This document shows positions 1 to 64,000 of a stretch of DNA of 64,000 nt, piece by piece (position 1 is the first letter of the stretch; each line of letters begins with the position of its first letter). Made by a program: the position numbers and the translations under genes. Source of the stretch: Haliscomenobacter hydrossis DSM 1100. GTDB taxonomy: Bacteria > Bacteroidota > Bacteroidia > Chitinophagales > Saprospiraceae. The notes below the pieces were generated by a model, which saw nothing but the letters and a program-made list of their open reading frames with translations, searched no databases and was not told the origin of the DNA. The stretch lies in NCBI RefSeq assembly GCF_000212735.1, contig NC_015510.1, forward strand, positions 5,333,001 to 5,397,000. Direction: 5' to 3'.

Positions 1-486
1 TTTGAGGAAAAAAGTGGCAATTTCTTCATCGAACTTGCGGTTGCGCACGTGGGCCACAAAGGAGGCTGGGGTAGCGTGGGTGAGGGTAGAAGTGACCACC
101 ATACCCGTAGCAAGACCGCGCTCTTCGGCTTCTTCCAGAATGGTTTTTACGGGCATGCTGTCCGTATTGACACCGATGGCGCCGTTGTAGGTTTTGATGC
201 CACTGGCAAAGGCAGTCGCCCCGGCTGCGGAGTCGGTAATCAAATCACTGGCTGAATAGGCTTTTTGCAAACCAGCCACGGGGAAACGTTCAAAATTGCT
301 TTGGTTGTTGTTGAAATACATCCCCGCCGAAATATGGGTCAGTCCCATGCCATCTCCGATGAGCAAAATGACATTTTTGGCTTTGGGCACTGCAACAGCC
401 GGACTTGCTGCACCTTTTGCTTTCTTTTGGCTGAAAACTGGCAAACACAGCAGCATGGCCAGTGCGCATATCAAGAGTTTTTTCAT
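1..486 (-). CDS. Alkaline phosphatase, N-terminal part (cut by window edge)
   Basis: The 162 visible codons start at the ATG read from 486 and run off the left edge, so the C-terminus is missing. Residues 1-20 form a signal peptide ending in VFSQ, which suggests a periplasmic or exported enzyme. NVILLIGDGMG (about 38-48) carries the metal-binding Asp45, and TDSAAGATAFASG (about 84-96) carries the nucleophile Ser86 of the PhoA-type alkaline phosphatase family, which hydrolyses phosphomonoesters with Zn/Mg. The start is firm because the signal peptide follows directly. Phosphate starvation control is typical of the family, but no Pho-box is claimed here. Confidence 0.93.
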   Translation of the reverse strand, partial: MKKLLICALAMLLCLPVFSQKKAKGAASPAVAVPKAKNVILLIGDGMGLTHISAGMYFNNNQSNFERFPVAGLQKAYSASDLITDSAAGATAFASGIKTYNGAIGVNTDSMPVKTILEEAEERGLATGMVVTSTLTHATPASFVAHVRNRKFDEEIATFFLK

Positions 487-526
487 CTAATCTAAACTAT
501 GGTAATCTCAGTGAATACGAAAAAAA

Positions 527-1621
527 CTACACCAAAACGTAACGTTTACCCGGCAGTGCTCGAATGACGCCTTTGAACTCCAGTTCGAGCAACAAAGTCG
601 CCATTTCACTATTTGATTTTTGCGACAGATAAGTAAGCGCGTCAATGTCCTTTTCTTCGTCGTGACGCAACAAATTTACAATATTTTTTTCTTCCACACT
701 GAGTTCAGTAAAAAGCTGTTGTTGAACGCCGTATCGGAACGCTCCCAAATCCCAACGCAACATGCGCACCAGGTCTTCGGCGCTTTCCAACAAATGGGCC
801 TGGTTGTTTTTGATGAGTTCGTTGCATCCCGCTGAAAAGGGATCTTTGACCCGTCCGGGAACCGCAAAAACGTCTTTATTGTACTCATTGGCAAAATTAG
901 CAGTGATGATGGATCCCCCGTAGCGGGCGGTTTCCACCACGAGCAAGGCATCACACATGCCCGCGATGATGCGGTTGCGCAAGGGGAAATGTTCTTTTTC
1001 GGCGTTGGTTTCAAAACCATATTCGGTGATGATGCCCCCGTTTTCCAACATCCTCTGGGCCACTGAGCGATGGGTAGGTGGATACAAATGGGCCAGGCCA
1101 TGCGCCAAAACCCCAACCGTTGGTAGTTTTAACTCCAGGGCTTTGCGGTGCGCACAAATGTCGATGCCATAAGCCAAGCCGCTGATGATGAGTGGTTCGT
1201 AAGGGGCAATTTGTTCTAAAAATTCTTCGCAGAAAGTAGTCCCCTGAACGGTAGGTTTGCGCGTACCCACAATGGCCACAATGCGGCTGGCGTTCAAGTT
1301 TGAACTGCCTTTGTGGTATACGATTAGAGGGCTATCGGGATAATGCTTCAAACGACTGGGGTAATGTTCATCCAGGTAAAACAGGGCAGCGATGTTTTGT
1401 TTTTCCAGATGGAGGAGTTCTTTTTCGGCGGCACGGAGGGGTTCCTCTGACTTGATTTGTTGGGTCAATTGCCCACCAATACCCGGGATTTTGAGCAAAG
1501 ATTTGGTGCTGCTTAAAAACACTTCCTGCGGGCTCCCACAATAACTGACCAGCGTACGTGCCGTGACCGGGCCTACTTTGGGTATTTTTGTAAGTGCAAT
1601 TTGGTAAAATAAATGCTCCAT
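527..1621 (-). CDS. dprA: DNA processing protein DprA
   Basis: This 364-residue protein has the usual DprA length and order: an N-terminal helix-hairpin-helix-like part (IPGIGGQL, about 46-53), a Rossmann-like DprA/Smf core with GTRKPTVQG and ISGLAYGIDICAHRKAL, the stretch GGIITEYGFET, HFPLRNRIIAGMCDALLVVE, and a C-terminal winged-helix segment. DprA loads RecA on incoming single-stranded DNA during natural transformation and is cytoplasmic. It is convergent with the alkaline phosphatase gene and divergent from the SH3 gene at 1662. Confidence 0.95.
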   Translation of the reverse strand: MEHLFYQIALTKIPKVGPVTARTLVSYCGSPQEVFLSSTKSLLKIPGIGGQLTQQIKSEEPLRAAEKELLHLEKQNIAALFYLDEHYPSRLKHYPDSPLIVYHKGSSNLNASRIVAIVGTRKPTVQGTTFCEEFLEQIAPYEPLIISGLAYGIDICAHRKALELKLPTVGVLAHGLAHLYPPTHRSVAQRMLENGGIITEYGFETNAEKEHFPLRNRIIAGMCDALLVVETARYGGSIITANFANEYNKDVFAVPGRVKDPFSAGCNELIKNNQAHLLESAEDLVRMLRWDLGAFRYGVQQQLFTELSVEEKNIVNLLRHDEEKDIDALTYLSQKSNSEMATLLLELEFKGVIRALPGKRYVLV

Positions 1622-1661
1622 TGCAAAAACGAATATCTTTGTAGATTACAATTCAACTACT

Positions 1662-2162
1662 ATGAGCGAAAAAAAAGGTTCAATTTTACCCAGCCTGGAA
1701 CTCTTGATCATTGCCGCTTTTTTCATTGGCTTTGCGTTTTGGGCCATCAACAAATGCACGGCTACCCGGGCCAAGTACATCGACAGAACGGAACGGGAAC
1801 ACATTCGCAATCTGGAGGACAGCCTCGGGCGCGCCATTGAAGACGTTCAACGGGATACTCCCAAAGTAGCTCCGGTTCAGGCTCCTTCAACAGCTCCAGC
1901 ACTCTCCAAATTGTACGTGAGCATCGAAGGACTCAAGGTGCGCAAAAGCCCCCGTCGTGATGCGGAAATACTGGAAAGCCTGGTCCTTTTTGAAGAAGTT
2001 TTTTTCCTCAATGAAGTGACCGATTCCACCTCAACGGTTAATTTGGGTAAACAAACCGTTTCGGAACCTTGGGTGAAAATCCAAACCAGGAAAGGTCGCT
2101 CGGGTTGGGTATTTGGAGCCGGAGTACACTACTACCGACGCAAACACCCGGGAGCGGATTGA
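1662..2162 (+). CDS. Membrane-anchored SH3-domain protein
   Basis: The product has 166 residues. A hydrophobic segment at about 10-28 (LELLIIAAFFIGFAFWAIN) anchors it to the membrane with no clear cleavage site. A polar, probably helical linker follows, then a bacterial SH3-like domain (about 86-160) with the typical GLKVRKSPRRDAEILESL and the end WVKIQTRKGRSGWVFG. Such domains often bind peptidoglycan or cell-wall peptides; this role is inferred from the family. A TATCTTTG box at 1634-1641 fits the Bacteroidota -7 consensus, but I see no TTG at the right distance upstream. Confidence 0.8.
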   Translation: MSEKKGSILPSLELLIIAAFFIGFAFWAINKCTATRAKYIDRTEREHIRNLEDSLGRAIEDVQRDTPKVAPVQAPSTAPALSKLYVSIEGLKVRKSPRRDAEILESLVLFEEVFFLNEVTDSTSTVNLGKQTVSEPWVKIQTRKGRSGWVFGAGVHYYRRKHPGAD

Positions 2163-2244
2163 TAATTGTAATGGTGTAAGGCGTGCAATGAGCACAAAAA
2201 TACAAAAGGCAATCAATATATAAAGGGCTAAGTACTTTTTTGTT

Positions 2245-2955
2245 TCAACGGGTATCCCAGGAACTTAATTCATATTGTTCAATGAGTAATAGTACTGCTT
2301 TGGCATCGGCTTTTGTGGGGTAAAATCCAAGTGTTTGCAGGGTGTCCACCCATCCTTTAACATCATCTGTACTTTTTGTTCGCAGGGGAGAAAAAGCTCC
2401 TGTGGTGATGTAGTAGCTATGGTCGCGGAAACTCATCCAGGCTGTTTCATAATTGCGGAGGCATGTTTTCCCGGCTGTAAATGTGGGGCCTTGCCAGTCA
2501 CTTGTGCAGTGCAGGTTGAAAAAATTGTTGGCGCCCAGCGCGGCAGTACTTTGGCCCGCCTGGCTCATCAGGAGCGCATTGGCCAAGATGATGGACGCAG
2601 GAATGCCAAACTTGTGTTGTTCGTTTACGGCAACTTTTACAAAACGGTGGACGAATTCCTTTTTAAATACTTCCTCAACTTTAGTAAGCCGTTCAGCCAG
2701 TTCCGATGCCGATTGTTTGGTAGGAAATGGATCTAAGGAGAAGGTATTGTTCTCGATGGGTTGTATTCTTTGGTTGTCGGTATACCCTTCTTTGGGTACC
2801 GCAACGGGTTGGATGGGCTGTTTTTCCTCAGACTTGACGGGCGTGTTCATATTGATTTTCAAGCTGAGGTTCTTGCGGGTGGCACCGTATACCAAAAGCA
2901 GCACAATGGCCACTTTGAGCCAATTCTTCTTTAGATATTTCTCCGCCTTGCCCAT
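2245..2955 (-). CDS. Glucosaminidase-like (GH73/LYZ2) membrane protein, active site altered
   Basis: I place the start at the ATG read from 2955 (236 aa); a longer frame exists only from a TTG at 3024. Residues about 12-25 form one transmembrane segment, followed by a proline-rich linker and a mannosyl-glycoprotein endo-N-acetylglucosaminidase-like domain (about 105-230) with ANNFFNLHCTSDWQGPTF and SFRDHSYYI. In Bacteroidota relatives the catalytic block reads ILESxxGNS; here it reads LLMSQAGQS, so the usual catalytic Glu appears to be Met. The fold is well supported. Muralytic activity is doubtful. Confidence 0.8.
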   Translation of the reverse strand: MGKAEKYLKKNWLKVAIVLLLVYGATRKNLSLKINMNTPVKSEEKQPIQPVAVPKEGYTDNQRIQPIENNTFSLDPFPTKQSASELAERLTKVEEVFKKEFVHRFVKVAVNEQHKFGIPASIILANALLMSQAGQSTAALGANNFFNLHCTSDWQGPTFTAGKTCLRNYETAWMSFRDHSYYITTGAFSPLRTKSTDDVKGWVDTLQTLGFYPTKADAKAVLLLIEQYELSSWDTR

Positions 2956-3053
2956 AAATAAACAATTTTGAGGATGATTGTCGTTGATAAAGACAAAAAT
3001 AAACAAAAAGTTTTTAATCGACAAGCTTTTTTAACTTTTTTTTGCTTTAAAAA

Positions 3054-4265
3054 CTACATTTTTGGATAAGCGAGGTAGTATTTGGTGACGTTCCTAAAAT
3101 GCATGCCGGGTTCCAATAATTCGGACATGGGCTTGGCTTCGCCATTTTTGAACAACATTTTGATTTCTCCACTTTGGGGGTTATAGGCGTGGTTACTTTC
3201 CTGGCCGCTCAGCAATAAGAATTCCGTTTCTGAACTTGGCCCTTGCCACCAGAGCTTGATCTTTTCTTGGATGATTTGTTGGTAGGATAAATCAAACGGT
3301 TGATCTACCAATTCCAGTTTAAACAATCGGCGGTTGATGAGCCCAGTGGCGAGGAACGCCAACACGCGGTCATTGGATTTCATCCAGCCTTTGAGGGCTG
3401 CAGAAATATCCGAATCATCCAGTCCGGCAAAAGCCTCCAACAGCTCATCGCGACGGGACAAAAAGTCTTTTTCCGAAAAATCGTGGTGAATGAACAATTC
3501 CAAATTGGGTGGACAGTACAAGTTTTCCCCGGCCTTGACGATTTGTTTGGCGCGGCGCAGCGTTTGGATCATCATTTGTTCAGCAGACAGCACCGTTTTG
3601 TGCAAATAGACCTGCCAATACATCAGCCGCCGGGCAATCAGAAATTTTTCGATCGAATAAATGCCTTTTTCTTCTACCACCAATTCGCCGTTGTGTACGG
3701 CCAACATTTTGATGATGCGGTCGTACCCGATGACCCCTTCGTACACCCCCGTAAAAAAACTGTCGCGGGTGAGGTAATCCATCCGATCCATGTCCAATTG
3801 GCTGGATACCAGTTGGTGCAAGAATTTTTTGGGATAGGTATCTTCAAAAATATGAATGGCCAGGCTCAATGCGCCGTTGAACTCCTCGTTGAGTTTGGCC
3901 ATAAACAATTCCGAAAGGCGCTCGTGGTGTACGTTGATCAGCGTATTTTCGAGGGTATGCGAAAAGGGCCCGTGACCGATGTCGTGCAACAAGATGGCGA
4001 TTTGTACGGCCAGGGCTTCTTCATCGCTGATGTCGGCCCCCTTAGCGCGCAGCACGTCGATGGACTGGGTCATCAGGTGAAAGGCACCCAAGGCGTGGTG
4101 AAAACGCGTGTGTAATGCCCCAGGGTAAACATAGTGCGTCAGACTGACTTGTTTGATGCGCCGCAAACGCTGAAAATAGGGATGTTCAATGAGATCGAAA
4201 ATGATGCCATAGGGCACAGTAACGAATCCATAAACGGGGTCATTGAAGATTTTGTGGGTAGCCAT
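3054..4265 (-). CDS. HD-domain phosphohydrolase (dGTPase/YdhJ-like)
   Basis: The 403-residue protein starts MATHKIFNDPVYGFV and carries the HD metal site early: TRFHHALGAFHLM, then LLHDIGHGPFSHTLE, then a later Asp-rich part SSQLDMDRMDYLTRDSFFTGV. This pattern is that of HD superfamily hydrolases related to SAMHD1 and dGTPases, which act on nucleotides. The exact substrate cannot be read from sequence. It is probably a single-gene unit, divergent from porX; a short palindrome sits in the spacer. Confidence 0.88.
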   Translation of the reverse strand: MATHKIFNDPVYGFVTVPYGIIFDLIEHPYFQRLRRIKQVSLTHYVYPGALHTRFHHALGAFHLMTQSIDVLRAKGADISDEEALAVQIAILLHDIGHGPFSHTLENTLINVHHERLSELFMAKLNEEFNGALSLAIHIFEDTYPKKFLHQLVSSQLDMDRMDYLTRDSFFTGVYEGVIGYDRIIKMLAVHNGELVVEEKGIYSIEKFLIARRLMYWQVYLHKTVLSAEQMMIQTLRRAKQIVKAGENLYCPPNLELFIHHDFSEKDFLSRRDELLEAFAGLDDSDISAALKGWMKSNDRVLAFLATGLINRRLFKLELVDQPFDLSYQQIIQEKIKLWWQGPSSETEFLLLSGQESNHAYNPQSGEIKMLFKNGEAKPMSELLEPGMHFRNVTKYYLAYPKM

Positions 4266-4345
4266 ACCTTAAATTTGATGCAAATCTTAAAAACTCTATT
4301 CAACTGAACAATAATATAGAGGAAAAGATGATTTTTGTGTGTGAA

Positions 4346-4365
4346 CCCACGAATGAATTCGTGGG
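4346..4365. repeat. 9-GA-9 palindrome, copy 1
   Basis: CCCACGAATGAATTCGTGGG: two 9-bp arms around GA. The identical 20-mer recurs at 9331-9350 and a variant with a paired change occurs twice near 36.5 kb. This copy lies 18 bp upstream of the porX start. Confidence 0.9.
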
Positions 4366-4383
4366 CTAAAAATTTCCCTTCGC

Positions 4384-5940
4384 ATGGATAAAATCATCAT
4401 ACTCTGGGCCGACGACGAGATCGACCTGTTGCGGCCCCAGATTTTGTTTTTGGAAAAGAAAGGCTATTCCGTCATTACGGTTACCAACGGGCACGATGCC
4501 TTGGAAGAGTGCCAACAAAACCGCGACATCGATGTCGTATTCCTGGACGAAAGTATGCCCGGCATCACGGGTTTGGAAACCTTATCGCGGATCAAAGCGG
4601 AGAACCCTTTGTTGCCCATCGTGATGATCACCAAAAACGAGGCCGAAACCGTCATGGAAGAAGCCCTCGGCTCACAAATTGCCGATTACCTGATCAAGCC
4701 CGTCAACCCCAATCAGATCCTGCTTACCCTCAAAAAAATCATCGACAACAAGCGCCTGGTGCGGGAGAAGACCTCTTCGGATTACCAGCAGGAGTTTCGA
4801 CAGATTTTTATGGAAATCAACAGCGGCCTCAATTTTGAGGAGTGGGTGGAAGTGTACCGCCGCATCGTCAATTGGGAACTTAAGATCGACCAGTCCAATT
4901 CTTCGGAAATGGGCGATATTTTGTCCATGCAAAAAAACCAGGCCAATACCGAGTTTTCGAAATATGTGACCAAAAATTACCTGCATTGGGTACAAGCAGA
5001 CAGCGATGGGCCCGTGTTGTCGCACCAATTGTTCCGACGGAAAATTTTCCCCCTGCTCAACAATACCACGCCAACTTTTGTGCTCCTGCTCGACAACCTG
5101 CGCTTTGACCAATGGAAGGTCATCGAGCCTGTATTGAGTGAATTGTTTCGGGTGGAAGAAGAGGATACTTTTTGCAGCATCCTGCCCACTGCAACCCAGT
5201 ACAGCCGCAACGCCATTTTTGCCGGGATGATGCCTGCTGAGATCGAAAAAACCTTCCCGGATTGGTGGCGCAACGACAACGAAGAAGGGGGCAAAAACCT
5301 CTTTGAAGGGGAAATGCTGGGCGAACAAATCCGGCGTACCATGCGCAAGGAAATCAAATACGATTACCTGAAGATCACCAATGTTGCTGCCGCCCGCCAA
5401 TTACAGGACAACATCCTGAACTACGTCAAAAACGACCTGACGGTGATTGTCTACAACTTCATCGACATGCTTTCGCACGCCCGTACCGAAATGGAGGTGC
5501 TCAAGGAGTTGGCAGGAGACGAAAAAGCCTACCGTTCGTTGACGCGGTCCTGGTTTGAAAATTCTCCGCTGTGGTCGGCCTTGCAAAAATTGGCCGAAAA
5601 AGACGTGCAGCTGATCGTTACCACCGATCACGGCACCATTCGGGTGAATACGCCCTCCAAGGTAGTAGGTGATCGGGAAACAACCACCAACCTGCGCTAC
5701 AAAATGGGGCGTAACCTGCAATACGATAAAAAGGACGTGTTGGAAATCCGGGACCCACTGCAAGCACGGTTGCCGCGGCCCAATGTCAGTTCTTCCTATA
5801 TTTTTGCCAAGGAAGACATCTTTTTTCTGTATCCGAACAACTACAATCATTACCACAACTATTACAAAAACACCTTTCAGCACGGTGGGATTTCCCTCGA
5901 AGAAATGATCTGCCCCATCATCAAACTCAAAGTCAAATAA
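4384..5940 (+). CDS. porX: PorX-type response regulator with PglZ/alkaline phosphatase-like domain
   Basis: At 518 residues it matches the length known for PorX. Residues 1-120 are a receiver domain: acidic pair in WADDEID, phosphorylatable Asp in VVFLDESMPG (about 54), and the later K in YLIKPVNP. Residues about 210-515 form a PglZ/alkaline-phosphatase-superfamily domain with FVLLLDNLRFDQWK, VIVYNFIDMLSHAR and LIVTTDHGTIRV, which supply metal ligands. In Porphyromonas and Flavobacterium, PorX acts with the PorY kinase and a sigma factor to control type IX secretion genes. The stop is followed after 2 bp by the DedA gene, so the two are probably co-transcribed. No porY is in the window. Confidence 0.95.
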   Translation: MDKIIILWADDEIDLLRPQILFLEKKGYSVITVTNGHDALEECQQNRDIDVVFLDESMPGITGLETLSRIKAENPLLPIVMITKNEAETVMEEALGSQIADYLIKPVNPNQILLTLKKIIDNKRLVREKTSSDYQQEFRQIFMEINSGLNFEEWVEVYRRIVNWELKIDQSNSSEMGDILSMQKNQANTEFSKYVTKNYLHWVQADSDGPVLSHQLFRRKIFPLLNNTTPTFVLLLDNLRFDQWKVIEPVLSELFRVEEEDTFCSILPTATQYSRNAIFAGMMPAEIEKTFPDWWRNDNEEGGKNLFEGEMLGEQIRRTMRKEIKYDYLKITNVAAARQLQDNILNYVKNDLTVIVYNFIDMLSHARTEMEVLKELAGDEKAYRSLTRSWFENSPLWSALQKLAEKDVQLIVTTDHGTIRVNTPSKVVGDRETTTNLRYKMGRNLQYDKKDVLEIRDPLQARLPRPNVSSSYIFAKEDIFFLYPNNYNHYHNYYKNTFQHGGISLEEMICPIIKLKVK

Positions 5941-5942
5941 GC

Positions 5943-6479
5943 GTGAACCCAATTGGCTACCTGGGCATTTTTGTCGGTGCGTTTCTGGAGGGCGAGGTGG
6001 TGTACATCAGCGCCATCCAGGCCGCAAGGGCAGGTTATATCGATTTTTACGGAGCCATTGCCACGTTTTTTCTGGGTACTTTTTTCACCGATTGGTTTTA
6101 TTTTCTCACGGGTCGAAAACAGGGTCGGCGCTACCTGGAGCGCAGCGAAAAGCTGCAACGCAAGGCTGCCCAGATCGATCAGCTGATGGACAAACACGGT
6201 ACATTACTCCTGTTGTCTTACCGCTTTATTTATGGATTTCGCATTGTGCTGCCCCTCTTGTTTGGGGTGAGCAAACTTTCACTGAAGCGTTTTTTATGGT
6301 TTAGTTTGCTCAGTACCAGCATCTGGATGACGGTTTATGGCTGGATTGGGTATTATTTTACGACGTGGTTGCTGGAGCAGCTGAAGTCGGGAAATGTGGT
6401 GATTGGGGTGCTTGTAGTTGCGGGGCTGATTGGCATTATTTTTTGGGCCAAAGGATTTATAATTAAAAGAGAATACTGA
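5943..6479 (+). CDS. DedA family membrane protein
   Basis: This 178-residue integral membrane protein starts at GTG 5943, only 2 bp after porX. It has the DedA/SNARE-associated pattern: GIFVGAFLEGEVVYISA near the N-terminus, FLGTFFTDWFYFLTGRKQGRRYLER, and RFIYGFRIVLPLLFGVSKL, with hydrophobic segments to the end. Some DedA proteins flip undecaprenyl phosphate or phosphatidylethanolamine, but the substrate here is unknown. The tight spacing to porX suggests coupling of envelope lipid supply with secretion control; this is inference. Confidence 0.85.
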   Translation: MNPIGYLGIFVGAFLEGEVVYISAIQAARAGYIDFYGAIATFFLGTFFTDWFYFLTGRKQGRRYLERSEKLQRKAAQIDQLMDKHGTLLLLSYRFIYGFRIVLPLLFGVSKLSLKRFLWFSLLSTSIWMTVYGWIGYYFTTWLLEQLKSGNVVIGVLVVAGLIGIIFWAKGFIIKREY

Positions 6480-6583
6480 TTTAGGTGCTCAACCGCCTAT
6501 TATTTTTGCCCTTCATTAGTAGTGTTCTGGAAATTTAATTATTATTGTATCGTTTTGTGACAATAATCTTTAAACCTGATCCA

Positions 6584-8221
6584 ATGTTCAGATCGCAACT
6601 CCTTTTTTCCTTGTTTTTGCTGATGAGCTTTGCCGCATTTGCGCAAACCAACTTCTATATGGCCGTTCAAACCAAAGTGGAACACGGCCTCATTGAAGGC
6701 AATTACGATATCCGAACGGGTATGCAATATTACCTCGGCGTCCCCTTCGCCAAACCACCGGTAGGCCAGCTCCGCTGGAAGGCTCCGCAGCCCTTGGCAC
6801 CCTGGACTGGTGTCAAGATGGCCAAAAAATTTGGGCCACGCGCCGTACAAGGTTTTGTATTTGGCGACATGAAATTCCGCTCCGAAGGCCTGAGTGAAGA
6901 TTGCCTCTACCTCAACGTCTGGACGCCCGCCAAACGCAATGACAAAAACCTGCCCGTATTGGTGTATTTCTATGGTGGCGGTTTTGTGGCTGGCGATGGT
7001 TCCGAGCCTCGTTACGATGGGGAAAGTATGGCTAAAAAAGGCATTGTGGTGGTCACGGTGAATTACCGTTTGAACATCTTTGGCTTTTTTGCGCACCCTG
7101 AACTCAGTGCCGAAGCGCCTTACAAAGCTTCCGGTAACTACGGCCTGCTCGACCAAACTGCTGCCCTGAAATGGGTGCAAAAAAACATTGCTGCTTTTGG
7201 AGGTGACCCCAAAAAGGTGACCATTGCCGGAGAATCCGCAGGATCAATCTCCGTGAGTGCTCAAATGGCGTCACCTCTTGCCAAGGGTTTGATCGCTGGG
7301 GCAATTGGTGAAAGTGGTGCGGGGATCAACCCCACCTTGGCTCCCGTTCCGTTGGCCGAAGCTGAAAAAACGGGCCTTGAATTTGCGCAAAAAGCGGGCT
7401 ACCCAACCCTGGCTCAATTGCGCAAACTGAGCACCCGCGAAATTTTTGAATTGTATTCAGAATCGCGGCGCTTTGGTTTCCCAACCGTAATTGACGGCTA
7501 TTTTTATCCGAAAACCATGGACGACATTTTTAATGCCAAACAACAGGCCATGGTTCCATTGCTCTTAGGCTGGAACTCTGCCGAAATCCCCGGCATGGCT
7601 TTCATGCAAGGACAACCGTATACGGAAGAAAACTACGTCAAAAAGGTAAAAGAGACTTATCCCAATGACCACGAGGAAGTGTTGAAGCTGTATCCACATG
7701 GTTCAAACAAAGAGATTGAACTTTCCGCTACCGCATTGGCTTCGGACCGTTTCATCGCTTACAGCACCTGGAAATGGGGCGACTTACACGTGCAAAACAG
7801 TACCCAGCCTGTCTATCGTTATTTGTACAGCCGGATTCGGCCACCACTCGTGGATCAAGATTTGGTTTCCGGTTTGGCCGGAGGTACGATGCGCCGCGAC
7901 CCTAATGCGCCCAAAGCGCCCGAACCCGTTGGGGCAAGCCACGCCTGTGAAATTGAATATTGCATGGGAAATCTGCACCTGGTAACGGATTACGCCTGGA
8001 CGAAGGATGATTACAAGGTTTCGGAAACCATGCTGAATTTCTTTGCCAATTTCATCATCAATGGCAATCCCAATGGCGCCAACTTGCCCCAATGGCCAGC
8101 GGTAAAAAAAGGCGATTCCAGCCCCGATGTGATGGTGATTGATGTGGAGTCAAAAGCGGTGAAAACCAAGGATGAAGCGCGGTACCTGTTTCTGGATAAA
8201 GCGTATGGGAATAATAAGTAG
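6584..8221 (+). CDS. Type B carboxylesterase (para-nitrobenzyl esterase-like), exported
   Basis: The ATG at 6584 gives 545 residues with a signal peptide (1-20, ending FAAFAQ); a TTG-started frame from 6545 would bury that signal and is less likely. The alpha/beta-hydrolase features are complete: EDCLYLNVWTP (about 105-115), oxyanion loop YGGGFVAGDG (130-139), nucleophile elbow GESAG with Ser218, and the catalytic His in GASHACEIEY. Members hydrolyse carboxylic esters of varied size. The protein is likely periplasmic or secreted. Confidence 0.9.
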   Translation: MFRSQLLFSLFLLMSFAAFAQTNFYMAVQTKVEHGLIEGNYDIRTGMQYYLGVPFAKPPVGQLRWKAPQPLAPWTGVKMAKKFGPRAVQGFVFGDMKFRSEGLSEDCLYLNVWTPAKRNDKNLPVLVYFYGGGFVAGDGSEPRYDGESMAKKGIVVVTVNYRLNIFGFFAHPELSAEAPYKASGNYGLLDQTAALKWVQKNIAAFGGDPKKVTIAGESAGSISVSAQMASPLAKGLIAGAIGESGAGINPTLAPVPLAEAEKTGLEFAQKAGYPTLAQLRKLSTREIFELYSESRRFGFPTVIDGYFYPKTMDDIFNAKQQAMVPLLLGWNSAEIPGMAFMQGQPYTEENYVKKVKETYPNDHEEVLKLYPHGSNKEIELSATALASDRFIAYSTWKWGDLHVQNSTQPVYRYLYSRIRPPLVDQDLVSGLAGGTMRRDPNAPKAPEPVGASHACEIEYCMGNLHLVTDYAWTKDDYKVSETMLNFFANFIINGNPNGANLPQWPAVKKGDSSPDVMVIDVESKAVKTKDEARYLFLDKAYGNNK

Positions 8222-8242
8222 GGCATTCCCAAAGCGGCACTT

Positions 8243-8330
8243 TTAACACGAAGGGCACCAGGGAAGCACAAAGGACACTAAGCGAATAACATTGTGGCCT
8301 TTGTGCTTTCCTTAGTGTCCTTCGTGTTAA
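8243..8330. repeat. Inverted repeat of CACGAAGG type at a convergent gene junction
   Basis: The arm at 8243-8274 (TTAACACGAAGG... ...GCACAAAGG) is mirrored at 8298-8330 (CCTTTGTGC... ...CCTTCGTGTTAA). The right arm contains the stop codon of the EamA gene (8327-8329). It sits between two convergent genes and may act as a terminator for both. Confidence 0.8.
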
Positions 8331-9223
8331 ATCAACTTTTTCTGCCCGAATTTACCATTGATAAAAAACACCCCCGTCAGCATGATTGCAGCAGCAATTA
8401 AGGAGCGGGTGGTGACTTCTTCGTTGTTCAAACTCCAACCCAAAAACATGGCGACTACCGGATTCACGTAATTGGTAGTCGCCACTTTTTCGGGGGAAAC
8501 TTTGGTCAACAGGTAATTAAAGGCCGAAAAAGCCAATAAAGAGCCCAGCACCACGAGATAGAAGAAAGAAAAGATGCCTTGCGGAGTCAGCCGTTCCCAG
8601 GCAAACTGCTTATAGTCGCCAAAAATCAGGCTCATGATCAGCAGGCAAATGCCTCCACACATCATTTGCATGCCCGCTGATTGCATTTTTGATTTAGGAA
8701 GATTGGCCTGGCCAATATAGATGGAGGCGTAACCCCAGGCAAAGAGGGAAAGGGCAATCACGCCAACGCCAATCAAGGTCTGCCGATCAGCCGAAATTTG
8801 GGGCTGACCAACCAGCAAAAACATACCCAATACGCCTAGGGCGACCCCCAAAAGGCTATGCAATTTTGGACTTTGGCCGCGCATGAACCACAATAGCATG
8901 ACCACCACCAGTGGTTCAAAAGAAACCAGCAGTGCAGCCATACCACTATCCACCCATTGTTCGGCCCAGACTACCAGCCCGGTGCCCAAGGCCATAAACA
9001 TCAGTCCGGCCCAGGCTGCACTTTTCCAGTGAATGGTTTGAGGCCAGGGAATTTTACGCAGGGCGGCTACGCCAAACAAGAGGGAGCCTGCCAGTAAAAA
9101 ACGAGTACCCGACATCAGAAAAGGGGGGATTTCCAAGATGGCCAGGTAATTGACCAGATAAGTGCTTCCCCAAACGAGGTAAACGGTGGCAAAAGCAGCA
9201 ATGATCAGGTAGCGTTCGCGCAT
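8327..9223 (-). CDS. EamA/DMT superfamily transporter (YedA-like)
   Basis: The 298-residue protein is hydrophobic throughout and consists of two EamA halves of about five transmembrane segments each. VYLVWGSTYLVNYLAILEIPPFLMSGTRFLLAG is the typical N-terminal half and VSPEKVATTNYVNPVVAMFLGW the typical C-terminal half. Such proteins export small metabolites such as amino acids; the substrate is not visible. The stop codon lies inside an inverted repeat. The first bases upstream of the start are the arm of a GGTTCG hairpin. Confidence 0.9.
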   Translation of the reverse strand: MRERYLIIAAFATVYLVWGSTYLVNYLAILEIPPFLMSGTRFLLAGSLLFGVAALRKIPWPQTIHWKSAAWAGLMFMALGTGLVVWAEQWVDSGMAALLVSFEPLVVVMLLWFMRGQSPKLHSLLGVALGVLGMFLLVGQPQISADRQTLIGVGVIALSLFAWGYASIYIGQANLPKSKMQSAGMQMMCGGICLLIMSLIFGDYKQFAWERLTPQGIFSFFYLVVLGSLLAFSAFNYLLTKVSPEKVATTNYVNPVVAMFLGWSLNNEEVTTRSLIAAAIMLTGVFFINGKFGQKKLI

Positions 9224-9227
9224 GATG

Positions 9228-9322
9228 ATAGGTTCGAAGTTCGAAAGGGTGCAAAGATCAATAAAATACTAGAATTTACTTCCAAATTCTTTGTTCCCGA
9301 ACCCTCGAACTACGAACCTATT
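9228..9322. repeat. GGTTCG-word hairpin upstream of EamA gene
   Basis: ATAGGTTCGAAGTTCGA (9228 on) pairs with TCGAACTACGAACCTAT (ending about 9321). It begins about 5 bp from the EamA start codon and is the loosest of four members of the same word family; about 45 bp of A+T-rich DNA forms the loop. Confidence 0.7.
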
Positions 9323-9330
9323 CAGGATCT

Positions 9331-9350
9331 CCCACGAATGAATTCGTGGG
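9331..9350. repeat. 9-GA-9 palindrome, copy 2
   Basis: This is identical to the 20-mer at 4346-4365. It touches the stop codon (9351-9353) of the small exported protein. Confidence 0.9.
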
Positions 9351-9707
9351 TTACCTTAGCGCGGAAGTCTGTTCTTTTTTGGGTTTGTTGGCAGGTGTAA
9401 CCGGAGCAGTAACTGCCATTTTTATGGGTGATTTAGCTGAAGGTTTGACCCCTTCACAAACGGCTTCCAGGCGCTCGACCAAACCATTGTAGTCTTTTTC
9501 AAGTGTGGGTTTTTGAGCTGGGTTCACGGCATTGGCTTCGGCTTTTACCTGGAATTCATCCCAATCTTTTTTCAAGGTCTGGTACTCAGTAACGGAGTTA
9601 GGTGTACTTGGCTTCTCTGGCTGGTTGGATTGTTGGGCTATTGCACAATTCAAAGCGAAAGACAATGTAAGCAGCGTTGATAATCCAAATTTGATTTGGT
9701 TGTTCAT
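9351..9707 (-). CDS. Small exported protein of unknown function
   Basis: It has 118 residues. A signal peptide (about 1-24, ending NCAIAQ) precedes a charged, probably helical middle (YQTLKKDWDEFQVKAEANAV and DYNGLVERLEAVCEGV) and a Pro/Thr/Lys-rich tail. I do not recognise a family. The start follows from the signal peptide. Upstream lies an array of helically spaced ATCGA repeats (9829-9934), so the gene may be under specific control. It is co-directional with the EamA gene. Confidence 0.65.
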   Translation of the reverse strand: MNNQIKFGLSTLLTLSFALNCAIAQQSNQPEKPSTPNSVTEYQTLKKDWDEFQVKAEANAVNPAQKPTLEKDYNGLVERLEAVCEGVKPSAKSPIKMAVTAPVTPANKPKKEQTSALR

Positions 9708-9828
9708 GTTGTCAGGGATTGCTGTTGAAATTTAATTTGGGTCTAGGACTGATTTTCTTTTTAGATCCACAATTATAACGCAAAGTTGAGCCTTTCAGGT
9801 CCACAAAAGCAATGTGCAAAGTCAAATG

Positions 9829-9934
9829 GTCGACCGAAGCTCGATTTGACATCGACTAAATGCTTGTATTGATCGATTAAGTCACGTTTTTTATCGACAA
9901 GAGGGTTGTTTTTATCGAAAAATGGTTTTATTTG
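9829..9934. promoter_or_regulatory. Phased 21-bp direct repeat array (ATCGA units)
   Basis: ATCGA occurs at 9851, 9872, 9893 and 9914, exactly 21 bp apart. TCGA also occurs at 9830 and 9841, about one helical turn apart. The units read ATCGAnnAA followed by a T-rich half. Two-turn spacing puts all units on the same DNA face, as in operators bound cooperatively by a dimer series. It lies 120-230 bp upstream of the start of the 9351-9707 gene. The binding protein is unknown. Confidence 0.6.
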
Positions 9935-10096
9935 GTGTTCCATACTTAATTAGGCATTTGGTTAGGTTATCGGCAGGACTTAGGGAGTAAATTCTGAATG
10001 GTCCCCAGTTTCGAAATTTAATTTTGTGGATTCTTGCTACATTTGCAGGTGCAGGGTATAAATTATCCGGTATATTTACGCGCTGAAAATAAGCAC

Positions 10097-10256
10097 AAGT
10101 GCTGGAACCTTATTAATCGACAGAATTCAACACAGGGATTTTGGATTTCAGCGACTTATTTTTGAGGAGCAATGCAGCGCATTGTAACGAAAAAATGAGG
10201 AAGTTGAAATTCGAAAGATCAAGTTGAAAATGTTGATTAATAAGGTTCCAGCACTT
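10097..10256. mobile_element. 160-bp palindromic element, type A copy 1 (MITE-like)
   Basis: Ends are inverted repeats of about 25 bp with one mismatch, starting AAGTGCTGGAACCTTATTAA. The inner arms also pair (TTCAAC, ATTTCA, ATTTTT blocks), and the exact centre is CAATGC-AGC-GCATTG. A second copy of the same length is at 34535. There is no room for a transposase. Together with flanks it fills the gap 9708-10286, which otherwise holds only the ATCGA array. Confidence 0.85.
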
Positions 10257-10286
10257 ACCCCCCTATTTCATCAAATAATTTCATTC

Positions 10287-10667
10287 ATGGAGCATCGGAG
10301 TCATTCGATTTCTACCTTAGCTGGTTTGGCTGGCGTACTTGCCTATCTTACGCCTATCGGTTGGGTTTTGGCCTTTATCATTCATTTGCTGCGCAAAGAA
10401 GAATATACCGCTTTTCACTTGCGTCAGGCGGGTGGCATTTACGGTACCTTGGCCGTGCTGTTTTTTTTGAGCAGAATTCCTTTTTTGGGCTGGTTGATGT
10501 GGTTGTTTGGCTTGATTCTCTGCTTTTTTTTGTGGGTAGTCGGCTTTATGGGGGCGGTACAGAGCAAACGAACCATCATACCCTACCTGGGCCCATATTT
10601 TCAGCGCTGGTTCAACATCAGTAGGCTGATCGCCCTGTTTCCGGGCAGACGTGCGGCTGAGGATTAA
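10287..10667 (+). CDS. Small membrane protein, DUF4870-like
   Basis: From ATG 10287 the protein has 126 residues. A longer frame from 10224 would take its first residues from the 160-bp element, so I reject it. STLAGLAGVLAYLTPIGWVLAFIIHLL, then EEYTAFHLRQAGGIYGTLAVLFFL and two more hydrophobic segments resemble DUF4870-type proteins, in which a short HxRQ motif precedes the second membrane helix. The function is unknown. Confidence 0.7.
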   Translation: MEHRSHSISTLAGLAGVLAYLTPIGWVLAFIIHLLRKEEYTAFHLRQAGGIYGTLAVLFFLSRIPFLGWLMWLFGLILCFFLWVVGFMGAVQSKRTIIPYLGPYFQRWFNISRLIALFPGRRAAED

Positions 10668-10696
10668 CATCAACCATCACCTGGGTTGTACAGTCG

Positions 10697-11422
10697 TTAC
10701 AACAATTCACTTATTTCTCGAATGACATAACCGGCCATGTGCAAGCCAAATAGGGCGGGGAGATAAGAAATAGTACCATAATACGATTTTTTAAAAGCAC
10801 TGCCCTCGGTAAGTTGCAGGGAATTTGGCATGACCAACTCGGTGGAAAAAACCACGGGAAATCCCTTGTTGATCCCTTTGATGCGCAAAAACTTGCGTAC
10901 TTGTTGTGCAAAGGGGCAATTGTAGGTGCTGAATACATCATCAACCTTTACTTTAGCCGGATCAACTCGCCCACCAGCGCCCATTGAGCTGATAAAATTC
11001 ACCTCGGCAGCCAGACAATCGGCCAAAAGACTGATTTTGGGTTGAAAACTGTCAATACAGTCCAGAACATAATCAAATCCACCCCGCACGAGTTGGGCCA
11101 TATAATCCGGCTGTTGAAAGGTTTGTATCACCGTAAGTTGTAGCTCCGGATTGATGTCGAGCATCCGCTGGGCCATTACTTCTGCCTTGGGCATACCCAC
11201 CGTGGAATCCAGTGCAGGCAACTGCCGGTTTTTATTGCTGACATCCACCACGTCACCATCTACAATGGTCATGCTTCCTATGCCTGCCCGACACAAAAAT
11301 TCCGCAGCAAAGCTGCCTACGCCACCTAAACCAACCACCAACACATTGGCCTGGCGCAATAGTTCGATCTTTTCGCTTCCGATCAGCAGTTCGGTTCTGA
11401 CCAACCAGTTGTTTGTACTCAT
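10697..11422 (-). CDS. tcdA: tRNA threonylcarbamoyladenosine dehydratase (TcdA/CsdL, ThiF family)
   Basis: The ATG at 11422 (MSTNNWLVRTELLIG) gives 241 residues; the longer frame to 11458 reads through repeat DNA. LVVGLGGVGSFAAEFLCRAGIG is the ATP-binding Rossmann motif, IVDGDVVDVSNKNRQ and YVLDCIDSFQPK are typical of E1-like adenylating enzymes, and the Cys in STYNCPF and the end fit TcdA, which cyclises t6A37 in tRNA. It is the third gene of a run upp-tatD-tcdA read leftwards with gaps of 23 and 36 bp. Confidence 0.9.
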   Translation of the reverse strand: MSTNNWLVRTELLIGSEKIELLRQANVLVVGLGGVGSFAAEFLCRAGIGSMTIVDGDVVDVSNKNRQLPALDSTVGMPKAEVMAQRMLDINPELQLTVIQTFQQPDYMAQLVRGGFDYVLDCIDSFQPKISLLADCLAAEVNFISSMGAGGRVDPAKVKVDDVFSTYNCPFAQQVRKFLRIKGINKGFPVVFSTELVMPNSLQLTEGSAFKKSYYGTISYLPALFGLHMAGYVIREISELL

Positions 11423-11438
11423 TCTTTTATTCCGCTTA

Positions 11439-11476
11439 GTAGTGGGCAAAATGAACATTTATTTTTTTATCGCCCC
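11439..11476. repeat. Solo end of a GGGCAAAA repeat element
   Basis: The last 35 bases match the right end of the element at 56771-56888 with small indels, sharing GGCAAAATGAA and TTATTTTTTTATCGCCC. It contains the tatD stop codon (11459-11461) and the last codons, and lies between tatD and tcdA. Confidence 0.7.
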
Positions 11477-12127
11477 TAGCTGTTCCCAATTGGATTGTAT
11501 TGCTGCCTCCAGGGCTGCAAAAGTAAGCCCTTTGATTTGGGCAGCACGGGTGTAAAGGTCTGCAATTGGCAGGACTTTATCATCGGTTTCGAGGAAAAGT
11601 TGGTCAAGTGGCGTTTGAGCCAGACTTTGAGCCGCCCCACTGTTGGGTGCTAAAATTGCCGCACCGAAGGAAATGAAAAACCCCTGTTTGATCAATGGTT
11701 CTAGTACACTGGGTTTGCGGGCAAAACCGTGGATGACGAGTGGAATGGAAGGTTGGAGTTTTTTGATTATGCTAAGTAATTCTGCATAGGCGCGCACACA
11801 ATGGATGACCAGGGGCTTGCGCAAGGTTTCGGCCAATTGCATACAATATTCAAAGACAAAAGTTTGGTTAATCAGATCGGGACCCTGGAGTTTATCCAGG
11901 CCACATTCCCCGATGAACAGCACTTTTTCATCCTGAGCAACCCGAGACAGCCAGTTCAACTGCTCATCGCGTATCCCTTCTACTGCGGATACAAAACAGG
12001 GGTGTAAACCCACGGAGCAGGGGGCTTTCCATTCCGCAAATAGCGCTTGTTCCTTTTGGTGAAAAGAACGAATACTCAAGGTATCTGGCGCTGAAAACTG
12101 ATGATGGTTGTGAAAATCGATCAACAA
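11459..12127 (-). CDS. TatD family metal-dependent hydrolase
   Basis: The 222-residue protein has the TatD/amidohydrolase layout: DFHNHH metal ligands at the N-terminus, LFIGECGLDKLQG (Glu ligand), PLVIHCVRAYAELL (His ligand), VIHGFARKP and LETDDKV near the C-terminus. Family members are 3'-5' nucleases. No ATG is available, and the frame begins at TTG 12127 (LIDFH), so the start is uncertain by a codon or two. The final codons (GAIKK and stop) lie within a dispersed repeat end, suggesting that the native C-terminus was replaced or trimmed. Confidence 0.85.
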   Translation of the reverse strand: MLIDFHNHHQFSAPDTLSIRSFHQKEQALFAEWKAPCSVGLHPCFVSAVEGIRDEQLNWLSRVAQDEKVLFIGECGLDKLQGPDLINQTFVFEYCMQLAETLRKPLVIHCVRAYAELLSIIKKLQPSIPLVIHGFARKPSVLEPLIKQGFFISFGAAILAPNSGAAQSLAQTPLDQLFLETDDKVLPIADLYTRAAQIKGLTFAALEAAIQSNWEQLGAIKK

Positions 12128-12150
12128 AATAGGGTGTGAGTTAGGGTGTG

Positions 12151-12810
12151 CTAGTACTGCGTCTTTTCCCCATACGCCAAATCCCCGGCATCTCCCAATC
12201 CGGGCACAATGTAAGACTTGGCGGTCAACTCCTCATCTACGGCACCCATCCAAATCCCGGCTTTGGGGTACATTCTGCGTACGTATTCCAAACCTGGCGA
12301 AGCTGCAATGGCCGTCACAAAATGGATTTCGGCAGGGGTGCCTTGTTCCATAAGTTGTTTAGCGGCAATGACCATCGAGGCACCCGTAGCCATCATGGGA
12401 TCAGCAATGATCAAAATTTTTCCATCCAGATTAGGACAAGACAAATACTCGAGCTTGATCTCAAACGTACCATCCTTGTGGTGCTTGCGGTAGGCCGAAA
12501 CAAATGCATTTTCAGCTCCGTCAAAATAATTCAACAATCCCTGATGAAGAGGTAAACCCGCCCGCAGAATGGTAGCCAACACAATGGGTTTTGACACGGC
12601 CTTGCTGTGGGCAATGCCTAATGGTGTTTCCACTTCAATGGAATTGTAGGGCAAGTGTTTGCTCAACTCATAAGCCAGTATTTCTCCCAGTCGCTCCATA
12701 TTGCGCCGGAAGCGCATCCGATCGTTTTGTACATTTACGTTGCGCATTTCGGCTACAAAATGGCTCGCAATACTTGGATTCTTGCTCAGGTCAACTATCA
12801 ATGGAGACAT
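12151..12810 (-). CDS. upp: Uracil phosphoribosyltransferase
   Basis: I choose ATG 12810 (219 aa), since MSPLIVDLSKNPSIASHFVAEMRN lines up with the usual Bacteroidota N-terminus; an upstream ATG at 12867 would add 19 residues. DRMRFRRNMERLGEILAYE, VLATILRAGLPLHQGLL and the PRPP loop ILIIADPMMATGASM identify the enzyme, which salvages uracil to UMP with PRPP. GAVDEELTAKSYIVPGLGDAGDLAYG is the uracil-binding C-terminal part. It leads a co-directional run with tatD and tcdA. Confidence 0.95.
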   Translation of the reverse strand: MSPLIVDLSKNPSIASHFVAEMRNVNVQNDRMRFRRNMERLGEILAYELSKHLPYNSIEVETPLGIAHSKAVSKPIVLATILRAGLPLHQGLLNYFDGAENAFVSAYRKHHKDGTFEIKLEYLSCPNLDGKILIIADPMMATGASMVIAAKQLMEQGTPAEIHFVTAIAASPGLEYVRRMYPKAGIWMGAVDEELTAKSYIVPGLGDAGDLAYGEKTQY

Positions 12811-12930
12811 GGATATATCTTTTAACTCATTCCAAAGCAAGATAAGACCTTTTCCATTAATCTCCATACCAACATTTATCAGTGCTGAAGCTGATCTTGG
12901 TTGTAGAATTAAAAAAATTAATGAAGTGGA

Positions 12931-14883
12931 TTATCGACCACTCCACCATTTTTTCAATTCTTCCAATTTGGCTTCACGGGATTGTAAATCGATCAGCATG
13001 CGGTTGCTGTTTGATCCAGACTTTTCCAAAAAAGGTTTAGCCCGTACGAAGGCATCCTGGGCTTTCTGGATACGGGAGAGGGCTTCGGGTTTGTCTTTTA
13101 CGCTGAGAGATGGGTTTTTGACCAGTTTTTCATGCAATTTGAACGCGACCTGGGCCTGGTAGGCACCAATTTGAATATTGGCCAAACCTCCTCCGGCATT
13201 CAGAAATTGCATCACGGTTTGTCGTTCGGATTTGTTGGGGCTAGTACTGAGAATTTTGAGGCCCTCCACCGCACGGCGTTCAGCATCGCGGTAACCTTCC
13301 AGTGCGGTACTGAAATTGCTTTCTAAAAAAGGCAAGGGATTGTCAAAAACCATACGGTAGCGCAGGCTTACCAGGTCATGGCGGGTAAGGCTTTCGTTGG
13401 CCAACAACTTGGCCATGAGCAGGGGGTAGTCCTTGCGCATTTCGTTGATGCCTTCCGATTCGGAAAACCCCGCTGAGGCATCTATGCTTTGTTTCATGGA
13501 TAAAAGAGCGTTTTTGCCACGGACAATGGCGGCTAAATTGGCAGCCAGGGATTCTTCCCCCAAACTGCTCCGATTGGCACTGCCATTGAGGTGGCTAATG
13601 GTATTGAGGTAAAAACAACGGGCGAGGAAAAAAACGATTTCGGCGCGTTTTTTCTGGATGGCTTCCTCGGTACTTTGCGCATACAAATTCAAGGCTTGTT
13701 GATAACTATTGGTAGCTCGTTCACATTCCAGTTGGATGCGGCGCAACGTGGCTTGTACATTGGACTGGCTGAGGTTGTTGAGGTTTTCACGACTATATCG
13801 ACTCAATTGGGTGTAATGGACATGCCCACGGACAAAAATGAGTTCAGCTTGCAGGTATTTGAGGGGTTGCATTTGCTGTTGAATGATTTGAAGTCGTTCA
13901 TTTTTTACGGCGTGCAAATAAGTCCAGGAGCGTGCAAAATATTGTTCAACCAATTGTAATTGCTGAAAATAGCGTACCGTGTCCATCTGAGCCCGAGGGC
14001 TGCTTTCGAGGGAAAAGAGATGTTGATAAATTTCGACCATGGACACCAGGCCCTGTTCGTACATTTTTAATCCCAATTGGGTAAGTGCAAAATCGTCATT
14101 GGGGTTGAAACGGAGGATACGAGCACAAGTATTGAGGGTGCGTTGAAGGGTATCCAGCAGGTTCATGTGCATGATGGTATCCGCGTAAAAAAAGGGCAAG
14201 GTACTGGTGCTTTGAGGAGCGGGTGAAAGCAAATCCCAGGTTTCCCACTGTGCTTGCGTCATGGGATACCGGTTGAGTTGCCAAACCGGGTCGTAAGGGT
14301 AATGATCGCGGATCATGGTTGCCGAGGCTACCAAAAAATACAAATCGTCACTGGGAGGGAAATGAATCTCTGCTTCCGGGTCGTAGTAACCTGCACCCCA
14401 GGTAGGGTCGCTCAAAGACCATTCACCGGCCAGGCGAATGGCAATCCAGGCGTGACCTATTTCGGGAATCACACCATCTTCCCGGCGTACTTTACCTGTG
14501 ACAATTTCAGCGCTTAAACCCATCAGGTTGGCCAGGGATTTGTACAAATTGGCATACCCTTCACATACCGCATTGCGCTGCGCCAAGACATTTTCAGGTT
14601 GTTGCATCAGGGTGTTTTCACGGGTACCCAACAGTTTTTGTTCAATGACGCTGTGGTTGTAGCGGATGTTGTGGGTAATCCAGGTATAAATAGAGCGGGC
14701 TTTATCGCGTTCGCTGAATTTCCCGTTGCCCTTGAGGTAGTTCGCCAGGGTATAGAGGCTTTGGCTGCTTTCATCGGGGGCATTTAACGCGTATTGATCT
14801 ACGGCGGTGTAGTCATTTGATTGTGCACTGGCCAGAAAAAAAACAATCAGTACAAAGCTAAGCGTGAAAATTTGTCGCAGCAT
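12931..14883 (-). CDS. Exported transglutaminase-domain protein
   Basis: From ATG 14883 the product has 650 residues with a signal peptide (MLRQIFTLSFVLIVFFLASAQ). The transglutaminase-like core lies at about 50-190: ARSIYTWITHNIRYN, RNAVCEGYANLYKSL (catalytic Cys), EIGHAWIAIRL (His) and WSLSDPTWGAGYYD (Asp). The remaining 450 residues are mostly helical and Gln-rich with no recognised domain. Such proteins are often proteases or peptide modifiers outside the cytoplasm; the role here is unknown. It is separated from upp by about 120 bp. Confidence 0.88.
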   Translation of the reverse strand: MLRQIFTLSFVLIVFFLASAQSNDYTAVDQYALNAPDESSQSLYTLANYLKGNGKFSERDKARSIYTWITHNIRYNHSVIEQKLLGTRENTLMQQPENVLAQRNAVCEGYANLYKSLANLMGLSAEIVTGKVRREDGVIPEIGHAWIAIRLAGEWSLSDPTWGAGYYDPEAEIHFPPSDDLYFLVASATMIRDHYPYDPVWQLNRYPMTQAQWETWDLLSPAPQSTSTLPFFYADTIMHMNLLDTLQRTLNTCARILRFNPNDDFALTQLGLKMYEQGLVSMVEIYQHLFSLESSPRAQMDTVRYFQQLQLVEQYFARSWTYLHAVKNERLQIIQQQMQPLKYLQAELIFVRGHVHYTQLSRYSRENLNNLSQSNVQATLRRIQLECERATNSYQQALNLYAQSTEEAIQKKRAEIVFFLARCFYLNTISHLNGSANRSSLGEESLAANLAAIVRGKNALLSMKQSIDASAGFSESEGINEMRKDYPLLMAKLLANESLTRHDLVSLRYRMVFDNPLPFLESNFSTALEGYRDAERRAVEGLKILSTSPNKSERQTVMQFLNAGGGLANIQIGAYQAQVAFKLHEKLVKNPSLSVKDKPEALSRIQKAQDAFVRAKPFLEKSGSNSNRMLIDLQSREAKLEELKKWWSGR

Positions 14884-15058
14884 GGGCAAGCAGTTTTGTG
14901 GAAAGATAACGAATTCTGCAGGCGGATTATTAGCAAGGTTTTTTGACAAATTGCTTACATTTGTAATTGCAGGTTCTTATTACAATTTGGCAATAATGTC
15001 GATTTTACAAAAGTTAATTGCCTTAAATATTTCCTTGTTCATCCCAAAAACCTGAACG

Positions 15059-15742
15059 ATGCGTATGCTGTCCATCTTCTTTTATGCAACAATGCTGCTG
15101 AATACAGCGGATGCTCCAATCAACAAAAACAAGATTGTTGGAAAAATAGCCATCCCCACCGAGGTGCCCCTGCTTAAACGGGGTAGCAATCAGAAGTACT
15201 GCGAAGAAGAGCCCGCCAGCCCGCGCAAAAAACAAATTGAGCAGGAGAATCATCCCAATCGACACGTGGTGGTGAGTTTTCATCCCCTCGATTTTAAAGC
15301 CCCCATTAGCCCAACTGCCAACGCCATCATGAACCAGATGGAAAAAACTTTTGTGCCCAAGGTATTGCCCGTCACCCAGGGCAGCACGGTGGAGTTTTTG
15401 AACAGCGATACCGAAGTACACAACATATTCAGCATGACCCCGCGGGCTACGTTCAACATTGGCCGTCGTCAGCCGGGGAAGGCTGTACCTCAATTGATTG
15501 AAAAACTGGGTTTGGTCGAATTGCGTTGCGACATCCATTGTGGCATGAATGCTTCCATTTTAAGCCTGGACACCCCGTTTTTTACCAAAGCAAACGCCAA
15601 CGGGAATTACGAAGTAGATGGTTTGCCGGATGGCAATTACAAAGTGCAGGTGTACCACTATAGCCTCGGTTTTGTTGAAGACAACATCACCGTGAAGGGT
15701 GGGGGAGTGGTCACCAAAAACCTCAACCTGGTTAAGCCATAG
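15059..15742 (+). CDS. Cupredoxin-like (plastocyanin/methylamine utilisation type) protein
   Basis: The 227-residue protein has a short hydrophobic N-terminus, then a cupredoxin domain (about 95-180) with copper ligands in TEVHNIFS (His) and ELRCDIHCGMNA (Cys, His, Met), so a type 1 copper site is plausible. The C-terminal about 50 residues (GNYEVDGLPDGNYKVQVYH) are a carboxypeptidase-regulatory-like beta domain. This fusion is common in Bacteroidota. It opens a co-directional run with a barrel protein, a histidine kinase and a response regulator (gaps 11, 20 and 1 bp). Confidence 0.8.
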   Translation: MRMLSIFFYATMLLNTADAPINKNKIVGKIAIPTEVPLLKRGSNQKYCEEEPASPRKKQIEQENHPNRHVVVSFHPLDFKAPISPTANAIMNQMEKTFVPKVLPVTQGSTVEFLNSDTEVHNIFSMTPRATFNIGRRQPGKAVPQLIEKLGLVELRCDIHCGMNASILSLDTPFFTKANANGNYEVDGLPDGNYKVQVYHYSLGFVEDNITVKGGGVVTKNLNLVKP

Positions 15743-15753
15743 CTGCTATCCGT

Positions 15754-16929
15754 ATGAATCGAAACACCTGTCTCGTCTTCCTTTTGGGGTTTTATGCGCT
15801 GGGCTTGTGGGGACAAGAAAAAACCCAAATCGAGCTCAATGGTACTGCGGATGTAGAATACCTGCGCGGTGGAAACAGTTCGCATTATTACCTCAATGGG
15901 GTACACAAAGATCTGAAAGCAGGGGCAGTGCGCCCTTTGGAGCTAAACCTGCTGGCCAAAATCCGCTTCAACCCCCAGTTGAGCGCTAATTTTCGCGTGC
16001 AAATGGAGCGGGACGAAGGCCTGAAATTTGATCAGGTACGCCTGGCCCAAGCCAATGTGCAGTGGAACCCGAAGGAAAGCCCCTGGCAGTTTACGGTAGG
16101 GCGTTTTGTGACACCTTTTGGCTTGTTCTCGAATTTGCAGCTGTCTACGGCGCGCACTTTTGTAGATGTGCCGCTGGCTTACGGCTATTTTGCAAACATC
16201 TCTGAACAGATCGGACAGGTTGATCGCTTGGGCAATGGCACCCAAATCCCCATCAATGGGCGCAATGAGTGGGGCATCCCATTGCTGTACTACAACGGCT
16301 ATGCCAATGGCTTGAAAACCCGTTGGAACTTTGCACCAGGAAAGGCCTCCTGGGAATTTGCGTTGACTACTGCTTCACCCAATTTGCCCAAAAACTTCCG
16401 CTTTGACCCCCTCAACTATGGCTTAATTACCCGCCTAAAATTGCAACCCAAATATTTCTGGAAACAAGGGTTTTCCTTCAGTCATGGCAAGTTTTTGCAG
16501 GCCGATCTGCTGAATGACAACTTAATGGATCGCAGTGGGTACAAACAGACGCTTCTGGGCACCGATTTTGTGTTGGGTTTCGGGCACTTCGAGTTATCGG
16601 GCGAGGCAATGGGGGCGTTTTACCGGGTGCCAAAATATTCCCCTTCAACCCAACAATATTCAGTCAACCAGAACTTTCAGGCATTTTCAGCCTGGGTAGA
16701 TGCCAAATATGAATTCCCTTTTTTGGTAGGCACTTATGCGGCCTGGCGGGTAGAAACCCTGCAGTTTAGTGGTACCTGGGATGAAGCAGTATTGCGCAAT
16801 TCCTTGGTCATCGGGGCCAAAATCAAAGATTTTATCCTGATCCGCAGCGCCTACGTTCTACAATCCATTCAAAACAGCAATGCCACAGGTTACAATGCCT
16901 GGAGAACTTCTTTGACTTTGTATTTTTAA
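15754..16929 (+). CDS. Outer membrane beta-barrel protein (porin-like)
   Basis: This 391-residue protein has a signal peptide (about 1-20, ending LGLWGQ) and alternating strands throughout: LNLLAKIRFNPQLSANFRVQMER, WQFTVGRFVTPFGLF, TRWNFAPGKASWEFALTT, ending in the aromatic TSLTLYF expected for outer membrane insertion. The pattern resembles phosphate/anion-selective porin-like barrels. Its place 11 bp after the cupredoxin gene suggests a shared task, perhaps copper or electron-acceptor handling at the envelope; this is inference. Confidence 0.78.
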   Translation: MNRNTCLVFLLGFYALGLWGQEKTQIELNGTADVEYLRGGNSSHYYLNGVHKDLKAGAVRPLELNLLAKIRFNPQLSANFRVQMERDEGLKFDQVRLAQANVQWNPKESPWQFTVGRFVTPFGLFSNLQLSTARTFVDVPLAYGYFANISEQIGQVDRLGNGTQIPINGRNEWGIPLLYYNGYANGLKTRWNFAPGKASWEFALTTASPNLPKNFRFDPLNYGLITRLKLQPKYFWKQGFSFSHGKFLQADLLNDNLMDRSGYKQTLLGTDFVLGFGHFELSGEAMGAFYRVPKYSPSTQQYSVNQNFQAFSAWVDAKYEFPFLVGTYAAWRVETLQFSGTWDEAVLRNSLVIGAKIKDFILIRSAYVLQSIQNSNATGYNAWRTSLTLYF

Positions 16930-16949
16930 TCAAATCCACTATTTCAGCG

Positions 16950-19235
16950 ATGAGGCGACCAGAAGCTCGGTTTACCATTTTTTTGCTTGCGCTGCTTCTG
17001 GCGGTCTTGCCTTCGCTGTGCAAAGCTGCGTCAATTCCCACGCCGCAACTCATCGTTCGAGCCAATCAGCACCTTACCCAGGATCAACCCGATTCCGCCT
17101 TATTTGTGTATAAAAAAGCCATTCAACAAGCGCAACAAAAACGTCAAAAGCCACTGCAACTGCAAGCGGGCCTGGGACTTGCCGAGGTATACGTTTACCT
17201 GGGGGATTACGCCCGAGCCAAGGATCAACTCGAAACCTGCGAATCATTGGCTCAGCGCCAAAACGACCGCCCCCAACTTTTACAAACCTGGCTGATGTGG
17301 GCAGAGGTCGAGTTTGCCGAAGGCAATTTAGCGGAAGCGGAAGCAATGCTTCGAAAACTGGAAAAACGCGCACAAGCAGCGCAAGATCAAACCACACTGG
17401 CTCATGCCTACAACCTGTGGGCAAAAATATACAGCCAACAAGGCCAATCGGATCGGGCCAATGCCTATTTGCAAAAAGGGAAAATTCTGGCCTTGCAGCT
17501 TCCCGACAAAACTTTAGCCATTGATCTGCTGACTCAACTCGCTACCAATTACAAAAACCAGAGTGGCGCTCTGATTCAAGCGCAAGCGCATTTGGAAGAA
17601 TTGATTGCCCTGCGGGAAAAAACCAAAGACGAGCGCAACCTGATTGCCGACCATCAGGAGTTGGCGGATCTGTTGCAACAAACTGGCGATCACCCGAAAG
17701 CACAGTTACAATTGCTCAAAGCCTTGTTGTTGGCAGAATCCGTGCGGGATACCCTGCAACAAATGGAGTTGTTGTTTTCGCTGGCGCAGGGTTATTTGGG
17801 GCAAAATCAAACGGCTACTGCCGAGGTGTACCTCCGGCGAAGTTTGATCATGGCCATGGCCAAAAAGAACGACTACAAAATTGCCGAAATCAAACGCCTC
17901 CAGGGCCATAACCAGGCCAAAATGGGCCAACAGCAGCAGGCTCTGGCCTTGTATCGTGAAGCTTTAACGGGTTTTGAACGTTTGGGCAATGCCTTGGAAA
18001 GTGGGCGAACGCTGGTGCTGTTTCATCAGCCTGCCGAGTCGAAAAAAGCGTTGATCTATTTCCAAAAAGCGCTGGAAGCCAAGATGGCCAACCATGAAAT
18101 CCTCGGTGAGGTGGAAACCCGCCTGGAATTGGCGCAACTCCAATTGGAACTCAAGGATGGCCCTGGGGCACTGCGCAGTTTGCAAAACTGTGCTGATCTG
18201 GCTACGCAAACCGGGAGTCGCGAATTGTTGCTGGCCAGTTGGAACACCCTGGCCCAAGCCCATGCCCTACAAGGAAATTATAGTGCAGCATACACATTTT
18301 CAGCACAACACCAAAACCTCAAAGACTCCATCTACAACGCCGAACAAACGCGGATCATCAGCGAGATGAATGCCCGGTTTGACAATGTGGCCTTGCGCGA
18401 TAGTTTGCAGCAAACTGAAATTGCCAAAAACCGGGCAGAGTTACGCCAAAAAAACCTGCTGAATTACCTCTTGGGTGGCGCGCTGTTGGCGGGTGTTTTG
18501 ATCGCTTTTTTGTTGTTTCAAAATTACCGCTCGCGCTCAGAACAACGCCTGCAAGCCCAACAAATGGCCGCACTTGAAAAACAACGCGAGGCCGATCAAC
18601 TGCGTTCAATGATCAACGGGGAGGAACAAGAACGCAAGCGCATTGCCCAGGAATTGCACGATGGTTTGGGCACCTTGCTGGCTACGGTCAAATTGCAGTT
18701 CAATGCGGTGCAAAATGAATTGCCCGACATCGACGCCTTGAAAGCGTACCAAACTGCCGACAACTTGCTGGACGAGGCTTGTACCGAAGTGCGAAAAATC
18801 TCCTACAACCTCATGCCGGCCATCTTGCAACAATACGGATTGGAGTACGCCCTGCAAGACCTTTGTGAAGGCATCAACCGCTCGGGACGTCTGGAAATCA
18901 GCTTCATCCCTTACGGGCTGGAGTATTCTTTTGATGACCAAACAGCAGTATCGGTTTACCGGATCGTACAAGAATTGGTGAAAAATACCTTGCGCCACGC
19001 GGAGGCCAGCGAATTGATTGTACAACTCAGCGCCGAGGATGACTTGCTCAACATCGTGGTGGAAGACAACGGCGTGGGTTTCGACCCTGTTGAAAAAATG
19101 CAGAACCCGGGTATCGGGCTACAAAGCATTCAGTCCCGCTTGACCTTGTTGCATGGCACGATGGAGATCGAATCAAATCCGGGCGCAGGAGCCACGTTTA
19201 CCATCGATATTCCTTTAACACCCAAAAACCTTTAG
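16950..19235 (+). CDS. TPR-containing sensor histidine kinase (HisKA_3 type)
   Basis: The 761-residue protein has a signal peptide (1-27), a long TPR region (about 30-430) outside the membrane, one transmembrane helix (506-525) and a cytoplasmic kinase. QERKRIAQELHDGLGTLL carries the phospho-acceptor His570, and the ATPase boxes are VQELVKNTLRHA (N box), VVEDNGVGFDP (G1) and PGIGLQSIQSRLTLLHG (G2). One base separates its stop from the response regulator ATG, so the two form a cognate pair. The input ligand is unknown; the TPR array suggests protein sensing. Confidence 0.92.
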   Translation: MRRPEARFTIFLLALLLAVLPSLCKAASIPTPQLIVRANQHLTQDQPDSALFVYKKAIQQAQQKRQKPLQLQAGLGLAEVYVYLGDYARAKDQLETCESLAQRQNDRPQLLQTWLMWAEVEFAEGNLAEAEAMLRKLEKRAQAAQDQTTLAHAYNLWAKIYSQQGQSDRANAYLQKGKILALQLPDKTLAIDLLTQLATNYKNQSGALIQAQAHLEELIALREKTKDERNLIADHQELADLLQQTGDHPKAQLQLLKALLLAESVRDTLQQMELLFSLAQGYLGQNQTATAEVYLRRSLIMAMAKKNDYKIAEIKRLQGHNQAKMGQQQQALALYREALTGFERLGNALESGRTLVLFHQPAESKKALIYFQKALEAKMANHEILGEVETRLELAQLQLELKDGPGALRSLQNCADLATQTGSRELLLASWNTLAQAHALQGNYSAAYTFSAQHQNLKDSIYNAEQTRIISEMNARFDNVALRDSLQQTEIAKNRAELRQKNLLNYLLGGALLAGVLIAFLLFQNYRSRSEQRLQAQQMAALEKQREADQLRSMINGEEQERKRIAQELHDGLGTLLATVKLQFNAVQNELPDIDALKAYQTADNLLDEACTEVRKISYNLMPAILQQYGLEYALQDLCEGINRSGRLEISFIPYGLEYSFDDQTAVSVYRIVQELVKNTLRHAEASELIVQLSAEDDLLNIVVEDNGVGFDPVEKMQNPGIGLQSIQSRLTLLHGTMEIESNPGAGATFTIDIPLTPKNL

Positions 19236-19236
19236 C

Positions 19237-19902
19237 ATGGAAGCACACAATACCATCAAACTTCTTTTGGTCGATGATCACCAGGTGCTCATTGACGGCA
19301 TCAAAGCCTTACTGGAAAAAGCCGAAGGCATCAGTATCGTTCACCAGGCCCTCAATGGCAAAGGTGCTTTGGAGACCTTGGAACAACACCATGCCGAAAT
19401 CGACCTGGTTTTGCTCGACATCAACATGCCCGATATGAATGGTTTTGAGGTCTGCCAGGAAATCAAAAAACGTTTTCCCGACAAAAAAGTCCTGAGCCTG
19501 ACCATGCACAGTGAGGCGGGCTTCATCACCAAAATGGTCAAAGCGGGTGCCGATGGCTATGTGCTCAAAAATGCCGGAAAAGATGAATTGGTGACGGCCA
19601 TACGCAGCATACAGCAAGGGGAGAAATACTTCAGCAAAGAAGTCACCAATAGTTTGTTGGATGGCATGCAGTCCAAAAAGCCCTCGCGCTCGCAGTACAT
19701 TCCCAAAATCACTCGCCGGGAGAAGGAAATTTTACGCCTAATCATTGATGAATGCAATACCGATGAGATTGCCGCGAAGTTGTTCATCAGCGATACGACG
19801 GTGATTTCGCACCGGAAAAGTTTACTGCGGAAATTGAACGTGAAGAATACGGCGGGATTGGTCAGGGTGGCGTATGAGTTTAATTTATTGGCGGAGGAGT
19901 GA
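19237..19902 (+). CDS. NarL/LuxR family response regulator
   Basis: The 221-residue protein has a receiver domain (1-125: acidic LVDDHQ, phosphorylated Asp in LVLLDINMPD at about 59, Lys in YVLKNAG) and a LuxR-type HTH (about 150-215: ITRREKEILRLIIDECNTDEIAAKLFIS, HRKSLLRKLNVKNTAGLV). It is the output partner of the upstream histidine kinase and probably regulates the four-gene run itself, though no operator can be assigned. Confidence 0.93.
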   Translation: MEAHNTIKLLLVDDHQVLIDGIKALLEKAEGISIVHQALNGKGALETLEQHHAEIDLVLLDINMPDMNGFEVCQEIKKRFPDKKVLSLTMHSEAGFITKMVKAGADGYVLKNAGKDELVTAIRSIQQGEKYFSKEVTNSLLDGMQSKKPSRSQYIPKITRREKEILRLIIDECNTDEIAAKLFISDTTVISHRKSLLRKLNVKNTAGLVRVAYEFNLLAEE

Positions 19903-19949
19903 GGGAAGTAGGATGATTGGGATGGCTAAGTGTATGTTTTAAAGTGGAA

Positions 19950-20333
19950 ATGTTGGCGAAAGACTTGCAAAAGGCTTTTCCTAAGTCGAGTGGTTTATCT
20001 GGTGCAAATTTATGGAGAATGAGGGCATTCTACCTTGCTTATCATTCTTCTGGAATTCTCGCACCGTTGGTGCGAGAAATAGGATGGAGCCACAACATCA
20101 TTATTTTTGAAAAATGCAAAGATCCCAACGAGCGCCTCTTTTACATCCATCAAACCAAACGCTACGGTTGGACCAAAAACGTGTTGATTCACCAAATTGA
20201 AAATCAATCCTTTCAAAAGACGGTTCTCAGTCAGCAAAATTTCGATCAACATTTACCCGAAGAAATCAAAGCTCAAGCGGTACTGGCCGTCAAGGATGAA
20301 TATATTTTTTCCGAGCGCAGAGGAGTTGATTAA
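19950..20333 (+). pseudogene. DUF1016 N-terminal fragment of a PDDEXK nuclease (YhcG-like)
   Basis: The frame (127 residues from ATG 19950; an upstream TTG at 19917 is possible) matches only the N-terminal domain of DUF1016/YhcG proteins: LSGANLWRMRAFYLAY, LVREIGWSHNIIIFEKCKDPNERLFYIHQTKRYGWTKNVL. In full proteins the stretch VKDxYxF leads into the PDDEXK nuclease; here VKDEYIF is followed by eight residues and a stop, so the nuclease half is gone. It is likely a decayed remnant of a mobile or defence-associated gene. About 150 bp of non-coding DNA follow. Confidence 0.7.
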
Positions 20334-20485
20334 AAGAGTGGAGGCAGTGATGGAGGCGGTGGGAACTTAAAAGAGGGCCTGAAAAAAGTGGTTGCCTTCA
20401 TAAAACATCTTGCATACTTTTGCGTCTATAAAGCCATTAGGTAGAAAACTAATAATTAGTTAATTTAAATTATTAACACACTTGT

Positions 20486-21595
20486 ATGAAATTAACAATC
20501 AAATTTCAGCGTGCAAATCAAACAATTGCTACACCGTTTTTAATTGTTCTGATGCTCATTTTGGGCACCCATGCCCTCCCCGCTCAAGTCAATTTTCAGC
20601 CTGGATACATCGTAAAAAATTCGGGCGACACCCTATCTGGTTGGTTGGACTACCGGGTGTCAGGTGTGTTGAACCAAGCGTGTAGTTTTCGTTTGAACAA
20701 GGATGCACAAATCACGGTGTTCAAACCGGACGAATTGAGTGCTTATCATTTTGACAATGATAAAACCTTTATCTCAGAAAAAGTCGATGGCGTACAACAG
20801 TTTATTGAGGTATTGTTTAATGGATGTGTGAGCGTCTATTTTCTCAAAACCGCGCTTGGTGATGATCGTTTTTTTATGCGAAAAAAAGATACAGAGCTGC
20901 TTGAGGTCACCTATAAAGAGGAAAGAGTTGTGGAAAACGATAAGGTTTACCTGAAGGAATCAGCCCAGCACATCATTGTACTTAAAAAATTGATGAAAGA
21001 TCAAGTAGCGCTTTTCGAACGGATTGATCAAATGGGACGCCCTAACGCGTTTAATCTAGTGCCTTTAGCCCGGGCGTATCAAAAAAAAGCTTGTCCCGAA
21101 CAGGCGGATGCACCCACAAAAGGTGGCTTTAAACTGGGTTTAGCCATTGAAGGGGTAGGAGGAATAGTAAACTACCAGGATATAGGCTTTTTTACAGACA
21201 AGAGCTATTTTCAGCCAGGGGTGCTTTTACATCTTGGAAGTGCTAGAAATGCGGGGAAAATATTTTTGCGCACGGGGTTGTTGATTTCCCAATTGGAAGA
21301 GAGAAGAGGCACAAAAAGCCTGTTAAAAATTCCCATTCAGGTGGAATACCTATATCCAGGTCCGGTTTTTAGGCCGCGTTTAGCCGCAGGGGTGAGCATT
21401 TTTAAACCACTCTACAATTCAATTACCCTGACGGCAGGGTTTAATGTAAAACTGATGAAATCCTCGTTTTTTTCCTTTAATTATGACTTTGATGTAAAAC
21501 CGCTTACGGTTTTTTTTCTGGTTCCCTCTAACCAGGTTCTTGGCAATACGTTTTCAGTTGGTTTTTATCAAAAGATAGCTTTCTCCGCCCGTTAG
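20486..21595 (+). CDS. Outer membrane barrel protein with N-terminal Bacteroidota domain
   Basis: The 369-residue protein has an N-terminal signal (about 10-34, ending LPAQ). The first mature part (GYIVKNSGDTLSGWLDYR, FRLNKDAQITVFKPDELSAYHF) is a domain frequent in Bacteroidota exported proteins of unknown role. The second half, from GGFKLGLAIEGVGGIVNY, is beta-rich with repeated strands (IFLRTGLLISQLEER, SITLTAGFNVKLM) and ends with FSVGFYQKIAFSAR, consistent with a small barrel. Function is unknown. A 70-bp hairpin starts at the base after the stop codon. Confidence 0.7.
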   Translation: MKLTIKFQRANQTIATPFLIVLMLILGTHALPAQVNFQPGYIVKNSGDTLSGWLDYRVSGVLNQACSFRLNKDAQITVFKPDELSAYHFDNDKTFISEKVDGVQQFIEVLFNGCVSVYFLKTALGDDRFFMRKKDTELLEVTYKEERVVENDKVYLKESAQHIIVLKKLMKDQVALFERIDQMGRPNAFNLVPLARAYQKKACPEQADAPTKGGFKLGLAIEGVGGIVNYQDIGFFTDKSYFQPGVLLHLGSARNAGKIFLRTGLLISQLEERRGTKSLLKIPIQVEYLYPGPVFRPRLAAGVSIFKPLYNSITLTAGFNVKLMKSSFFSFNYDFDVKPLTVFFLVPSNQVLGNTFSVGFYQKIAFSAR

Positions 21596-21665
21596 TGCAA
21601 TAACTCATGAGTTGAAATACACTAAAGCGCAAGCTAGAGTGTGCTGAAACTTATGAGTTATTGCA
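21596..21665. repeat. 70-bp hairpin directly after stop codon
   Basis: TGCAATAACTCATGAGTT at the left pairs with AACTTATGAGTTATTGCA at the right, and inner ACACT pairs with AGTGT. It starts at the base after the TAG of the 20486 gene and may serve as its terminator. The remaining sequence to 21892 holds only the remnant described next. Confidence 0.8.
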
Positions 21666-21670
21666 GTACT

Positions 21671-21790
21671 AGGATGATGTTTTTATTTTCCACCGCGGCA
21701 CGCGGTGGCTGGTAAAAATGGCCGTGGATGCACACGTATTTTTCTTTTTTTCATTGCTTCGTTTGGGTCGAATACAAGGCAAGTTTACGG
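21671..21790 (-). pseudogene. Possible decayed copy of the NTase/small-protein junction
   Basis: GGATGATGTTTTTA at 21672 on, followed by TTTTCCACCGC, matches 23412 on in all but one of 25 bases. In the intact copy this codes AVESKNII at the start of the small gene. The next 100 bases show only loose similarity (poly-T and TTCGTTTGG-like blocks). The frame is not open, so it may be a remnant of a second module copy. Confidence 0.35.
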
Positions 21791-21892
21791 AAAGATTGGG
21801 AGAAAGGGAAGCGGAAAATTTGTGTGTTTGGTTGGCATGTTCGGTACATTGTTAAATCAAATCATGGCCGTTTGCGGTGATTTGCTGAGTAC

Positions 21893-22585
21893 TCAAAATG
21901 CGGCAATCAAGCCTTCGGCGCGTTCGATTACCCGCTGCTCCTGCTCCTGTCGAATCCGCTCCCGTTCCGTCACATCTGCTGCATCGAGCAAACGTATGGC
22001 CACATTCCAGACCTCGTTGCGCCAACTGTTGATCAGTTGGGAGAGCAACCATTCGTCCATCCGGCCCATCACCCGATCAACTACGGCCATGATAGGAGAT
22101 TGCGGCTCAACCACGGTATCCTGCACCGCATCAATGGTACTGGCAATGATTTGATTGACCTTTTCGTGATCGTCCTGGCGCAACTGCTTTTGTGCTGCAC
22201 TGAGCGCACCCCATTCCTGGTGCAAACAATCGTACAAAGACAGGGGTAAATCGTAATTGATGTGGGCATTGACACCCAGCAAGAGGTTTTGCAGCACGTG
22301 CAGCCGGGTTGCTACAGTGGCATTGTGGGCGTGCCGCCACACGGCGGAGGTCTGTTCAGCCTGGCATTCGTAATGCGCCAGCGCCTCGAAATAGTACTCG
22401 GCAAAGCGCAACATCAGGGTGCTGATCCAGCTCGGGTCATGAAAATGGCCTTCGCGGATGGCGAGGGCCATGTTGCTGCTCATCAGGTTGTAGCAACGCA
22501 GGAAGGTGCAGCGCTGGTCGCCGGTTTTTTCCCAGGCATCAGCGCGCTGGGTCATGTGGTGTAGGACTTGTTCGATGGTTTGCAT
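21893..22585 (-). CDS. DUF5995 family protein
   Basis: The 230-residue protein is all-helical by eye: FLRCYNLMSSNMALAIREGHFHDPSWISTLMLRFAEYYFEAL, then LLGVNAHINYDLPLSLYDCL, WLLSQLINSWRNEVWNVAIRLL and a charged C-terminal helix RERIRQEQEQRVIERAEGL. The NAHINYDLP motif and length fit DUF5995, whose function is unknown. No signal peptide is visible, so it is probably cytoplasmic. It stands alone. Confidence 0.75.
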   Translation of the reverse strand: MQTIEQVLHHMTQRADAWEKTGDQRCTFLRCYNLMSSNMALAIREGHFHDPSWISTLMLRFAEYYFEALAHYECQAEQTSAVWRHAHNATVATRLHVLQNLLLGVNAHINYDLPLSLYDCLHQEWGALSAAQKQLRQDDHEKVNQIIASTIDAVQDTVVEPQSPIMAVVDRVMGRMDEWLLSQLINSWRNEVWNVAIRLLDAADVTERERIRQEQEQRVIERAEGLIAAF

Positions 22586-22674
22586 TTGTCAAAGAAAGGG
22601 AATTTTTGACAAATGTAAAAATTTATGAATAAGATAATCGACCGGTAATTCTCAGTTTGATGTGTACAATCGAG

Positions 22675-22766
22675 TTTTTGAGGTGTCATCTGCGAGGCAT
22701 GAGCAGGTGACATCTCAAAAACGGCGGAGATGACACCTTTCTCGTACCTCGAAAGATGTCACCTCC
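22675..22766. repeat. Four alternating copies of AGGTGTCATCT
   Basis: The word occurs at 22675-22691, inverted at 22705-22721, again at 22726-22740 and inverted at 22752-22766, making two side-by-side hairpins with 15- to 17-bp arms. It lies in the 638-bp gap 22586-23223, which I read as non-coding. Confidence 0.8.
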
Positions 22767-22872
22767 TTCAAGCTGAAGATTGCTGTCATTCGCGGAGCGA
22801 TTGAATTTTGATAGCTCCGGTCGTCCGCAGGGTCGATCAGTTCTCGTCATGAGTTGTGTTAAGCCGACAAAT

Positions 22873-23066
22873 CGCGTAGCGATGACTGATTTTGTAGCGG
22901 CGGGTTTCAACCCGCCGTCAATGGCATCACCTTGTCAGTGGAGTGCCGTAGGTACGACAAATCAAGGTCAAATGAGCCGTACCTACGGCACTCCATTGTA
23001 TGTAAACCTTGACCCTTTCATCGGCGGGTTGAAACCCGCCGCTACAAAATGGCTCGTCGCTACGCG
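22873..23066. repeat. Nested palindrome with 45-bp outer and 17-bp inner arms
   Basis: The outer arm 22873-22917 (CGCGTAGCGA ... GGGTTTCAACCCGCCG) is mirrored at 23022-23066 with about 5 mismatches. Each outer arm itself ends in a perfect hairpin CGGCGGGTTTCAACCCGCCG. An inner perfect pair GGAGTGCCGTAGGTACG lies at 22940-22956 and, inverted, at 22978-22994. No gene is evident in it. Confidence 0.85.
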
Positions 23067-23160
23067 ACTGGTTTTGTGGCAAATGAAAGCTTGTAAGATG
23101 CTGTTGAATATGGGTTTTCGGCGTTTCTTGGAACTGATTGGCCTTAAGGAATGGGGAGCG

Positions 23161-23190
23161 AAAAAACTCTCGCCAGTGGTGAGAGTTTTG
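23161..23190 (-). terminator. Rho-independent terminator of the NTase operon
   Basis: On the minus strand AAAACTCTC, a 9-base loop and GAGAGTTTTTT form a stem followed by a T-run, 34 bp past the small gene's stop. Confidence 0.7.
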
Positions 23191-23223
23191 TATTTGCAGG
23201 AAATCAGTATAAAAACAGGAAAA

Positions 23224-23442
23224 TTAAGCCGCTTCCCGCCACTTTACTTCAAGGTTGAGTTCCTTCATTAAATCATCAAGCTGCTGCAAAAAATCATTGC
23301 TCAAGCGGATGAAATTTTGTAGGGCATGTTCATCTGGTTCTTCAAATGACTGATGGAAACGCATCAACTCATTGACCTTTTGAATTTCCTCAAGGGTTGA
23401 GGTGATTTGTGGGATGATGTTTTTACTTTCCACCGCTTCCAT
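23224..23442 (-). CDS. Small helical protein paired with a nucleotidyltransferase
   Basis: The 72-residue acidic protein (MEAVESKNIIPQITSTLEEIQK ... LSNDFLQQLDDLMKELNLEVKW) looks like two or three amphipathic helices. It starts 20 bp inside the 3' end of the upstream nucleotidyltransferase gene, so translation is probably coupled. I do not recognise a family. The layout resembles a two-gene toxin-antitoxin or enzyme/partner module; this is inference. A terminator follows. Confidence 0.65.
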   Translation of the reverse strand: MEAVESKNIIPQITSTLEEIQKVNELMRFHQSFEEPDEHALQNFIRLSNDFLQQLDDLMKELNLEVKWREAA

Positions 23443-23899
23443 AGGATTCGATTTTTAAAAAACCTTTCTTTTTTTTCGTTCTGGTCTTTGAAAACAAAGA
23501 CTCCCAATACAGTAAGTCCGTCTTGTAGCGCATGAAGAACTTGTGGTCTTCTGGATACCGTTTTTCAAAATAACAGTCCAAGTTAAGGTTCTTGTTCCTT
23601 TCGAGCAAGAATTTTAGTTCTTTTTCATTGGCTTCGAAATCCCGGTAATCTATAAAAATGACCAGATCCAAATCTTTTGGCTCCGACTTACGGGTGACAA
23701 AACTGCCATCCATGTATTGAAAAGAAGGGAATGTAAGCACATTCTCCAATTCTTCCGAAAGAAAAAGATAGTGCCTGAATAGCGCGTTCCGATGGGTATT
23801 CATTAGAAAGTGTTCTTCCGCTAATTTTTCTAGTTGATCTGGAGGTACACTGATGGCATTGTATGGTTTTAAATGTCCATCGAAATCAAATTCTAGCAT
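23423..23899 (-). CDS. Nucleotidyltransferase-like protein (DUF6932-like)
   Basis: The 158-residue protein has the minimal nucleotidyltransferase signature: GSF (in MDGSFVTRKSEP) followed by DLDLVIFIDYRD, which supplies the paired Asp metal ligands (about 75 and 77). The N-terminal part (LKPYNAISVPPDQLEKLAEEHF ... NALFRHYLFLSEEL) fits DUF6932-type proteins. The C-terminus is Lys-rich (TKTRKKKKGFLK-like). Its gene overlaps the next by 20 bp. Possible roles are nucleotide transfer to a tRNA or protein in a toxin-antitoxin pair, but this is not shown. Confidence 0.65.
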   Translation of the reverse strand: MLEFDFDGHLKPYNAISVPPDQLEKLAEEHFLMNTHRNALFRHYLFLSEELENVLTFPSFQYMDGSFVTRKSEPKDLDLVIFIDYRDFEANEKELKFLLERNKNLNLDCYFEKRYPEDHKFFMRYKTDLLYWESLFSKTRTKKKKGFLKIESYGSGGK

Positions 23900-24048
23900 T
23901 CCATTGGTTGATTTTGGGTGTTGGATTTGTTGTACTTTTTTCTAACTTCCTTTCAATCCTTATGTACCATTAGTTTTCTCTCAAAAACTCAGCGAGGAAT
24001 CCTTCGAGAGTGGTTCTAGAATGAGCTGGTTTGCATTTGATGTTACAG

Positions 24049-24325
24049 CGTGGATAAAAAAACGAAAAGTTTTTAAAAATACAAAACAAAATTAAAAATA
24101 ACTTAGAGGAATTTTGCTGGCTTTTTTGAAAGTCTAAAGGAAACCTTTGAGGGGGGTGAAGTTGGCTTGGTTGTGAAGTAGTTGTTACTTTGCCCAATCG
24201 AAACGAACTAGTTTTTTTGCCATTTGGAAGGATTTTGACACAAGAATAGAAGTTTTTGGGTAAAAATGTTAGGTTTTAGGGTGAGGTACCATGATGAACT
24301 GCATTTGTCCATTTTTTTATCCACG
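24049..24325. repeat. A+T-rich non-coding segment bounded by inverted CGTGGATAAAAAA
   Basis: CGTGGATAAAAAA (24049-24061) and its exact inverse (24313-24325) enclose about 250 bp of A+T-rich DNA downstream of the reverse transcriptase. The whole gap 23900-24411 shows no convincing gene. It could hold a non-coding RNA for the RT or be a small element; neither is shown. Confidence 0.45.
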
Positions 24326-24411
24326 GCTAATCTTAGGTGTGTTGCTGTGCCGCCGTGTATTGGCTTTTTGGCGGCGTGGCCAACGAGCCGTTGTTGAAAG
24401 TAGGTTCTCTT

Positions 24412-26502
24412 TCAGAATCCCCTATAATTACAAAGTTCTTCAATTGTCAGTTTTTGTTTTTTGAATAGATCGTAAAATTCGTTGGGTGTAATTCGTAGTC
24501 GTATGTGTCCATATTTGTCATAAGGATGTGCTTCTGTCTTTTGATTTCTTTTTTCATTGATTTCTATCCAATGCTTATTGCAAAGAGGAAAAAAGTTATC
24601 TATTAAATTTGCAACTAAATTTTTGCCGTACTCAGTAGCTACTTTATTTATAGTCAGTCTACTACAAATTTTATCAAAAACAAGATTATTGAAAGTGTTA
24701 AGATTCAATAATGATTTGGAAGGGTCACTACTCACTGTTTTTATGAAAAGTAAAAACGAAATGCGTAATTCTTCATATTCAGCATCATCTGACCAAATAC
24801 TTCTATTAAAAAAAGTTTCAGGGGCACCTATTTTCCATTCATTTTTAATAGTATGGACAATTATATCAGTCGGTTGTTTACTGAAAATATATTTAATAAA
24901 TTGATTTTGCTCGCTTGTAGGTTTAAAACCAAGGAAGATTAATGGGTTGTTGAAAAGAAAATTCAATCCTTGAAGTGATAACATCCCCGTTGGGTTTTCA
25001 AGAAGCCGTGTGGCAAATATTTTTCTATATGATCTTTCTTGTGAAGCTGCATATTTATAGTTATTGAGTTCTCTTTGAATAAAGTAATTTTCCGAAGAAG
25101 AGTCTGTCAATATTAACTCTTTTTTGTTGTTCGCAAAGAGCCATCCCACCATGAAATAGTTAACGAGCCAATGTCTGTGTTTCTCGAATGTGTATGTTTG
25201 ATAGATTTTTTCGTCAAATGGATACTCGGGGAAATATTTAAAGCAAAGAGCAACAAGATGATTAAATAATATGTTTTCGTCAATAAGTATACTACGAATA
25301 AAATCAATTACATCATTGTCTTTTGGAAAGTGTTTTTTGAGGTAAAATAGAATACCTTCAAAATGTGTCAAAATCAAACTGTAATTGTCGAGGATTAGTT
25401 TTTTTACTTGTTCGTCCGCATTGAGTTTGTACAAAGAAAAGCCAATTACAGTTTTGTCAAGATATTGTTCTTCAGAATTCTCGTTAAAACAATTGACAAA
25501 TCGTTTCATAAGATGTTTATGGGTTTTAGCTTTTAATTTGTTTAATTCTTTACCAGTTGTTTCTTCCTTATATTCTTTTGTGATGTCTGAAAATTTGCTG
25601 TTTTGAATCTTAAGTTGAGCATCTATATCAGTCACTTTTTTAATTAGTATTTTACTCCCTTGTGGAATCAGTCCGAGGTCCCGTGAAATTAAGTCAAGTG
25701 CAGCTATAAGCTTTTGCGAAGTTAACTTATCCTTTGAAAATATTCTTATATCGTCAACATACCTTAAATACTTAAAATCTAACTTTTTTGCGGTTCTTTT
25801 CACTTCGCTATCAATGTAAAAGAGGTATAAATCGGCTAAAAATGGTGAACTTATAGGTCCTTGAGGTATCCCGTGCTTACTTTTAAAAGATTTGTGATTG
25901 GAATCGGCAGTCCAAGTTTCTAAACATTTTGAGAGCAATTCAAGTAATTCTTTCTCTACATTGTAGTTGTTTTGAAGTAGTTCACAAAGAATATTGTGGT
26001 CAATAGTGTCAAAAAATGATGCAATATCAAATTCACTTAAATAAACATAACCACTTGAAAAATGGTCTTTGGAAATTTCATTGAATCTTTTCCATTTCCT
26101 TTTCCAAGACTTGTAAAAAAACTGTTTGTCTTTCGCTTTTGAAGTGTTTACAATGTTTCCGAAAATAATTTTGTCGTAATATGGCGAAATAATATCGTAT
26201 GCAGTGTCCGCAATAATATTTGTAATTGATTGATAGACGAGCATATCTACAAATGTTAGCATGGAAAGTGGTCTGACAAGATTATCTTTTTTAGGTATAA
26301 ATATTTTGTGGCATTTGTCAGGTTTGTAAATGTCTTGTTTAATAAAAGATATCACTGTCTCAATGTTTTCATCAAGATATAAACCAAATATTTTCAAGTC
26401 TTCGTAATAAATACTCTTATACAAATTTCTAGATGCAGTTTTAAGTCTGTCGTAAGCAAGCTTAAAATTGTCCGAGGTCAAAAAATTGTCGTATTGTGTC
26501 AT
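24412..26502 (-). CDS. Reverse transcriptase, defence-type (UG/Abi-like) candidate
   Basis: The 696-residue protein has RT motifs in order: IPKKDNLVRPLSM (69-81), catalytic motif A FDIASFFDTIDH (158-169), motif B HGIPQGPISSPFLADLYL (210-227), motif C YLRYVDDIRIF (245-255) and LGLIPQGSKILIKK (276-289). Residues about 300-696 are a long, probably helical region with no maturase, endonuclease or integrase motifs, unlike group II intron RTs. This architecture fits the Unknown Group/abortive infection RTs (DRT systems), many of which act with a structured RNA against phages. The subgroup cannot be fixed by eye. The gene is clearly more A+T-rich than its neighbours and is flanked by 512 bp and 182 bp of non-coding DNA, suggesting transfer. 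Confidence 0.85.
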   Translation of the reverse strand: MTQYDNFLTSDNFKLAYDRLKTASRNLYKSIYYEDLKIFGLYLDENIETVISFIKQDIYKPDKCHKIFIPKKDNLVRPLSMLTFVDMLVYQSITNIIADTAYDIISPYYDKIIFGNIVNTSKAKDKQFFYKSWKRKWKRFNEISKDHFSSGYVYLSEFDIASFFDTIDHNILCELLQNNYNVEKELLELLSKCLETWTADSNHKSFKSKHGIPQGPISSPFLADLYLFYIDSEVKRTAKKLDFKYLRYVDDIRIFSKDKLTSQKLIAALDLISRDLGLIPQGSKILIKKVTDIDAQLKIQNSKFSDITKEYKEETTGKELNKLKAKTHKHLMKRFVNCFNENSEEQYLDKTVIGFSLYKLNADEQVKKLILDNYSLILTHFEGILFYLKKHFPKDNDVIDFIRSILIDENILFNHLVALCFKYFPEYPFDEKIYQTYTFEKHRHWLVNYFMVGWLFANNKKELILTDSSSENYFIQRELNNYKYAASQERSYRKIFATRLLENPTGMLSLQGLNFLFNNPLIFLGFKPTSEQNQFIKYIFSKQPTDIIVHTIKNEWKIGAPETFFNRSIWSDDAEYEELRISFLLFIKTVSSDPSKSLLNLNTFNNLVFDKICSRLTINKVATEYGKNLVANLIDNFFPLCNKHWIEINEKRNQKTEAHPYDKYGHIRLRITPNEFYDLFKKQKLTIEELCNYRGF

Positions 26503-26684
26503 TGTTTGCTGTGTATTTTAAAATTACTGTACTACCGCGAGCTCTATTTTCCTTAGTCGCCCCAAGGGACGTTCGTTCCCGCTTAATTCTTTACCTGATA
26601 ATATAGCTTCACCTCTCCACAAAAAAACTCTCCCGCAAGATAACCCAAACAATCCACTTAAACAACTAATAAAACAATAATCCC

Positions 26685-28502
26685 TCACCCCAACCCCACA
26701 TTCAACGTAATCCTTGTCCCTTCCCCGACCTCCGAATGAATGAACATCCGGCCCTGAATGAATTGCATTCTTTCCCGCATAAAAGACAGCCCCATGCCGC
26801 TGCCGTCATTTTTTTGTTCCACCTCATCCGGGTCAAAACCTTTGCCATCGTCATCGATGACGATGCTCAACATTTTTTCGGTATGCGAAATGCGGATCAG
26901 GATGAAGTTGGCTTGTGCGTATTTCACGGCGTTGTTCACGGCCTCTTGCGTGATGCGGTAGAGGTTGGTTTCTACCACGGTATCCAGGCGTCCGTTGAAA
27001 TTGCTGCGGTTTTCGAAGAGGATGTTGCTGCCGGTGAGTTTGCTCAGTTCGGCGGCCATGCGGGCCAGGCCGGTGGCGATGCCATAGTCGCTGAGTTCGG
27101 GTGGCGTGAGGTTGAAGGTCACCATGCGCACGCCCTGGATGAGTTTGACGGTCAGTTGTTGGAGTTTTTCCAGTTTGGCCTGTGCTTTTTCCGTTTGGCT
27201 GAGATCGAGGGCGTCCAGGTTGAATTTGAGGGCGGTGAGCATTTGGCCGATGCCGTCGTGCATGTCGCGGGCAATGCGTTTGCGTTCCTCTTCCTGAGCC
27301 TCGACGATTTGTGCGGAGCGCAGCACCTGCTGGCGCATTTGTTCGTCAAAACGCTCCTGGTTGAGGCGTTCTATTTCCTGTAAGGCATCTTTGCGATAGG
27401 TGATGTCGGAGCACAAGATCAGCAAATCTTGCGCCAGGCCGCCGCCGCTGACGGGGATCACCGACATTTCGAGCCACAGTTTGCGGCCATCACGGGTGCT
27501 GATCTGGATTTCGCTGGTGCTGATGCGCGAGCGGGCTTTTTGGATGCATTCATCGATGGCCTGTTGGCCGGCCTCGTCGGCGCTGATGATTTCGGACAGG
27601 CGACCGTGCAGGGGCTTTTTTTCGTAGCCCAACAATTGCCGAAACTTCTCGCTGAGGTAGCGCACTTGTCCGGCAGTGCTGCAGTTGGCAAACAGCGCCG
27701 CCTGATCCACGGCAAAAGTGAGCGCCCGCAGTTCTTGCAGTGAACTCTCTTTGGCGCGGTACAATTGCTCCATTTCTTTGGCCAGGCGTTTGGCTTCCTG
27801 CTCGGAGTGCAACAAACGCTGGAGGGCTTCCCGCACGTGGATGGCGGCTGGGCGGAAGATGAACCAAAACTCCACCAGCAAAATGAACAAGGCCACCAGC
27901 AGCAAAATCCATTCAATGCGTTTGATTTCGTTGACTTTGGCTTTGGATTCGGCGTCGTATTGAAACACGATCTGGTCCATTTCGGCGACGAAGCGTTTTT
28001 CATTGCGCAAGACTTGCGCCAGCAAATTGGAGTCCACCCGGGATTGTCCGGCGGTGGAGGCATCGGCGATGGTACGCACGGCCCCGTACATGGCTTCAAA
28101 ATGGGGGTTGACCTCCCGGAACATGGTGCGGACTGCCGTACTGTTGTACCCCGGCAAACCCAACTGTACATCGCCCGCTTGCAAGCCCCGATGGGCCTCA
28201 TGCCAAACCCAGATGTCTTTCCGCAGTTGTTGCCGCAGGTTGCGCAAGGAATCGGGTTGCGCCCCGGCGGCCAGCAGCAATACTTGTTTGGTAATGCGCT
28301 GGCTGAGCATGCGCTGCCGCCCGGCTACGTTCACCACCCGCGAGTCGTCGGTTTGTTTGCGCAAATGCTCCTGAATCAACAATTGTCCGCTGACAATGGC
28401 CAGGGCAATCGCCCCGAGCGCCAACACGTACAGGCGACGCAGGCGGGAAAATGTGGCCGAGTCAATCGTCTCGTTCGCGATGTGAGAAAACAATGGTGCC
28501 AT
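26685..28502 (-). CDS. NarX-like sensor histidine kinase with PilJ domain and PAS
   Basis: The 605-residue protein has a transmembrane helix at about 24-43, a type IV pili methyl-accepting (PilJ) sensor domain (about 50-190) beginning VVNVAGRQRMLSQRITKQVLLL, which resembles the nitrate-binding P-box region of NarX, a second helix (about 195-215), a coiled-coil/PAS part (IQISTRDGRKLWLEMSVIPV) and a HisKA_3 kinase (EERKRIARDMHDGIGQML with the phospho-His; ITQEAVNNAVKYA; VIDDDGKGFDP; SGMGLSFMRERM). It lies just downstream of nirBD in the same direction, so nitrate or nitrite sensing is a good guess. No response regulator is adjacent. Confidence 0.88.
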   Translation of the reverse strand: MAPLFSHIANETIDSATFSRLRRLYVLALGAIALAIVSGQLLIQEHLRKQTDDSRVVNVAGRQRMLSQRITKQVLLLAAGAQPDSLRNLRQQLRKDIWVWHEAHRGLQAGDVQLGLPGYNSTAVRTMFREVNPHFEAMYGAVRTIADASTAGQSRVDSNLLAQVLRNEKRFVAEMDQIVFQYDAESKAKVNEIKRIEWILLLVALFILLVEFWFIFRPAAIHVREALQRLLHSEQEAKRLAKEMEQLYRAKESSLQELRALTFAVDQAALFANCSTAGQVRYLSEKFRQLLGYEKKPLHGRLSEIISADEAGQQAIDECIQKARSRISTSEIQISTRDGRKLWLEMSVIPVSGGGLAQDLLILCSDITYRKDALQEIERLNQERFDEQMRQQVLRSAQIVEAQEEERKRIARDMHDGIGQMLTALKFNLDALDLSQTEKAQAKLEKLQQLTVKLIQGVRMVTFNLTPPELSDYGIATGLARMAAELSKLTGSNILFENRSNFNGRLDTVVETNLYRITQEAVNNAVKYAQANFILIRISHTEKMLSIVIDDDGKGFDPDEVEQKNDGSGMGLSFMRERMQFIQGRMFIHSEVGEGTRITLNVGLG

Positions 28503-28518
28503 AGGTGGCTAAAGGTAA

Positions 28519-28571
28519 GGAAAAGCGAAAAGCTAAAAGCGAAAAGTGAAAAGCGAAAAGCTAAAAGCTTA
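28519..28571. repeat. Tandem AAAAGCGAAAAGCT words
   Basis: The spacer between nirD and the kinase consists of repeats of GAAAAGC and TAAAAGC (about six units). No inverted partner is present here. Confidence 0.75.
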
Positions 28572-28575
28572 TAAC

Positions 28576-28950
28576 TCAACTAAAGCCAATGTACACTTCT
28601 CCGTCGGTTACCTTCACGGGGTACACGGCAATGGTGCCGCAGTCTCCGTTCAGGTTTTCACCCGTCAAGAGGGAAAAAGTGCGTTTGTGCATGGGGCAGG
28701 CCACTTTGGGTTCCCCTTTTTCGTCGCCGATCAGGCCCCGCGAGAGCACCATTTCCATGCGGTGGGGGCACAAATTCTGGCAGGCATACCAGCGGCCCTG
28801 GGCCGTAAAGTGGAAGACCGCAATTTGTTTGTCCTGGTATTTGACACAGGCACCCGCATTATCGGGAAAGTCATGTATTGGCCCTGCTTTGAACCAGATT
28901 TTGACTTCGGACTCCACTACGGGAGTGTATTTGGAAAGTAAGGTTTGCAT
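28576..28950 (-). CDS. nirD: Nitrite reductase (NADH) small subunit, Rieske protein
   Basis: From ATG 28950 the protein has 124 residues. An upstream extension in frame consists only of Pro/Asn/Arg-Thr repeats read from the hairpin DNA and is rejected. The Rieske-type [2Fe-2S] ligands are in NLCPHRMEMVLSRG and VACPMHKRTFSLLTG. NirD is the small subunit of the cytoplasmic assimilatory NADH-nitrite reductase. It follows nirB after 203 bp that are almost wholly a GGTTCG hairpin. Confidence 0.93.
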   Translation of the reverse strand: MQTLLSKYTPVVESEVKIWFKAGPIHDFPDNAGACVKYQDKQIAVFHFTAQGRWYACQNLCPHRMEMVLSRGLIGDEKGEPKVACPMHKRTFSLLTGENLNGDCGTIAVYPVKVTDGEVYIGFS

Positions 28951-28958
28951 AATTGGAA

Positions 28959-29153
28959 GGTTTGAGGGTTCGGGGGTTTGAGGGTTCGGGGGTTCGAGGG
29001 TTCGGGGGTTCGGGGGTTCGAGGGTTCGGGAGTTCGGGGGTTCGTAGTTCGAGGGTTCGGGAGTTCGGGGGTTTGGGGGAAAGCTCAAGAGCGGAGGACC
29101 AACCCTCGAACCCCCGAACTACGAACCCCCGAACCCTGGAACCCCCGAACCCT
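28959..29153. repeat. GGTTCGGG/GGTTCGAG-word hairpin between nirB and nirD
   Basis: About fifteen 8-base words (GGTTCGGG, GGTTCGAG and variants) run from 28959 to about 29081; after a 20-base loop, inverted words (CCCCGAACC type) run from 29101 to about 29155. The element fills the intercistronic space, ends 8 bp from the nirD start and touches the nirB stop. It is the longest of four related copies. Confidence 0.9.
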
Positions 29154-31661
29154 CTACCAAGCTCTTGGCATTTTCTGTTCCCGTAAGCTTACAAATTCGA
29201 TGTTCTCATCCGTGTCTTCACTATTGACGAAGTGTTTGAAGCGGGCCCGGATGGCCGGATTTTCCACCGCTTCTTTCCATTCACATTGGTAGTTGTTGAT
29301 CAAGTTGGCCATATCCACATCCAGTTCGGCACCGATGCCGAGGGAGTCGTTGACAATCACTTCACGTAGGTAATTGATGCCCCCTTCCATTTTTTCCAGC
29401 CAGGGCGCGGTGCGCACCAGTGGGCCAGCGGTTTTGATGTAAAACATCAGGAAGCGGTCGAGGTAGCGCAGGCAGGTTGGTGAGTCGATTTTTTCAGCCA
29501 ACAACACCGCGTGCTTGGGATTAGCACCGCCGTTGCCGCACACATAGAGGTTCCAACCCTCTTCGGTGGCGATGATGCCAAAATCCTTACCCCGGGCTTC
29601 GGCACATTCACGGATACAACCCGACACACCGCCCTTGATCTTGTGCGGCGCACGGATGCCCTTGTAGCGCTCTTCTACCTCAATGGCGAAGCTCACACTG
29701 TCCAGCATCCCGAAGCGGCACCAGGTGGAGCCTACACAACTTTTGACGGTGCGCAGGGCTTTGCCGTAGGCGTGACCACTCTCAAAACCAGCAGCGATGA
29801 GTTCTTCCCAAATGAACGGCAAATCGTCGAGGCGGGCCCCAAATAGATCGATGCGCTGGCCACCCGTGATTTTGGTGTAGAGTTCGTATTTTTGAGCCAC
29901 CTCACCAATGGCGATCAGCTTCTCAGGGGTAATTTCGCCGCCGGGAATCCGCGGCACTACTGAATACGTCCCATTGCGTTGGATGTTGGCCAAAAAGCGG
30001 TCGTTGGTATCCTGAATGCCACTTTGTGCCACGGCGGTTTCGGCGTGGATGGAGGCAAAAATAGAAGCGAGGACGGGTTTACAGACCTCACAACCGTAAC
30101 CCGTGCCGTGTTCGGCAATGACGGTTTCGAAGCGGGTATAATTTTTTACTTTGACGATGTCGAACAGTTCTTGGCGGCTGTGCGGGAAGTGTTCACATAC
30201 GGTTTCTTTCACCGTTTTGCCCATGGCCTTGAGGGTGCCTTTGAGCAAGTCGTCCACCATGGGTTTGCAACCTCCGCAACCACTAATGGCTTTGGTGCAT
30301 TTGGTGATGGCTTTTAAGGTTTCGCAACCTGCTTCGCTCACGGCCGCACAAATCTGGCCTTTGCTGACACTTTCGCAAGAACAAATGACCGCTGCATCGG
30401 GCAAGTCCAGCACGCTGCCAAAAGCCGATTCTCCACCAGCAAGTTTGACGATCAGGGCTTCGGGTTCGGGCGGCAGGGTGATGGCGTTTTTATAAATTTG
30501 CAACAACTGGTTGTAGTCGCTGGCATCGCCAACGAGGATACCCCCCAGAAGTTTTTTTCCATCTTCCGAAACGTTCAGGCGTTTGTAGATGCCCTTGAGT
30601 TTGTCTTCAAACACGATGGCGCGGTGGGGCGCTTGGGTACCAAAGACGTCGCCAAAACTGGCTACGTCGATACCGATCAGTTTGAGGGAAGTAGACAGGT
30701 CTACCACCGGACTCATGCTGGTGGTTTTGCCCAAAATATTGCCCACGGCTACCTCGGCCATTTCGTAACCGGGTGCCACCAGGCCATACACCATGCCTTG
30801 ATACAAGGCTACTTCGCCAATGGCGTACACGTTGGGATCGGAACTGCGCATGTACTCGTCTACCACGACCCCACCGCGTGGACCCACTTCCAGGCCACAC
30901 AAGCGAGCCAGTTCATCCCGGGGCAGGATGCCCGCGGAGATGACCAACATCTCGGCGGGCAGAGCGCTTCCATCCACAAACTCCAGGTGACTAATGCGCT
31001 CTTGCCCGGCAATCAGACTGGTGTTTTTGCTGAGGTGAACCTGCACGCCAATGCCTTGAATGGCTTCGCGCAGCAGGTCACCCCCTCTTTCGTCCAATTG
31101 CCGAGGCATGAGCCGGGGCGCGAATTCCACGACGTGCGTCTCCAACCCTAAATCGCGCACAGCCTTGGCGGCTTCGAGCCCCAGCAAGCCACCGCCCAGC
31201 ACCGCAGCGGGAGTTGCAATACCTTTTGCTGCGAGCTTCATGCCATATTGGGTGATCTGCTCCAGATCCTCAATGGTGCGATAAACAAATACGCCCTGCT
31301 TGTCGGTACCCGTGATCAGGGGCACAAAAGGGGCTGATCCCGTAGCCAGGATGAGTTTATCATATGTGAAGACCAGACCCTTGTGGGTGCTCAGCGTTTT
31401 GGCCTCGCGGTCAATTTGCGTCACCAATTCGCCCAGGTGGAGGGTAATGCCATGGTTAGCATACCACTCCGCCGGAGCCAGATAAAGGTCTTGTTCGGTT
31501 TTTCCGGAAAAATAGTCACTCAGGTGCACCCGGTCGTACGCGGGGCGCGGCTCTTCGCCAAATACGTGCAGTTCGTACGTACCCTGGGGGGCTTGTGCGA
31601 GCCACTTTTCGCAGAACTTATAGCCCACCATGCCGTTGCCGATTACGATTATTCGCATCAT
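29154..31661 (-). CDS. nirB: Nitrite reductase (NADH) large subunit
   Basis: The 835-residue protein starts at ATG 31661 or the next codon. Order of parts: FAD/NAD(P)H oxidoreductase (IIVIGNGMVGYKF; ILATGSAPFVP; AAVLGGGLLGLEAAKAV), two BFD-like [2Fe-2S] segments (ICSCESVSKGQI ... SGCGGCKP and GYGCEVCKPV), and the sulfite/nitrite reductase domains with the siroheme-[4Fe-4S] ligands CVGSTWCRFG and SGCIRECAEARGKDFG. It reduces nitrite to ammonium with NADH. It is divergent from the siroheme methyltransferase gene, which provides its cofactor path. Confidence 0.96.
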   Translation of the reverse strand: MMRIIVIGNGMVGYKFCEKWLAQAPQGTYELHVFGEEPRPAYDRVHLSDYFSGKTEQDLYLAPAEWYANHGITLHLGELVTQIDREAKTLSTHKGLVFTYDKLILATGSAPFVPLITGTDKQGVFVYRTIEDLEQITQYGMKLAAKGIATPAAVLGGGLLGLEAAKAVRDLGLETHVVEFAPRLMPRQLDERGGDLLREAIQGIGVQVHLSKNTSLIAGQERISHLEFVDGSALPAEMLVISAGILPRDELARLCGLEVGPRGGVVVDEYMRSSDPNVYAIGEVALYQGMVYGLVAPGYEMAEVAVGNILGKTTSMSPVVDLSTSLKLIGIDVASFGDVFGTQAPHRAIVFEDKLKGIYKRLNVSEDGKKLLGGILVGDASDYNQLLQIYKNAITLPPEPEALIVKLAGGESAFGSVLDLPDAAVICSCESVSKGQICAAVSEAGCETLKAITKCTKAISGCGGCKPMVDDLLKGTLKAMGKTVKETVCEHFPHSRQELFDIVKVKNYTRFETVIAEHGTGYGCEVCKPVLASIFASIHAETAVAQSGIQDTNDRFLANIQRNGTYSVVPRIPGGEITPEKLIAIGEVAQKYELYTKITGGQRIDLFGARLDDLPFIWEELIAAGFESGHAYGKALRTVKSCVGSTWCRFGMLDSVSFAIEVEERYKGIRAPHKIKGGVSGCIRECAEARGKDFGIIATEEGWNLYVCGNGGANPKHAVLLAEKIDSPTCLRYLDRFLMFYIKTAGPLVRTAPWLEKMEGGINYLREVIVNDSLGIGAELDVDMANLINNYQCEWKEAVENPAIRARFKHFVNSEDTDENIEFVSLREQKMPRAW

Positions 31662-31680
31662 GTACGTAGATTTTTATTGA

Positions 31681-31710
31681 CAAAACTACGTAATAATTTA
31701 AGTAATACAA
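31681..31710 (-). promoter_or_regulatory. nirB promoter
   Basis: On the minus strand TTG (31708-31710), 19 bases and TAGTTTTG (31681-31688) match the Bacteroidota TTG-N19-TAnnTTTG consensus exactly. It leaves a leader of only about 15 nt before nirB. Confidence 0.75.
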
Positions 31711-31760
31711 GTTTTTATCCATAAAAATACTTAATTTTGTGTGCAACAAAAGCTACGACT

Positions 31761-32537
31761 ATGGTAATGCGTCACAAAACTCCACGTTTGACCCTGCTGG
31801 GAGCAGGGCCTGGAGACCCGGATTTGATTACACGTAAAGGCTGGAAAGCCTTGCAAATGGCGGATGTCGTGCTGTATGATGCCCTGGTTCATCCCGATCT
31901 GATTGCCGAGATTCCAACTTGTGTACGTAAAATATACGTAGGGAAACGCAGTGGCAGCCATTGCGCCACCCAAACAGAGATCAATCAACTGATCGTTGAA
32001 GCGGCGCATCAGTATGGACATGTGGTGCGGTTAAAAGGAGGTGATCCTTTTGTGTTTGGCCGAGGAATGGAAGAAATTGAGTTTGCCCGTGCGCATGGCA
32101 TCCAGCAGATCGAGGTAATTCCGGGCATCAGCAGCGCCATTGCCGGGCCAGCTGCAGCAGGTATTCCGGTGACTTCGCGGGGACTGAGCAACAGTTTTTG
32201 GGTGTTGACAGCTACTACGCTGGATGGCGCGTTTGCTGCAGACATGGAAAAGGCCGCACAATCTGACGCGACCGTAGTATTGTTGATGGGGATGCGCAAA
32301 ATTCAGGCCATTGCGGAATTGTTTGTGCAATTTCGAGGGGCGGAGACGCCCATTGCCATTATCCAGAATGCGACCCTGGACAATCAACGTACCACGATTG
32401 CTCAATTGGGGAATATTGCATCCCGTTTGCACGAGGTGGATATCCATGCGCCGGGTATTGTGGTGATCGGGGAGGTGGTGAGGGTGGGGGAGCATTTTGC
32501 TTCTGCATCTGTTCTTAACCACAACCTTTCTCATTGA
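31761..32537 (+). CDS. cobA: Uroporphyrinogen-III C-methyltransferase
   Basis: From ATG 31761 the enzyme has 258 residues (ATG 31767 is also possible; a TTG at 31737 is unlikely). LTLLGAGPGDPDLITRKGWKAL, DVVLYDALVHPDL, VVRLKGGDPFVFGRGMEE and EVIPGISSAIAGPAAAGIPVTSRGLSNSF are the standard SAM-dependent SUMT motifs. It makes precorrin-2 for siroheme, the cofactor of NirB, which explains the divergent arrangement. No CysG-type oxidase/ferrochelatase half is fused. A TAATTTTG box at 31732-31739 lacks a clear TTG partner. The 3' end overlaps the convergent lipoprotein gene by 23 bp. Confidence 0.94.
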   Translation: MVMRHKTPRLTLLGAGPGDPDLITRKGWKALQMADVVLYDALVHPDLIAEIPTCVRKIYVGKRSGSHCATQTEINQLIVEAAHQYGHVVRLKGGDPFVFGRGMEEIEFARAHGIQQIEVIPGISSAIAGPAAAGIPVTSRGLSNSFWVLTATTLDGAFAADMEKAAQSDATVVLLMGMRKIQAIAELFVQFRGAETPIAIIQNATLDNQRTTIAQLGNIASRLHEVDIHAPGIVVIGEVVRVGEHFASASVLNHNLSH

Positions 32538-33417
32538 GCAATGTCCAATTTATCTCCGGTTGTTGAGGGTAAGTTTTTCGAAGGAAACGATGGTATTCTT
32601 TTTCAAAATCGGTTTTGCTTTTATGGATGATTGGTTCTAGGTTTTTAACTCCTTGTTTCCAGAGGGTCTCAAATTTATCTAATCCATACTTCTCCAGAAA
32701 AAACTGTACCACACTTCCTGCTTGTAGATAGCCTTCTATGTCGGGAAGGGTCCTGAATTGGTAAAACAAAGTATCCAATGGAGCCAATTTCTTCGTGTAC
32801 AATAAATTCGCGGCAATGGCATGGATGGGATAACCCAAGCACGGATTATCGGCGGATACAGCAATACCTTCTTGTATCCAACTCGCTGGTTCAACCGCAT
32901 AGCCTCCGAATTGATGGATAGAGACAATATGCATCAATTCATGGGTATGGTAAGCCCTCGTTGAATCGTTGGTGGCAATCAGTAGGGTATAAGCATCGGG
33001 CAATGCCAAAGCTTTTGGTGCCATCTTGATGAAAGGCCGCAATTTCTCTCGGTCGTTAAAATAAATAATCTTTACGTTGTAGGATGTCTTTTTGTTTCCC
33101 AATAAGCTGATACAGTGGTTTTTGGAAACAATTGCCTCATTGACCAACTCATGGATGTGCTGATCAAAAAAAGGATCCAATTCGTAATAAAAGGTGATGT
33201 TATCTTTTTTTATTTGTTTAAATTTTATTTGGCTATGGTGCAGAATCGTATCCACAAGGGGGCCATAATAACTGGTCTGTTGTTGATCGCTGAGTCCTTC
33301 GGTTGTAGTGCTGTCAACCGAAATGTTATCCGTTTTTTTGTGGTTTGTCCTTCCGCAAGCAGTCAAAAGAAGAACTATCGCCGAAAAAATAGTTGCCAGT
33401 TTGGTGAGTGTCTTCAT
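32515..33417 (-). CDS. Lipoprotein with HExxH metallopeptidase-like site
   Basis: The 300-residue protein has a lipoprotein signal with lipobox LTAC (Cys21), a polar linker, and a C-terminal domain like the peptidase MA (gluzincin) group: YHTHELMHIVSIH supplies HExxH, followed by PASWIQEGIAVSADN with the third-ligand Glu, and SVVQFFLEKYGLDKFETLW. It is probably tethered to an envelope membrane. Natural substrates are unknown. Confidence 0.75.
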   Translation of the reverse strand: MKTLTKLATIFSAIVLLLTACGRTNHKKTDNISVDSTTTEGLSDQQQTSYYGPLVDTILHHSQIKFKQIKKDNITFYYELDPFFDQHIHELVNEAIVSKNHCISLLGNKKTSYNVKIIYFNDREKLRPFIKMAPKALALPDAYTLLIATNDSTRAYHTHELMHIVSIHQFGGYAVEPASWIQEGIAVSADNPCLGYPIHAIAANLLYTKKLAPLDTLFYQFRTLPDIEGYLQAGSVVQFFLEKYGLDKFETLWKQGVKNLEPIIHKSKTDFEKEYHRFLRKTYPQQPEINWTLLNEKGCG

Positions 33418-33432
33418 TGAAGCTGGTAATTA

Positions 33433-34518
33433 CTACTCTCTGGTTTCGATTTTTTCCCAAATCCGTTCCAAATCCCGATACTCTTCTAACTCCTTTTGTC
33501 CACGCGCCACTTTTTTAGCAAAAGCAATCCGATCACTCGTCAGCGGATGTGAACTGATGAATTTCAGAAATTCTGGATCTTTCCCCGCTTCGCCTTGCAA
33601 GGTTTTGAACAAATCCACCAAACCATGCTGGTCGATCTGGTTTTTTTCCAGCACGGCTAGTGCTTCTTCATCGGCCAGGTGTTCGAGTTTGCGGGAGTAA
33701 CTCAGGGTGCTGAGCATCTTGGCATTGTCGATCAAGACTGCGGTTACCCCATTGATGTCCGACAACAAAATCGAGACGAACAGGTAAGTAGACAGGCTGC
33801 GCACCTGGGCTTTGATGCTGTGGCGGTGTTTGACGTGCCCAACTTCGTGCCCCAGCAGTGCGGCCAGCTCTTCGGCGGATTTGATCCGGTCGAGCAGACC
33901 CGAAAAAACGACAATGCGCCCACCGGGTAAGGCAAAAGCATTGATTTCGCTGGACTCAACGACGGTAATGTTGATCTTGTAATCCGTGTCAAAATTGATT
34001 TGCTGCGCAAAACGATTGAGCAAACGCGAGCGCAGGGAGTCTTCATCCTGCGTAGCGATGAATGCAGCGTAGGCGTCTTCACCCAGCTGGATTTCAAAAC
34101 TACGGGGTACGTTGCCCGCTATCCAGGAGGCACCATTCGGCACAACCACAAACGCAAATAAAGCCAGAAGGCCAATCGTCACGGCAACCAGAATGGACAT
34201 CGTTTTCCAACCTCCACTGAGTACGCGGTGGTAAGCGGGGTTGATGAAATTATGGCCGGGATACTTATTGTTGAGATCCCGCAAAAAATCCGGATCTTCA
34301 ATTTCCATACTTTGATGGGGGAAGTCGCCATAATGAAAAGTATTGACGACACTTCCCGTATCAATTTTTTTGACCTGATCGAGTTCCCAGCGCACGGTTT
34401 GTTCTACTCCGTTGGCATCCCGGTAGAGGATCAGCCAATGTTCGTCCCGCAGCATGAGAAAAGCGTTCATGCTGCGGGACGATTGGCCATCGTAATATTT
34501 TACTGCGTAATCTTGCAT
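33433..34518 (-). CDS. M48 family metalloprotease
   Basis: The 361-residue protein has an N-terminal soluble part, a transmembrane segment (about 107-125, TMSILVAVTIGLLALFAFVVV) and an M48 catalytic domain with NAFALPGGRIVVFSGLLD, LLGHEVGHVKHRHS (HExxH zinc site) and ADEEALAVLEK (third-ligand region). The end SSHPLTSDRIAFAKKVA is characteristic of M48 Ste24/Oma1/BepA-like proteases, which often act in envelope protein quality control. The 160-bp element copy A2 lies just upstream of its start. Confidence 0.9.
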   Translation of the reverse strand: MQDYAVKYYDGQSSRSMNAFLMLRDEHWLILYRDANGVEQTVRWELDQVKKIDTGSVVNTFHYGDFPHQSMEIEDPDFLRDLNNKYPGHNFINPAYHRVLSGGWKTMSILVAVTIGLLALFAFVVVPNGASWIAGNVPRSFEIQLGEDAYAAFIATQDEDSLRSRLLNRFAQQINFDTDYKINITVVESSEINAFALPGGRIVVFSGLLDRIKSAEELAALLGHEVGHVKHRHSIKAQVRSLSTYLFVSILLSDINGVTAVLIDNAKMLSTLSYSRKLEHLADEEALAVLEKNQIDQHGLVDLFKTLQGEAGKDPEFLKFISSHPLTSDRIAFAKKVARGQKELEEYRDLERIWEKIETRE

Positions 34519-34534
34519 GTGGAGTTGTGGTATT

Positions 34535-34694
34535 AAGTGCTGGAACTTTGTTAATCGACAGAATTCAACGCCGAGATTTTGGATTTCAGCGACTTATTTT
34601 TGAAGCGCAATGCAGCGCATTGTAATGAAAAAATAAGGAAGATGAAATTCAAAAGATCAAGTTGAAAATGTCGATTAATAAGGTTCCAGCACTT
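34535..34694. mobile_element. 160-bp palindromic element, type A copy 2 (MITE-like)
   Basis: It has the same length as, and strong identity along its whole length with, the copy at 10097. The terminal AAGTGCTGGAAC repeats, the central CAATGC-AGC-GCATTG and inner arms are retained, with scattered differences. Its right end supplies two bases of the DUF898 stop codon. Confidence 0.88.
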
Positions 34695-35652
34695 ACATTA
34701 AACCCATGTCCAGGGCATCCATCAAATCATCACCGGTAGCATCGCGGTAATCATCTTCGGTTTGTTCGAGGGCATCGGGATTAAAAGCGCCTTCCAAGGT
34801 CAGGTTGTCAAAGATGTATTTGATGTTGCGAATCATCACCCAAGGCGTAGCAAGACCCAGGGTAAACAACATCAAAAGCCCGTTGATGATCGTCAGCTCG
34901 AAGTAATTGCCCGCCGTAAAGCTGGTGCGGACTTTAATGGTTTCTTCGTCTTGTTGGATGCGGATGTGGGAAAAAAGGAACTTCAGGCGGTCTTTCATCC
35001 ACCAAAAACCATAGATACCCAGGGTAATGAGGGTAATGAAATAGCCAGCCAGGTTGAGCGCAAACCAATCGGTTCCATTGGCTTTAAACGAAAACTCAGC
35101 ATTGCCAAAACGAATATGGTCAATGACGTAGCGGCGTAGTTTTATTTCAAACCAAAAACTGTAAATGCCAAAGGTGACCAGGGTGAGTAAAAACCCCTGG
35201 ATACAAATGCGGATCAACTCCGACAATTGGCCGCGGTAACCGAAATGAATGCCTCGCCAGGAGGTACGCGACATGCGGTAGCGCATGGCCCCATGAATGG
35301 CAATGGGCGTCAGTAAAGCCGTCCCGGCGAAAAAAATGAGGAAACCAATAAAGGCGAAAAAAGAATTATCCAGCCAAATAAAAATGAAAAGCACCAGATA
35401 AAGGGCGAGAATGATGCCCACGGCCTTGATGAAACCGATAAACATTTCTTTCCCGGTGCCATGAAAAGTAAATCGACTGCCTTCAAATTCGGTCTCCTGG
35501 TAGAGGTATTTCAGGGTAGCCGCCCGCGCCCAGGGGTAATACAACCCCAAGGTGAGCAGGGTAAGGAGCATGTTGACAATAAAAATTCCGAAGAGTTTGG
35601 AGCCTTCGCCCCAAAAACTCAACTGGCGGTTTTGATCATCCAGGATTTCCAT
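34693..35652 (-). CDS. DUF898 (YjgN-like) membrane protein
   Basis: The 319-residue protein repeats a DUF898 pattern: FFGEGSK-like start (FWGEGSKLFGIFIVNMLLTLLTLGLYYPWARAATLKYLYQ), FTFHGTGKEMFIGF, then GYFITLITLGIYGFWWMKDRLKFL and LATPWVMIRNIKYIF, giving about six to eight membrane segments. The function of the family is not established. The stop codon is formed at the edge of element A2, so the original C-terminus may have been changed by insertion. Confidence 0.85.
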   Translation of the reverse strand: MEILDDQNRQLSFWGEGSKLFGIFIVNMLLTLLTLGLYYPWARAATLKYLYQETEFEGSRFTFHGTGKEMFIGFIKAVGIILALYLVLFIFIWLDNSFFAFIGFLIFFAGTALLTPIAIHGAMRYRMSRTSWRGIHFGYRGQLSELIRICIQGFLLTLVTFGIYSFWFEIKLRRYVIDHIRFGNAEFSFKANGTDWFALNLAGYFITLITLGIYGFWWMKDRLKFLFSHIRIQQDEETIKVRTSFTAGNYFELTIINGLLMLFTLGLATPWVMIRNIKYIFDNLTLEGAFNPDALEQTEDDYRDATGDDLMDALDMGLM

Positions 35653-35722
35653 AATATAGGTTTAGGGTTTTATAATAAAATAAATATACAATGTTAATTT
35701 GAAAAAAAAAGTTCCAACTAAT

Positions 35723-36454
35723 TCATACTAAATCAAATAAATTCAAGACTCCGGGAGTACGCGCTACATTGAATGCTTCGGCATACGTAAATCCTGCGTC
35801 CCGCCCATACGAACGCGCTTTTGCTCGCATAAAGGCCATAAAATCTTCACCAGAGATGGGGGTACTCAACTCCTGGCTATATTCTTCCGCGCTGGGCAAA
35901 TAGAATTGGGAGCGGAACGTCAGGATCAATTCCATCTTTTTTTCAAAATAATCACTGATGTCTACTACAAAATCTGGCTGGAGGTTGCGGTCCTGGATGT
36001 AGTGGTAGACGGCTTTGGGGCGCCAGCGTTCCTGGGGTTTTCCAGCGGAGTCGAAGGTTTCTATTTTTGCCAAACCCGCGTAAAAACAGGCGTCGGCACA
36101 GAGTTTGGCGGCTCGGCCGTGGTCGGGATGACGATCGTCCAGCGCGTTGGCCAGCACAATTTCGGGTTGGTAAGTCCGAATGACCTGGATGATTTTGTGG
36201 ATGTTTTCGGGGTTGTACTGGAAAAGTCCGTCGGCCATGTCGAGGTTAACGCGGACCAAAGCCCCCATGAGCGCTGCGGATTCGGCGGCTTCGCGGGCAC
36301 GGATTTCGGCAGTGCCACGGGTACCCAATTCTCCACGGGTAAGGTCGAGTAAACCGACGGCTTTGCCTTGGGCGATGTGGCGGAGCACGGTGCCGCTGGA
36401 GGAGAGTTCTACATCATCGGGATGTACGCCGATGGCGAGGATGTCGAGTTTCAT
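35723..36454 (-). CDS. bshB1: Bacillithiol biosynthesis deacetylase BshB1
   Basis: The 243-residue protein begins MKLDILAIGVHPDDVELSSSG, the PIG-L/LmbE zinc deacetylase motif (HPDD), and continues LLDLTRGELGTRGT, EIVLANALDDRHPDHGRAAKL and VYHYIQDRNLQPDFVVDIS, which are typical of BshB1. It deacetylates GlcNAc-malate in the synthesis of bacillithiol, the low-molecular-weight thiol of Bacteroidota and Firmicutes. bshA and bshC are not in the window. Confidence 0.93.
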   Translation of the reverse strand: MKLDILAIGVHPDDVELSSSGTVLRHIAQGKAVGLLDLTRGELGTRGTAEIRAREAAESAALMGALVRVNLDMADGLFQYNPENIHKIIQVIRTYQPEIVLANALDDRHPDHGRAAKLCADACFYAGLAKIETFDSAGKPQERWRPKAVYHYIQDRNLQPDFVVDISDYFEKKMELILTFRSQFYLPSAEEYSQELSTPISGEDFMAFMRAKARSYGRDAGFTYAEAFNVARTPGVLNLFDLV

Positions 36455-36469
36455 AGTTGTGCTTTGTCT

Positions 36470-36487
36470 CCACGACTGAAGTCGTGG
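36470..36487. repeat. 9-GA-9 palindrome variant, copy 3
   Basis: CCACGACTGAAGTCGTGG, the same design as 4346-4365 but with C/G replacing the A/T pair at arm position 8; the outermost pair is not complete. It is 16 bp upstream of bshB1. Confidence 0.85.
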
Positions 36488-36507
36488 GTTGAGTATGTGT
36501 GTGGCCT

Positions 36508-36527
36508 CCCACGACTGAAGTCGTGGG
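36508..36527. repeat. 9-GA-9 palindrome variant, copy 4
   Basis: CCCACGACTGAAGTCGTGGG, a full 20-mer with 9-bp arms, 38 bp from copy 3. Confidence 0.9.
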
Positions 36528-36547
36528 TTGGCGGTGGTATAAAGAGG

Positions 36548-36569
36548 GGGCGATCACATTGGATCGCCC
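36548..36569. repeat. GGGCGATC hairpin at mazG stop
   Basis: GGGCGATC, a 6-base loop and GATCGCCC; the last base is the first base (on this strand) of the mazG stop codon triplet 36569-36571. Confidence 0.75.
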
Positions 36570-37327
36570 TACTGATTTTTTGCTTCCTCCCAGAGGAGAT
36601 CCATTTCGGCTAGGGTCATGTCGTTGAGGTCTTTGGGGGCGTTTGCTTCTATGTATTCAAAGCGCTTTTTGAATTTTTGGTTGATGCGTTCCAGGGCGGT
36701 TTCGGGGTCAATGTTGACAAAGCGGGCGTAATTGATGAGGGAGAACAGTACGTCGCCAAATTCTTCTTCACGTCTGGCCTGGGGCATGTCCTTTTCGAGG
36801 GTTTCTTTAAACTCCTGGATTTCTTCCTCTACTTTGTCCCAAACCTGTTCGGCGTTGTCCCATTCAAAACCTACTTGTTTGGTTTTTTCCTGCATGCGGT
36901 AGGCCTTGACCATGGCGGGCAGAGATTTGGGGACACCCGCAAGGACCGATTTTTTGCCTTCTTTGAGCTTGAGTTGTTCCCAGTTTCTTTTGACTTCTTC
37001 TTCGTCCTTGACCTTTACATCGCCGTAGATGTGCGGGTGGCGTTTGATGAGTTTGTCACAAACGGCATTGAGGGCATCGGCAATGTTGAAACTATTTTGC
37101 TCGTCGGCAATTTTGGCATAAAAAACCAGGTGCAACATCAAATCACCAATCTCCTCCTTGATGCCAGGAACGTCTTCTTCCAGAATGGCGTCGGCCAGTT
37201 CATAGGTCTCTTCAATGGTGAGGTTACGGAGGCTTTGAAAGGTTTGTTTTCGATCCCAGGGACATTGCTCGCGCAGTTCGTCCATGATGGTGAGCAAGCG
37301 GGCAAAGGCATCGAGTTTGTGTTGCAT
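36569..37327 (-). CDS. mazG: Nucleoside triphosphate pyrophosphohydrolase MazG
   Basis: I use ATG 37327 (252 aa, MQHKLDAFARLLTIMDELREQCPWDRKQTFQSL), the normal MazG start. The N-terminal motif EETYELADAILEEDVPGIKEEIGDLMLHLVF and the second copy EIQEFKE ... EEEFGDVLFSLINYARF supply the EExx12-28ExxD metal sites of the duplicated MazG fold. The enzyme hydrolyses NTPs to NMP and pyrophosphate. Its 3' end abuts a hairpin and two 9-GA-9 palindromes that separate it from bshB1. Confidence 0.93.
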   Translation of the reverse strand: MQHKLDAFARLLTIMDELREQCPWDRKQTFQSLRNLTIEETYELADAILEEDVPGIKEEIGDLMLHLVFYAKIADEQNSFNIADALNAVCDKLIKRHPHIYGDVKVKDEEEVKRNWEQLKLKEGKKSVLAGVPKSLPAMVKAYRMQEKTKQVGFEWDNAEQVWDKVEEEIQEFKETLEKDMPQARREEEFGDVLFSLINYARFVNIDPETALERINQKFKKRFEYIEANAPKDLNDMTLAEMDLLWEEAKNQ

Positions 37328-37416
37328 GGAGTGTGTTTTTTGAAATAAACGGGTCAAGTCCGCAAAATTAAACCTAAATTGCACAACAGTAGTTTAATTA
37401 GAATAAAATTCAGTGT

Positions 37417-37620
37417 ATGGAAATCTTGAAAACCTTTCTGGCGGCCTTCACGGTTTTTGGGCTGGCTTTTTTGCTGCTCAACATCCGCTACCTCTTTACC
37501 GGAAAGGAATTCCGGGGCACTTGTGCGAGTAGTTTCAATGCTGTGAAAGGGGAGGGGCAGGTCTGTTCAATGTGTGGCCGCAAGCCCGACGAGGAGTGTG
37601 GCATGCCGGAGGTGAAGTAA
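37417..37620 (+). CDS. Small membrane protein with four Cys (NqrM-like)
   Basis: The 67-residue protein has one N-terminal membrane helix (about 5-26) followed by a Cys motif GTCASS ... GQVCSMCGRKPDEECGM. The layout (helix, then C-x~n-CxxC-x6-C) resembles NqrM/DUF539, which delivers iron during maturation of the Na+-translocating NADH:quinone reductase. No nqr genes are in the window, so the assignment rests on the motif only. Confidence 0.6.
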   Translation: MEILKTFLAAFTVFGLAFLLLNIRYLFTGKEFRGTCASSFNAVKGEGQVCSMCGRKPDEECGMPEVK

Positions 37621-37624
37621 GTGG

Positions 37625-37984
37625 TTAATAATGCCCTACCGACAACATCACCAAAGTACAAGCAATCTCCGTCTCAATGCCTTTTTCTTTGGCCATCCTG
37701 AGTAGCTCAAAATTCTCCGTGCCCGGATTAAAAATGATCCGCTTAGGCTGCAAGCCTAAAATATAATCGTAATATTCTTTTTGCCTTTCAGGATTGAGGT
37801 ACAAGGTAATGGTATCCACTGCCTCGATCTGAGGCTGACCTTTTTGAATGTCCACGCCAAAAATATTGGCTTCCCGCAACCCTACCGCAAGCACCTCATG
37901 ACCCTTCGCACGCAAGCGGCGTACCGCATCGTAAGATACCCTCGTTGGATTTTCGGATGCGCCTAATACCAATGTTTTTTTCAT
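37625..37984 (-). CDS. CoA-binding protein (YccU-like Rossmann fold)
   Basis: This 119-residue protein (MKKTLVLGASENPTRVSYDAVRRLRAKGHEVLAVG ... DTITLYLNPERQKEYYDYILGLQPKRIIFNPGTENFELLRMAKEKGIE) is a single CoA-binding domain of the CoA_binding_2 family, of normal length. Members bind CoA in the cytoplasm; a physiological role is not established. It is convergent with the NqrM-like gene. Confidence 0.85.
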   Translation of the reverse strand: MKKTLVLGASENPTRVSYDAVRRLRAKGHEVLAVGLREANIFGVDIQKGQPQIEAVDTITLYLNPERQKEYYDYILGLQPKRIIFNPGTENFELLRMAKEKGIETEIACTLVMLSVGHY

Positions 37985-37988
37985 TTTT

Positions 37989-38082
37989 TCAGCTTTCAGC
38001 TATGAGCAATCAGCTATCAGCAACAACCAGATTAGTCAAAATGTTTGATGCTGATAGCTGATAGCTGACTGCTGATGGCTGA
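37989..38082. repeat. CTGATAGCTGA-word hairpin
   Basis: A 34-base arm of TCAGC/TATCAGC words (37989-38022) is mirrored at 38049-38082 with few mismatches. It fills the spacer between the pyruvate dehydrogenase E2 gene and the co-directional CoA-binding gene, starting 5 bp upstream of the latter. Confidence 0.8.
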
Positions 38083-38085
38083 CCG

Positions 38086-39381
38086 CTACACCAACAGTTT
38101 GATCGGCTCTTCCATAATGTCTTTGAACGTCTGCAGGAACTGTGCGCCCGTCGCTCCATCTACCACTCGGTGGTCGCAAGACAGCGTCACTTTCATGGTA
38201 TTGCCGATCACGATTTCGCCGTTTTTGACGATGGGTTTTTCAAAAATGCCCCCTACCGCCAGGATACAGGCATCGGGTGGGTTGATGATGGCCGTAAATT
38301 CGTCGATGCCAAACATACCCAGGTTGGAAATGGTGAAGGTATTGCCTTGCATTTCATCGGGTTGCAGTTTGCGTTCTTTGGCTTTCCCGGCGAGGGTTTT
38401 TACCTCGGTATTGATTTGGGACATGGTTTTCATGTTGGCATACCGGATCACCGGAACCAAGAGTCCATCTTCAACGGCTACGGCTACGCCAATATTGATG
38501 TCTTTGTTGTAGCGGATTTTATCGCCCAGCCAGGAGGAATTGATCGCAGGGTGTTTGGTCAAGGAAGCAGCCACGGCTTTGATGACCAAATCGTTGAAAG
38601 AAAGTTTGGTCGGAGAAACTTCATTCAGCTGTTTGCGCATGGCGATCGCCCGATCCATGTTGATTTCGATGGTCAGGTAAAAATGTGGTGCCGTAAACAA
38701 GCTCTCGCTCAAACGGCGTGCGATGACCTTGCGCATTTGGCTAACCCCAATTTCTTCAAAATTACTACCGCCAGCATTGAAGGCAAAAGGTACGGTAGCC
38801 GGCTCTGCTTTCGCAGCAGGGGTAGGACTTGGGCTTGGTTGAGGGGTGACTGCCGGCGTAGGTGTAACTACCGCCGTGGCACCTTTGCCTTCCAGGAAGG
38901 CTTCCACATCCTTTTTGACAATGCGCCCCTGATCGCCAGAACCCACCACCTGTTCGAGGCTTACGCCCGATTCTTTGGCGATGTTTTTGGCCAGCGGAGA
39001 AGCCTTGATGCGGCTGTCTTCCCCCACAGCGGCGGCGGCGGGTACTTCAACCACTGGCGCAGCCGAGGGCGTGCTTTGCCCATTGGCTGCAGGTGCGGCA
39101 GCGCTACTACCGTTGGCTGCGGCAAGAGCGGCCTGCCAATCTTCGCCAGGTTGCCCAATGACGGCAATCACGCCATCAATGGCTACAGGACCTTCTTTTA
39201 CGGCAATGTGCAGGATGACGCCTTCTACAAAAGCATCCAACTCCATAGTGGCTTTGTCCGTCTCCACCTCAGCCAGGGTTTGCCCTGGTTCCACACGGTC
39301 ACCTTCTTTTTTCAACCAACCAATGATGTTGCCCTCTTCCATTGTGTCGCTCATGCGGGGCATCCGGATGACTTCAGCCAT
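38086..39381 (-). CDS. Pyruvate dehydrogenase E2 (dihydrolipoamide acetyltransferase)
   Basis: The 431-residue protein has one lipoyl domain (1-80; IIGWLKKEGDRVEPGQTLAEVETDKATMELDAF with the lipoylated Lys), an Ala/Pro-rich linker, a peripheral subunit-binding domain (about 120-160; IKASPLAKNIAKESGVSLEQVVGSGDQGRIVKKDV), a second Pro/Thr linker and the acyltransferase domain (about 205-431) with the catalytic LSCDHRVVDGATGAQFL. The MPRMSDTMEEG start marks pyruvate- rather than oxoglutarate-specific E2s. E1 and E3 genes are not adjacent. Confidence 0.93.
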   Translation of the reverse strand: MAEVIRMPRMSDTMEEGNIIGWLKKEGDRVEPGQTLAEVETDKATMELDAFVEGVILHIAVKEGPVAIDGVIAVIGQPGEDWQAALAAANGSSAAAPAANGQSTPSAAPVVEVPAAAAVGEDSRIKASPLAKNIAKESGVSLEQVVGSGDQGRIVKKDVEAFLEGKGATAVVTPTPAVTPQPSPSPTPAAKAEPATVPFAFNAGGSNFEEIGVSQMRKVIARRLSESLFTAPHFYLTIEINMDRAIAMRKQLNEVSPTKLSFNDLVIKAVAASLTKHPAINSSWLGDKIRYNKDINIGVAVAVEDGLLVPVIRYANMKTMSQINTEVKTLAGKAKERKLQPDEMQGNTFTISNLGMFGIDEFTAIINPPDACILAVGGIFEKPIVKNGEIVIGNTMKVTLSCDHRVVDGATGAQFLQTFKDIMEEPIKLLV

Positions 39382-39426
39382 ATGTTTTGCTTTTTGTCGT
39401 TTTTATAGAATTACTGAATTCGCGAC

Positions 39427-39457
39427 CAAATTTACAGTAATACCGATAGCACGCCAA
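39427..39457 (-). promoter_or_regulatory. Promoter of the E2 gene
   Basis: On the minus strand TTG (39455-39457), 20 bases and TAAATTTG (39427-39434) fit the Bacteroidota consensus. It overlaps the divergent recR upstream region, where TATCTTTG at 39488-39495 ends 5 bp before the recR ATG. Confidence 0.6.
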
Positions 39458-39500
39458 TTTGTTTGAAGAAAAATTTGCGTCAGTCCTTATCTTTGTGCTT

Positions 39501-40112
39501 ATGAACTTCTCATCCAAACTTCTTGAAGACGCCGTAAACGCATTTGCGAGCCTACCTGGCATTGGTAAAAAGACCGCATTGCGATTGGTTTTGCACCTGG
39601 TCAACCGCGAAGTAGATACGGTGGATCAGTTTGGTGACGCCATTGTAAAAATGCGCCGTGAAATCAAATCCTGCAAAGTTTGCCACAACCTGTCCGACGA
39701 GGAATTGTGCATGATTTGCCGCGATGCCCGCCGCGATCACCAGGTGGTTTGTGTGGTAGAAAACATCCGCGATGTCATGGCCATCGAAGATACGGGTCAA
39801 TACCGGGGTTTGTACCACGTTCTGGGCGGGGTCATTTCTCCGCTGGAAGGGGTCGGCCCCTCTGAACTCACCATCGATAGCCTGGTACAAAGAATTACCA
39901 ACAACGAGGTCAAAGAAATCGTGATGGCCATTAGTCCGACCATCGAAGGGGAAACCACCATTTTTTACATCTCCAAACGTTTAAAAGACCTGCACGTGAA
40001 CATCAGCACCATCGCCCGTGGGGTATCCTTCGGCGGTGAGCTGGAATACGCCGACGAACTTACGCTGGGTAGGTCGATTGTGGCCCGGATACCGTATCAG
40101 AGACAAGAATAG
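39501..40112 (+). CDS. recR: Recombination protein RecR
   Basis: ATG 39501 gives 203 residues, the normal RecR length. FASLPGIGKKTALRLVLHLV is the helix-hairpin-helix, CKVCHNLSDEELCMIC the zinc finger, and VCVVENIRDVMAIEDTGQYRGLYHVLGG the start of the Toprim domain; GVSFGGELEYADELTLGRSI is the Walker-B-like end. RecR works with RecO/RecF in gap repair. A -7-like box so close to the ATG suggests a nearly leaderless mRNA. The next gene follows after a 95-bp hairpin. Confidence 0.95.
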   Translation: MNFSSKLLEDAVNAFASLPGIGKKTALRLVLHLVNREVDTVDQFGDAIVKMRREIKSCKVCHNLSDEELCMICRDARRDHQVVCVVENIRDVMAIEDTGQYRGLYHVLGGVISPLEGVGPSELTIDSLVQRITNNEVKEIVMAISPTIEGETTIFYISKRLKDLHVNISTIARGVSFGGELEYADELTLGRSIVARIPYQRQE

Positions 40113-40207
40113 AGGGTTCGGGGGTTCGTAGTTCGAGGGTTCAATCGGGCACCTCGGCTTCGCTCGGCGACCGGTTGAACCCCCGAACCCCCGAACCCCC
40201 GAACCCA
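40113..40207. repeat. GGTTCG-word hairpin between recR and a glycosyltransferase gene
   Basis: Words GGTTCGGG, GGTTCGTAGTTCGAGG at the left pair with inverted CCCCGAACC words at the right. The loop itself contains a small GC-rich hairpin (CGGCTTCGCTCGG region). The element begins at the base after the recR stop and ends 1 bp before the next ATG. Confidence 0.88.
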
Positions 40208-42154
40208 ATGAGACTGAGCATCATCATCGTCAACTACAACGTCAAATTCTTCCTCGAACAAGCCTTGTTGGCCGTCCGGCGGGCGGCAGAAGGTTTGGCG
40301 GTAGAGGTATGGGTAGTGGACAATGCCTCCAGAGATGGGTCGGTGCAAATGGTGCAAGTGCGTTTTCCGGAAGTGCAAGTGATTGTGAATGAACGCAATG
40401 TGGGTTTTTCGAAAGCCAACAACCAGGCCCTTCGGCTGGCCACAGGGGAATTTGTACTCCTGCTCAATCCCGATACTGTCATTGCCGAAGATACCCTGCG
40501 GACCAGCCTGGATTTTATGGAAAAACACCCGCAAGCTGGCGCGCTCGGAGTGAAGATGATCGACGGCACGGGGGTGTTTTTACCTGAGTCCAAAAGGGGT
40601 TTTCCTTCACCATTTGTGGCTTTTTGCAAAACGTTCGGCTTGTCGCGTATTTTTCCCAGGTCCGGGTTTTTTAACCGCTATCATTTGGGGCATTTGTCTA
40701 AAGACCAAAATCACGAAGTAGACATCCTGTCGGGCGCATTTATGCTGATCCGTAAAGCGGCCTTGGAAAAAGTGGGGCTACTCGACGAGCAATTTTTCAT
40801 GTACGGCGAAGACATTGACCTTTCTTATCGCATCCAACTGGGCGGATATACCAACCACTACCTGGCCGATACCCGCATCATCCATTACAAAGGCGAAAGC
40901 ACCAAAAAAGGCAGCGTCAATTACGTACGCATTTTTTATCAGGCGATGATCCTTTTTGCCCGCAAACATTTTCGGGGGGGCAATGCGCGCATTTTTGTGC
41001 TCATGTTGCAAATGGCGATATATTTTCGGGCAATGCTAACCCTGGTGTCCAACTTTTTCCAACGCGCCTGGTGGCCGATTCTAGATGCCCTCGTTTTATT
41101 TTTGGGTTTGGTGCTTTTGAAAAAATCCTGGGCGGTTTACCATTTCAAAAATCCCGCTCATTTCGATGATTCTTTTTTATACTTCAACGCCCCCCTCTAT
41201 ACGGGCATCTGGCTGTTTACCCTTTTTTTTAGCGGGGCTTATGACCAGCGCACCAACCTGTGGCAAGTGGTGCGGGGCATTTTGCTGGGTGCAGTGGGCA
41301 TCGCGGCCATTTACGGGTTTCTGGATTTGGTGTACCGCAGTTCGCGGATGTTGATTGTACTGGGCACGGTTTGGGCTTTGTTGGCCATTCCGGCTTTACG
41401 CGCCCTGATCAGCAGTTTGGGCAAAGGCAATTTTACCCTGGAGGAAGAGGAGGAAAAACGCCTGGCCATCATCGGTTCTGTGGAGGAAACACGGAGGGTT
41501 GAAGCCCTGTTGCGGGCAATCGGGATGCGCAAAAAGACCATTGGCCTGATTGCTGCACGGATGAACCCGGCAGAATCCCATTTGTTTCTGGGAACCCTCG
41601 CGGACCTGCCAGCTCTGGTGTCGCTTTTCCGCCTGGATGAATTGATATTTTGTGGCAAAGACCTGCGCAACACTGAAATCATTGCCAGTATGGAAAGCGT
41701 CGGCAATCAGTTGAATTACAAAATTTTACCCGAAGGAAGTGATACCATCATCGGCAGTAGCCACAAGGATTTGAATGGGGAATGGTACCGCCTGGATGCT
41801 CAATACAACATCTCCCGTCCCGAAAATCGTCGCAACAAGCGGCTCCTCGATTTGGTGCTGGCACTGATCTTATTGCCTACTTTTCCTTTGAGTATTTTCC
41901 TAAATGTGCGCAAGCAAATGTTGTGGGCCAATGCCTGGCCGGTGTTGATTGGCCGCAAAACCTGGGTGGGGTACACGGATGCCGAAGCGGACTTGCCCAA
42001 ACTCAAACCGGGGGTGTTGAATCCAATGGATGCCATTCCTGAGGTTGTACTCAGTGAATCTGGTCAACGTAAACTGAACCAGAATTATGCCAGGGATTAC
42101 CAGGTAGGGGAGGACTTGCGTTTGATGTGGGTTTATTGGAGCAGGCGCGGTTGA
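40208..42154 (+). CDS. Membrane glycosyltransferase (GT2) with C-terminal extension
   Basis: From ATG 40208 the protein has 648 residues; upstream in-frame codons come from the hairpin. The GT2 domain (about 1-270) has LSIIIVNYNV, VEVWVVDNASRDGS, NVGFSKANNQALRLATGEFVLLLNPD and EQFFMYGEDIDLSYRIQ, like rhamnosyl- and N-acetylglucosaminyl-transferases of cell-surface glycan synthesis. About 270-410 hold four or so membrane helices, and about 420-640 a cytoplasmic region (RLAIIGSVEETRRVEALL, LDELIFCGKDLRN, NKRLLDLVLALILLP) recalling the NAD-like and membrane parts of polyprenyl-phosphate sugar transferases but without their full catalytic block. The fusion is unusual in my reading. Confidence 0.83.
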   Translation: MRLSIIIVNYNVKFFLEQALLAVRRAAEGLAVEVWVVDNASRDGSVQMVQVRFPEVQVIVNERNVGFSKANNQALRLATGEFVLLLNPDTVIAEDTLRTSLDFMEKHPQAGALGVKMIDGTGVFLPESKRGFPSPFVAFCKTFGLSRIFPRSGFFNRYHLGHLSKDQNHEVDILSGAFMLIRKAALEKVGLLDEQFFMYGEDIDLSYRIQLGGYTNHYLADTRIIHYKGESTKKGSVNYVRIFYQAMILFARKHFRGGNARIFVLMLQMAIYFRAMLTLVSNFFQRAWWPILDALVLFLGLVLLKKSWAVYHFKNPAHFDDSFLYFNAPLYTGIWLFTLFFSGAYDQRTNLWQVVRGILLGAVGIAAIYGFLDLVYRSSRMLIVLGTVWALLAIPALRALISSLGKGNFTLEEEEEKRLAIIGSVEETRRVEALLRAIGMRKKTIGLIAARMNPAESHLFLGTLADLPALVSLFRLDELIFCGKDLRNTEIIASMESVGNQLNYKILPEGSDTIIGSSHKDLNGEWYRLDAQYNISRPENRRNKRLLDLVLALILLPTFPLSIFLNVRKQMLWANAWPVLIGRKTWVGYTDAEADLPKLKPGVLNPMDAIPEVVLSESGQRKLNQNYARDYQVGEDLRLMWVYWSRRG

Positions 42155-42163
42155 TAAAGATAA

Positions 42164-42246
42164 TTTCACCACGGATTTCACAGATTTACACAGATTTTAT
42201 GGGCATGACGAAAAATCTGTGTAAATCTGTGAAATCCGTGGTGAAA
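42164..42246. repeat. Perfect 35-bp inverted repeat (CACGGATTTCACAG type)
   Basis: The arm 42164-42198 (TTTCACCACGGATTTCACAG and onward) is perfectly mirrored at 42212-42246 with a 13-base loop. It stands between two convergent genes and could terminate both. Confidence 0.92.
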
Positions 42247-42277
42247 AAAAATCCGCCACAGGCAGGGTGCTAAACGT

Positions 42278-43267
42278 TTACGTTCTGAAAACCTTCAATC
42301 GGTTTTCAATTTCACGCGCCTCCATCCCCGCCAAAACCGCCTCATGATCTTCCCATTGCGCCTCAAATTTTCGCATAAATTCCCCCAAAGCCTTGCCCTG
42401 TAGCTCAGGGAATAGCCGCATCACCACCTGGCCAGAATACTTTCCGCGCAGCTGGAGCACAAAACCTTCTCTTTGGCGCTCTTGCTCAATTTTTTTCAAC
42501 AAATGGGCTTCTGGAAAAAATGCCTCAATCATCGGCAAATACGCATCGCGTTCTTCCTGGAAGGTGAAGGTTTGGGTGATGTGATTATCTTTCAACCACT
42601 GGACAAAACGCTGCATGGTATGGCGCTCTTTTACCCGCTGGGCGGTAGTCGCATCTTGCTCCTGGTAAGGTTTAATAGAAAAATATGGACTTGCTGTGGC
42701 CCAGCGGAACATTTCGTCCAGGGTGTCGAAACCATGTTCCCAATGGGCGTAATCCAGGTCTAGGAAAGTAAAAATGCGGGCAAAATCCAGGGATACAGGT
42801 AGGTCTTTTTGAAAGTGTCCATCGGTCCTGCGGAAAACGTATTGCAGGCCCTGTTCTCCATATTTGAGGTTGAACCGTTTGAACATTTTACCCAAAATAT
42901 TGCCAATGTCGTTGAAGGAGAGGTAGTGGTAGGTAGATTCAAAAAAAGCTTGCTCCTTGCAGAAATAATCCACTTGAAAATGCTGATACACGGTGCTGAA
43001 CACCGCTCCCGCAGACTTGTATTGCTCAATGCCCAGGTCTTGTACGATCTGCATCCGCAAATCTTGCCAGGTACTTTGGATGGCGGCATCCGAAATGATG
43101 ATGTCCACATCACCAAAATCCGCTTTGCTGCGGTAATAACGAGGAATGCGGTACTGATCCCCAATTTTGCGATCGAGGTATTGTCGCAATTCCGTTTCAA
43201 TGGCTGCGTATTGAGCCTGCGGCAAACGACCAAGCTTGAATAAATTTCCACCCATGATTCCATCCAA
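42278..43267 (-). CDS. Unknown protein with nucleotidyltransferase-like N-terminus
   Basis: The 329-residue protein is not one I can name. Its N-terminal third (YYRSKADFGDVDIIISDAAI ... VDYFCKEQAFFESTYHYLSFNDIGNILGKMFKRFNLKYGEQGLQYVFRR) has the GDVDIII pattern of nucleotidyltransferase folds, with later Asp in VDYF as a possible third acidic residue. The C-terminal half (FTFLDLDYAHWEHGFDTLDEMFRWATASPYF; RHTMQRFVQWLKDNH) is mainly helical. No signal peptide or membrane segment is seen. Confidence 0.6.
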   Translation of the reverse strand: MDGIMGGNLFKLGRLPQAQYAAIETELRQYLDRKIGDQYRIPRYYRSKADFGDVDIIISDAAIQSTWQDLRMQIVQDLGIEQYKSAGAVFSTVYQHFQVDYFCKEQAFFESTYHYLSFNDIGNILGKMFKRFNLKYGEQGLQYVFRRTDGHFQKDLPVSLDFARIFTFLDLDYAHWEHGFDTLDEMFRWATASPYFSIKPYQEQDATTAQRVKERHTMQRFVQWLKDNHITQTFTFQEERDAYLPMIEAFFPEAHLLKKIEQERQREGFVLQLRGKYSGQVVMRLFPELQGKALGEFMRKFEAQWEDHEAVLAGMEAREIENRLKVFRT

Positions 43268-43419
43268 TTAAGGGGTTTTGATGTAAAACTGCCATGGCAC
43301 GCCTTAAAGTTCCAAAAACTTAACACTCCTAACCGATAAAAATAATTTGAGAAGTTTTAAAAACCCTTATTTTGCTGCTCAAATTCAAACGATTTTATCA
43401 TCTTTTTGAAAAAACCATT

Positions 43420-43773
43420 ATGAAATTGCTTCTCTGCACTTTTTCTTTATTGTTCTTTATTGCCATTGGTTCTACCCATGCGCAATCTGCTCCTGCTGCG
43501 GTTCCAGTACTGGATACGGTAGCGGCAAAAGTTTTTTTGGGCAAATACGATACGGGCGGCATGGGTACCATCGTCGTTACTTTGGAACAAGGTAAACTGA
43601 TTGGTTCTTTGGAAGGCCAGGGTAGTGCTCCACTCGTTCCTACTTCCACTCCGGATGTATTTAACATCGAAGGGTTTGATGGCACCGCAACCTTCATTCG
43701 TGATGAAAGTAAAAAAGTAATCAAAGTCAAATTAGCCGTAGAAGACCAGACCATTGAAGGTACTAAATTGTGA
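43420..43773 (+). CDS. Small exported DUF3471-like beta protein
   Basis: ATG 43420 gives 117 residues with a signal peptide (1-21, ending STHAQS). The mature part (FLGKYDTGGMGTIVVTLEQGKLIGSLEGQGSAPLVPTSTPDVFNIEGFDGTATFIRD) has alternating strands like the DUF3471/lipocalin-like domain often attached to beta-lactamase-type proteins, here standing alone. A strong terminator follows. Function is unknown. Confidence 0.72.
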   Translation: MKLLLCTFSLLFFIAIGSTHAQSAPAAVPVLDTVAAKVFLGKYDTGGMGTIVVTLEQGKLIGSLEGQGSAPLVPTSTPDVFNIEGFDGTATFIRDESKKVIKVKLAVEDQTIEGTKL

Positions 43774-43793
43774 TATCGGAGTCACGCAATTAA

Positions 43794-43836
43794 AAAAATG
43801 GGCTGTTGATTCTTTTGCGATCAATAGCCCATTTTT
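43794..43836 (+). terminator. Strong hairpin terminator
   Basis: AAAAATGGGCTGTTGAT and ATCAATAGCCCATTTTT pair in 16 of 17 positions around a 9-base loop and end in T residues. It closes the 43420 gene and lies before the promoter of the decarboxylase gene. Confidence 0.88.
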
Positions 43837-43855
43837 GATTATGGCAAGATTCGGG

Positions 43856-43886
43856 TTGGAAAGCAAATCCCAGCCTGGTATCTTTG
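43856..43886 (+). promoter_or_regulatory. Decarboxylase promoter
   Basis: TTG (43856-43858), 20 bases and TATCTTTG (43879-43886). It decides for ATG 43904 and against the longer frame from 43754. Confidence 0.7.
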
Positions 43887-43903
43887 AAAAAAGTAACACC
43901 AAC

Positions 43904-45427
43904 ATGCAAGGAACGAATTGGGAGCAATTAGAAGTTCAAGTGGGTCAAAACCTGACTTTAGACCCCACCGACTGGAGCCAAATGCGGGAACTCGGTCACC
44001 AGATGATCGACGATGTCATGGATTACCTCGAAAACATTGGCGAACAACCCGTTTGGAAACCCATTCCCGAAGAGGTGAAAAGCTTCCTCTCCCAAGATAT
44101 TCCTCAAGAGCCTCAAGACATCGAAGCCATTTATCAGGAATTCAAACAACATATTTTCCCCTATACCAAAGGCAATATCCACCCCCGGTTTTTTGCCTGG
44201 GTACAAGGTACGGGTACTCCCCTCGGTGTGTTGGCCGACCTGCTGGCTGCCACCATGAATCCCAACGTGACCATTGGTGAGCACGCCGCGCTGTACGTAG
44301 ATCAACAAGTGGTCAACTGGTGCAAACAAATGTTGAACTACCCTGCCGAGGCATCGGGTATTTTGCTGAGCGGAGGCTCCATGGCCAACATCACCGCCCT
44401 GACCGTAGCCCGCAACCATCAATTGCAAAAGAACATCCGCAAAGAAGGGTTGTACCAAAACGGCGCACAACTGACCTTGTATTGCTCTGCCGAAACCCAC
44501 AGCTGCATCCAAAAGGCGGTCGAAATACTGGGCCTGGGTGGCGACGCGGTGCGGAAAATCTCGGTCAATGAGCGTTACGAAATCAATGTAGACGAATTGG
44601 TCAATACCATCGAAGCGGACCTGGCGCAAGGCCACCAACCTTTCTGTATCGTCGGTAGCGCCGGAACCGTCAACACCGGAGCCATTGATCCAATGGACGA
44701 ACTCTTGGCCATTTGCCAGCGCTACCAATTGTGGTTTCACGTCGATGGTGCTTACGGAGCTTTGGCCAAATTGGACCCTCAATACACCTCCGCACTAAAA
44801 GGAATCGAACAGGCCGACAGCGTGGCTTTTGATTTGCACAAATGGCTGTACGTGCCCTATGAAGTGGGTTGTACCCTCATCAAAAATGCCGAAGCCCACC
44901 GCAGCGCTTTTGCCATCACGCCCAATTATCTTTTGCAAGAAAAACGTGGACTGGCCGGAGGCCTGGAATCCATCAACAACTACGGTTTCGAATTGTCGCG
45001 GGGATTTAAAGCGCTCAAAATCTGGATGTCGATCAAAGAACATGGCCTGGCCAAATACGCCGCCATGATCCAGCAGAATAACCTGCAAGCTGCTTATTTG
45101 GGGCAATTGGTGGAAAATGCACCGGAATTGGAACTGCTGGCTCCAGTGTCTTTGAGCATTGTTTGTTACCGCTACGTGCATCCCGCCTTGTCGGGACTGG
45201 AACTCAATGCCCTGAACCGGGAAATCCTGATTCAATTGCAGGAACAAGGCATTGCTTCACCTTCCTCCACGCTGTTGCAAGGGCGGTACGCCATTCGGGT
45301 ATGCATTGTCAATCAGCGCACCAAAAAATCCGACCTGGAGTTGTTGATACAAGCTACCTTGCAAATTGGAAGTGAGCAAGTAGCTTTATTATTACCTCGC
45401 ATTACGCATTTTTTTACTGCAGAGTAA
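43904..45427 (+). CDS. PLP-dependent group II amino acid decarboxylase
   Basis: ATG 43904 gives 507 residues. GNIHPRFFAWVQGTGTPLGVLADLLAATMN, ILLSGGSMANITAL, ETHSCIQKAVEILGLGGDAVRKI, HVDGAYGALAKL and the PLP-binding Lys in VAFDLHKWLYVPYEVGC identify the aromatic-amino-acid/glutamate/histidine decarboxylase family. The substrate cannot be fixed by eye. The last residues (HFFTAE and stop) are encoded by the arm of a dispersed repeat, so the natural C-terminus may have been replaced. Confidence 0.88.
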   Translation: MQGTNWEQLEVQVGQNLTLDPTDWSQMRELGHQMIDDVMDYLENIGEQPVWKPIPEEVKSFLSQDIPQEPQDIEAIYQEFKQHIFPYTKGNIHPRFFAWVQGTGTPLGVLADLLAATMNPNVTIGEHAALYVDQQVVNWCKQMLNYPAEASGILLSGGSMANITALTVARNHQLQKNIRKEGLYQNGAQLTLYCSAETHSCIQKAVEILGLGGDAVRKISVNERYEINVDELVNTIEADLAQGHQPFCIVGSAGTVNTGAIDPMDELLAICQRYQLWFHVDGAYGALAKLDPQYTSALKGIEQADSVAFDLHKWLYVPYEVGCTLIKNAEAHRSAFAITPNYLLQEKRGLAGGLESINNYGFELSRGFKALKIWMSIKEHGLAKYAAMIQQNNLQAAYLGQLVENAPELELLAPVSLSIVCYRYVHPALSGLELNALNREILIQLQEQGIASPSSTLLQGRYAIRVCIVNQRTKKSDLELLIQATLQIGSEQVALLLPRITHFFTAE

Positions 45428-45665
45428 AGGAGTACACGCGGAGTTCCGCAGAGTTTTAGTTTTAAGGAGTTTGCCACCTGCGGTGGCTGGAGTTCGGGCT
45501 CCAGGAAGATCTTGCTGAAGATCAAGTCAAGGATAATGGCATGCTAACGGGTAACGGACCAAACTTCAGCAATAGCGACCTCCTAGGCCTCTGTGCACCG
45601 CAGGTGCCCCTAAAAAACTCCGCGAAACTCCGCGTGTACTCCTTTACTCTGCGGTAAAAAAATGC
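45406..45665. repeat. 260-bp element with 52-bp GCGGAGTT-type inverted ends
   Basis: The left arm 45406-45457 (GCATTTTTTTACTGCAGAGT and onward) is mirrored at 45614-45665 with few mismatches. The interior has small hairpins (CCACCTGCGGTGG at 45475, GCACCGCAGGTGC at 45595). The left arm carries the decarboxylase stop codon (45425-45427). No gene is seen between 45428 and 45698. Confidence 0.85.
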
Positions 45666-45698
45666 ATGTGAGGGATTAACACTCAAAACCTTTTCGGT

Positions 45699-46823
45699 AT
45701 GAAAACCATGCAACTCGTTTTAGCCCTTTTGTTCAGCCAAATGACCATTGCTGTACATGCCCAGACACCCAAACCCCTCCGCGTAGGGGTAATCGGACTG
45801 GTACACGACCATGTCAACTGGATTTTGAACCGAGCCAAAGCCAACGACATCGAAATTGTCGGCATCGTAGAACCCAACCGCGCTTTGGTGCAGCGTTATG
45901 CCAAAAAGCCGGGGTTTGATGTCAATTTGGTGTACAGCACCATCGAAGAAATGGTGGAAAAAACCAAACCTGAAGCGGTTACGGCCTTCAATTCCATCTA
46001 CGACCACCTCAGCACCGTGGAGTATTGTGCGCCACGAGGGATTCATGTGATGGTAGAAAAACCACTCGCCGCAAACTGGAAACACGCCCAGCGCATGATC
46101 GAGCTGGCACAAAAATACCAGATTCAACTCTTGACCAACTTTGAAACCACCTGGTACGGCAGCAATGCCAAAGCCTATGAACTGATTCACCAGGACAACA
46201 GAATTGGGCCGATCCGCAAAATGGTGTTCCATCATGGTCACCCTGGGCCCATCGAGATTGGTTGTAGCGCCGAGTTTTTGGCATTTTTGACCGACCCGGT
46301 ATTGAATGGCGGCGGTGCTTTGACCGATTTTGGTTGTTACGGCGCAAATTTGGCCACCTGGTTGCTCAAAGGCGAAACGCCTAAAAGTGTGTTTTGCAGT
46401 CTGCGCCACATCAAGCCCAACTTGTACCCGAAAGTGGACGACGAGGCCACCATCGTACTGGAATATGCCAATACCCAAGTCATCATCCAGGCTTCCTGGA
46501 ATTGGCCCTATGGCCGCAAAGACCTGGAAATATACGGCCAAAACGGGATCATTGAATGTCTCAATGGCAAAGATATGCTGGTAGGCCCCAAACTGGAAGA
46601 CCGGGGCAAACCACTCGTAGCGGAGGCTCTGCCCCCTGGGCTGAACGACCCTTTTGCGTACCTGGAAGGGGTAATACGAGGACGGATAAAAATTCAGTCT
46701 TTTGACTTATCCGCACTGGACAACAACCGCATTGTGGTGCAAATTCTGGAAGCGGCCAAACATTCGGCGGCGACGGGGAAGGTCGTGGAGTGGGGGAAGT
46801 TTTTTGGGAAAAAGGGGAATTGA
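45699..46823 (+). CDS. Gfo/Idh/MocA family oxidoreductase, exported
   Basis: The 374-residue protein has a signal peptide (about 1-22, ending AVHAQ), then an NAD(P)-binding domain (LRVGVIGLVHDHVNWILNRA, DIEIVGIVEPN, AVTAFNSIYDHLSTVEYCAPRGIHVMVEKPLA with the family EKP motif) and the C-terminal substrate domain (GGGALTDFGCYGANLATWLL). Such enzymes oxidise or reduce sugars; periplasmic forms are common in Bacteroidota. The substrate is unknown. It is convergent with a glycoside hydrolase-like gene. Confidence 0.88.
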   Translation: MKTMQLVLALLFSQMTIAVHAQTPKPLRVGVIGLVHDHVNWILNRAKANDIEIVGIVEPNRALVQRYAKKPGFDVNLVYSTIEEMVEKTKPEAVTAFNSIYDHLSTVEYCAPRGIHVMVEKPLAANWKHAQRMIELAQKYQIQLLTNFETTWYGSNAKAYELIHQDNRIGPIRKMVFHHGHPGPIEIGCSAEFLAFLTDPVLNGGGALTDFGCYGANLATWLLKGETPKSVFCSLRHIKPNLYPKVDDEATIVLEYANTQVIIQASWNWPYGRKDLEIYGQNGIIECLNGKDMLVGPKLEDRGKPLVAEALPPGLNDPFAYLEGVIRGRIKIQSFDLSALDNNRIVVQILEAAKHSAATGKVVEWGKFFGKKGN

Positions 46824-46883
46824 AAGGATTGGTCACTATGGAAATGGACAGACACTATTTAGAAATCATGCGCTTACGCTATT

Positions 46884-47936
46884 TTACCAATGTTGTTCAA
46901 AACTGCGTTTTTCCAATAGCCCATTGGTCATATCGAGTACAATGGCAGCGGTTCCCTCGTCGTTTCCACTGCCAATGCCAATGTTGTCATATGGATGCAT
47001 CAAGGCTTGATAGGCCGGATAAAACCCGTAAGAACCCACCATTAGTAAAGTTTTCTTCAGCAAATAACTGGCGTTTTCTACGAATCCATAGCGAATCAGC
47101 CCTGCGTACATCAGTCGATTGAGCAAAGGGGAAACCGCCAATGAAGGATCCATTTCCCCGGTCTTCTCTTGCGGAATTTGAGTGGGTAGTGCCCAATAAT
47201 CTTCCCGGAAAAAACCTTTGACCAGGCTGCGACCCAGGCGTTCGGCTTGTTCTTGATCGGGCACTCCAGCCCACATCGGTAAATAGTTGGACAAATATAG
47301 ACCGGGCAAATGTTTGGCTTGCACGACATCGTATGGGCGATAAGTATGGGTTCGGTCATCCCATAGGTCTTCATTTAAACCAAATACGGTCAATTCTTGC
47401 CATTCAAGCAGGGTTGAAAGGTCTTTGCCCAAGGCTTCGCCTAAGTCAGCCAAACACTCATTGGCGCGGCAAAACAAAGCCAAAAAGCCGGGATCTTGGA
47501 CTTGAAAACTATGGGCACCATAAACCGACCGCAAGCTTTTCGGCCACAGACTTTCTTCCGCAAAATGAATACAGGGAAGCCCCAATTCACGAGGATCGCG
47601 TTGCTCATACCAATAAGCATGTGTTTTCAGGAGTGCATCGAAACAGGCTTCGATGCGAGCGGTGTCTGGATTTTTTTTCCACCAATACCAGGCCAGAATG
47701 CTGTGGAATGGCGGTGTGCTGGCTTGTGGATGTTGTACATTAGGGATACTGCCCTGCTCGGTCTGGCTGGCCAATGTTTGTTGCAACCAATCCCAGGCCT
47801 CGGTATAATCGGTGTAAGTATGCCCCAATCCCAGTGCATACTGCTCCATTGCTGAAGTGCAGTGTTGTAATCCCCCCGCAGCAGACTGCACAATTTGCAG
47901 CGCTGCTTGAGCCAATGATGTTGTTTTAGCTACCAA
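46884..47936 (-). CDS. MGH1/GH63-like glycoside hydrolase domain protein
   Basis: The 350-residue protein resembles the alpha/alpha-barrel of MGH1-like, GH63 or trehalase-like enzymes: WDWLQQTLASQ, ILAWYWWKKNPD, LNEDLWDDRTHTYRPYDV, GLYLSNYLPMWAGVPD, VKGFFREDYWALPTQIP and GYVENASYLL-like repeats near the end, finishing with GTAAIVLDMTNGLLE. No signal peptide is seen, so it is probably cytoplasmic. Acidic catalytic residues cannot be assigned with certainty. Confidence 0.65.
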   Translation of the reverse strand: MVAKTTSLAQAALQIVQSAAGGLQHCTSAMEQYALGLGHTYTDYTEAWDWLQQTLASQTEQGSIPNVQHPQASTPPFHSILAWYWWKKNPDTARIEACFDALLKTHAYWYEQRDPRELGLPCIHFAEESLWPKSLRSVYGAHSFQVQDPGFLALFCRANECLADLGEALGKDLSTLLEWQELTVFGLNEDLWDDRTHTYRPYDVVQAKHLPGLYLSNYLPMWAGVPDQEQAERLGRSLVKGFFREDYWALPTQIPQEKTGEMDPSLAVSPLLNRLMYAGLIRYGFVENASYLLKKTLLMVGSYGFYPAYQALMHPYDNIGIGSGNDEGTAAIVLDMTNGLLEKRSFEQHW

Positions 47937-47965
47937 GTTGTCTAGTGTTTCCGAATGAGTCTAAA

Positions 47966-48125
47966 GACTTGTTGCAACGGGAGCGCTTGAGATCAAAAAT
48001 AAGGGATTTTTTTCCTGATTGAGGCTTATTTTTGAGTGCGTAGCAGCGCTACGGACGAGCAAATAAACGAAAAGCAGGGAAAAAAGACCATTTTTGAGCC
48101 AAGCAGTCTCTCGTTGCAACAAGTC
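47966..48125. mobile_element. 160-bp palindromic element, type B
   Basis: Ends GACTTGTTGCAACG are inverted at 48112-48125. Inner blocks TCAAAAAT, TTTTTTCC and TTATTT pair with their inverses, and the centre is CGTAGC-AGC-GCTACG. Length (160) and centre match type A although the arms are unrelated. The gap 47937-48307 otherwise holds nothing recognised. Confidence 0.82.
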
Positions 48126-48307
48126 TAATGTATTGGGCTGTAGATTCCCGGGAGGAGGGACGACAAAGCTACATATTCTATCCCGGGAAAGCTATATTCA
48201 GTTTAATTTTTTTTTCAGGTGTTATTTAATGCGGTTATTTAATATTGTTCTCGATTTGCTTTTTGTATCTTGAGAGCCTGTCTAAGCACCATATACACCT
48301 CTGCTTT

Positions 48308-48754
48308 ATGCATCGTCAAGGAATCATTGAATTGCTGCGCCGAACTTTCGATGGCGCCGCCTGGCACGGCCCATCAGTAATGGATACACTGCGCAAAGTG
48401 ACCATCGACCAATTGGGACAGCGAATTGTGGACAGTCATTCTCTGATTGAAATAGTAGAACACATGACCGCCTGGCGGCGTTTTGCCGTTGAAAAATTGC
48501 GGGGCAATACCACCTATGATGTAGATGCTGCAGCCAATTTCCCCAAAGTAGATCCCAACGAAGAAAGTTGGCTCATCACCCTCCAACAGTTTGAAGACAG
48601 CCAGCTCCAATTGCTCGAACAGTTGGAACAAACGGATGATTCCCGGTTAGAGCAGGTGGTTGAAGGACGCAATTATAGCTATTACGTGATGCTGCATGGT
48701 TTAATCCACCACGATGTGTATCATTTGGGGCAGATTGTGTTGTTGCGGAAGTGA
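48308..48754 (+). CDS. DinB family protein
   Basis: ATG 48308 gives 148 residues; the frame from 48245 adds an unlikely hydrophobic leader. The four-helix DinB pattern is clear, with metal-binding His in SLIEIVEHMTAWRRFA and in YVMLHGLIHHDVYHLGQIVLL. DinB proteins are metal-dependent enzymes, often thiol transferases that use mycothiol or bacillithiol; the presence of bshB1 in this window makes bacillithiol plausible, as inference only. Confidence 0.85.
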   Translation: MHRQGIIELLRRTFDGAAWHGPSVMDTLRKVTIDQLGQRIVDSHSLIEIVEHMTAWRRFAVEKLRGNTTYDVDAAANFPKVDPNEESWLITLQQFEDSQLQLLEQLEQTDDSRLEQVVEGRNYSYYVMLHGLIHHDVYHLGQIVLLRK

Positions 48755-48806
48755 GCCTCCTCTATCGAAGCACTAAGACCTCAATGCGTAGTCATCAATA
48801 AGCCTA

Positions 48807-49883
48807 TCAAACTTTAAGCGACACCTCCATGCCCAAAAACGCCCCAAACCCCTCAACTGCTTTTTCCATAACCTCTACAGGTAAGGTGTCTTTTTTGTCA
48901 AAAAAAGTCGGTTCAATTACGACCTTATTTTTTTGCACCGTGCGTTTCCAAATCCCTAGTACCAGACCATTCACGACAATGATCGGTTTAAAGATTCCAT
49001 TGCTGGTGATGGCTTCTTTGTGCCAGGTAGGGTCAAACACCGTGCTGCGGTATTTGTAGCTCACCGTGTATTCATCAAATGCAGGAAGGAAAAAAACGCT
49101 GGCGTTTTGCGGGGAGGCAGTGGTGCTTTTCTCCGTAAAAAAATATGTTTTGCCCTCCACAACCAAAGATTGTAACCCACTTTTGATACCCTCCAAACCC
49201 GCCCGCGCATCGGACATGGGCAAGCCCGACCACCACTGAAAATCCTGCACCGTAGCGGGTGCATGGCTGGTAAAATAACGTTCAGCCAAAGTGGCCAGGG
49301 CTTCTTCACGGGTAAGCACCAGACCGGGAGGGATTTTTTCATCCAACAAGGCGTAGGTTTGTTTTTTCCCCTGCATGATGCCATTGCAGACGATGGCATC
49401 AACTTCGGCATTCATCATAAAATGTACGGCGCGGCTTGAATTGGTGGGTACACCTCCCTTTTCCAGTTCGAGCATCACTTCTTCGCGGGTCAGGTTTTTA
49501 CCTCCTTCCAGCGCTTTGGCGATGAGGTCGTTGCAGCGGGTGTACAATGCCGAGTCGATACCCAGTTCCCGGTCCCTGGCCACCGAGAGCGCTTTGATGG
49601 ATTTGGCCGTTAAAGCGAGCATCCAGCGCACATCCTGTCCAGAAACCAAATGCCAGGTTGGTCGCAACACATGCGTACGCACAATTTCACCAGCGTCCAG
49701 CGCTGCTTCAATCCGGGTATCGCTTCTCCCCGGCAGACGTATGCCCACCGCCCATTTGGACATGGGGTAGTCCTGGGCTTGCATTGCACCCATATGCGCA
49801 ACCAGGGCCTGCGGACTACTTAAGTCCGGTTGGATGATTTTTTGGTTGTGGAGGCGGAGATGGGGAAAGTGGGTAGTTGGCAT
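48807..49883 (-). CDS. Winged-helix DNA glycosylase AlkZ-like (HTH_42)
   Basis: The 358-residue protein has the HTH_42/AlkZ layout: LRLHNQKIIQ, AHMGAMQAQDYPMSKWAVGIRL with the QxQ pair, RTHVLRPTWHLVSGQDVRWML, DFQWWSGLPMSDARAGLE, and a C-terminal part with FFLPAFDEYTVSYKYRS and GIFKPIIVVNGLVLGIWKR. Streptomyces AlkZ unhooks interstrand crosslinks made by azinomycin; substrates of other members vary and are not known here. Confidence 0.82.
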   Translation of the reverse strand: MPTTHFPHLRLHNQKIIQPDLSSPQALVAHMGAMQAQDYPMSKWAVGIRLPGRSDTRIEAALDAGEIVRTHVLRPTWHLVSGQDVRWMLALTAKSIKALSVARDRELGIDSALYTRCNDLIAKALEGGKNLTREEVMLELEKGGVPTNSSRAVHFMMNAEVDAIVCNGIMQGKKQTYALLDEKIPPGLVLTREEALATLAERYFTSHAPATVQDFQWWSGLPMSDARAGLEGIKSGLQSLVVEGKTYFFTEKSTTASPQNASVFFLPAFDEYTVSYKYRSTVFDPTWHKEAITSNGIFKPIIVVNGLVLGIWKRTVQKNKVVIEPTFFDKKDTLPVEVMEKAVEGFGAFLGMEVSLKV

Positions 49884-49984
49884 TAGGTGCTATTTGCTAC
49901 AAAGATAGAGCGTTTTTATTTTTGTTCACGCCGTTTTGCGCCTGCGGCGCTGCGAGAGAACAATTGCCAGAATTAGCCGATCAA

Positions 49985-50554
49985 CTACTTCCGCACCCCC
50001 TCCATCAAAATCCCCAAAATCTCATCCTCCAGCATTTTTGCCGTAATTTTTTTTCCGGGTTGGTACCAATCGTACAACCAGCGCACCGCTGAGAACAGTG
50101 TATACGACAAGATTAGGGGATTAACGGGTTTGAATTCACCCGCAGCAATGCCTTCGACAATAATCGCCTGGAAACGATTTTCGTAATTTTTGCGCAATTG
50201 CAAAAATGCCGAGAGGTGAGGTTCCTCCAGGTGCCGCCATTCGTCGTTGAATGCCGTGACCGAAGTAACATCTTCTATGGAAAGTTGAACGTGGAGGCGA
50301 ATTAAGCTGGAAATTTTTTCGGAAGCACTGCCCTCGTGGGCTTCTACTTCGTGCATGCCCGCTAAAAAGCGCTGGGCGTTGTTCATACAAATTTCGCGGA
50401 GCACATCCGCTTTGGAGGGAAAATGGTTGTAGAGGCTGGATGCCTGCAAACCTACTTCCTTAGCCAGATCGCGCATGGAGGTGGCCTGGTATCCCTTGTC
50501 GCGGAAGAGGCGCGCGGCAGCTTCGTAGATTTGATCTTTTTTTGATTTTTCCAC
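49985..50554 (-). CDS. TetR/AcrR family transcriptional regulator
   Basis: The 189-residue protein has a TetR helix-turn-helix at the N-terminus (KKDQIYEAAARLFRDKGYQATSMRDLAKEVGLQASSLYNHFPSKADVL) and a helical ligand domain. In the family the start motif, spacing and length are typical. Similar sequences regulate fatty-acid or acyl-CoA genes, but the ligand and target here are unknown. Its start is 6 bp from element C. Confidence 0.9.
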   Translation of the reverse strand: MEKSKKDQIYEAAARLFRDKGYQATSMRDLAKEVGLQASSLYNHFPSKADVLREICMNNAQRFLAGMHEVEAHEGSASEKISSLIRLHVQLSIEDVTSVTAFNDEWRHLEEPHLSAFLQLRKNYENRFQAIIVEGIAAGEFKPVNPLILSYTLFSAVRWLYDWYQPGKKITAKMLEDEILGILMEGVRK

Positions 50555-50559
50555 AGCTG

Positions 50560-50718
50560 AGAGCTTGTTTATTTTTTTGTTTTAGGCGAAAATGAGCTCG
50601 GTTTGAGGTGAATGAGGCACGAAAAGTGGAGTTTAGCAGCGCTAAATGAGCATTTTCGGAACGAAATTCACCTCAAGTCGGGCCATTTGGAGCAAAACAA
50701 AAAAAATCAATAAGCTCT
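50560..50718. mobile_element. 159-bp palindromic element, type C
   Basis: Ends AGAGCTTGTTTATTTTTTTG are mirrored on the right with two changes and a 1-base indel. Inner TTGAGGTGAAT, CGAAAA and AAATG blocks pair, and the centre at 50632-50646 is TTTAGC-AGC-GCTAAA. It lies between the TetR gene start and the rpsT 3' end. Confidence 0.8.
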
Positions 50719-50724
50719 GAGAAG

Positions 50725-50748
50725 CCCCCGGTTGGTTGAAACCGGGGG
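50725..50748. terminator. GC-rich hairpin past rpsT
   Basis: CCCCCGGTT and AACCGGGGG pair over a 6-base loop, 11 bp beyond the rpsT stop. There is no T-run, so termination is only probable. Confidence 0.5.
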
Positions 50749-50759
50749 TATGTCATCGA

Positions 50760-51014
50760 TTAGCCCAAATGAGCAACATGCTTCATCAAGCTACTCTTCA
50801 GGTTAGCTGCTTTGTTCTTGTGCCAAGTGTTTTTCTTAGCCAGTTTGTCGATCATCGCAATCACTTTAGGCAAGAAACCTACGGCTTCTTCCTTGTCTTT
50901 GAGGCTACGCAACTTCTTGATGGAAGTACGGGTAGTCTTCTTATAATAGCGGTTCAACAAACGACGCTTTGCTTCTTGACGGATACGTTTTTCAGACGAT
51001 TTATGGTTTGCCAT
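50760..51014 (-). CDS. rpsT: 30S ribosomal protein S20
   Basis: ATG 51014 ([35 protein letters not shown]) gives 84 residues, the normal S20 length; the frame to 51065 is spurious. The protein is very basic and helical and binds 16S rRNA. A well-formed promoter lies 49-78 bp upstream, leaving an untranslated leader of about 45 nt. S20 autoregulates its translation in E. coli, which may also be so here. Confidence 0.96.
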
Positions 51015-51062
51015 ACAACAACTTTTCTCTACATTAAAAATTACTCCTGAACAATTGGAGCG

Positions 51063-51092
51063 CAAAGATAATTATTCATTTTGAACTTGCAA
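51063..51092 (-). promoter_or_regulatory. rpsT promoter
   Basis: On the minus strand TTG (51090-51092), 19 bases and TATCTTTG (51063-51070), an exact match to the Bacteroidota consensus. Confidence 0.8.
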
Positions 51093-51228
51093 AAGTAATT
51101 TTTAAAAAACCTTTTGCTTTTCAAATTATCTAAAGACCTAAATGCGTTGTACTTTTGCGCCGAAAGTTTGATTGGTTCTTTTTCTTCGCAGGCGTAGCGA
51201 ACACAACATACAAAAACTGGACAAAACA

Positions 51229-53982
51229 ATGAGCGACTTCTCCTTCATTGCCAATGCTCACCCGGCTTACATCGATTCGCTGTACGAGCAATACCTCAAT
51301 AATCCCGAGCAAATCGACGATTCCTGGTCGTCTTTTTTCCGTGGCTTTGATTATGCCCATGCCAACAATGGCCATGAAAAGAGCAACGGGGTAGCCCTCA
51401 GCCCAGGCACGGCCTTCAATCCGCAGGAGTTTCAAGTGCTGGCCATGATCAATGCCTACCGCGGAAGAGGGCACTTACTTTCTACGACCAATCCCATCCG
51501 GCCACGCCGCGACCGGAGTCCAAGGTTAGACCTGGTTGACTTCAACCTTTCCGACGCAGACCTGGATACGGTGTTTTACGCTGCTACTGAGTGTGGTATG
51601 GACAAGCCCGCAACCCTGCGCGACATCCTGGCGCACCTCAAACGTATTTACTGCGGCAACATTGGCTTCGAGTTTCAGCACATTCAACAGCGTGAAAAAC
51701 GGCGTTGGTTGCGTACCCGCGTCGAACAAAGTCGCCCTGAAAAACACTACAACATTCCAATGGATAAAAAACGCCGCATTCTGGAAAAATTGAATGAGGC
51801 GGTTGGTTTTGAAAAGTTTTTGCACACCAAATACATTGGCCAAAAACGCTTCTCCTTGGAAGGCGGTGAAAGCACTATTGTTGCCCTGGATGCAGCCATC
51901 AATAAAGGTGCCGAAATGGGCGTAGTGGAGGTCATCATTGGGATGGCACACCGCGGTCGTTTGAATGTGTTGGCCAACATCATGAAAAAAACCTACGAGC
52001 AAATCTTTACCGAGTTTGAGGGAACGGCCATTCCTGACCAAAGTTTTGGCGATGGCGACGTAAAATACCACCTGGGCTACTCTTCCCAAGTGGTTACACC
52101 CCTGGGCAAAGAGGTTCAGCTCGAACTGACCCCTAACCCTTCACACCTGGAAGCAGTAGATCCCGTGGTAGAGGGTTACGCACGCGCCAAAGCCGATCGT
52201 TTGTATAAAGGTGAGTACGACCGTATCCTGCCGATCCTGATTCACGGCGACGCTGCTGTGGCGGGACAAGGAATTGTGTTTGAGGTGATCCAAATGAGTA
52301 AACTCAAAGGCTACAATACCGGCGGTACTTTTCACTTTGTGATCAACAATCAAATTGGCTTTACCACCGATTTTGAAGATGCCCGTTCTTCCACCTATTG
52401 TACTGGCGTAGCCAGTGTGGTTTCAGCGCCCGTGTTCCACGTGAATGGTGATGATCCTGAAGCAATACTGTATGCCGTAGAAATGGCGATAGAATTCCGC
52501 CAGGAGTTCAATACCGACGTTTTTATTGATATGGTGTGCTACCGCAAGCACGGCCACAACGAAGGGGACGACCCGATGTTTACCCAACCAGACTTGTACG
52601 AGGCCATCAATGTACACCCCAATCCACGGGAGATTTACATGCAGGAACTCCTGGAAATGGGCGAGGTGACCAAACAATTGGCCGATGACCTCGAAAAAAC
52701 CTATTGGGGGGATTTGCAGGCCCGTTTGGATGAAATCAAACAGCATGCGCTGCCCTACAAATCTCAGGAACCAGAAGAAGAATGGGAAAAGTTGCGTTAT
52801 GCAACTGCCGAGGATTTTAAAAAGTCGCCCCTCACCGGTTTGGAAAAAACCCGGGTAGAGAAAATCCTCAACCACCTGAACACCATTCCGGGACATTTTC
52901 GGCCAATTCCCAAGGTGAGCCGTTTATTGGACAACAATAAAAAACTGCTGGCCAAGGGTATGGTAGATTGGGCAACCGCCGAATTGATGGCCTACGGCTC
53001 CATCTTGATGGATGGCAAAGACGTGCGGATGAGTGGACAGGACGTACAGCGGGGCACTTTCTCGCACCGCCACGCCGTACTACACGATGCCAAAACCAAT
53101 GAAGTACTCAACCGACTGGACAATATTGAAGAAACCCAGGGTAAGTTCCACATCTACAACTCCCTTTTGTCGGAGTTTGCGGTGATGGGCTTTGAATATG
53201 GGTATTCTTTGGCAGACCCCCACAATCTGGTGATTTGGGAAGCCCAGTTTGGCGACTTTTTCAACGGTGCTCAAACCATTGTAGACCAGTTTATTTCGGC
53301 TGCGGAAAGCAAGTGGCACCGCATGTCGGGTTTGACGCTCCTGTTGCCCCATGGTTACGAAGGCCAGGGCCCCGAACACTCCAGCGCACGTTTGGAGCGC
53401 TTCCTGCAAAGCTGCGCCGACCTCAACATGGTCGTGACCAACATCACCACTCCGGCGAACTTTTTCCATTTGTTGCGCCGCCAGTTGGCCTGGGATTTCC
53501 GCAAACCCCTGGTGGTCATGTCACCAAAGTCTTTGTTGCGCCACCCCGAGTGTGTGTCACCCCTCGATGCTTTTGAAACGGACACCCATTTCCAGGAAGT
53601 AATCGCTGATCCAACAGTGAGCGCCAAAGAAGCCAAAGGCATCAAGCGCGTGTTGTTCTGTTCTGGAAAAATATATTATGACCTGGCACAACGCAAGAAA
53701 GATTTGCAGCGCAACGATGTGGCCATCGTCCGGGTAGAGCAATTGCACCCGCTGCCTGAAAATCAGCTCAATGCCATCCTGAAGCAATATGCCAAAGCAG
53801 AGATTTTCTGGGTACAGGAAGAATCTGCCAACATGGGCGCATGGCAATACATGAAACTGAATTGGGAAACTGATCGCAACTTGCAGCGGATTTCACGCCG
53901 TGCCAGTGCTTCGACCGCGGTTGGTTTCAAAAAGATTCACGACCAACAGCAAGAAGCCATTTTGCAGAAAGCGTTTGCTTAG
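51229..53982 (+). CDS. sucA: 2-oxoglutarate dehydrogenase E1 component
   Basis: ATG 51229 (MSDFSFIANAHPAYIDSLYEQYLNNPEQIDDSWSSFF) gives 917 residues, the length of SucA. The subunit-binding N-terminus, FSLEGGESTIVALDAAI, VIIGMAHRGRLNVLANI, the thiamine diphosphate site HGDAAVAGQGIVFEVIQMS and NNQIGFTT, VDMVCYRKHGHNEGDDPMFTQP and the transketolase part (GTFSHRHAVLHD, LPHGYEGQGPEHSSARLERFLQ) are all present. It catalyses the first step of the oxoglutarate dehydrogenase complex in the TCA cycle. The E2 gene (sucB) does not follow. A TACTTTTG box at 51150-51157 may be the -7 element. Confidence 0.97.
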   Translation: MSDFSFIANAHPAYIDSLYEQYLNNPEQIDDSWSSFFRGFDYAHANNGHEKSNGVALSPGTAFNPQEFQVLAMINAYRGRGHLLSTTNPIRPRRDRSPRLDLVDFNLSDADLDTVFYAATECGMDKPATLRDILAHLKRIYCGNIGFEFQHIQQREKRRWLRTRVEQSRPEKHYNIPMDKKRRILEKLNEAVGFEKFLHTKYIGQKRFSLEGGESTIVALDAAINKGAEMGVVEVIIGMAHRGRLNVLANIMKKTYEQIFTEFEGTAIPDQSFGDGDVKYHLGYSSQVVTPLGKEVQLELTPNPSHLEAVDPVVEGYARAKADRLYKGEYDRILPILIHGDAAVAGQGIVFEVIQMSKLKGYNTGGTFHFVINNQIGFTTDFEDARSSTYCTGVASVVSAPVFHVNGDDPEAILYAVEMAIEFRQEFNTDVFIDMVCYRKHGHNEGDDPMFTQPDLYEAINVHPNPREIYMQELLEMGEVTKQLADDLEKTYWGDLQARLDEIKQHALPYKSQEPEEEWEKLRYATAEDFKKSPLTGLEKTRVEKILNHLNTIPGHFRPIPKVSRLLDNNKKLLAKGMVDWATAELMAYGSILMDGKDVRMSGQDVQRGTFSHRHAVLHDAKTNEVLNRLDNIEETQGKFHIYNSLLSEFAVMGFEYGYSLADPHNLVIWEAQFGDFFNGAQTIVDQFISAAESKWHRMSGLTLLLPHGYEGQGPEHSSARLERFLQSCADLNMVVTNITTPANFFHLLRRQLAWDFRKPLVVMSPKSLLRHPECVSPLDAFETDTHFQEVIADPTVSAKEAKGIKRVLFCSGKIYYDLAQRKKDLQRNDVAIVRVEQLHPLPENQLNAILKQYAKAEIFWVQEESANMGAWQYMKLNWETDRNLQRISRRASASTAVGFKKIHDQQQEAILQKAFA

Positions 53983-53986
53983 AAAG

Positions 53987-54045
53987 AAAGATGAGAGATG
54001 AGAGATGAAAGAGATTTGCTTTTCATCTTTCATCTCTCATCTTTT
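53987..54045. repeat. GATGAGAGATGAAAG-word hairpin
   Basis: AAGATGAGAGATGAGAGATG and onward at the left is mirrored by CATCTTTCATCTCTCATC at the right. It occupies the whole space between the stops of sucA and the convergent T9SS protein gene, so bidirectional termination is likely. Confidence 0.82.
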
Positions 54046-54050
54046 AATTC

Positions 54051-55280
54051 TTACCGCATCACCATTACACTTCCTGTGGCAATTTTTTCTTCGCCCTGAC
54101 AGCGGTAGCGCACTTTATACAACATTACCCCCGCATTGACTTCTTTGCCCTGAAAAGTACCATCCCAACGGAAAAAAGGATCGGCTGTACCAAACATGCG
54201 GCTCCCCCAACGGTCAAAAATTTCAAAAGAAAGCAGTTCCTGGATGACAAAAGGATTGCTGATGCCGAAGGTTTCGTTGAGTCCATCGCCATTGGGCGTA
54301 AATGCTTTGGGCAATAACACTTGCCCACAATCCAGGGTGTTGGGATCGATCACGGTGATGCGAATAGAATCCGTGGCGGTACAATCACCGCTGTCGTCGG
54401 TCATGTTTACGGTATAAAAATGAATACCTGGATCCAGTGGTTGGATGGTTGGTTCTCTTTCAAAAGGAGCTACTACCCCAATGGTGGGCGACCAATTGAA
54501 GATGAAATTACAGGTAGGTCCCATTTTGATTTTCACCGCGCCCCCTACAAAAATACTGGTATCCCGCGTTACAATATTGTCTGGCTCAACCACATAAAGC
54601 TGCTTGGCTTCATTGTCGTTCAGGGAGCGATTGTAGAGCCGCACCTCGTCCATAAAGCCCTCGAACGGGGCCTGGTTGGCTACTGGCGGACAAGGAGAGT
54701 TGCCCATGATGAACTTGCCATCATTGGATAAATTGATGCGCCCTTGGGTGTTCAATTCCTGAACTTTGACCCCATTGATGTACAATTTCACCTTCACGCC
54801 TTCTCTGATTACTGCGACATGGTGCCAGCACTTGCCTTCGGGAACTTCGCCTATCAAGTTCAACGTTTTTGCTCCCTCACCCAAAAATACGTTCAGGGTG
54901 CGGGTGAAAGGTCGGAAGCGGATGTAAAATTGATTTCCATCTGTGGAACAGTTGCTGGTGAGTTTGTGTACCAGGTACTGGATCCCATTCTGGTTGCTGG
55001 TTTTGAAATAAAAACTCAGGGTAAAATCTTGGGTGTCGAACTCGTCGTTGGCCGGGCCCATCACCACCGCGTTTCGGGTTGCTCCGGCAAACTCTAATGC
55101 GCGCCCTACCACGCCACAAACGTAAGTCCGGTTATCGGCGGGTTGAAAAGCGTTCGCCGTGTTGCCTGCCGCATCGGCATTGGTGTTTTCAAACGTATAG
55201 TGAGCCACCAATCCTGCTGAGGTTTGTGCAAACAGTTCGGCAGCACAACATAAACATAAAACAAGTGCAGCTATTCTCAT
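54051..55280 (-). CDS. LamG-domain protein with T9SS type B sorting domain
   Basis: ATG 55280 gives 410 residues with signal peptide MRIAALVLCLCCAAELFAQ. About 30-215 form a concanavalin A-like/LamG domain (LVAHYTFENTNADAAGNTANAF, FTLSFYFKTSNQNGIQYLV, PFEGFMDEVRLYNRSLNDNEAKQLY); about 220-315 form a PKD-like beta domain; the last 90 residues (LPKAFTPNGDGLNETFGI ... FEIFDRWGSRMF ... GVMLYKVRYRC) are the gliding motility-associated C-terminal domain, the type B signal for type IX secretion. It is thus an expected cargo of the system regulated by PorX in this window, displayed or released at the surface. Confidence 0.93.
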   Translation of the reverse strand: MRIAALVLCLCCAAELFAQTSAGLVAHYTFENTNADAAGNTANAFQPADNRTYVCGVVGRALEFAGATRNAVVMGPANDEFDTQDFTLSFYFKTSNQNGIQYLVHKLTSNCSTDGNQFYIRFRPFTRTLNVFLGEGAKTLNLIGEVPEGKCWHHVAVIREGVKVKLYINGVKVQELNTQGRINLSNDGKFIMGNSPCPPVANQAPFEGFMDEVRLYNRSLNDNEAKQLYVVEPDNIVTRDTSIFVGGAVKIKMGPTCNFIFNWSPTIGVVAPFEREPTIQPLDPGIHFYTVNMTDDSGDCTATDSIRITVIDPNTLDCGQVLLPKAFTPNGDGLNETFGISNPFVIQELLSFEIFDRWGSRMFGTADPFFRWDGTFQGKEVNAGVMLYKVRYRCQGEEKIATGSVMVMR

Positions 55281-55375
55281 GGTATTTTTGGAATTGACAA
55301 AACAATTGCTCAGCCCGGTTGTCATCGGGAAAACAGGTTCCTGTAAAAAACGAAGGAAACAAAGGCTTATTTTAG

Positions 55376-55690
55376 CTACTTGAATAAACCGTCCATACCA
55401 GGAGGCAACATGTCTTTGAGCAACTGCTCGGTTTCGAAGGCTTCTTTTTCCTGAGCACGCTGCATGACCCGGTTGATGGCGACCAAAAGCAGGTCCTCCA
55501 GCTCTTCGGCTTCCGCATTTTTTAAAAAATCGGGGTCAATGCTGATGTTGGTGAGTTCGCGGTTGGCATTGGCGGTGATTTTGATGGCACCTTCACCAGC
55601 TTCACTTTCTACAATGAACTCCGCGAGTTTTTCGCGCATGGCTTTCTGTTGAGCCTCCATATCGCCAAACATGTTGTCAAGTCCAAACAT
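55376..55690 (-). CDS. YbaB/EbfC family nucleoid-associated protein
   Basis: ATG 55690 gives 104 residues (MFGLDNMFGDMEAQQKAMREKLAEFIVESEAGEGAIKITANANRELTNISIDPDFLKNAEAEELEDLLLVAINRVMQRAQEKEAFETEQLLKD), split here in reading as helix, three strands and helix of the YbaB fold. These small dimers bind DNA and often lie near recR or dnaX; recR is elsewhere in this window. The upstream frame start at 55741 is rejected. Confidence 0.88.
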   Translation of the reverse strand: MFGLDNMFGDMEAQQKAMREKLAEFIVESEAGEGAIKITANANRELTNISIDPDFLKNAEAEELEDLLLVAINRVMQRAQEKEAFETEQLLKDMLPPGMDGLFK

Positions 55691-55897
55691 GGTATTGTTT
55701 TTTTGTCGGTAAATTAACGGCGAAGATATAACGGAATGCACATGAAATCACAGTATTTTATACATTTGTGCCCGCCAGCGGTTGTTTGAGTCTTTCTTTG
55801 CCAAGTGAAAATGGGCAAAAAGGAGAATCACAAACAAACGCTTAAACCAGTTGTACGATAAAACTGTTTGGCATAATAGTGTAAAAAAAGAGCCATC

Positions 55898-56764
55898 ATG
55901 CCTTTGGATCAAATTGATGTAGACCAAGAAGAAAAAACACCTGCCAAGGAAATGTCGTTTCTGGATCATTTGGAAGAACTGCGTTGGCATATTCTCCGGT
56001 CCCTGACGGCCATATGCGTTTTTGGCATCGTCCTTTTTCTCAACCAGGAATGGATGTTCAAAGTGTTGATTTTTGGCCCTTCCCGGCAAGACTTCATTAC
56101 CTATCGCGCACTTTGTTCTTTTTCTAAAAGTTTAGGATTGGGGGATACCATGTGCTTTGCTGCAACGGAGGTTAACCTGCAAACCATTGGCTTTGCCGAA
56201 CCTTTTGTGACCAGTATGTGGGTTTCTTTTGTGGTGGGTTTGGTTTTGGCAGCCCCTTATGTACTCTGGGAAATTTGGCGTTTTGTGAGTCCTGGCTTAC
56301 TCCCCAAAGAACAAAAAGCCGCAACTGGCGCGGTATTCATTTGCTCTTTTTTATTTTTGCTGGGCGTCGTTTTTGGTTATTTTTTCATGGCTCCTTTTGC
56401 CATCAACTTTTTGATCGGCTACACCATTCCCGGCGTAACCAACGTCCCTACGCTCAACTCCTACATCAATTACATGGTGATGTTCACCTTGCCCCTGGGC
56501 TTGGTATTTGAGTTACCTGTGGTTGTGTACATTTTGGCCAGAATTGGCCTCATCACTGCTGCCGACATGCGGGCTTTCCGACGCCAGGCGATTGTGGTCA
56601 TTTTGATCGTTGCGGGCATCATTACCCCCCCCGATGTGGTATCACAAATGTTTGTTACCATACCCTTGTATGCCTTGTACGAGATCAGCATCATGATTGC
56701 CAAGCGGGTAGCCCCCCGGGACGATGATGATGATGTTCCGACCAAACAAGTCACGCCGTCATAG
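55898..56764 (+). CDS. tatC: Sec-independent protein translocase TatC
   Basis: The 288-residue protein has the TatC start MSFLDHLEELRWHILRSL (after a 20-residue acidic extension), six membrane helices, the conserved FAEPFVTSMWVSFVVGLVLAAPYVLWEIWRFVSPGLLPKEQK and the end FRRQAIVVILIVAGIITPPDVVSQMFVTIPLYALYEISI. It is the receptor of the twin-arginine pathway. tatA/B genes are not adjacent. A 118-bp repeat element follows. Confidence 0.95.
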   Translation: MPLDQIDVDQEEKTPAKEMSFLDHLEELRWHILRSLTAICVFGIVLFLNQEWMFKVLIFGPSRQDFITYRALCSFSKSLGLGDTMCFAATEVNLQTIGFAEPFVTSMWVSFVVGLVLAAPYVLWEIWRFVSPGLLPKEQKAATGAVFICSFLFLLGVVFGYFFMAPFAINFLIGYTIPGVTNVPTLNSYINYMVMFTLPLGLVFELPVVVYILARIGLITAADMRAFRRQAIVVILIVAGIITPPDVVSQMFVTIPLYALYEISIMIAKRVAPRDDDDDVPTKQVTPS

Positions 56765-56770
56765 GTAGTG

Positions 56771-56888
56771 GGGCAAAAATAAGTGTTCATTTTTCCTGAT
56801 CCAAAGGATTAGATAAGAAACTTAAAATGAACCGTTTACTCATCTAATCCTTTGGCAAAATGAAACACTTATTTTTTTATCGCCCTAA
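56771..56888. repeat. 118-bp inverted-repeat element (GGGCAAAA type)
   Basis: GGGC-AAAAATAAGTGTT at the left and its near-inverse ending TTATTTTTTTATCGCCC at the right, with an inner pair CCAAAGGATTAGAT / ATCTAATCCTTTGG. It is flanked by GTAGTG on both sides (56765-56770 and 56889-56894), a possible target duplication. A solo end is at 11439. Confidence 0.75.
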
Positions 56889-56897
56889 GTAGTGAGG

Positions 56898-57347
56898 ATG
56901 GAAAGGATATCGAGTAATCTTACGTTGGCCTACAAATTTGTATTGCCAATTTTTTGGCTGGTGTTGATGGGATCCACCACGGCAGCCATCCTAATTGTAA
57001 AATTTGCGGGGGTGGGCAATACTTCGCCCTGGGTCATCCGGGGTGTAATGTTGTTCATCTTTCTCTCGGGTGCGCTGTTTTTGGCCCTTACCCTGATGCG
57101 GCTCAAACGGATCGAAGTGGGCGAGGAAGGGGTCTACGTGACCAACTATTTTAAAAATGTGCGCTACCCTTTCAGCGAAGTGGATGGCATCACGGTGACG
57201 TCCTTCTTTATTTTTTCAGTAGGTACCTTGCATTTGAAAGGTAAAGGAAGTTTTGGGCAGCACATTCCATTTATTCCTAGCCCGAGTCGGTTTTATTCGT
57301 TTTTTGAGGAGAATCCGGAGCTGAAGGAGCGGTTGTTGAAAGTATAA
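56898..57347 (+). CDS. Small membrane protein of unknown function
   Basis: ATG 56898 (a GTG lies two codons before) gives 149 residues. Two hydrophobic segments (about 12-40 and 47-70: WVIRGVMLFIFLSGALFLALTLM) precede a beta-rich part (KRIEVGEEGVYVTNYFKNVRYPFSEVDGITV) that resembles membrane-bound PH-like domains. I do not recognise a named family. It is convergent with the ACT protein gene, with no spacer. Confidence 0.62.
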   Translation: MERISSNLTLAYKFVLPIFWLVLMGSTTAAILIVKFAGVGNTSPWVIRGVMLFIFLSGALFLALTLMRLKRIEVGEEGVYVTNYFKNVRYPFSEVDGITVTSFFIFSVGTLHLKGKGSFGQHIPFIPSPSRFYSFFEENPELKERLLKV

Positions 57348-58007
57348 CTACCGATGCCGCAGCCCCATCAGCAACGAAAAAGCCTTATCCAAATCCTTGT
57401 TCCCCACCACGATGGTGTACTCATTGGAGGTAGAGATCATTTCTACCAGGTTGATGCCGTTGAGGGCCAATTCCTTGAGGATGTAATAATACACGCCATA
57501 AATAAACTGGTTGCCTTCAGGGAGCATCAAGCTGATCGAGCACAGGTCTTTCTCTTTGACCAGCATTTTTTCGGTGCGGAAAATTTCCTCCAATTTTTTG
57601 CCCATGTTATCCGAAATAAGAATGGTGGTTTCAGAGACCCCTTGTGAAAAGGAGTAAAAAACTTTCGTCTCTTCGCTGATGGCCTTGAGCAATTCAACCT
57701 GTCTGGTCAATAAAGTTTCTGAGTTGAGGAAAGTATAATCCAACAAACCCGAGCGCACGCTGATGTCGGTCATTTTGCGGAAAAACTGCCGCAGGTTTTT
57801 GTCCAAGAGCAGCAACTCACCTACTGGTAAACGGTTAATGGCCATCACAATGGCGCTGTTGTTGATTTTTTTGCCTACCGCTTGCTCTACTTCAGGATGA
57901 ATCTTGCGGGCCAAAGAAGAGACATTGACCAATCCTTCCGCCAGTGCTTCGGTCAAAAAAGGAGAGCGGTTGATGATTTGGCTGACGTGATCTGAAATTT
58001 TTATCAC
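57348..58007 (-). CDS. ACT-domain protein divergent from aspartokinase
   Basis: I start at GTG 58007 (VIKISDHVSQIINRSPFLTEALAEGLVNVSSLARKIHPEVEQ, 219 residues); a longer TTG frame to 58046 has an unnatural N-terminus. The N-terminal third is helical and HTH-like; the last about 90 residues (LCSISLMLPEGNQFIYGVYYYILKELALNGINLVEMISTSNEYTIVV) form an ACT domain close to the aspartokinase regulatory type. It may sense an amino acid of the aspartate family and control the divergent lysC; this is inference. A TATTTTTG box (minus, 58024-58031) may be its -7 element. Confidence 0.75.
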   Translation of the reverse strand: MIKISDHVSQIINRSPFLTEALAEGLVNVSSLARKIHPEVEQAVGKKINNSAIVMAINRLPVGELLLLDKNLRQFFRKMTDISVRSGLLDYTFLNSETLLTRQVELLKAISEETKVFYSFSQGVSETTILISDNMGKKLEEIFRTEKMLVKEKDLCSISLMLPEGNQFIYGVYYYILKELALNGINLVEMISTSNEYTIVVGNKDLDKAFSLLMGLRHR

Positions 58008-58149
58008 TTTGTTTAATTTTGAACAAAAATATAAATTTCTGTACAATTGCGTCTGAAAATTTCCAGGTTATTGCACTTGACTTTACTTTTGTTCCAGCAA
58101 ACGAGGTGATTCATTGCACCGAGTATTTACAACAACAAGTAAGAGTAAT

Positions 58150-59499
58150 ATGCAAGTCCTGAAATTTGGTGGTACCTCAGTAGGAAGTCCGGAAAGAATG
58201 CGTCGGGTAGGAGAATTGATCGACGATGGTTTACCCAAAATTGTGGTACTATCGGCTGTATCGGGCACGACGAACAAGTTGGTGGAATTGAGTGAACTCA
58301 TCCGCAAACAACAAATCGAGGTGGCCTCCATCAAACTTGCAGCACTACGCGAAGAATACCGCTTGTTTGTAGCAGAATTGCTGCCAACCAGTCCTTTTCA
58401 GGAAAAAGGCCAGGCTATTGTCAAGGGGATATTTGATGAAACCGAACAATTGTTGTGGCTCAACCGTTTTGAAAGCCGCCATGAAAAATGGATTTTGGCC
58501 CAGGGAGAAGTCATTTCTACCCAGCTGTTTCAATTGTACCTGGAATACAAAGAACGGCCCTCCGCGCTGATATCGGCCCTGGATTTCATGCGCATTGATG
58601 AGCATGGCGAGCCGGATCTGGATTGGATTCAGCAGCGTTTGGACTTGTTGTTGTCCCAACAACACCCCTTGGCTACTTACTTTATTACCCAGGGATACAT
58701 TTGTCGGAATGCTTCGGATGAAGTAGACAACCTCCAAAGAGGAGGTAGTGACTATAGCGCAACCTTGATTGGTGCCGCCATTCGGGCTACTGAAATCCAA
58801 ATTTGGACCGACATTGATGGGATTCACAACAATGATCCCCGCATTGTAGAAAACACCTGGCCCATCCGTCAGGTATCGTATCGGGAAGCTGCGGAGTTGG
58901 CTTATTTTGGGGCCAAAATCCTGCACCCAACCTGTGTGATTCCAGCAGAAGACCGCCAGGTGCCCATTGTGCTGAAAAACACTTTTGAGCCGCAAGCCCA
59001 TGGAACCTTGATCTCAAGTGCATCCTCCAATAGAACAATAACCGCCATTGCCGCCAAAGACGGCATTACAGCGATCAAAATTCAAAGCGGGCGAATGTTG
59101 CACGCCTATGGTTTTTTACGTCGGGTATTTGAAGTATTCGAACAATACCGTACGCCAATCGATATGATTACGACCTCGGAAGTCTCTGTATCGTTGACCA
59201 TCGATTCGGATAATCACTTACCCGAGATCATCCGCGCATTGGAAGTATTCGGAGAGGTCAGCGTGGACAAAGACCAATCCATCATCTGTATTGTGGGTGA
59301 CGCGCTGAGTGCACACACGGAAGTGACCAAGCACATCTTTACCGCGTTGGAGAGCATTCCATTGCGCATGGTATCCTACGGAGGCAGCAGCAACAACATT
59401 TCCATCCTGGTCAGCCGGGATGCCAAAAATGCCGCTCTCCGCAGTTTGCACAAGCACTTATTTCAAAACACAAATACTACGCTGTCAGTAAATTTTTAG
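58150..59499 (+). CDS. lysC: Aspartate kinase
   Basis: ATG 58150 (MQVLKFGGTSVGSPERMRRVG) gives 449 residues, the monofunctional length. KFGGTSVG is the catalytic N-terminal signature; GRGGSDYSATLIGAAI-like RGGSDYSATLIGAAIRA, IWTDIDGIHNNDPRIV and YREAAELAYFGAKILHP follow. Two C-terminal ACT domains (ITAIKIQSGRMLHAYGFLRRVFEVF and the last 70 residues) give feedback control. It phosphorylates aspartate for Lys/Thr/Met synthesis. A TACTTTTG box lies at 58084-58091, in the region shared with the divergent ACT gene; a terminator follows. Confidence 0.93.
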   Translation: MQVLKFGGTSVGSPERMRRVGELIDDGLPKIVVLSAVSGTTNKLVELSELIRKQQIEVASIKLAALREEYRLFVAELLPTSPFQEKGQAIVKGIFDETEQLLWLNRFESRHEKWILAQGEVISTQLFQLYLEYKERPSALISALDFMRIDEHGEPDLDWIQQRLDLLLSQQHPLATYFITQGYICRNASDEVDNLQRGGSDYSATLIGAAIRATEIQIWTDIDGIHNNDPRIVENTWPIRQVSYREAAELAYFGAKILHPTCVIPAEDRQVPIVLKNTFEPQAHGTLISSASSNRTITAIAAKDGITAIKIQSGRMLHAYGFLRRVFEVFEQYRTPIDMITTSEVSVSLTIDSDNHLPEIIRALEVFGEVSVDKDQSIICIVGDALSAHTEVTKHIFTALESIPLRMVSYGGSSNNISILVSRDAKNAALRSLHKHLFQNTNTTLSVNF

Positions 59500-59556
59500 G
59501 CTAAGAAACGCATTCAGTAATTTTTTTCTGGTTAGGGCATACTGAATGCATACGTA

Positions 59557-59598
59557 AACCCGCCTGAAAGATGAATGAATCTTTCGGCGGGTTTTTTT
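59557..59598 (+). terminator. lysC terminator
   Basis: CCCGCCTGAAAGAT and ATCTTTCGGCGGG pair with one bulge and are followed by a run of seven T. A separate 10-bp pair GCATTCAGTA (59510) / TACTGAATGC (59540) precedes it. Confidence 0.92.
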
Positions 59599-59697
59599 CT
59601 AAATACTCGATATCAAATATATGTTCCTGGTAATTTTTTTTATTTTTTCTTTAAAAATAACGTGACCTTAACTAAACCCTACGTCTCAATATTAAAT

Positions 59698-59924
59698 TTG
59701 CAAAACGATAGATAAGTCAGTAGTTTTGCGCTTTGTCTAATCACTTTCCATTCCAAACCATTTTATCATTGCTTCAACCTTGGGTTGATCGACCATTAAG
59801 TGTTGGTATTATTGATACCACTTAATATGCAAACGTTGGGCACTGCCCATTCGTATAAAGATTGTTTTATAGGGGGAACTTATTAATTTGGTAGGCAAGG
59901 CGCTGAGCGTCTTGCCTCTTTTTG
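59698..59924 (+). ncRNA. Candidate structured non-coding RNA with own promoter and terminator
   Basis: A promoter TTG (59698-59700)-N20-TAGTTTTG (59721-59728) and a terminator GGCAAGGCG-CTGA-GCGTCTTGCC plus TCTTTTT (59894-59923) bracket about 190 bases without an open frame. Inside, TTAAGTG/GGTAT pairs with ATACC/ACTTAA, and TGGGC-ACT-GCCCA is a tight hairpin. Near the 5' end GCGCTTTGTC can pair with GGCAAGGCGC at the 3' end (two G-U pairs), closing the molecule. The size and closed shape recall 6S RNA, but I cannot name it. It lies in the 520-bp gap between lysC and purH. Confidence 0.5.
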
Positions 59925-60019
59925 TTAAAAGGTATTTCATTGCCGTTCCTGGGCTGCTTTTATCACAAAAAACTATTTACCTTTGCCCATCTTTTTAAAT
60001 ACCGTATCCAAACCAAACA

Positions 60020-61546
60020 ATGGCAAGTAAGAAAATCCAGTCAGCCCTTATTTCTGTTTATTATAAGGATGGGCTTGAACCGATTATCCGCGAGTTGCAT
60101 ACGCATGGAGTAAAACTCTATTCTACGGGAGGAACCCAGCAATTTATTGAAGAATTGGGCATTCCAGTCATTCCGGTAGAAGACCTCACTTCCTACCCAT
60201 CTATTCTGGATGGACGGGTAAAAACCCTGCACCCAAAAATTTTTGGCGGAATCCTGGCACGTCGGGAGGAAAAGCACCAGGCACAGCTGGCTCAATACGA
60301 GATCCCCGAGATTGACCTCGTCATTGTTGATCTTTATCCCTTTGCAGAAACGGTGGCCAGCACCGACGATGAAAAATCAATCATCGAAAAAATTGACATC
60401 GGTGGGATTTCACTCATTCGCGCTGCTGCAAAAAATCACCAGGACGTAGCCATCGTCGCCTCACGCAACGATTATCCTTTTTTTCTGGATTTGATCCAAA
60501 ACAACAAAGGTGGCACTGAACTGGAAGATCGCAAAGAGTTGGCTCGCCGCGGCTTCCTGGTTTCCAGCCATTACGATACAGCCATCTTCAATTATTTCAA
60601 CCGTGGCGTCCAAGAGCCCCTGTTCAAGCACAGCCTGATTCAGCACGAAGCCCTGCGCTATGGAGAAAACCCCCATCAAAAGGCGGTGTATCATGGCGAT
60701 TTGGAGGAGATGTTTGACAAATTGGGCGGCAAGGCCATTTCGTTCAACAACATGGTTGACATTGATGCTGCCGTTGGGCTCATCCGCGAATTTCAGGATG
60801 ATGAACCTACCTTTGCCATTCTCAAACACACCAATGCCTGCGGCGTGGCTACCCGCGCTACCGTACTCGAAGCCTGGCAGGCTGCTTTGCAGGCCGACAA
60901 TGTTTCGGCGTTTGGTGGCATTTTGATTTCCAATACCAAAGTTGATCTGGCTACTGCTCAGGCCGTAGACGAAATATTTTATGAGGTGCTACTCGCACCA
61001 GATTTTGACCCGGAGGCAGTTGAACTTTTAATCAAAAAGAAAAACCGCATCCTGTTGAAAATCAAACACTTCAATGCCCAGGCGCGCAATTTTCGCAGTT
61101 TGCTCAACGGTGTGATTGAACAGGACACGGATATGGCCATTGAAGACGAAGCAGACTTTAAAGTGGTGTCCAAAAAAGCACCCACTACCGCAGAAATCAA
61201 GGACATGATTTTTGCCAATAAATGTGTGAAACACCTCAAATCCAATGCGATTGCCCTGGCCAAAAACGCCCAATTGATTGGCATGGGTTGCGGCCAGACT
61301 TCCCGGGTTGATTCCATGCGCCATGCCATTGAAAAGGCCAATCGTTTTGGATTAGACATCCAGGGTGCGGTAATGGCTTCGGATGCTTTTTTCCCCTTTG
61401 CTGATAGTGTACAGTTGGCCCACGAAGCCGGTGTAACTGCCGTTGTACAACCGGGAGGTTCCATCCGTGATCAGGACAGCGTAGATTACTGTGATGCGCA
61501 TGGCTTGGCGATGGTGATGACGGGGGTACGGCATTTTAAACATTGA
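60020..61546 (+). CDS. purH: Bifunctional AICAR transformylase/IMP cyclohydrolase
   Basis: The 508-residue protein has the methylglyoxal-synthase-like IMP cyclohydrolase domain (about 1-195; LYSTGGTQQFIEE, GRVKTLHPKIFGGILAR, ISLIRAAAKNHQDVAIV) and the AICAR transformylase domain (HEALRYGENPHQKAVY, TFAILKHTNACGVATRA, VSAFGGILISN, GMGCGQTSRVDS, ASDAFFPFADSV). It performs the last two steps of IMP synthesis. A TACCTTTG box lies at 59978-59985. The following coaX gene is reached through an 84-bp hairpin. Confidence 0.96.
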   Translation: MASKKIQSALISVYYKDGLEPIIRELHTHGVKLYSTGGTQQFIEELGIPVIPVEDLTSYPSILDGRVKTLHPKIFGGILARREEKHQAQLAQYEIPEIDLVIVDLYPFAETVASTDDEKSIIEKIDIGGISLIRAAAKNHQDVAIVASRNDYPFFLDLIQNNKGGTELEDRKELARRGFLVSSHYDTAIFNYFNRGVQEPLFKHSLIQHEALRYGENPHQKAVYHGDLEEMFDKLGGKAISFNNMVDIDAAVGLIREFQDDEPTFAILKHTNACGVATRATVLEAWQAALQADNVSAFGGILISNTKVDLATAQAVDEIFYEVLLAPDFDPEAVELLIKKKNRILLKIKHFNAQARNFRSLLNGVIEQDTDMAIEDEADFKVVSKKAPTTAEIKDMIFANKCVKHLKSNAIALAKNAQLIGMGCGQTSRVDSMRHAIEKANRFGLDIQGAVMASDAFFPFADSVQLAHEAGVTAVVQPGGSIRDQDSVDYCDAHGLAMVMTGVRHFKH

Positions 61547-61630
61547 TTAGGGTTCGAAGGTTCGGGGGTTCGAAGGTTCCAGGGTTGGAACACCAGCCCC
61601 CGAAACTTCGAACTCCCGAACCCTCGAACC
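61547..61630. repeat. GGTTCG-word hairpin between purH and coaX
   Basis: AGGGTTCGAAGGTTCGGGGG and onward pairs with CCCCCGAAACTTCGAAC and CCCGAACCCTCGAACC. It starts after the purH stop and ends at the base before the coaX ATG. Confidence 0.88.
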
Positions 61631-62356
61631 ATGAATCTTACGATTGACATTGGCAATACCCGCACCAAACTCGCTATTTTTGATGGCGATAATCTGGTAG
61701 AACGCCATTTCTGGGAAGAGTGGGCGATTGAGGATTTATTGCAACTGACAACCAACCATAAGGTACAGAATGTGATCTTATGTTCGGTGGGTCAACATCT
61801 GGACGAAGAAGTTGAAATGCAGATCAAAGCCAAGTACCGCTTGATCCAATTGGATTCGAATACCCCCTTACCCATCAAAAATGCGTACAAAACCCCACAA
61901 ACTTTGGGGAAGGATCGCATTGCTGCAGTAGTGGGGGCTTTTGCACTTTTTCCAGGTGAAAATTGTCTGGTTGTGGATGCAGGAAGTTGCATCACTTATG
62001 AATGGTTGACCGCAGATGGCATTTATCTGGGTGGAAACATTGCTCCAGGGCTGCGGATGCGGCTACGTGCCATGCATGAATTTACGGCACGGCTACCCGA
62101 AGTAACCTTACATACGGTGCACAACTGGATTGGAGATTCTACCCAATCGGCCATGAACAATGGGGTCACTGTAGGTACCACGCTGGAAATTGAAGGCTAT
62201 CGACGCCACTGGGAAAAAGAGTGGGGGCAACTCAGGGTAGTATTAACGGGAGGAGATGCCGATTTTTTGACCCAAACGATGCAAACCGAAGTGGCAAATG
62301 AGCCCAATTTGGTATTTATTGGACTTAACAAAATATTGAACCATAATGTCGAGTAG
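61631..62356 (+). CDS. coaX: Type III pantothenate kinase
   Basis: The 241-residue protein has the CoaX ASKHA motifs: NLTIDIGNTRTKLAIFDG (phosphate 1), TPQTLGKDRIAAVVGAFALFP, NCLVVDAGSCITYEWL (phosphate 2) and GGNIAPGLRMRLRAMHEFTARLP. It starts coenzyme A synthesis by phosphorylating pantothenate. Its start is fused to the hairpin end, and its 3' end overlaps the next gene by 11 bp, so the two are probably translationally coupled. Confidence 0.95.
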   Translation: MNLTIDIGNTRTKLAIFDGDNLVERHFWEEWAIEDLLQLTTNHKVQNVILCSVGQHLDEEVEMQIKAKYRLIQLDSNTPLPIKNAYKTPQTLGKDRIAAVVGAFALFPGENCLVVDAGSCITYEWLTADGIYLGGNIAPGLRMRLRAMHEFTARLPEVTLHTVHNWIGDSTQSAMNNGVTVGTTLEIEGYRRHWEKEWGQLRVVLTGGDADFLTQTMQTEVANEPNLVFIGLNKILNHNVE

Positions 62357-63713
62357 TTGGATGATAAAAACGGCACTTATTGCTGCCGTACTGGTGTTGT
62401 GGATGCCTTGGACGGCCTCGGCGCAAACGACCACCGCACAAATTTTGCCCAAGCAAAATTCGCCCTACTCCCGCTTTGGGCTAGGGGATTTACTCTCCAC
62501 TTCCCTGGTTTCACAAACCGGAATGGGCGGTGTGGGTATTGCCATGCGCGATGGGTCACATACCAATTGGTTGAACCCAGCCTCTTTGAGTTCCCTGGAA
62601 GTAACGGGGCTAGAAGTTGCGGTTTCTGCAAAATATTCCGCCTTGTCTGATGGCGACAAAAAAGACGCTGCTTATAGTGGAAACTTGCGCCATTTGTCTT
62701 TGGCCTTTCCTTTGAACAACTCCATCAACCGGGCACTGGAACGTAAGAAGCGCAATTTTGATTGGGGAATGGGTTTTCACTTAAATCCCTATACCGAAGT
62801 GGGTTACAACATCCAAAACGTAGAAATCCGCGGTGAAACCTTGGAACAGATCACCACCAACCTCAAAGGAGCGGGGGGAACTTACAAATTGGGTTTTGGC
62901 AACGGCATCCGGTTCAAAAACATTTCGCTTGGTGCGGAAATTCAGTCGTTATTTGGTAAATCTACCAATAGCCGCTCGGTTTCCCTGGATAGTATTGCTT
63001 TGGCCTACTCCACCGACCTGCAAGACGACATCAGCTATCGGGGTACTATTTTCAAATTGGGTGCACAGTATTTGCTCCACTTTGACAAACCCAACGAAAA
63101 AGGCATTTACACCATTGGGGATCGCAGCCTTATTTTAGGACTTACGTACACTCCCAATGCCAATTTAACGTCTACCAGCAGTCGGTTGTACCGGCGCATT
63201 TCACCCTTGTCTTCAACGGCAGATACCATTTCTTATGAATCGGATATTGAAAGAGGGGGAACGCTGCCTTCGGAATTGGGCTTCGGCGTTACTTACGAAT
63301 CCCTGGGTAAATTGCGCATCAGTGCCGAATATATACAAACGCGCTGGAATGAATACCAAAATGAGGCTAAGGCTGAACCGCTTTCTGATGCCCGCCGCGT
63401 CGCTTTTGGGCTGGAATACATCCCGAATGTTCAGTCGTACAACAACAACTGGCAACGGGCAAGGTACCGTTTTGGTGTTTTCCATGCCGAAGATCCTCGC
63501 AGCAGCAATGGACAACAACTGACCAATTATGGACTTTCGTTGGGGGTTGGGATACCCATTGTTTTACCCCGTCAGACGATGTCTTTCGTCAACCTGGCCC
63601 TGGAAGCAGGCCGTTTTGGCACCAAGGATGGGTTAAATGAAACCTATGTACAATTCCATTTTGGATTTACACTGAACGACAGTAGTTGGTTCTTTAAACA
63701 GAAATTCAATTGA
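62346..63713 (+). CDS. Outer membrane protein (FadL/PorV-like Bacteroidota barrel)
   Basis: The 455-residue protein starts at ATG 62346 (or 62361, MIKTALIAAV) with a signal peptide ending TASAQ. QNSPYSRFGLGDLLSTSLVSQTGMGGVGIAMRDGSHTNWLNPASLSSLE is the N-terminal plug-like motif of a large Bacteroidota outer membrane family, followed by a 14-strand-like barrel and the terminal FGFTLNDSSWFFKQKFN. The precise role is not known. Its linkage to coaX is probably only operon economy. Confidence 0.85.
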   Translation: MSSSWMIKTALIAAVLVLWMPWTASAQTTTAQILPKQNSPYSRFGLGDLLSTSLVSQTGMGGVGIAMRDGSHTNWLNPASLSSLEVTGLEVAVSAKYSALSDGDKKDAAYSGNLRHLSLAFPLNNSINRALERKKRNFDWGMGFHLNPYTEVGYNIQNVEIRGETLEQITTNLKGAGGTYKLGFGNGIRFKNISLGAEIQSLFGKSTNSRSVSLDSIALAYSTDLQDDISYRGTIFKLGAQYLLHFDKPNEKGIYTIGDRSLILGLTYTPNANLTSTSSRLYRRISPLSSTADTISYESDIERGGTLPSELGFGVTYESLGKLRISAEYIQTRWNEYQNEAKAEPLSDARRVAFGLEYIPNVQSYNNNWQRARYRFGVFHAEDPRSSNGQQLTNYGLSLGVGIPIVLPRQTMSFVNLALEAGRFGTKDGLNETYVQFHFGFTLNDSSWFFKQKFN

Positions 63714-63728
63714 TGATATACAAAAGTG

Positions 63729-63762
63729 CTTGTAGAAACGTGACGTGTCGCGTTTCTACAAG
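63729..63762. repeat. CTTGTAGAAACG hairpin at gene end
   Basis: CTTGTAGAAACG, 10 bases and CGTTTCTACAAG. The right arm contains the stop codon (63756-63758) and last codons of the ABC ATPase gene; it lies between two convergent genes. Confidence 0.88.
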
Positions 63763-64000
63763 GTTTTAAACAAACCTCTTACCTCATCCACCAAGTCGTG
63801 GAAGTCGCGCCGCGACATCACATTTTCTTGCCAGGCCAATCCTCGTTCAATCAGATTGTAAGTATGCTTGATGCGCGAACCAGGAATAATATTGCCTTGA
63901 TCATCCCGATCACGACCCATTACCCATAAGGTATCCGCAATGGAAGCGCTAGATTCAATGTCGTGAGATACTACAATGATCGTATTGTGTTCGTGCAAGG
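63756..64000 (-). CDS. ABC transporter ATP-binding protein, C-terminal part (cut by window edge)
   Basis: About 81 residues of the C-terminus are visible. NTIIVVSHDIESSASIADTLWVMGRD is the strand and H-loop (VSHD) region of an ABC ATPase after Walker B, resembling ABC_tran proteins of nitrate/sulfonate/phosphate-type importers. The N-terminal Walker A and B lie beyond the right edge. The final K-T-L and stop are read from a palindromic repeat arm. Confidence 0.8.
   Translation of the reverse strand, partial: LHEHNTIIVVSHDIESSASIADTLWVMGRDRDDQGNIIPGSRIKHTYNLIERGLAWQENVMSRRDFHDLVDEVRGLFKTL

Follow-up and report, generated by a model that had tools for sequence, protein, structure and literature searches.

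The window analysed here, a stretch of 64,000 nucleotides from Haliscomenobacter hydrossis DSM 1100 (contig NC_015510.1), contains four long hairpins that were assigned to three classes, A (two copies), B and C (Table 1). All four lie where the original prediction had placed them, measure 160, 160, 160 and 159 bp, and have the centres that it described; folded as RNA, they form end-to-end hairpins with predicted energies of -82.5, -78.1, -75.1 and -67.4 kcal/mol. The class C element covers 50561-50717 (157 bp) if its termini are taken as GAGC..GCTC, and in the second class A copy AGTGCTGG..CCAGCACT has TA on either side.

Table 1. Hairpin elements, their cores and the target duplication of the class C element, numbered from the first base of the window.
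Feature	Position	Strand	Remarks
Class A element, first copy	10097..10256	+	AGC strand = +
Class A element, second copy	34535..34694	+	93% identity to first copy
Class B element	47966..48125	+	termini AGACTTG..CAAGTCT at 47965-48126
Class C element	50560..50718	+	159 bp
TGA target duplication of class C element, left copy	50558..50560	.	
TGA target duplication of class C element, right copy	50718..50720	.	
Core, first A copy	10150..10203	+	left AGCGAC, apex GC-AGC-GC, right AACGAA..AGGAAG
Core, B copy	48018..48074	+	left TTGAGGC, apex GTAGC-AGC-GCTAC, right AAACGAAAAG
Core, C copy	50612..50667	+	left TGAGGC, apex TTTAGC-AGC-GCTAAA, right GAACGAAA

The four hairpins belong to one large family and are not three unrelated designs. 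The original prediction had called their arms unrelated, and had named beforehand, as the outcome that would count against it, an alignment of A, B and C along the arms as one diverged family; this is the alignment that we obtained, for the three classes and their sub-types, with unpaired motifs in common and helices that covary. The H. hydrossis genome holds about 90 copies or more, mostly dispersed singles (111 matches less 15 reverse-strand echoes leave 96, the weakest of them doubtful); being short, bounded by terminal inverted repeats and present in many dispersed copies, the family has the make-up of miniature inverted-repeat transposable elements (MITEs). A scan for hairpins scoring at least 24 returned 49 in 464 kb of real sequence, an enriched sample made up of the window and 20 stretches picked for partial matches, whereas 164 kb of sequence shuffled with a first-order Markov model gave none. 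Of 396 genomes sampled from the order, 80 contain family matches, and other families of Bacteroidota have them too, again at about 160 bp.

The constancy of length first noticed in the window was borne out beyond it. The palindrome extends over 157-165 bp in 63 of the 79 elements measured in the same genome; one outlier is shorter (146 bp) and 15 are longer, most of which exceed 165 bp because the palindrome continues into the flank. Of 106 elements examined in the named genomes, by a search that permitted about 143-181 bp, 99 had termini that could be located, and 93 of these are 159-162 bp long. Versions of 180-195 bp, with an additional small hairpin at the apex, also occur. Constant length and a hairpin with varying paired arms hold across many genomes, and the earlier opinion that this is not simple MITE decay stands. 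The strand with AGC at its apex forms a conserved, rod-like hairpin body, whose length is nearly constant across the phylum.

Both sides have changed in 22 of 25 predicted pairs, and 99.0% of the cells are paired; the covariation score is 0.812, compared with 0.218 +/- 0.019 in shuffled alignments, and none of 500 shuffles reaches it. An alignment of 42 sequences from multiple genomes gave 0.794 against 0.219 when shuffled (0/500), and slid alignments reached at most 0.236, while in the A1 alignment one of five covariation measures falls within the shuffles (61/500). With this single A1 measure excepted, the helices covary beyond the shuffled and slid controls, as is expected of a structured RNA. 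Four copies (L007, L016, L019 and L024) have apex regions that turned symmetric, which represents correction of one arm by the other; paired changes can also come from such hairpin-templated correction alone. Asymmetric G·A-rich internal loops (GAGGC on the left, AACGAA on the right) persist while the helices turn over, and their G-A motifs recur across the phylum, the ends being the less conserved part of the element. The centre is fixed in part: an AGC apex is usual, but it is not universal (65 of 79 copies in the same genome, and 14 of 29 aligned copies elsewhere). With length, pairing and certain unpaired motifs all held fixed, something probably reads the folded shape.

The AGC strand gives a better RNA fold than its complement in 78 of 79 own-genome copies, and in all 79 with DNA folding parameters; these copies are not independent, and the result amounts to a handful of lineages together with the other genomes, where the model strand folds better at 21 of 21 usable loci of one set and 11 of 12 of another. 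At one locus (L197), the complement folds slightly better. Deviations from pairing in the inner body, read on the AGC strand, are G-T in 17 cases versus A-C in 3, compared with 3 versus 3 in the outer arms, and a hand count from the table of a 13-pair helix in 42 sequences gave 49 G-U cells versus 7 A-C cells. Because the AGC strand folds better and inner G·T exceeds A·C, it seems that selection is exerted on a single strand, most likely as RNA. To this extent the original prediction of a structured RNA or DNA hairpin is supported; an enzyme that reads the centre is not, since the apical loop varies and the asymmetric internal loops are better conserved.

The original prediction missed that the hairpins are mobile elements, which have IS-like termini, are flanked in many copies by target-site duplications and are missing from matching sites of a congener. 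The class C element has no counterpart at the matching site of the congener G286, where the length is that expected without it: taking away its 157 bp and one TGA yields a 16-base junction that agrees except for three substitutions. The class B element is likewise missing from its matching site there, to within a few bases. This comparison covers the window copies of B and C, and flank matches in another congener (G164) are partial. Among the 38 GAG-type copies, 21 are flanked by exact 3-bp repeats, TNA in 20 cases; among the 20 AGACTT-type copies, 13 are so flanked, with ANT in 10 cases. The other 17 and 7 have no exact 3-bp repeat; in the named genomes, where the search favoured repeats, they occur at 58 of 99 copies, 56 of them TNA. 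The type of duplication tracks the termini, TNA going with GAG..CTC ends and mostly ANT with AGACTT..AAGTCT ends. Since B and C are absent from the congener sites and 3-bp duplications are made, the elements move as MITEs, of which target-site duplications and empty sites are characteristic.

TNA or ANT duplications, which we take to be the rule in sub-groups of IS5, are shared with IS5-family MITEs (IS1031, ISL2 and IS427 groups), and the likeness extends to the class C termini, which resemble those of a DDE-type insertion sequence of about 870 bp in the same genome. This IS carries a PF01609/PF13340 transposase and occurs four times in identical form, flanked on both sides by TAA or TTA. The class A ends come closest to those of another DDE-type IS of the genome, and none of six IS types in the comparison matches the B or D ends. 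The best shuffle p value in these comparisons, 0.0025, is the floor of 400 shuffles and is uncorrected for 84 comparisons, into which the C-like IS entered one base short.

Our preferred explanation, with a probability of roughly 0.6, is a MITE superfamily of fixed length (~160 bp) in which the hairpin body is needed for the element's own spread, and the ends have been re-fitted to different transposases. It is unlikely, in our judgement, that these are ordinary MITEs whose terminal repeats reach the middle, whose paired changes stem from quasi-palindrome correction, and in which only the ends are selected. Such MITEs would account for the IS-like ends, for the duplicated targets and their empty counterparts in the congener, and for the correction events in single copies, but not for a length that is near-constant across genomes despite different ends, nor for asymmetric unpaired motifs that are retained while helices turn over; ends less conserved than the body and a preferred strand also argue against them.

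We consider it more doubtful still that the hairpin is a structured RNA useful to the host (a terminator, mRNA stabiliser, RNase III site or small RNA), spread by transposition and kept for the regulation of its neighbours. An intergenic location in 86 of 89 copies (by crude ORF calls) and the strong, strand-specific RNA fold would suit this role, but the AGC strand shows no orientation bias relative to neighbouring genes (in tandem settings, with greedy ORF calls, 20 copies share the direction of the genes and 29 oppose it), and both sites that were tested are empty in the congener. No bias relative to the replichore was seen either, in a weak test that assumed the origin at chromosome base 1 and in which the GC skew of the sampled stretches was irregular; with neither bias present, use in host messages and a lagging-strand hairpin are both unsupported. 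The hairpins resemble the structured RNA families of Rfam 15 in their covarying helices and fixed internal loops; that database gave no match at gathering score within the window, and at five other loci 12 matches with E<=1, all below gathering scores and at least half of them to microRNA-type families.

A REPIN/RAYT-like or IS200/IS605-like system, in which the hairpin, folded from a single strand, is the substrate of a tyrosine (Y1) transposase, is very improbable. Target duplications and empty sites are not expected from Y1 transposition, yet 3-bp duplications and empty sites are both present, and the weak replichore test also speaks against it; Y1/RAYT mobilisation was set aside because of the target duplications. 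On its side are seven Y1_Tnp matches in the genome and a resemblance to REPINs in hairpin body, compensatory changes and critical length, the REPIN interior retaining its length and pairing with compensatory changes (PMC3116915). Both are miniature non-autonomous elements consisting of one hairpin. However, REPINs have conserved REP ends and are thought to be moved by RAYTs, whereas in the hairpin family the ends vary most; unlike REPINs, it makes 3-bp target duplications and has internal-loop motifs that recur phylum-wide, and neither mark of REPIN/RAYT, the absence of target duplication and conserved REP ends, is found in it.

Least probable of all is a role in genome stability, with internal loops preventing SbcCD-type cutting or deletion of a 160-bp palindrome at the limit of tolerated length: long palindromes near 160 bp are unstable in E. 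coli, and deletion derivatives as well as half copies of the element do occur, but any mismatch would serve, yet the G-A motifs recur phylum-wide, and the preference for one strand would go unexplained.

In the fixed-length superfamily that we favour, the outer ~25 bp would be the terminal repeats on which several different DDE transposases of the IS5 kind act in trans, while the AGC-apex strand would be used single-stranded, most likely as RNA. Against this, the Bacteroidota -7 promoter motif TANNTTTG occurs in some classes, at differing places, and is not conserved across classes. The hairpin would be required in cis for amplification of the element, and may be bound by a protein, serve as an intermediate, or act as an RNA that promotes mobility or tolerance. 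In line with such a requirement, at least seven deletion derivatives among 40 candidates scored retain both termini (55-97 bp), each of a different size, so that none appears to have been amplified. Helices may change fast because hairpin-templated correction copies changes between the arms, and the internal loops would withstand this correction through being under selection. If a terminus were altered or captured, correction could copy it to the opposite arm, so that a new terminal repeat would arise at both ends together, and such a replacement would switch the transposase while keeping the body. More tentatively, it is possible that a selfish hairpin of RNA or single-stranded DNA, with a fixed length of 160 nt, is, phylum-wide, the real unit of inheritance. 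It would preserve its folded body over very long periods and exchange its terminal repeats so as to use any DDE transposase that is available, fold-back copying placing a new end on both arms simultaneously, with the folded strand required in cis for its own multiplication.

Classic MITEs have one IS of origin and carry its ends, whereas the hairpin family has one body, many ends and a near-constant length. RU-1 and RU-2 are palindromic, and are not known to swap their ends. RU-1 (127 bp, ERIC/IRU) and RU-2 (168 bp) are short mobile intergenic repeats of fixed size that are likened to MITEs (PMC2759123). They were described from enterobacteria, and the comparison with the hairpin family is one of descriptions. 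Integron attC sites, considered because they too are hairpins, belong to cassette arrays and have conserved R/L boxes near an integron integrase; the copies in the H. hydrossis genome are mostly dispersed singles. Among the papers listed by searches of an openly licensed library, none describes this family.

MITEs are usually viewed as evolutionary dead ends that owe their identity to their termini. In the hairpin family the ends change and a fixed-length folded body persists phylum-wide, and therefore it is the element that looks like the stable lineage, and not the transposase that moves it. This view predicts a further factor that reads the hairpin, and the family offers a concrete system in which to ask if the folding of a single strand can play a part in DDE-type transposition.

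The four hairpins of the window, found where the original prediction had placed them (160, 160, 160 and 159 bp, folding end to end), belong to a family with a conserved folded strand and a near-constant length. In the H. hydrossis genome (8,771,651 bases in 4 contigs, chromosome 8,371,686), whole-element DNA searches scoring the best 40 candidates each gave at least 23 matches for class A, at least 49 for class B and at least 49 for class C, partial copies and reverse-strand echoes counted. A first covariance model, built from 24 copies, gave at least 111 matches at E<=1 (best 150 of 3947 candidates scored), that is at least 96 after removal of 15 reverse-strand echoes; since the weakest of these are doubtful, we put the copy number at about 90, as a lower bound. 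Palindrome extension reached a score of at least 16, taken as a clear palindrome, in 79 of the 96, and counts on 79 copies leave out 17 with apical insertions, damage or weak matches.

Features of the hairpin family and other repeats, by location
Feature	Sequence	Position or locus
Class A hairpin	window	10097-10256, 34535-34694
Class B hairpin	window	47966-48125
Class C hairpin	window	50560-50718
Arrays of 8-bp unit like GGGTTCGG	window	28933-29095, 61533-61600
Palindromes without family core	window	8242-8331, 29006-29152, 42164-42246
CCCGA..CGGGACAG apical palindrome, class A	own genome	L006, L008
CCCGA..CGGGACAG apical palindrome, class B	own genome	6285282, 6311344
CCCGA..CGGGACAG apical palindrome, class C	own genome	4463683, 8071503, 6313350
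Different apical insert containing CGGTCCCTGAGCGGAGCCGAAG, two class B copies	own genome	6036729, 3129444 (L141, L142)

The constant length was borne out in other genomes. Named genomes gave 112 pattern matches, 6 of them too close to an edge; termini could be located in 99 of the remaining 106 by a search that demanded a G at the terminus, covered lengths of about 143-181 bp and gave preference to flanking repeats. The 99 are 156-163 bp long, 93 of them 159-162 bp. Elsewhere in the order, 21 of 29 loci had a usable palindrome and 8 had none; 16 of the 21 measure 157-167 bp and five are longer (169-204). In the phylum sample, 12 of 18 loci measure 159-185 bp, and 6 have a weak palindrome or none.

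The arms, predicted to be unrelated, are not: classes A, B, C and their sub-types align as one family along 113 nt (MAFFT). RNAalifold predicts 25 pairs on this alignment, with both-sided changes in 22 and pairing in 99.0% of their cells. The covariation score is 0.812 versus 0.218 in shuffled alignments (0 of 500 reach the observed value) and at most 0.294 after a slide of 1-3 columns. Of five covariation measures, one (further pair types) lies within the shuffles (61 of 500). Sub-types C2 (locus L054) and C3 (L062) join a class C core to very different outer arms of equal length. Common to the classes are two motifs, unpaired or non-canonically paired, which place G·A beside A·G: a left GAGGC (GAGGC in 23 and AAGGC in 7 of 42 aligned sequences, variants in the others) and a right AACGAA (18 of the 42, variants in the others). 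The AGC apex, thought to be fixed, proved usual in the own genome (65 of 79 copies) but not invariant (14 of 29 aligned copies elsewhere), and where AGC is absent the apex varies from 3 to 5 nt. Seven own-genome copies, of all three classes, carry at the same apical place a second small hairpin, CCCGA..CGGGACAG, which makes them 180-bp versions and is an alternative apex or a module swapped between classes. A palindrome similar to the CGGTCCCTGAGCGGAGCCGAAG insert lies in locus L066 near 11349.

The AGC strand folds better as RNA in 78 of 79 own-genome copies, by 11-21 kcal/mol (class averages), and in 79 of 79 with DNA parameters; in other genomes the model-match strand has the better fold at all 21 usable loci from the order and at 11 of 12 in the phylum sample (exception L197). 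Among 73 class A, B and C copies, positions that pair in at least 70% of their class deviate in the inner body to G·T 17 times, to A·C 3 times and otherwise 9 times, and in the outer arms 3, 3 and 8 times; a 13-pair helix of the 42-sequence alignment holds 49 G·U versus 7 A·C cells, counted from the alignment table. Together, the folding bias and the excess of G·T and G·U over A·C point to an AGC strand that probably acts single-stranded. RNA appears likelier than single-stranded DNA as the working molecule, given how often G·U occurs.

The family has dispersed with target duplication. The matching sites of a congener genome (G286) lack the B and C copies of the window. At the C site, taking the element and a single TGA out of the window leaves a junction of 16 bases; the junction in G286 is equally long and differs by three substitutions. 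At the B site, the flanks stop aligning about one base short of the element and resume seven bases past it, and G286 has two bases between the aligned flanks. Flanking 3-bp repeats occur in 21 of the 38 own-genome copies whose ends are of GAG type (tta 13, taa 4, tca 2, tga 1, caa 1) and, with the terminus set one base further out, in 13 of the 20 whose ends are of AGACTT type (aat 7, aac 2, agt 1, act 1, att 1, atc 1). Of 6 rows under GTGCTGG, one of which is probably misfiled, 3 have a 2-bp repeat; these counts leave out 15 copies with other ends. In named genomes, where the search favoured repeats, 58 of 99 have 3-bp repeats, 56 of them TNA. One A copy directly adjoins a shortened B copy.

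IS5 sub-groups duplicate TNA, ANT or TA. The own genome has eighteen PF01609 matches, grouping into a few IS types, and a PF13340 search added one degenerate copy. Class C ends are close to those of an IS of about 870 bp, present in four identical copies (ends GAGTATGTTC.., TAA or TTA on both sides). Among six own-genome IS types compared, class A ends are closest to a different one (L073), and B and D ends match none. Elsewhere in the own genome, a class A copy (1990163-1990322, L002) runs into one end of a Y1-transposase-like match that is broken (1990306-1990605, L342).

With the first model (best 9 candidates scored per genome, E<=0.001), at least 80 of the 396 genomes searched in the order have a match, in at least 40 of 164 genera. 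A second model, of 42 sequences (best 11 candidates per genome, E<=1e-4), matches at least 8 of 395 genomes sampled over the phylum: our own, a second from its family, five from a different family in the class, and one from elsewhere in the phylum. The exact C-kind core pattern occurs in 110 stretches of named species genomes; the 80 listed include Chitinophagales and Saprospiraceae MAGs, Lewinella sp. W8, a Phaeodactylibacter MAG and Snuella sedimenti, a member of the Flavobacteriaceae. Three other genomes (loci L173, L179, L160) hold two or three family members within about 1 kb.

By definition the family is a MITE. One review mentions stable stem-loop transcripts of prokaryotic MITEs in general (PMC10969869); we found no fixed-length, end-swapping, covarying family described in the open-licence literature searched. 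Palindromes without the family core are many more in sampled genome stretches.

What, then, selects the body? REPINs keep hairpin and length through compensatory changes (PMC3116915), and our family works like them in this but does not qualify as a REPIN. Use by the host would predict conserved orientation or site, and we saw neither an orientation bias to neighbours nor site conservation at the B and C sites against G286, which counts against it. Deletion derivatives with both termini (55, 62, 65, 76, 77, 86 and 97 bp) are all different in size, while copies of about 160 bp are amplified in many lineages, which suggests, among the matches listed, that an element must keep its whole body in order to spread. 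Newly symmetric apices in single copies (L007, L016, L019, L024) suggest that fold-back correction happens, yet asymmetric loops persist in lineages, so that selection on the loops is needed. We propose that IS5-like enzymes would act in trans at the element ends, that the folded strand would be made as RNA and needed in cis, and that fold-back copying may re-fit the ends.
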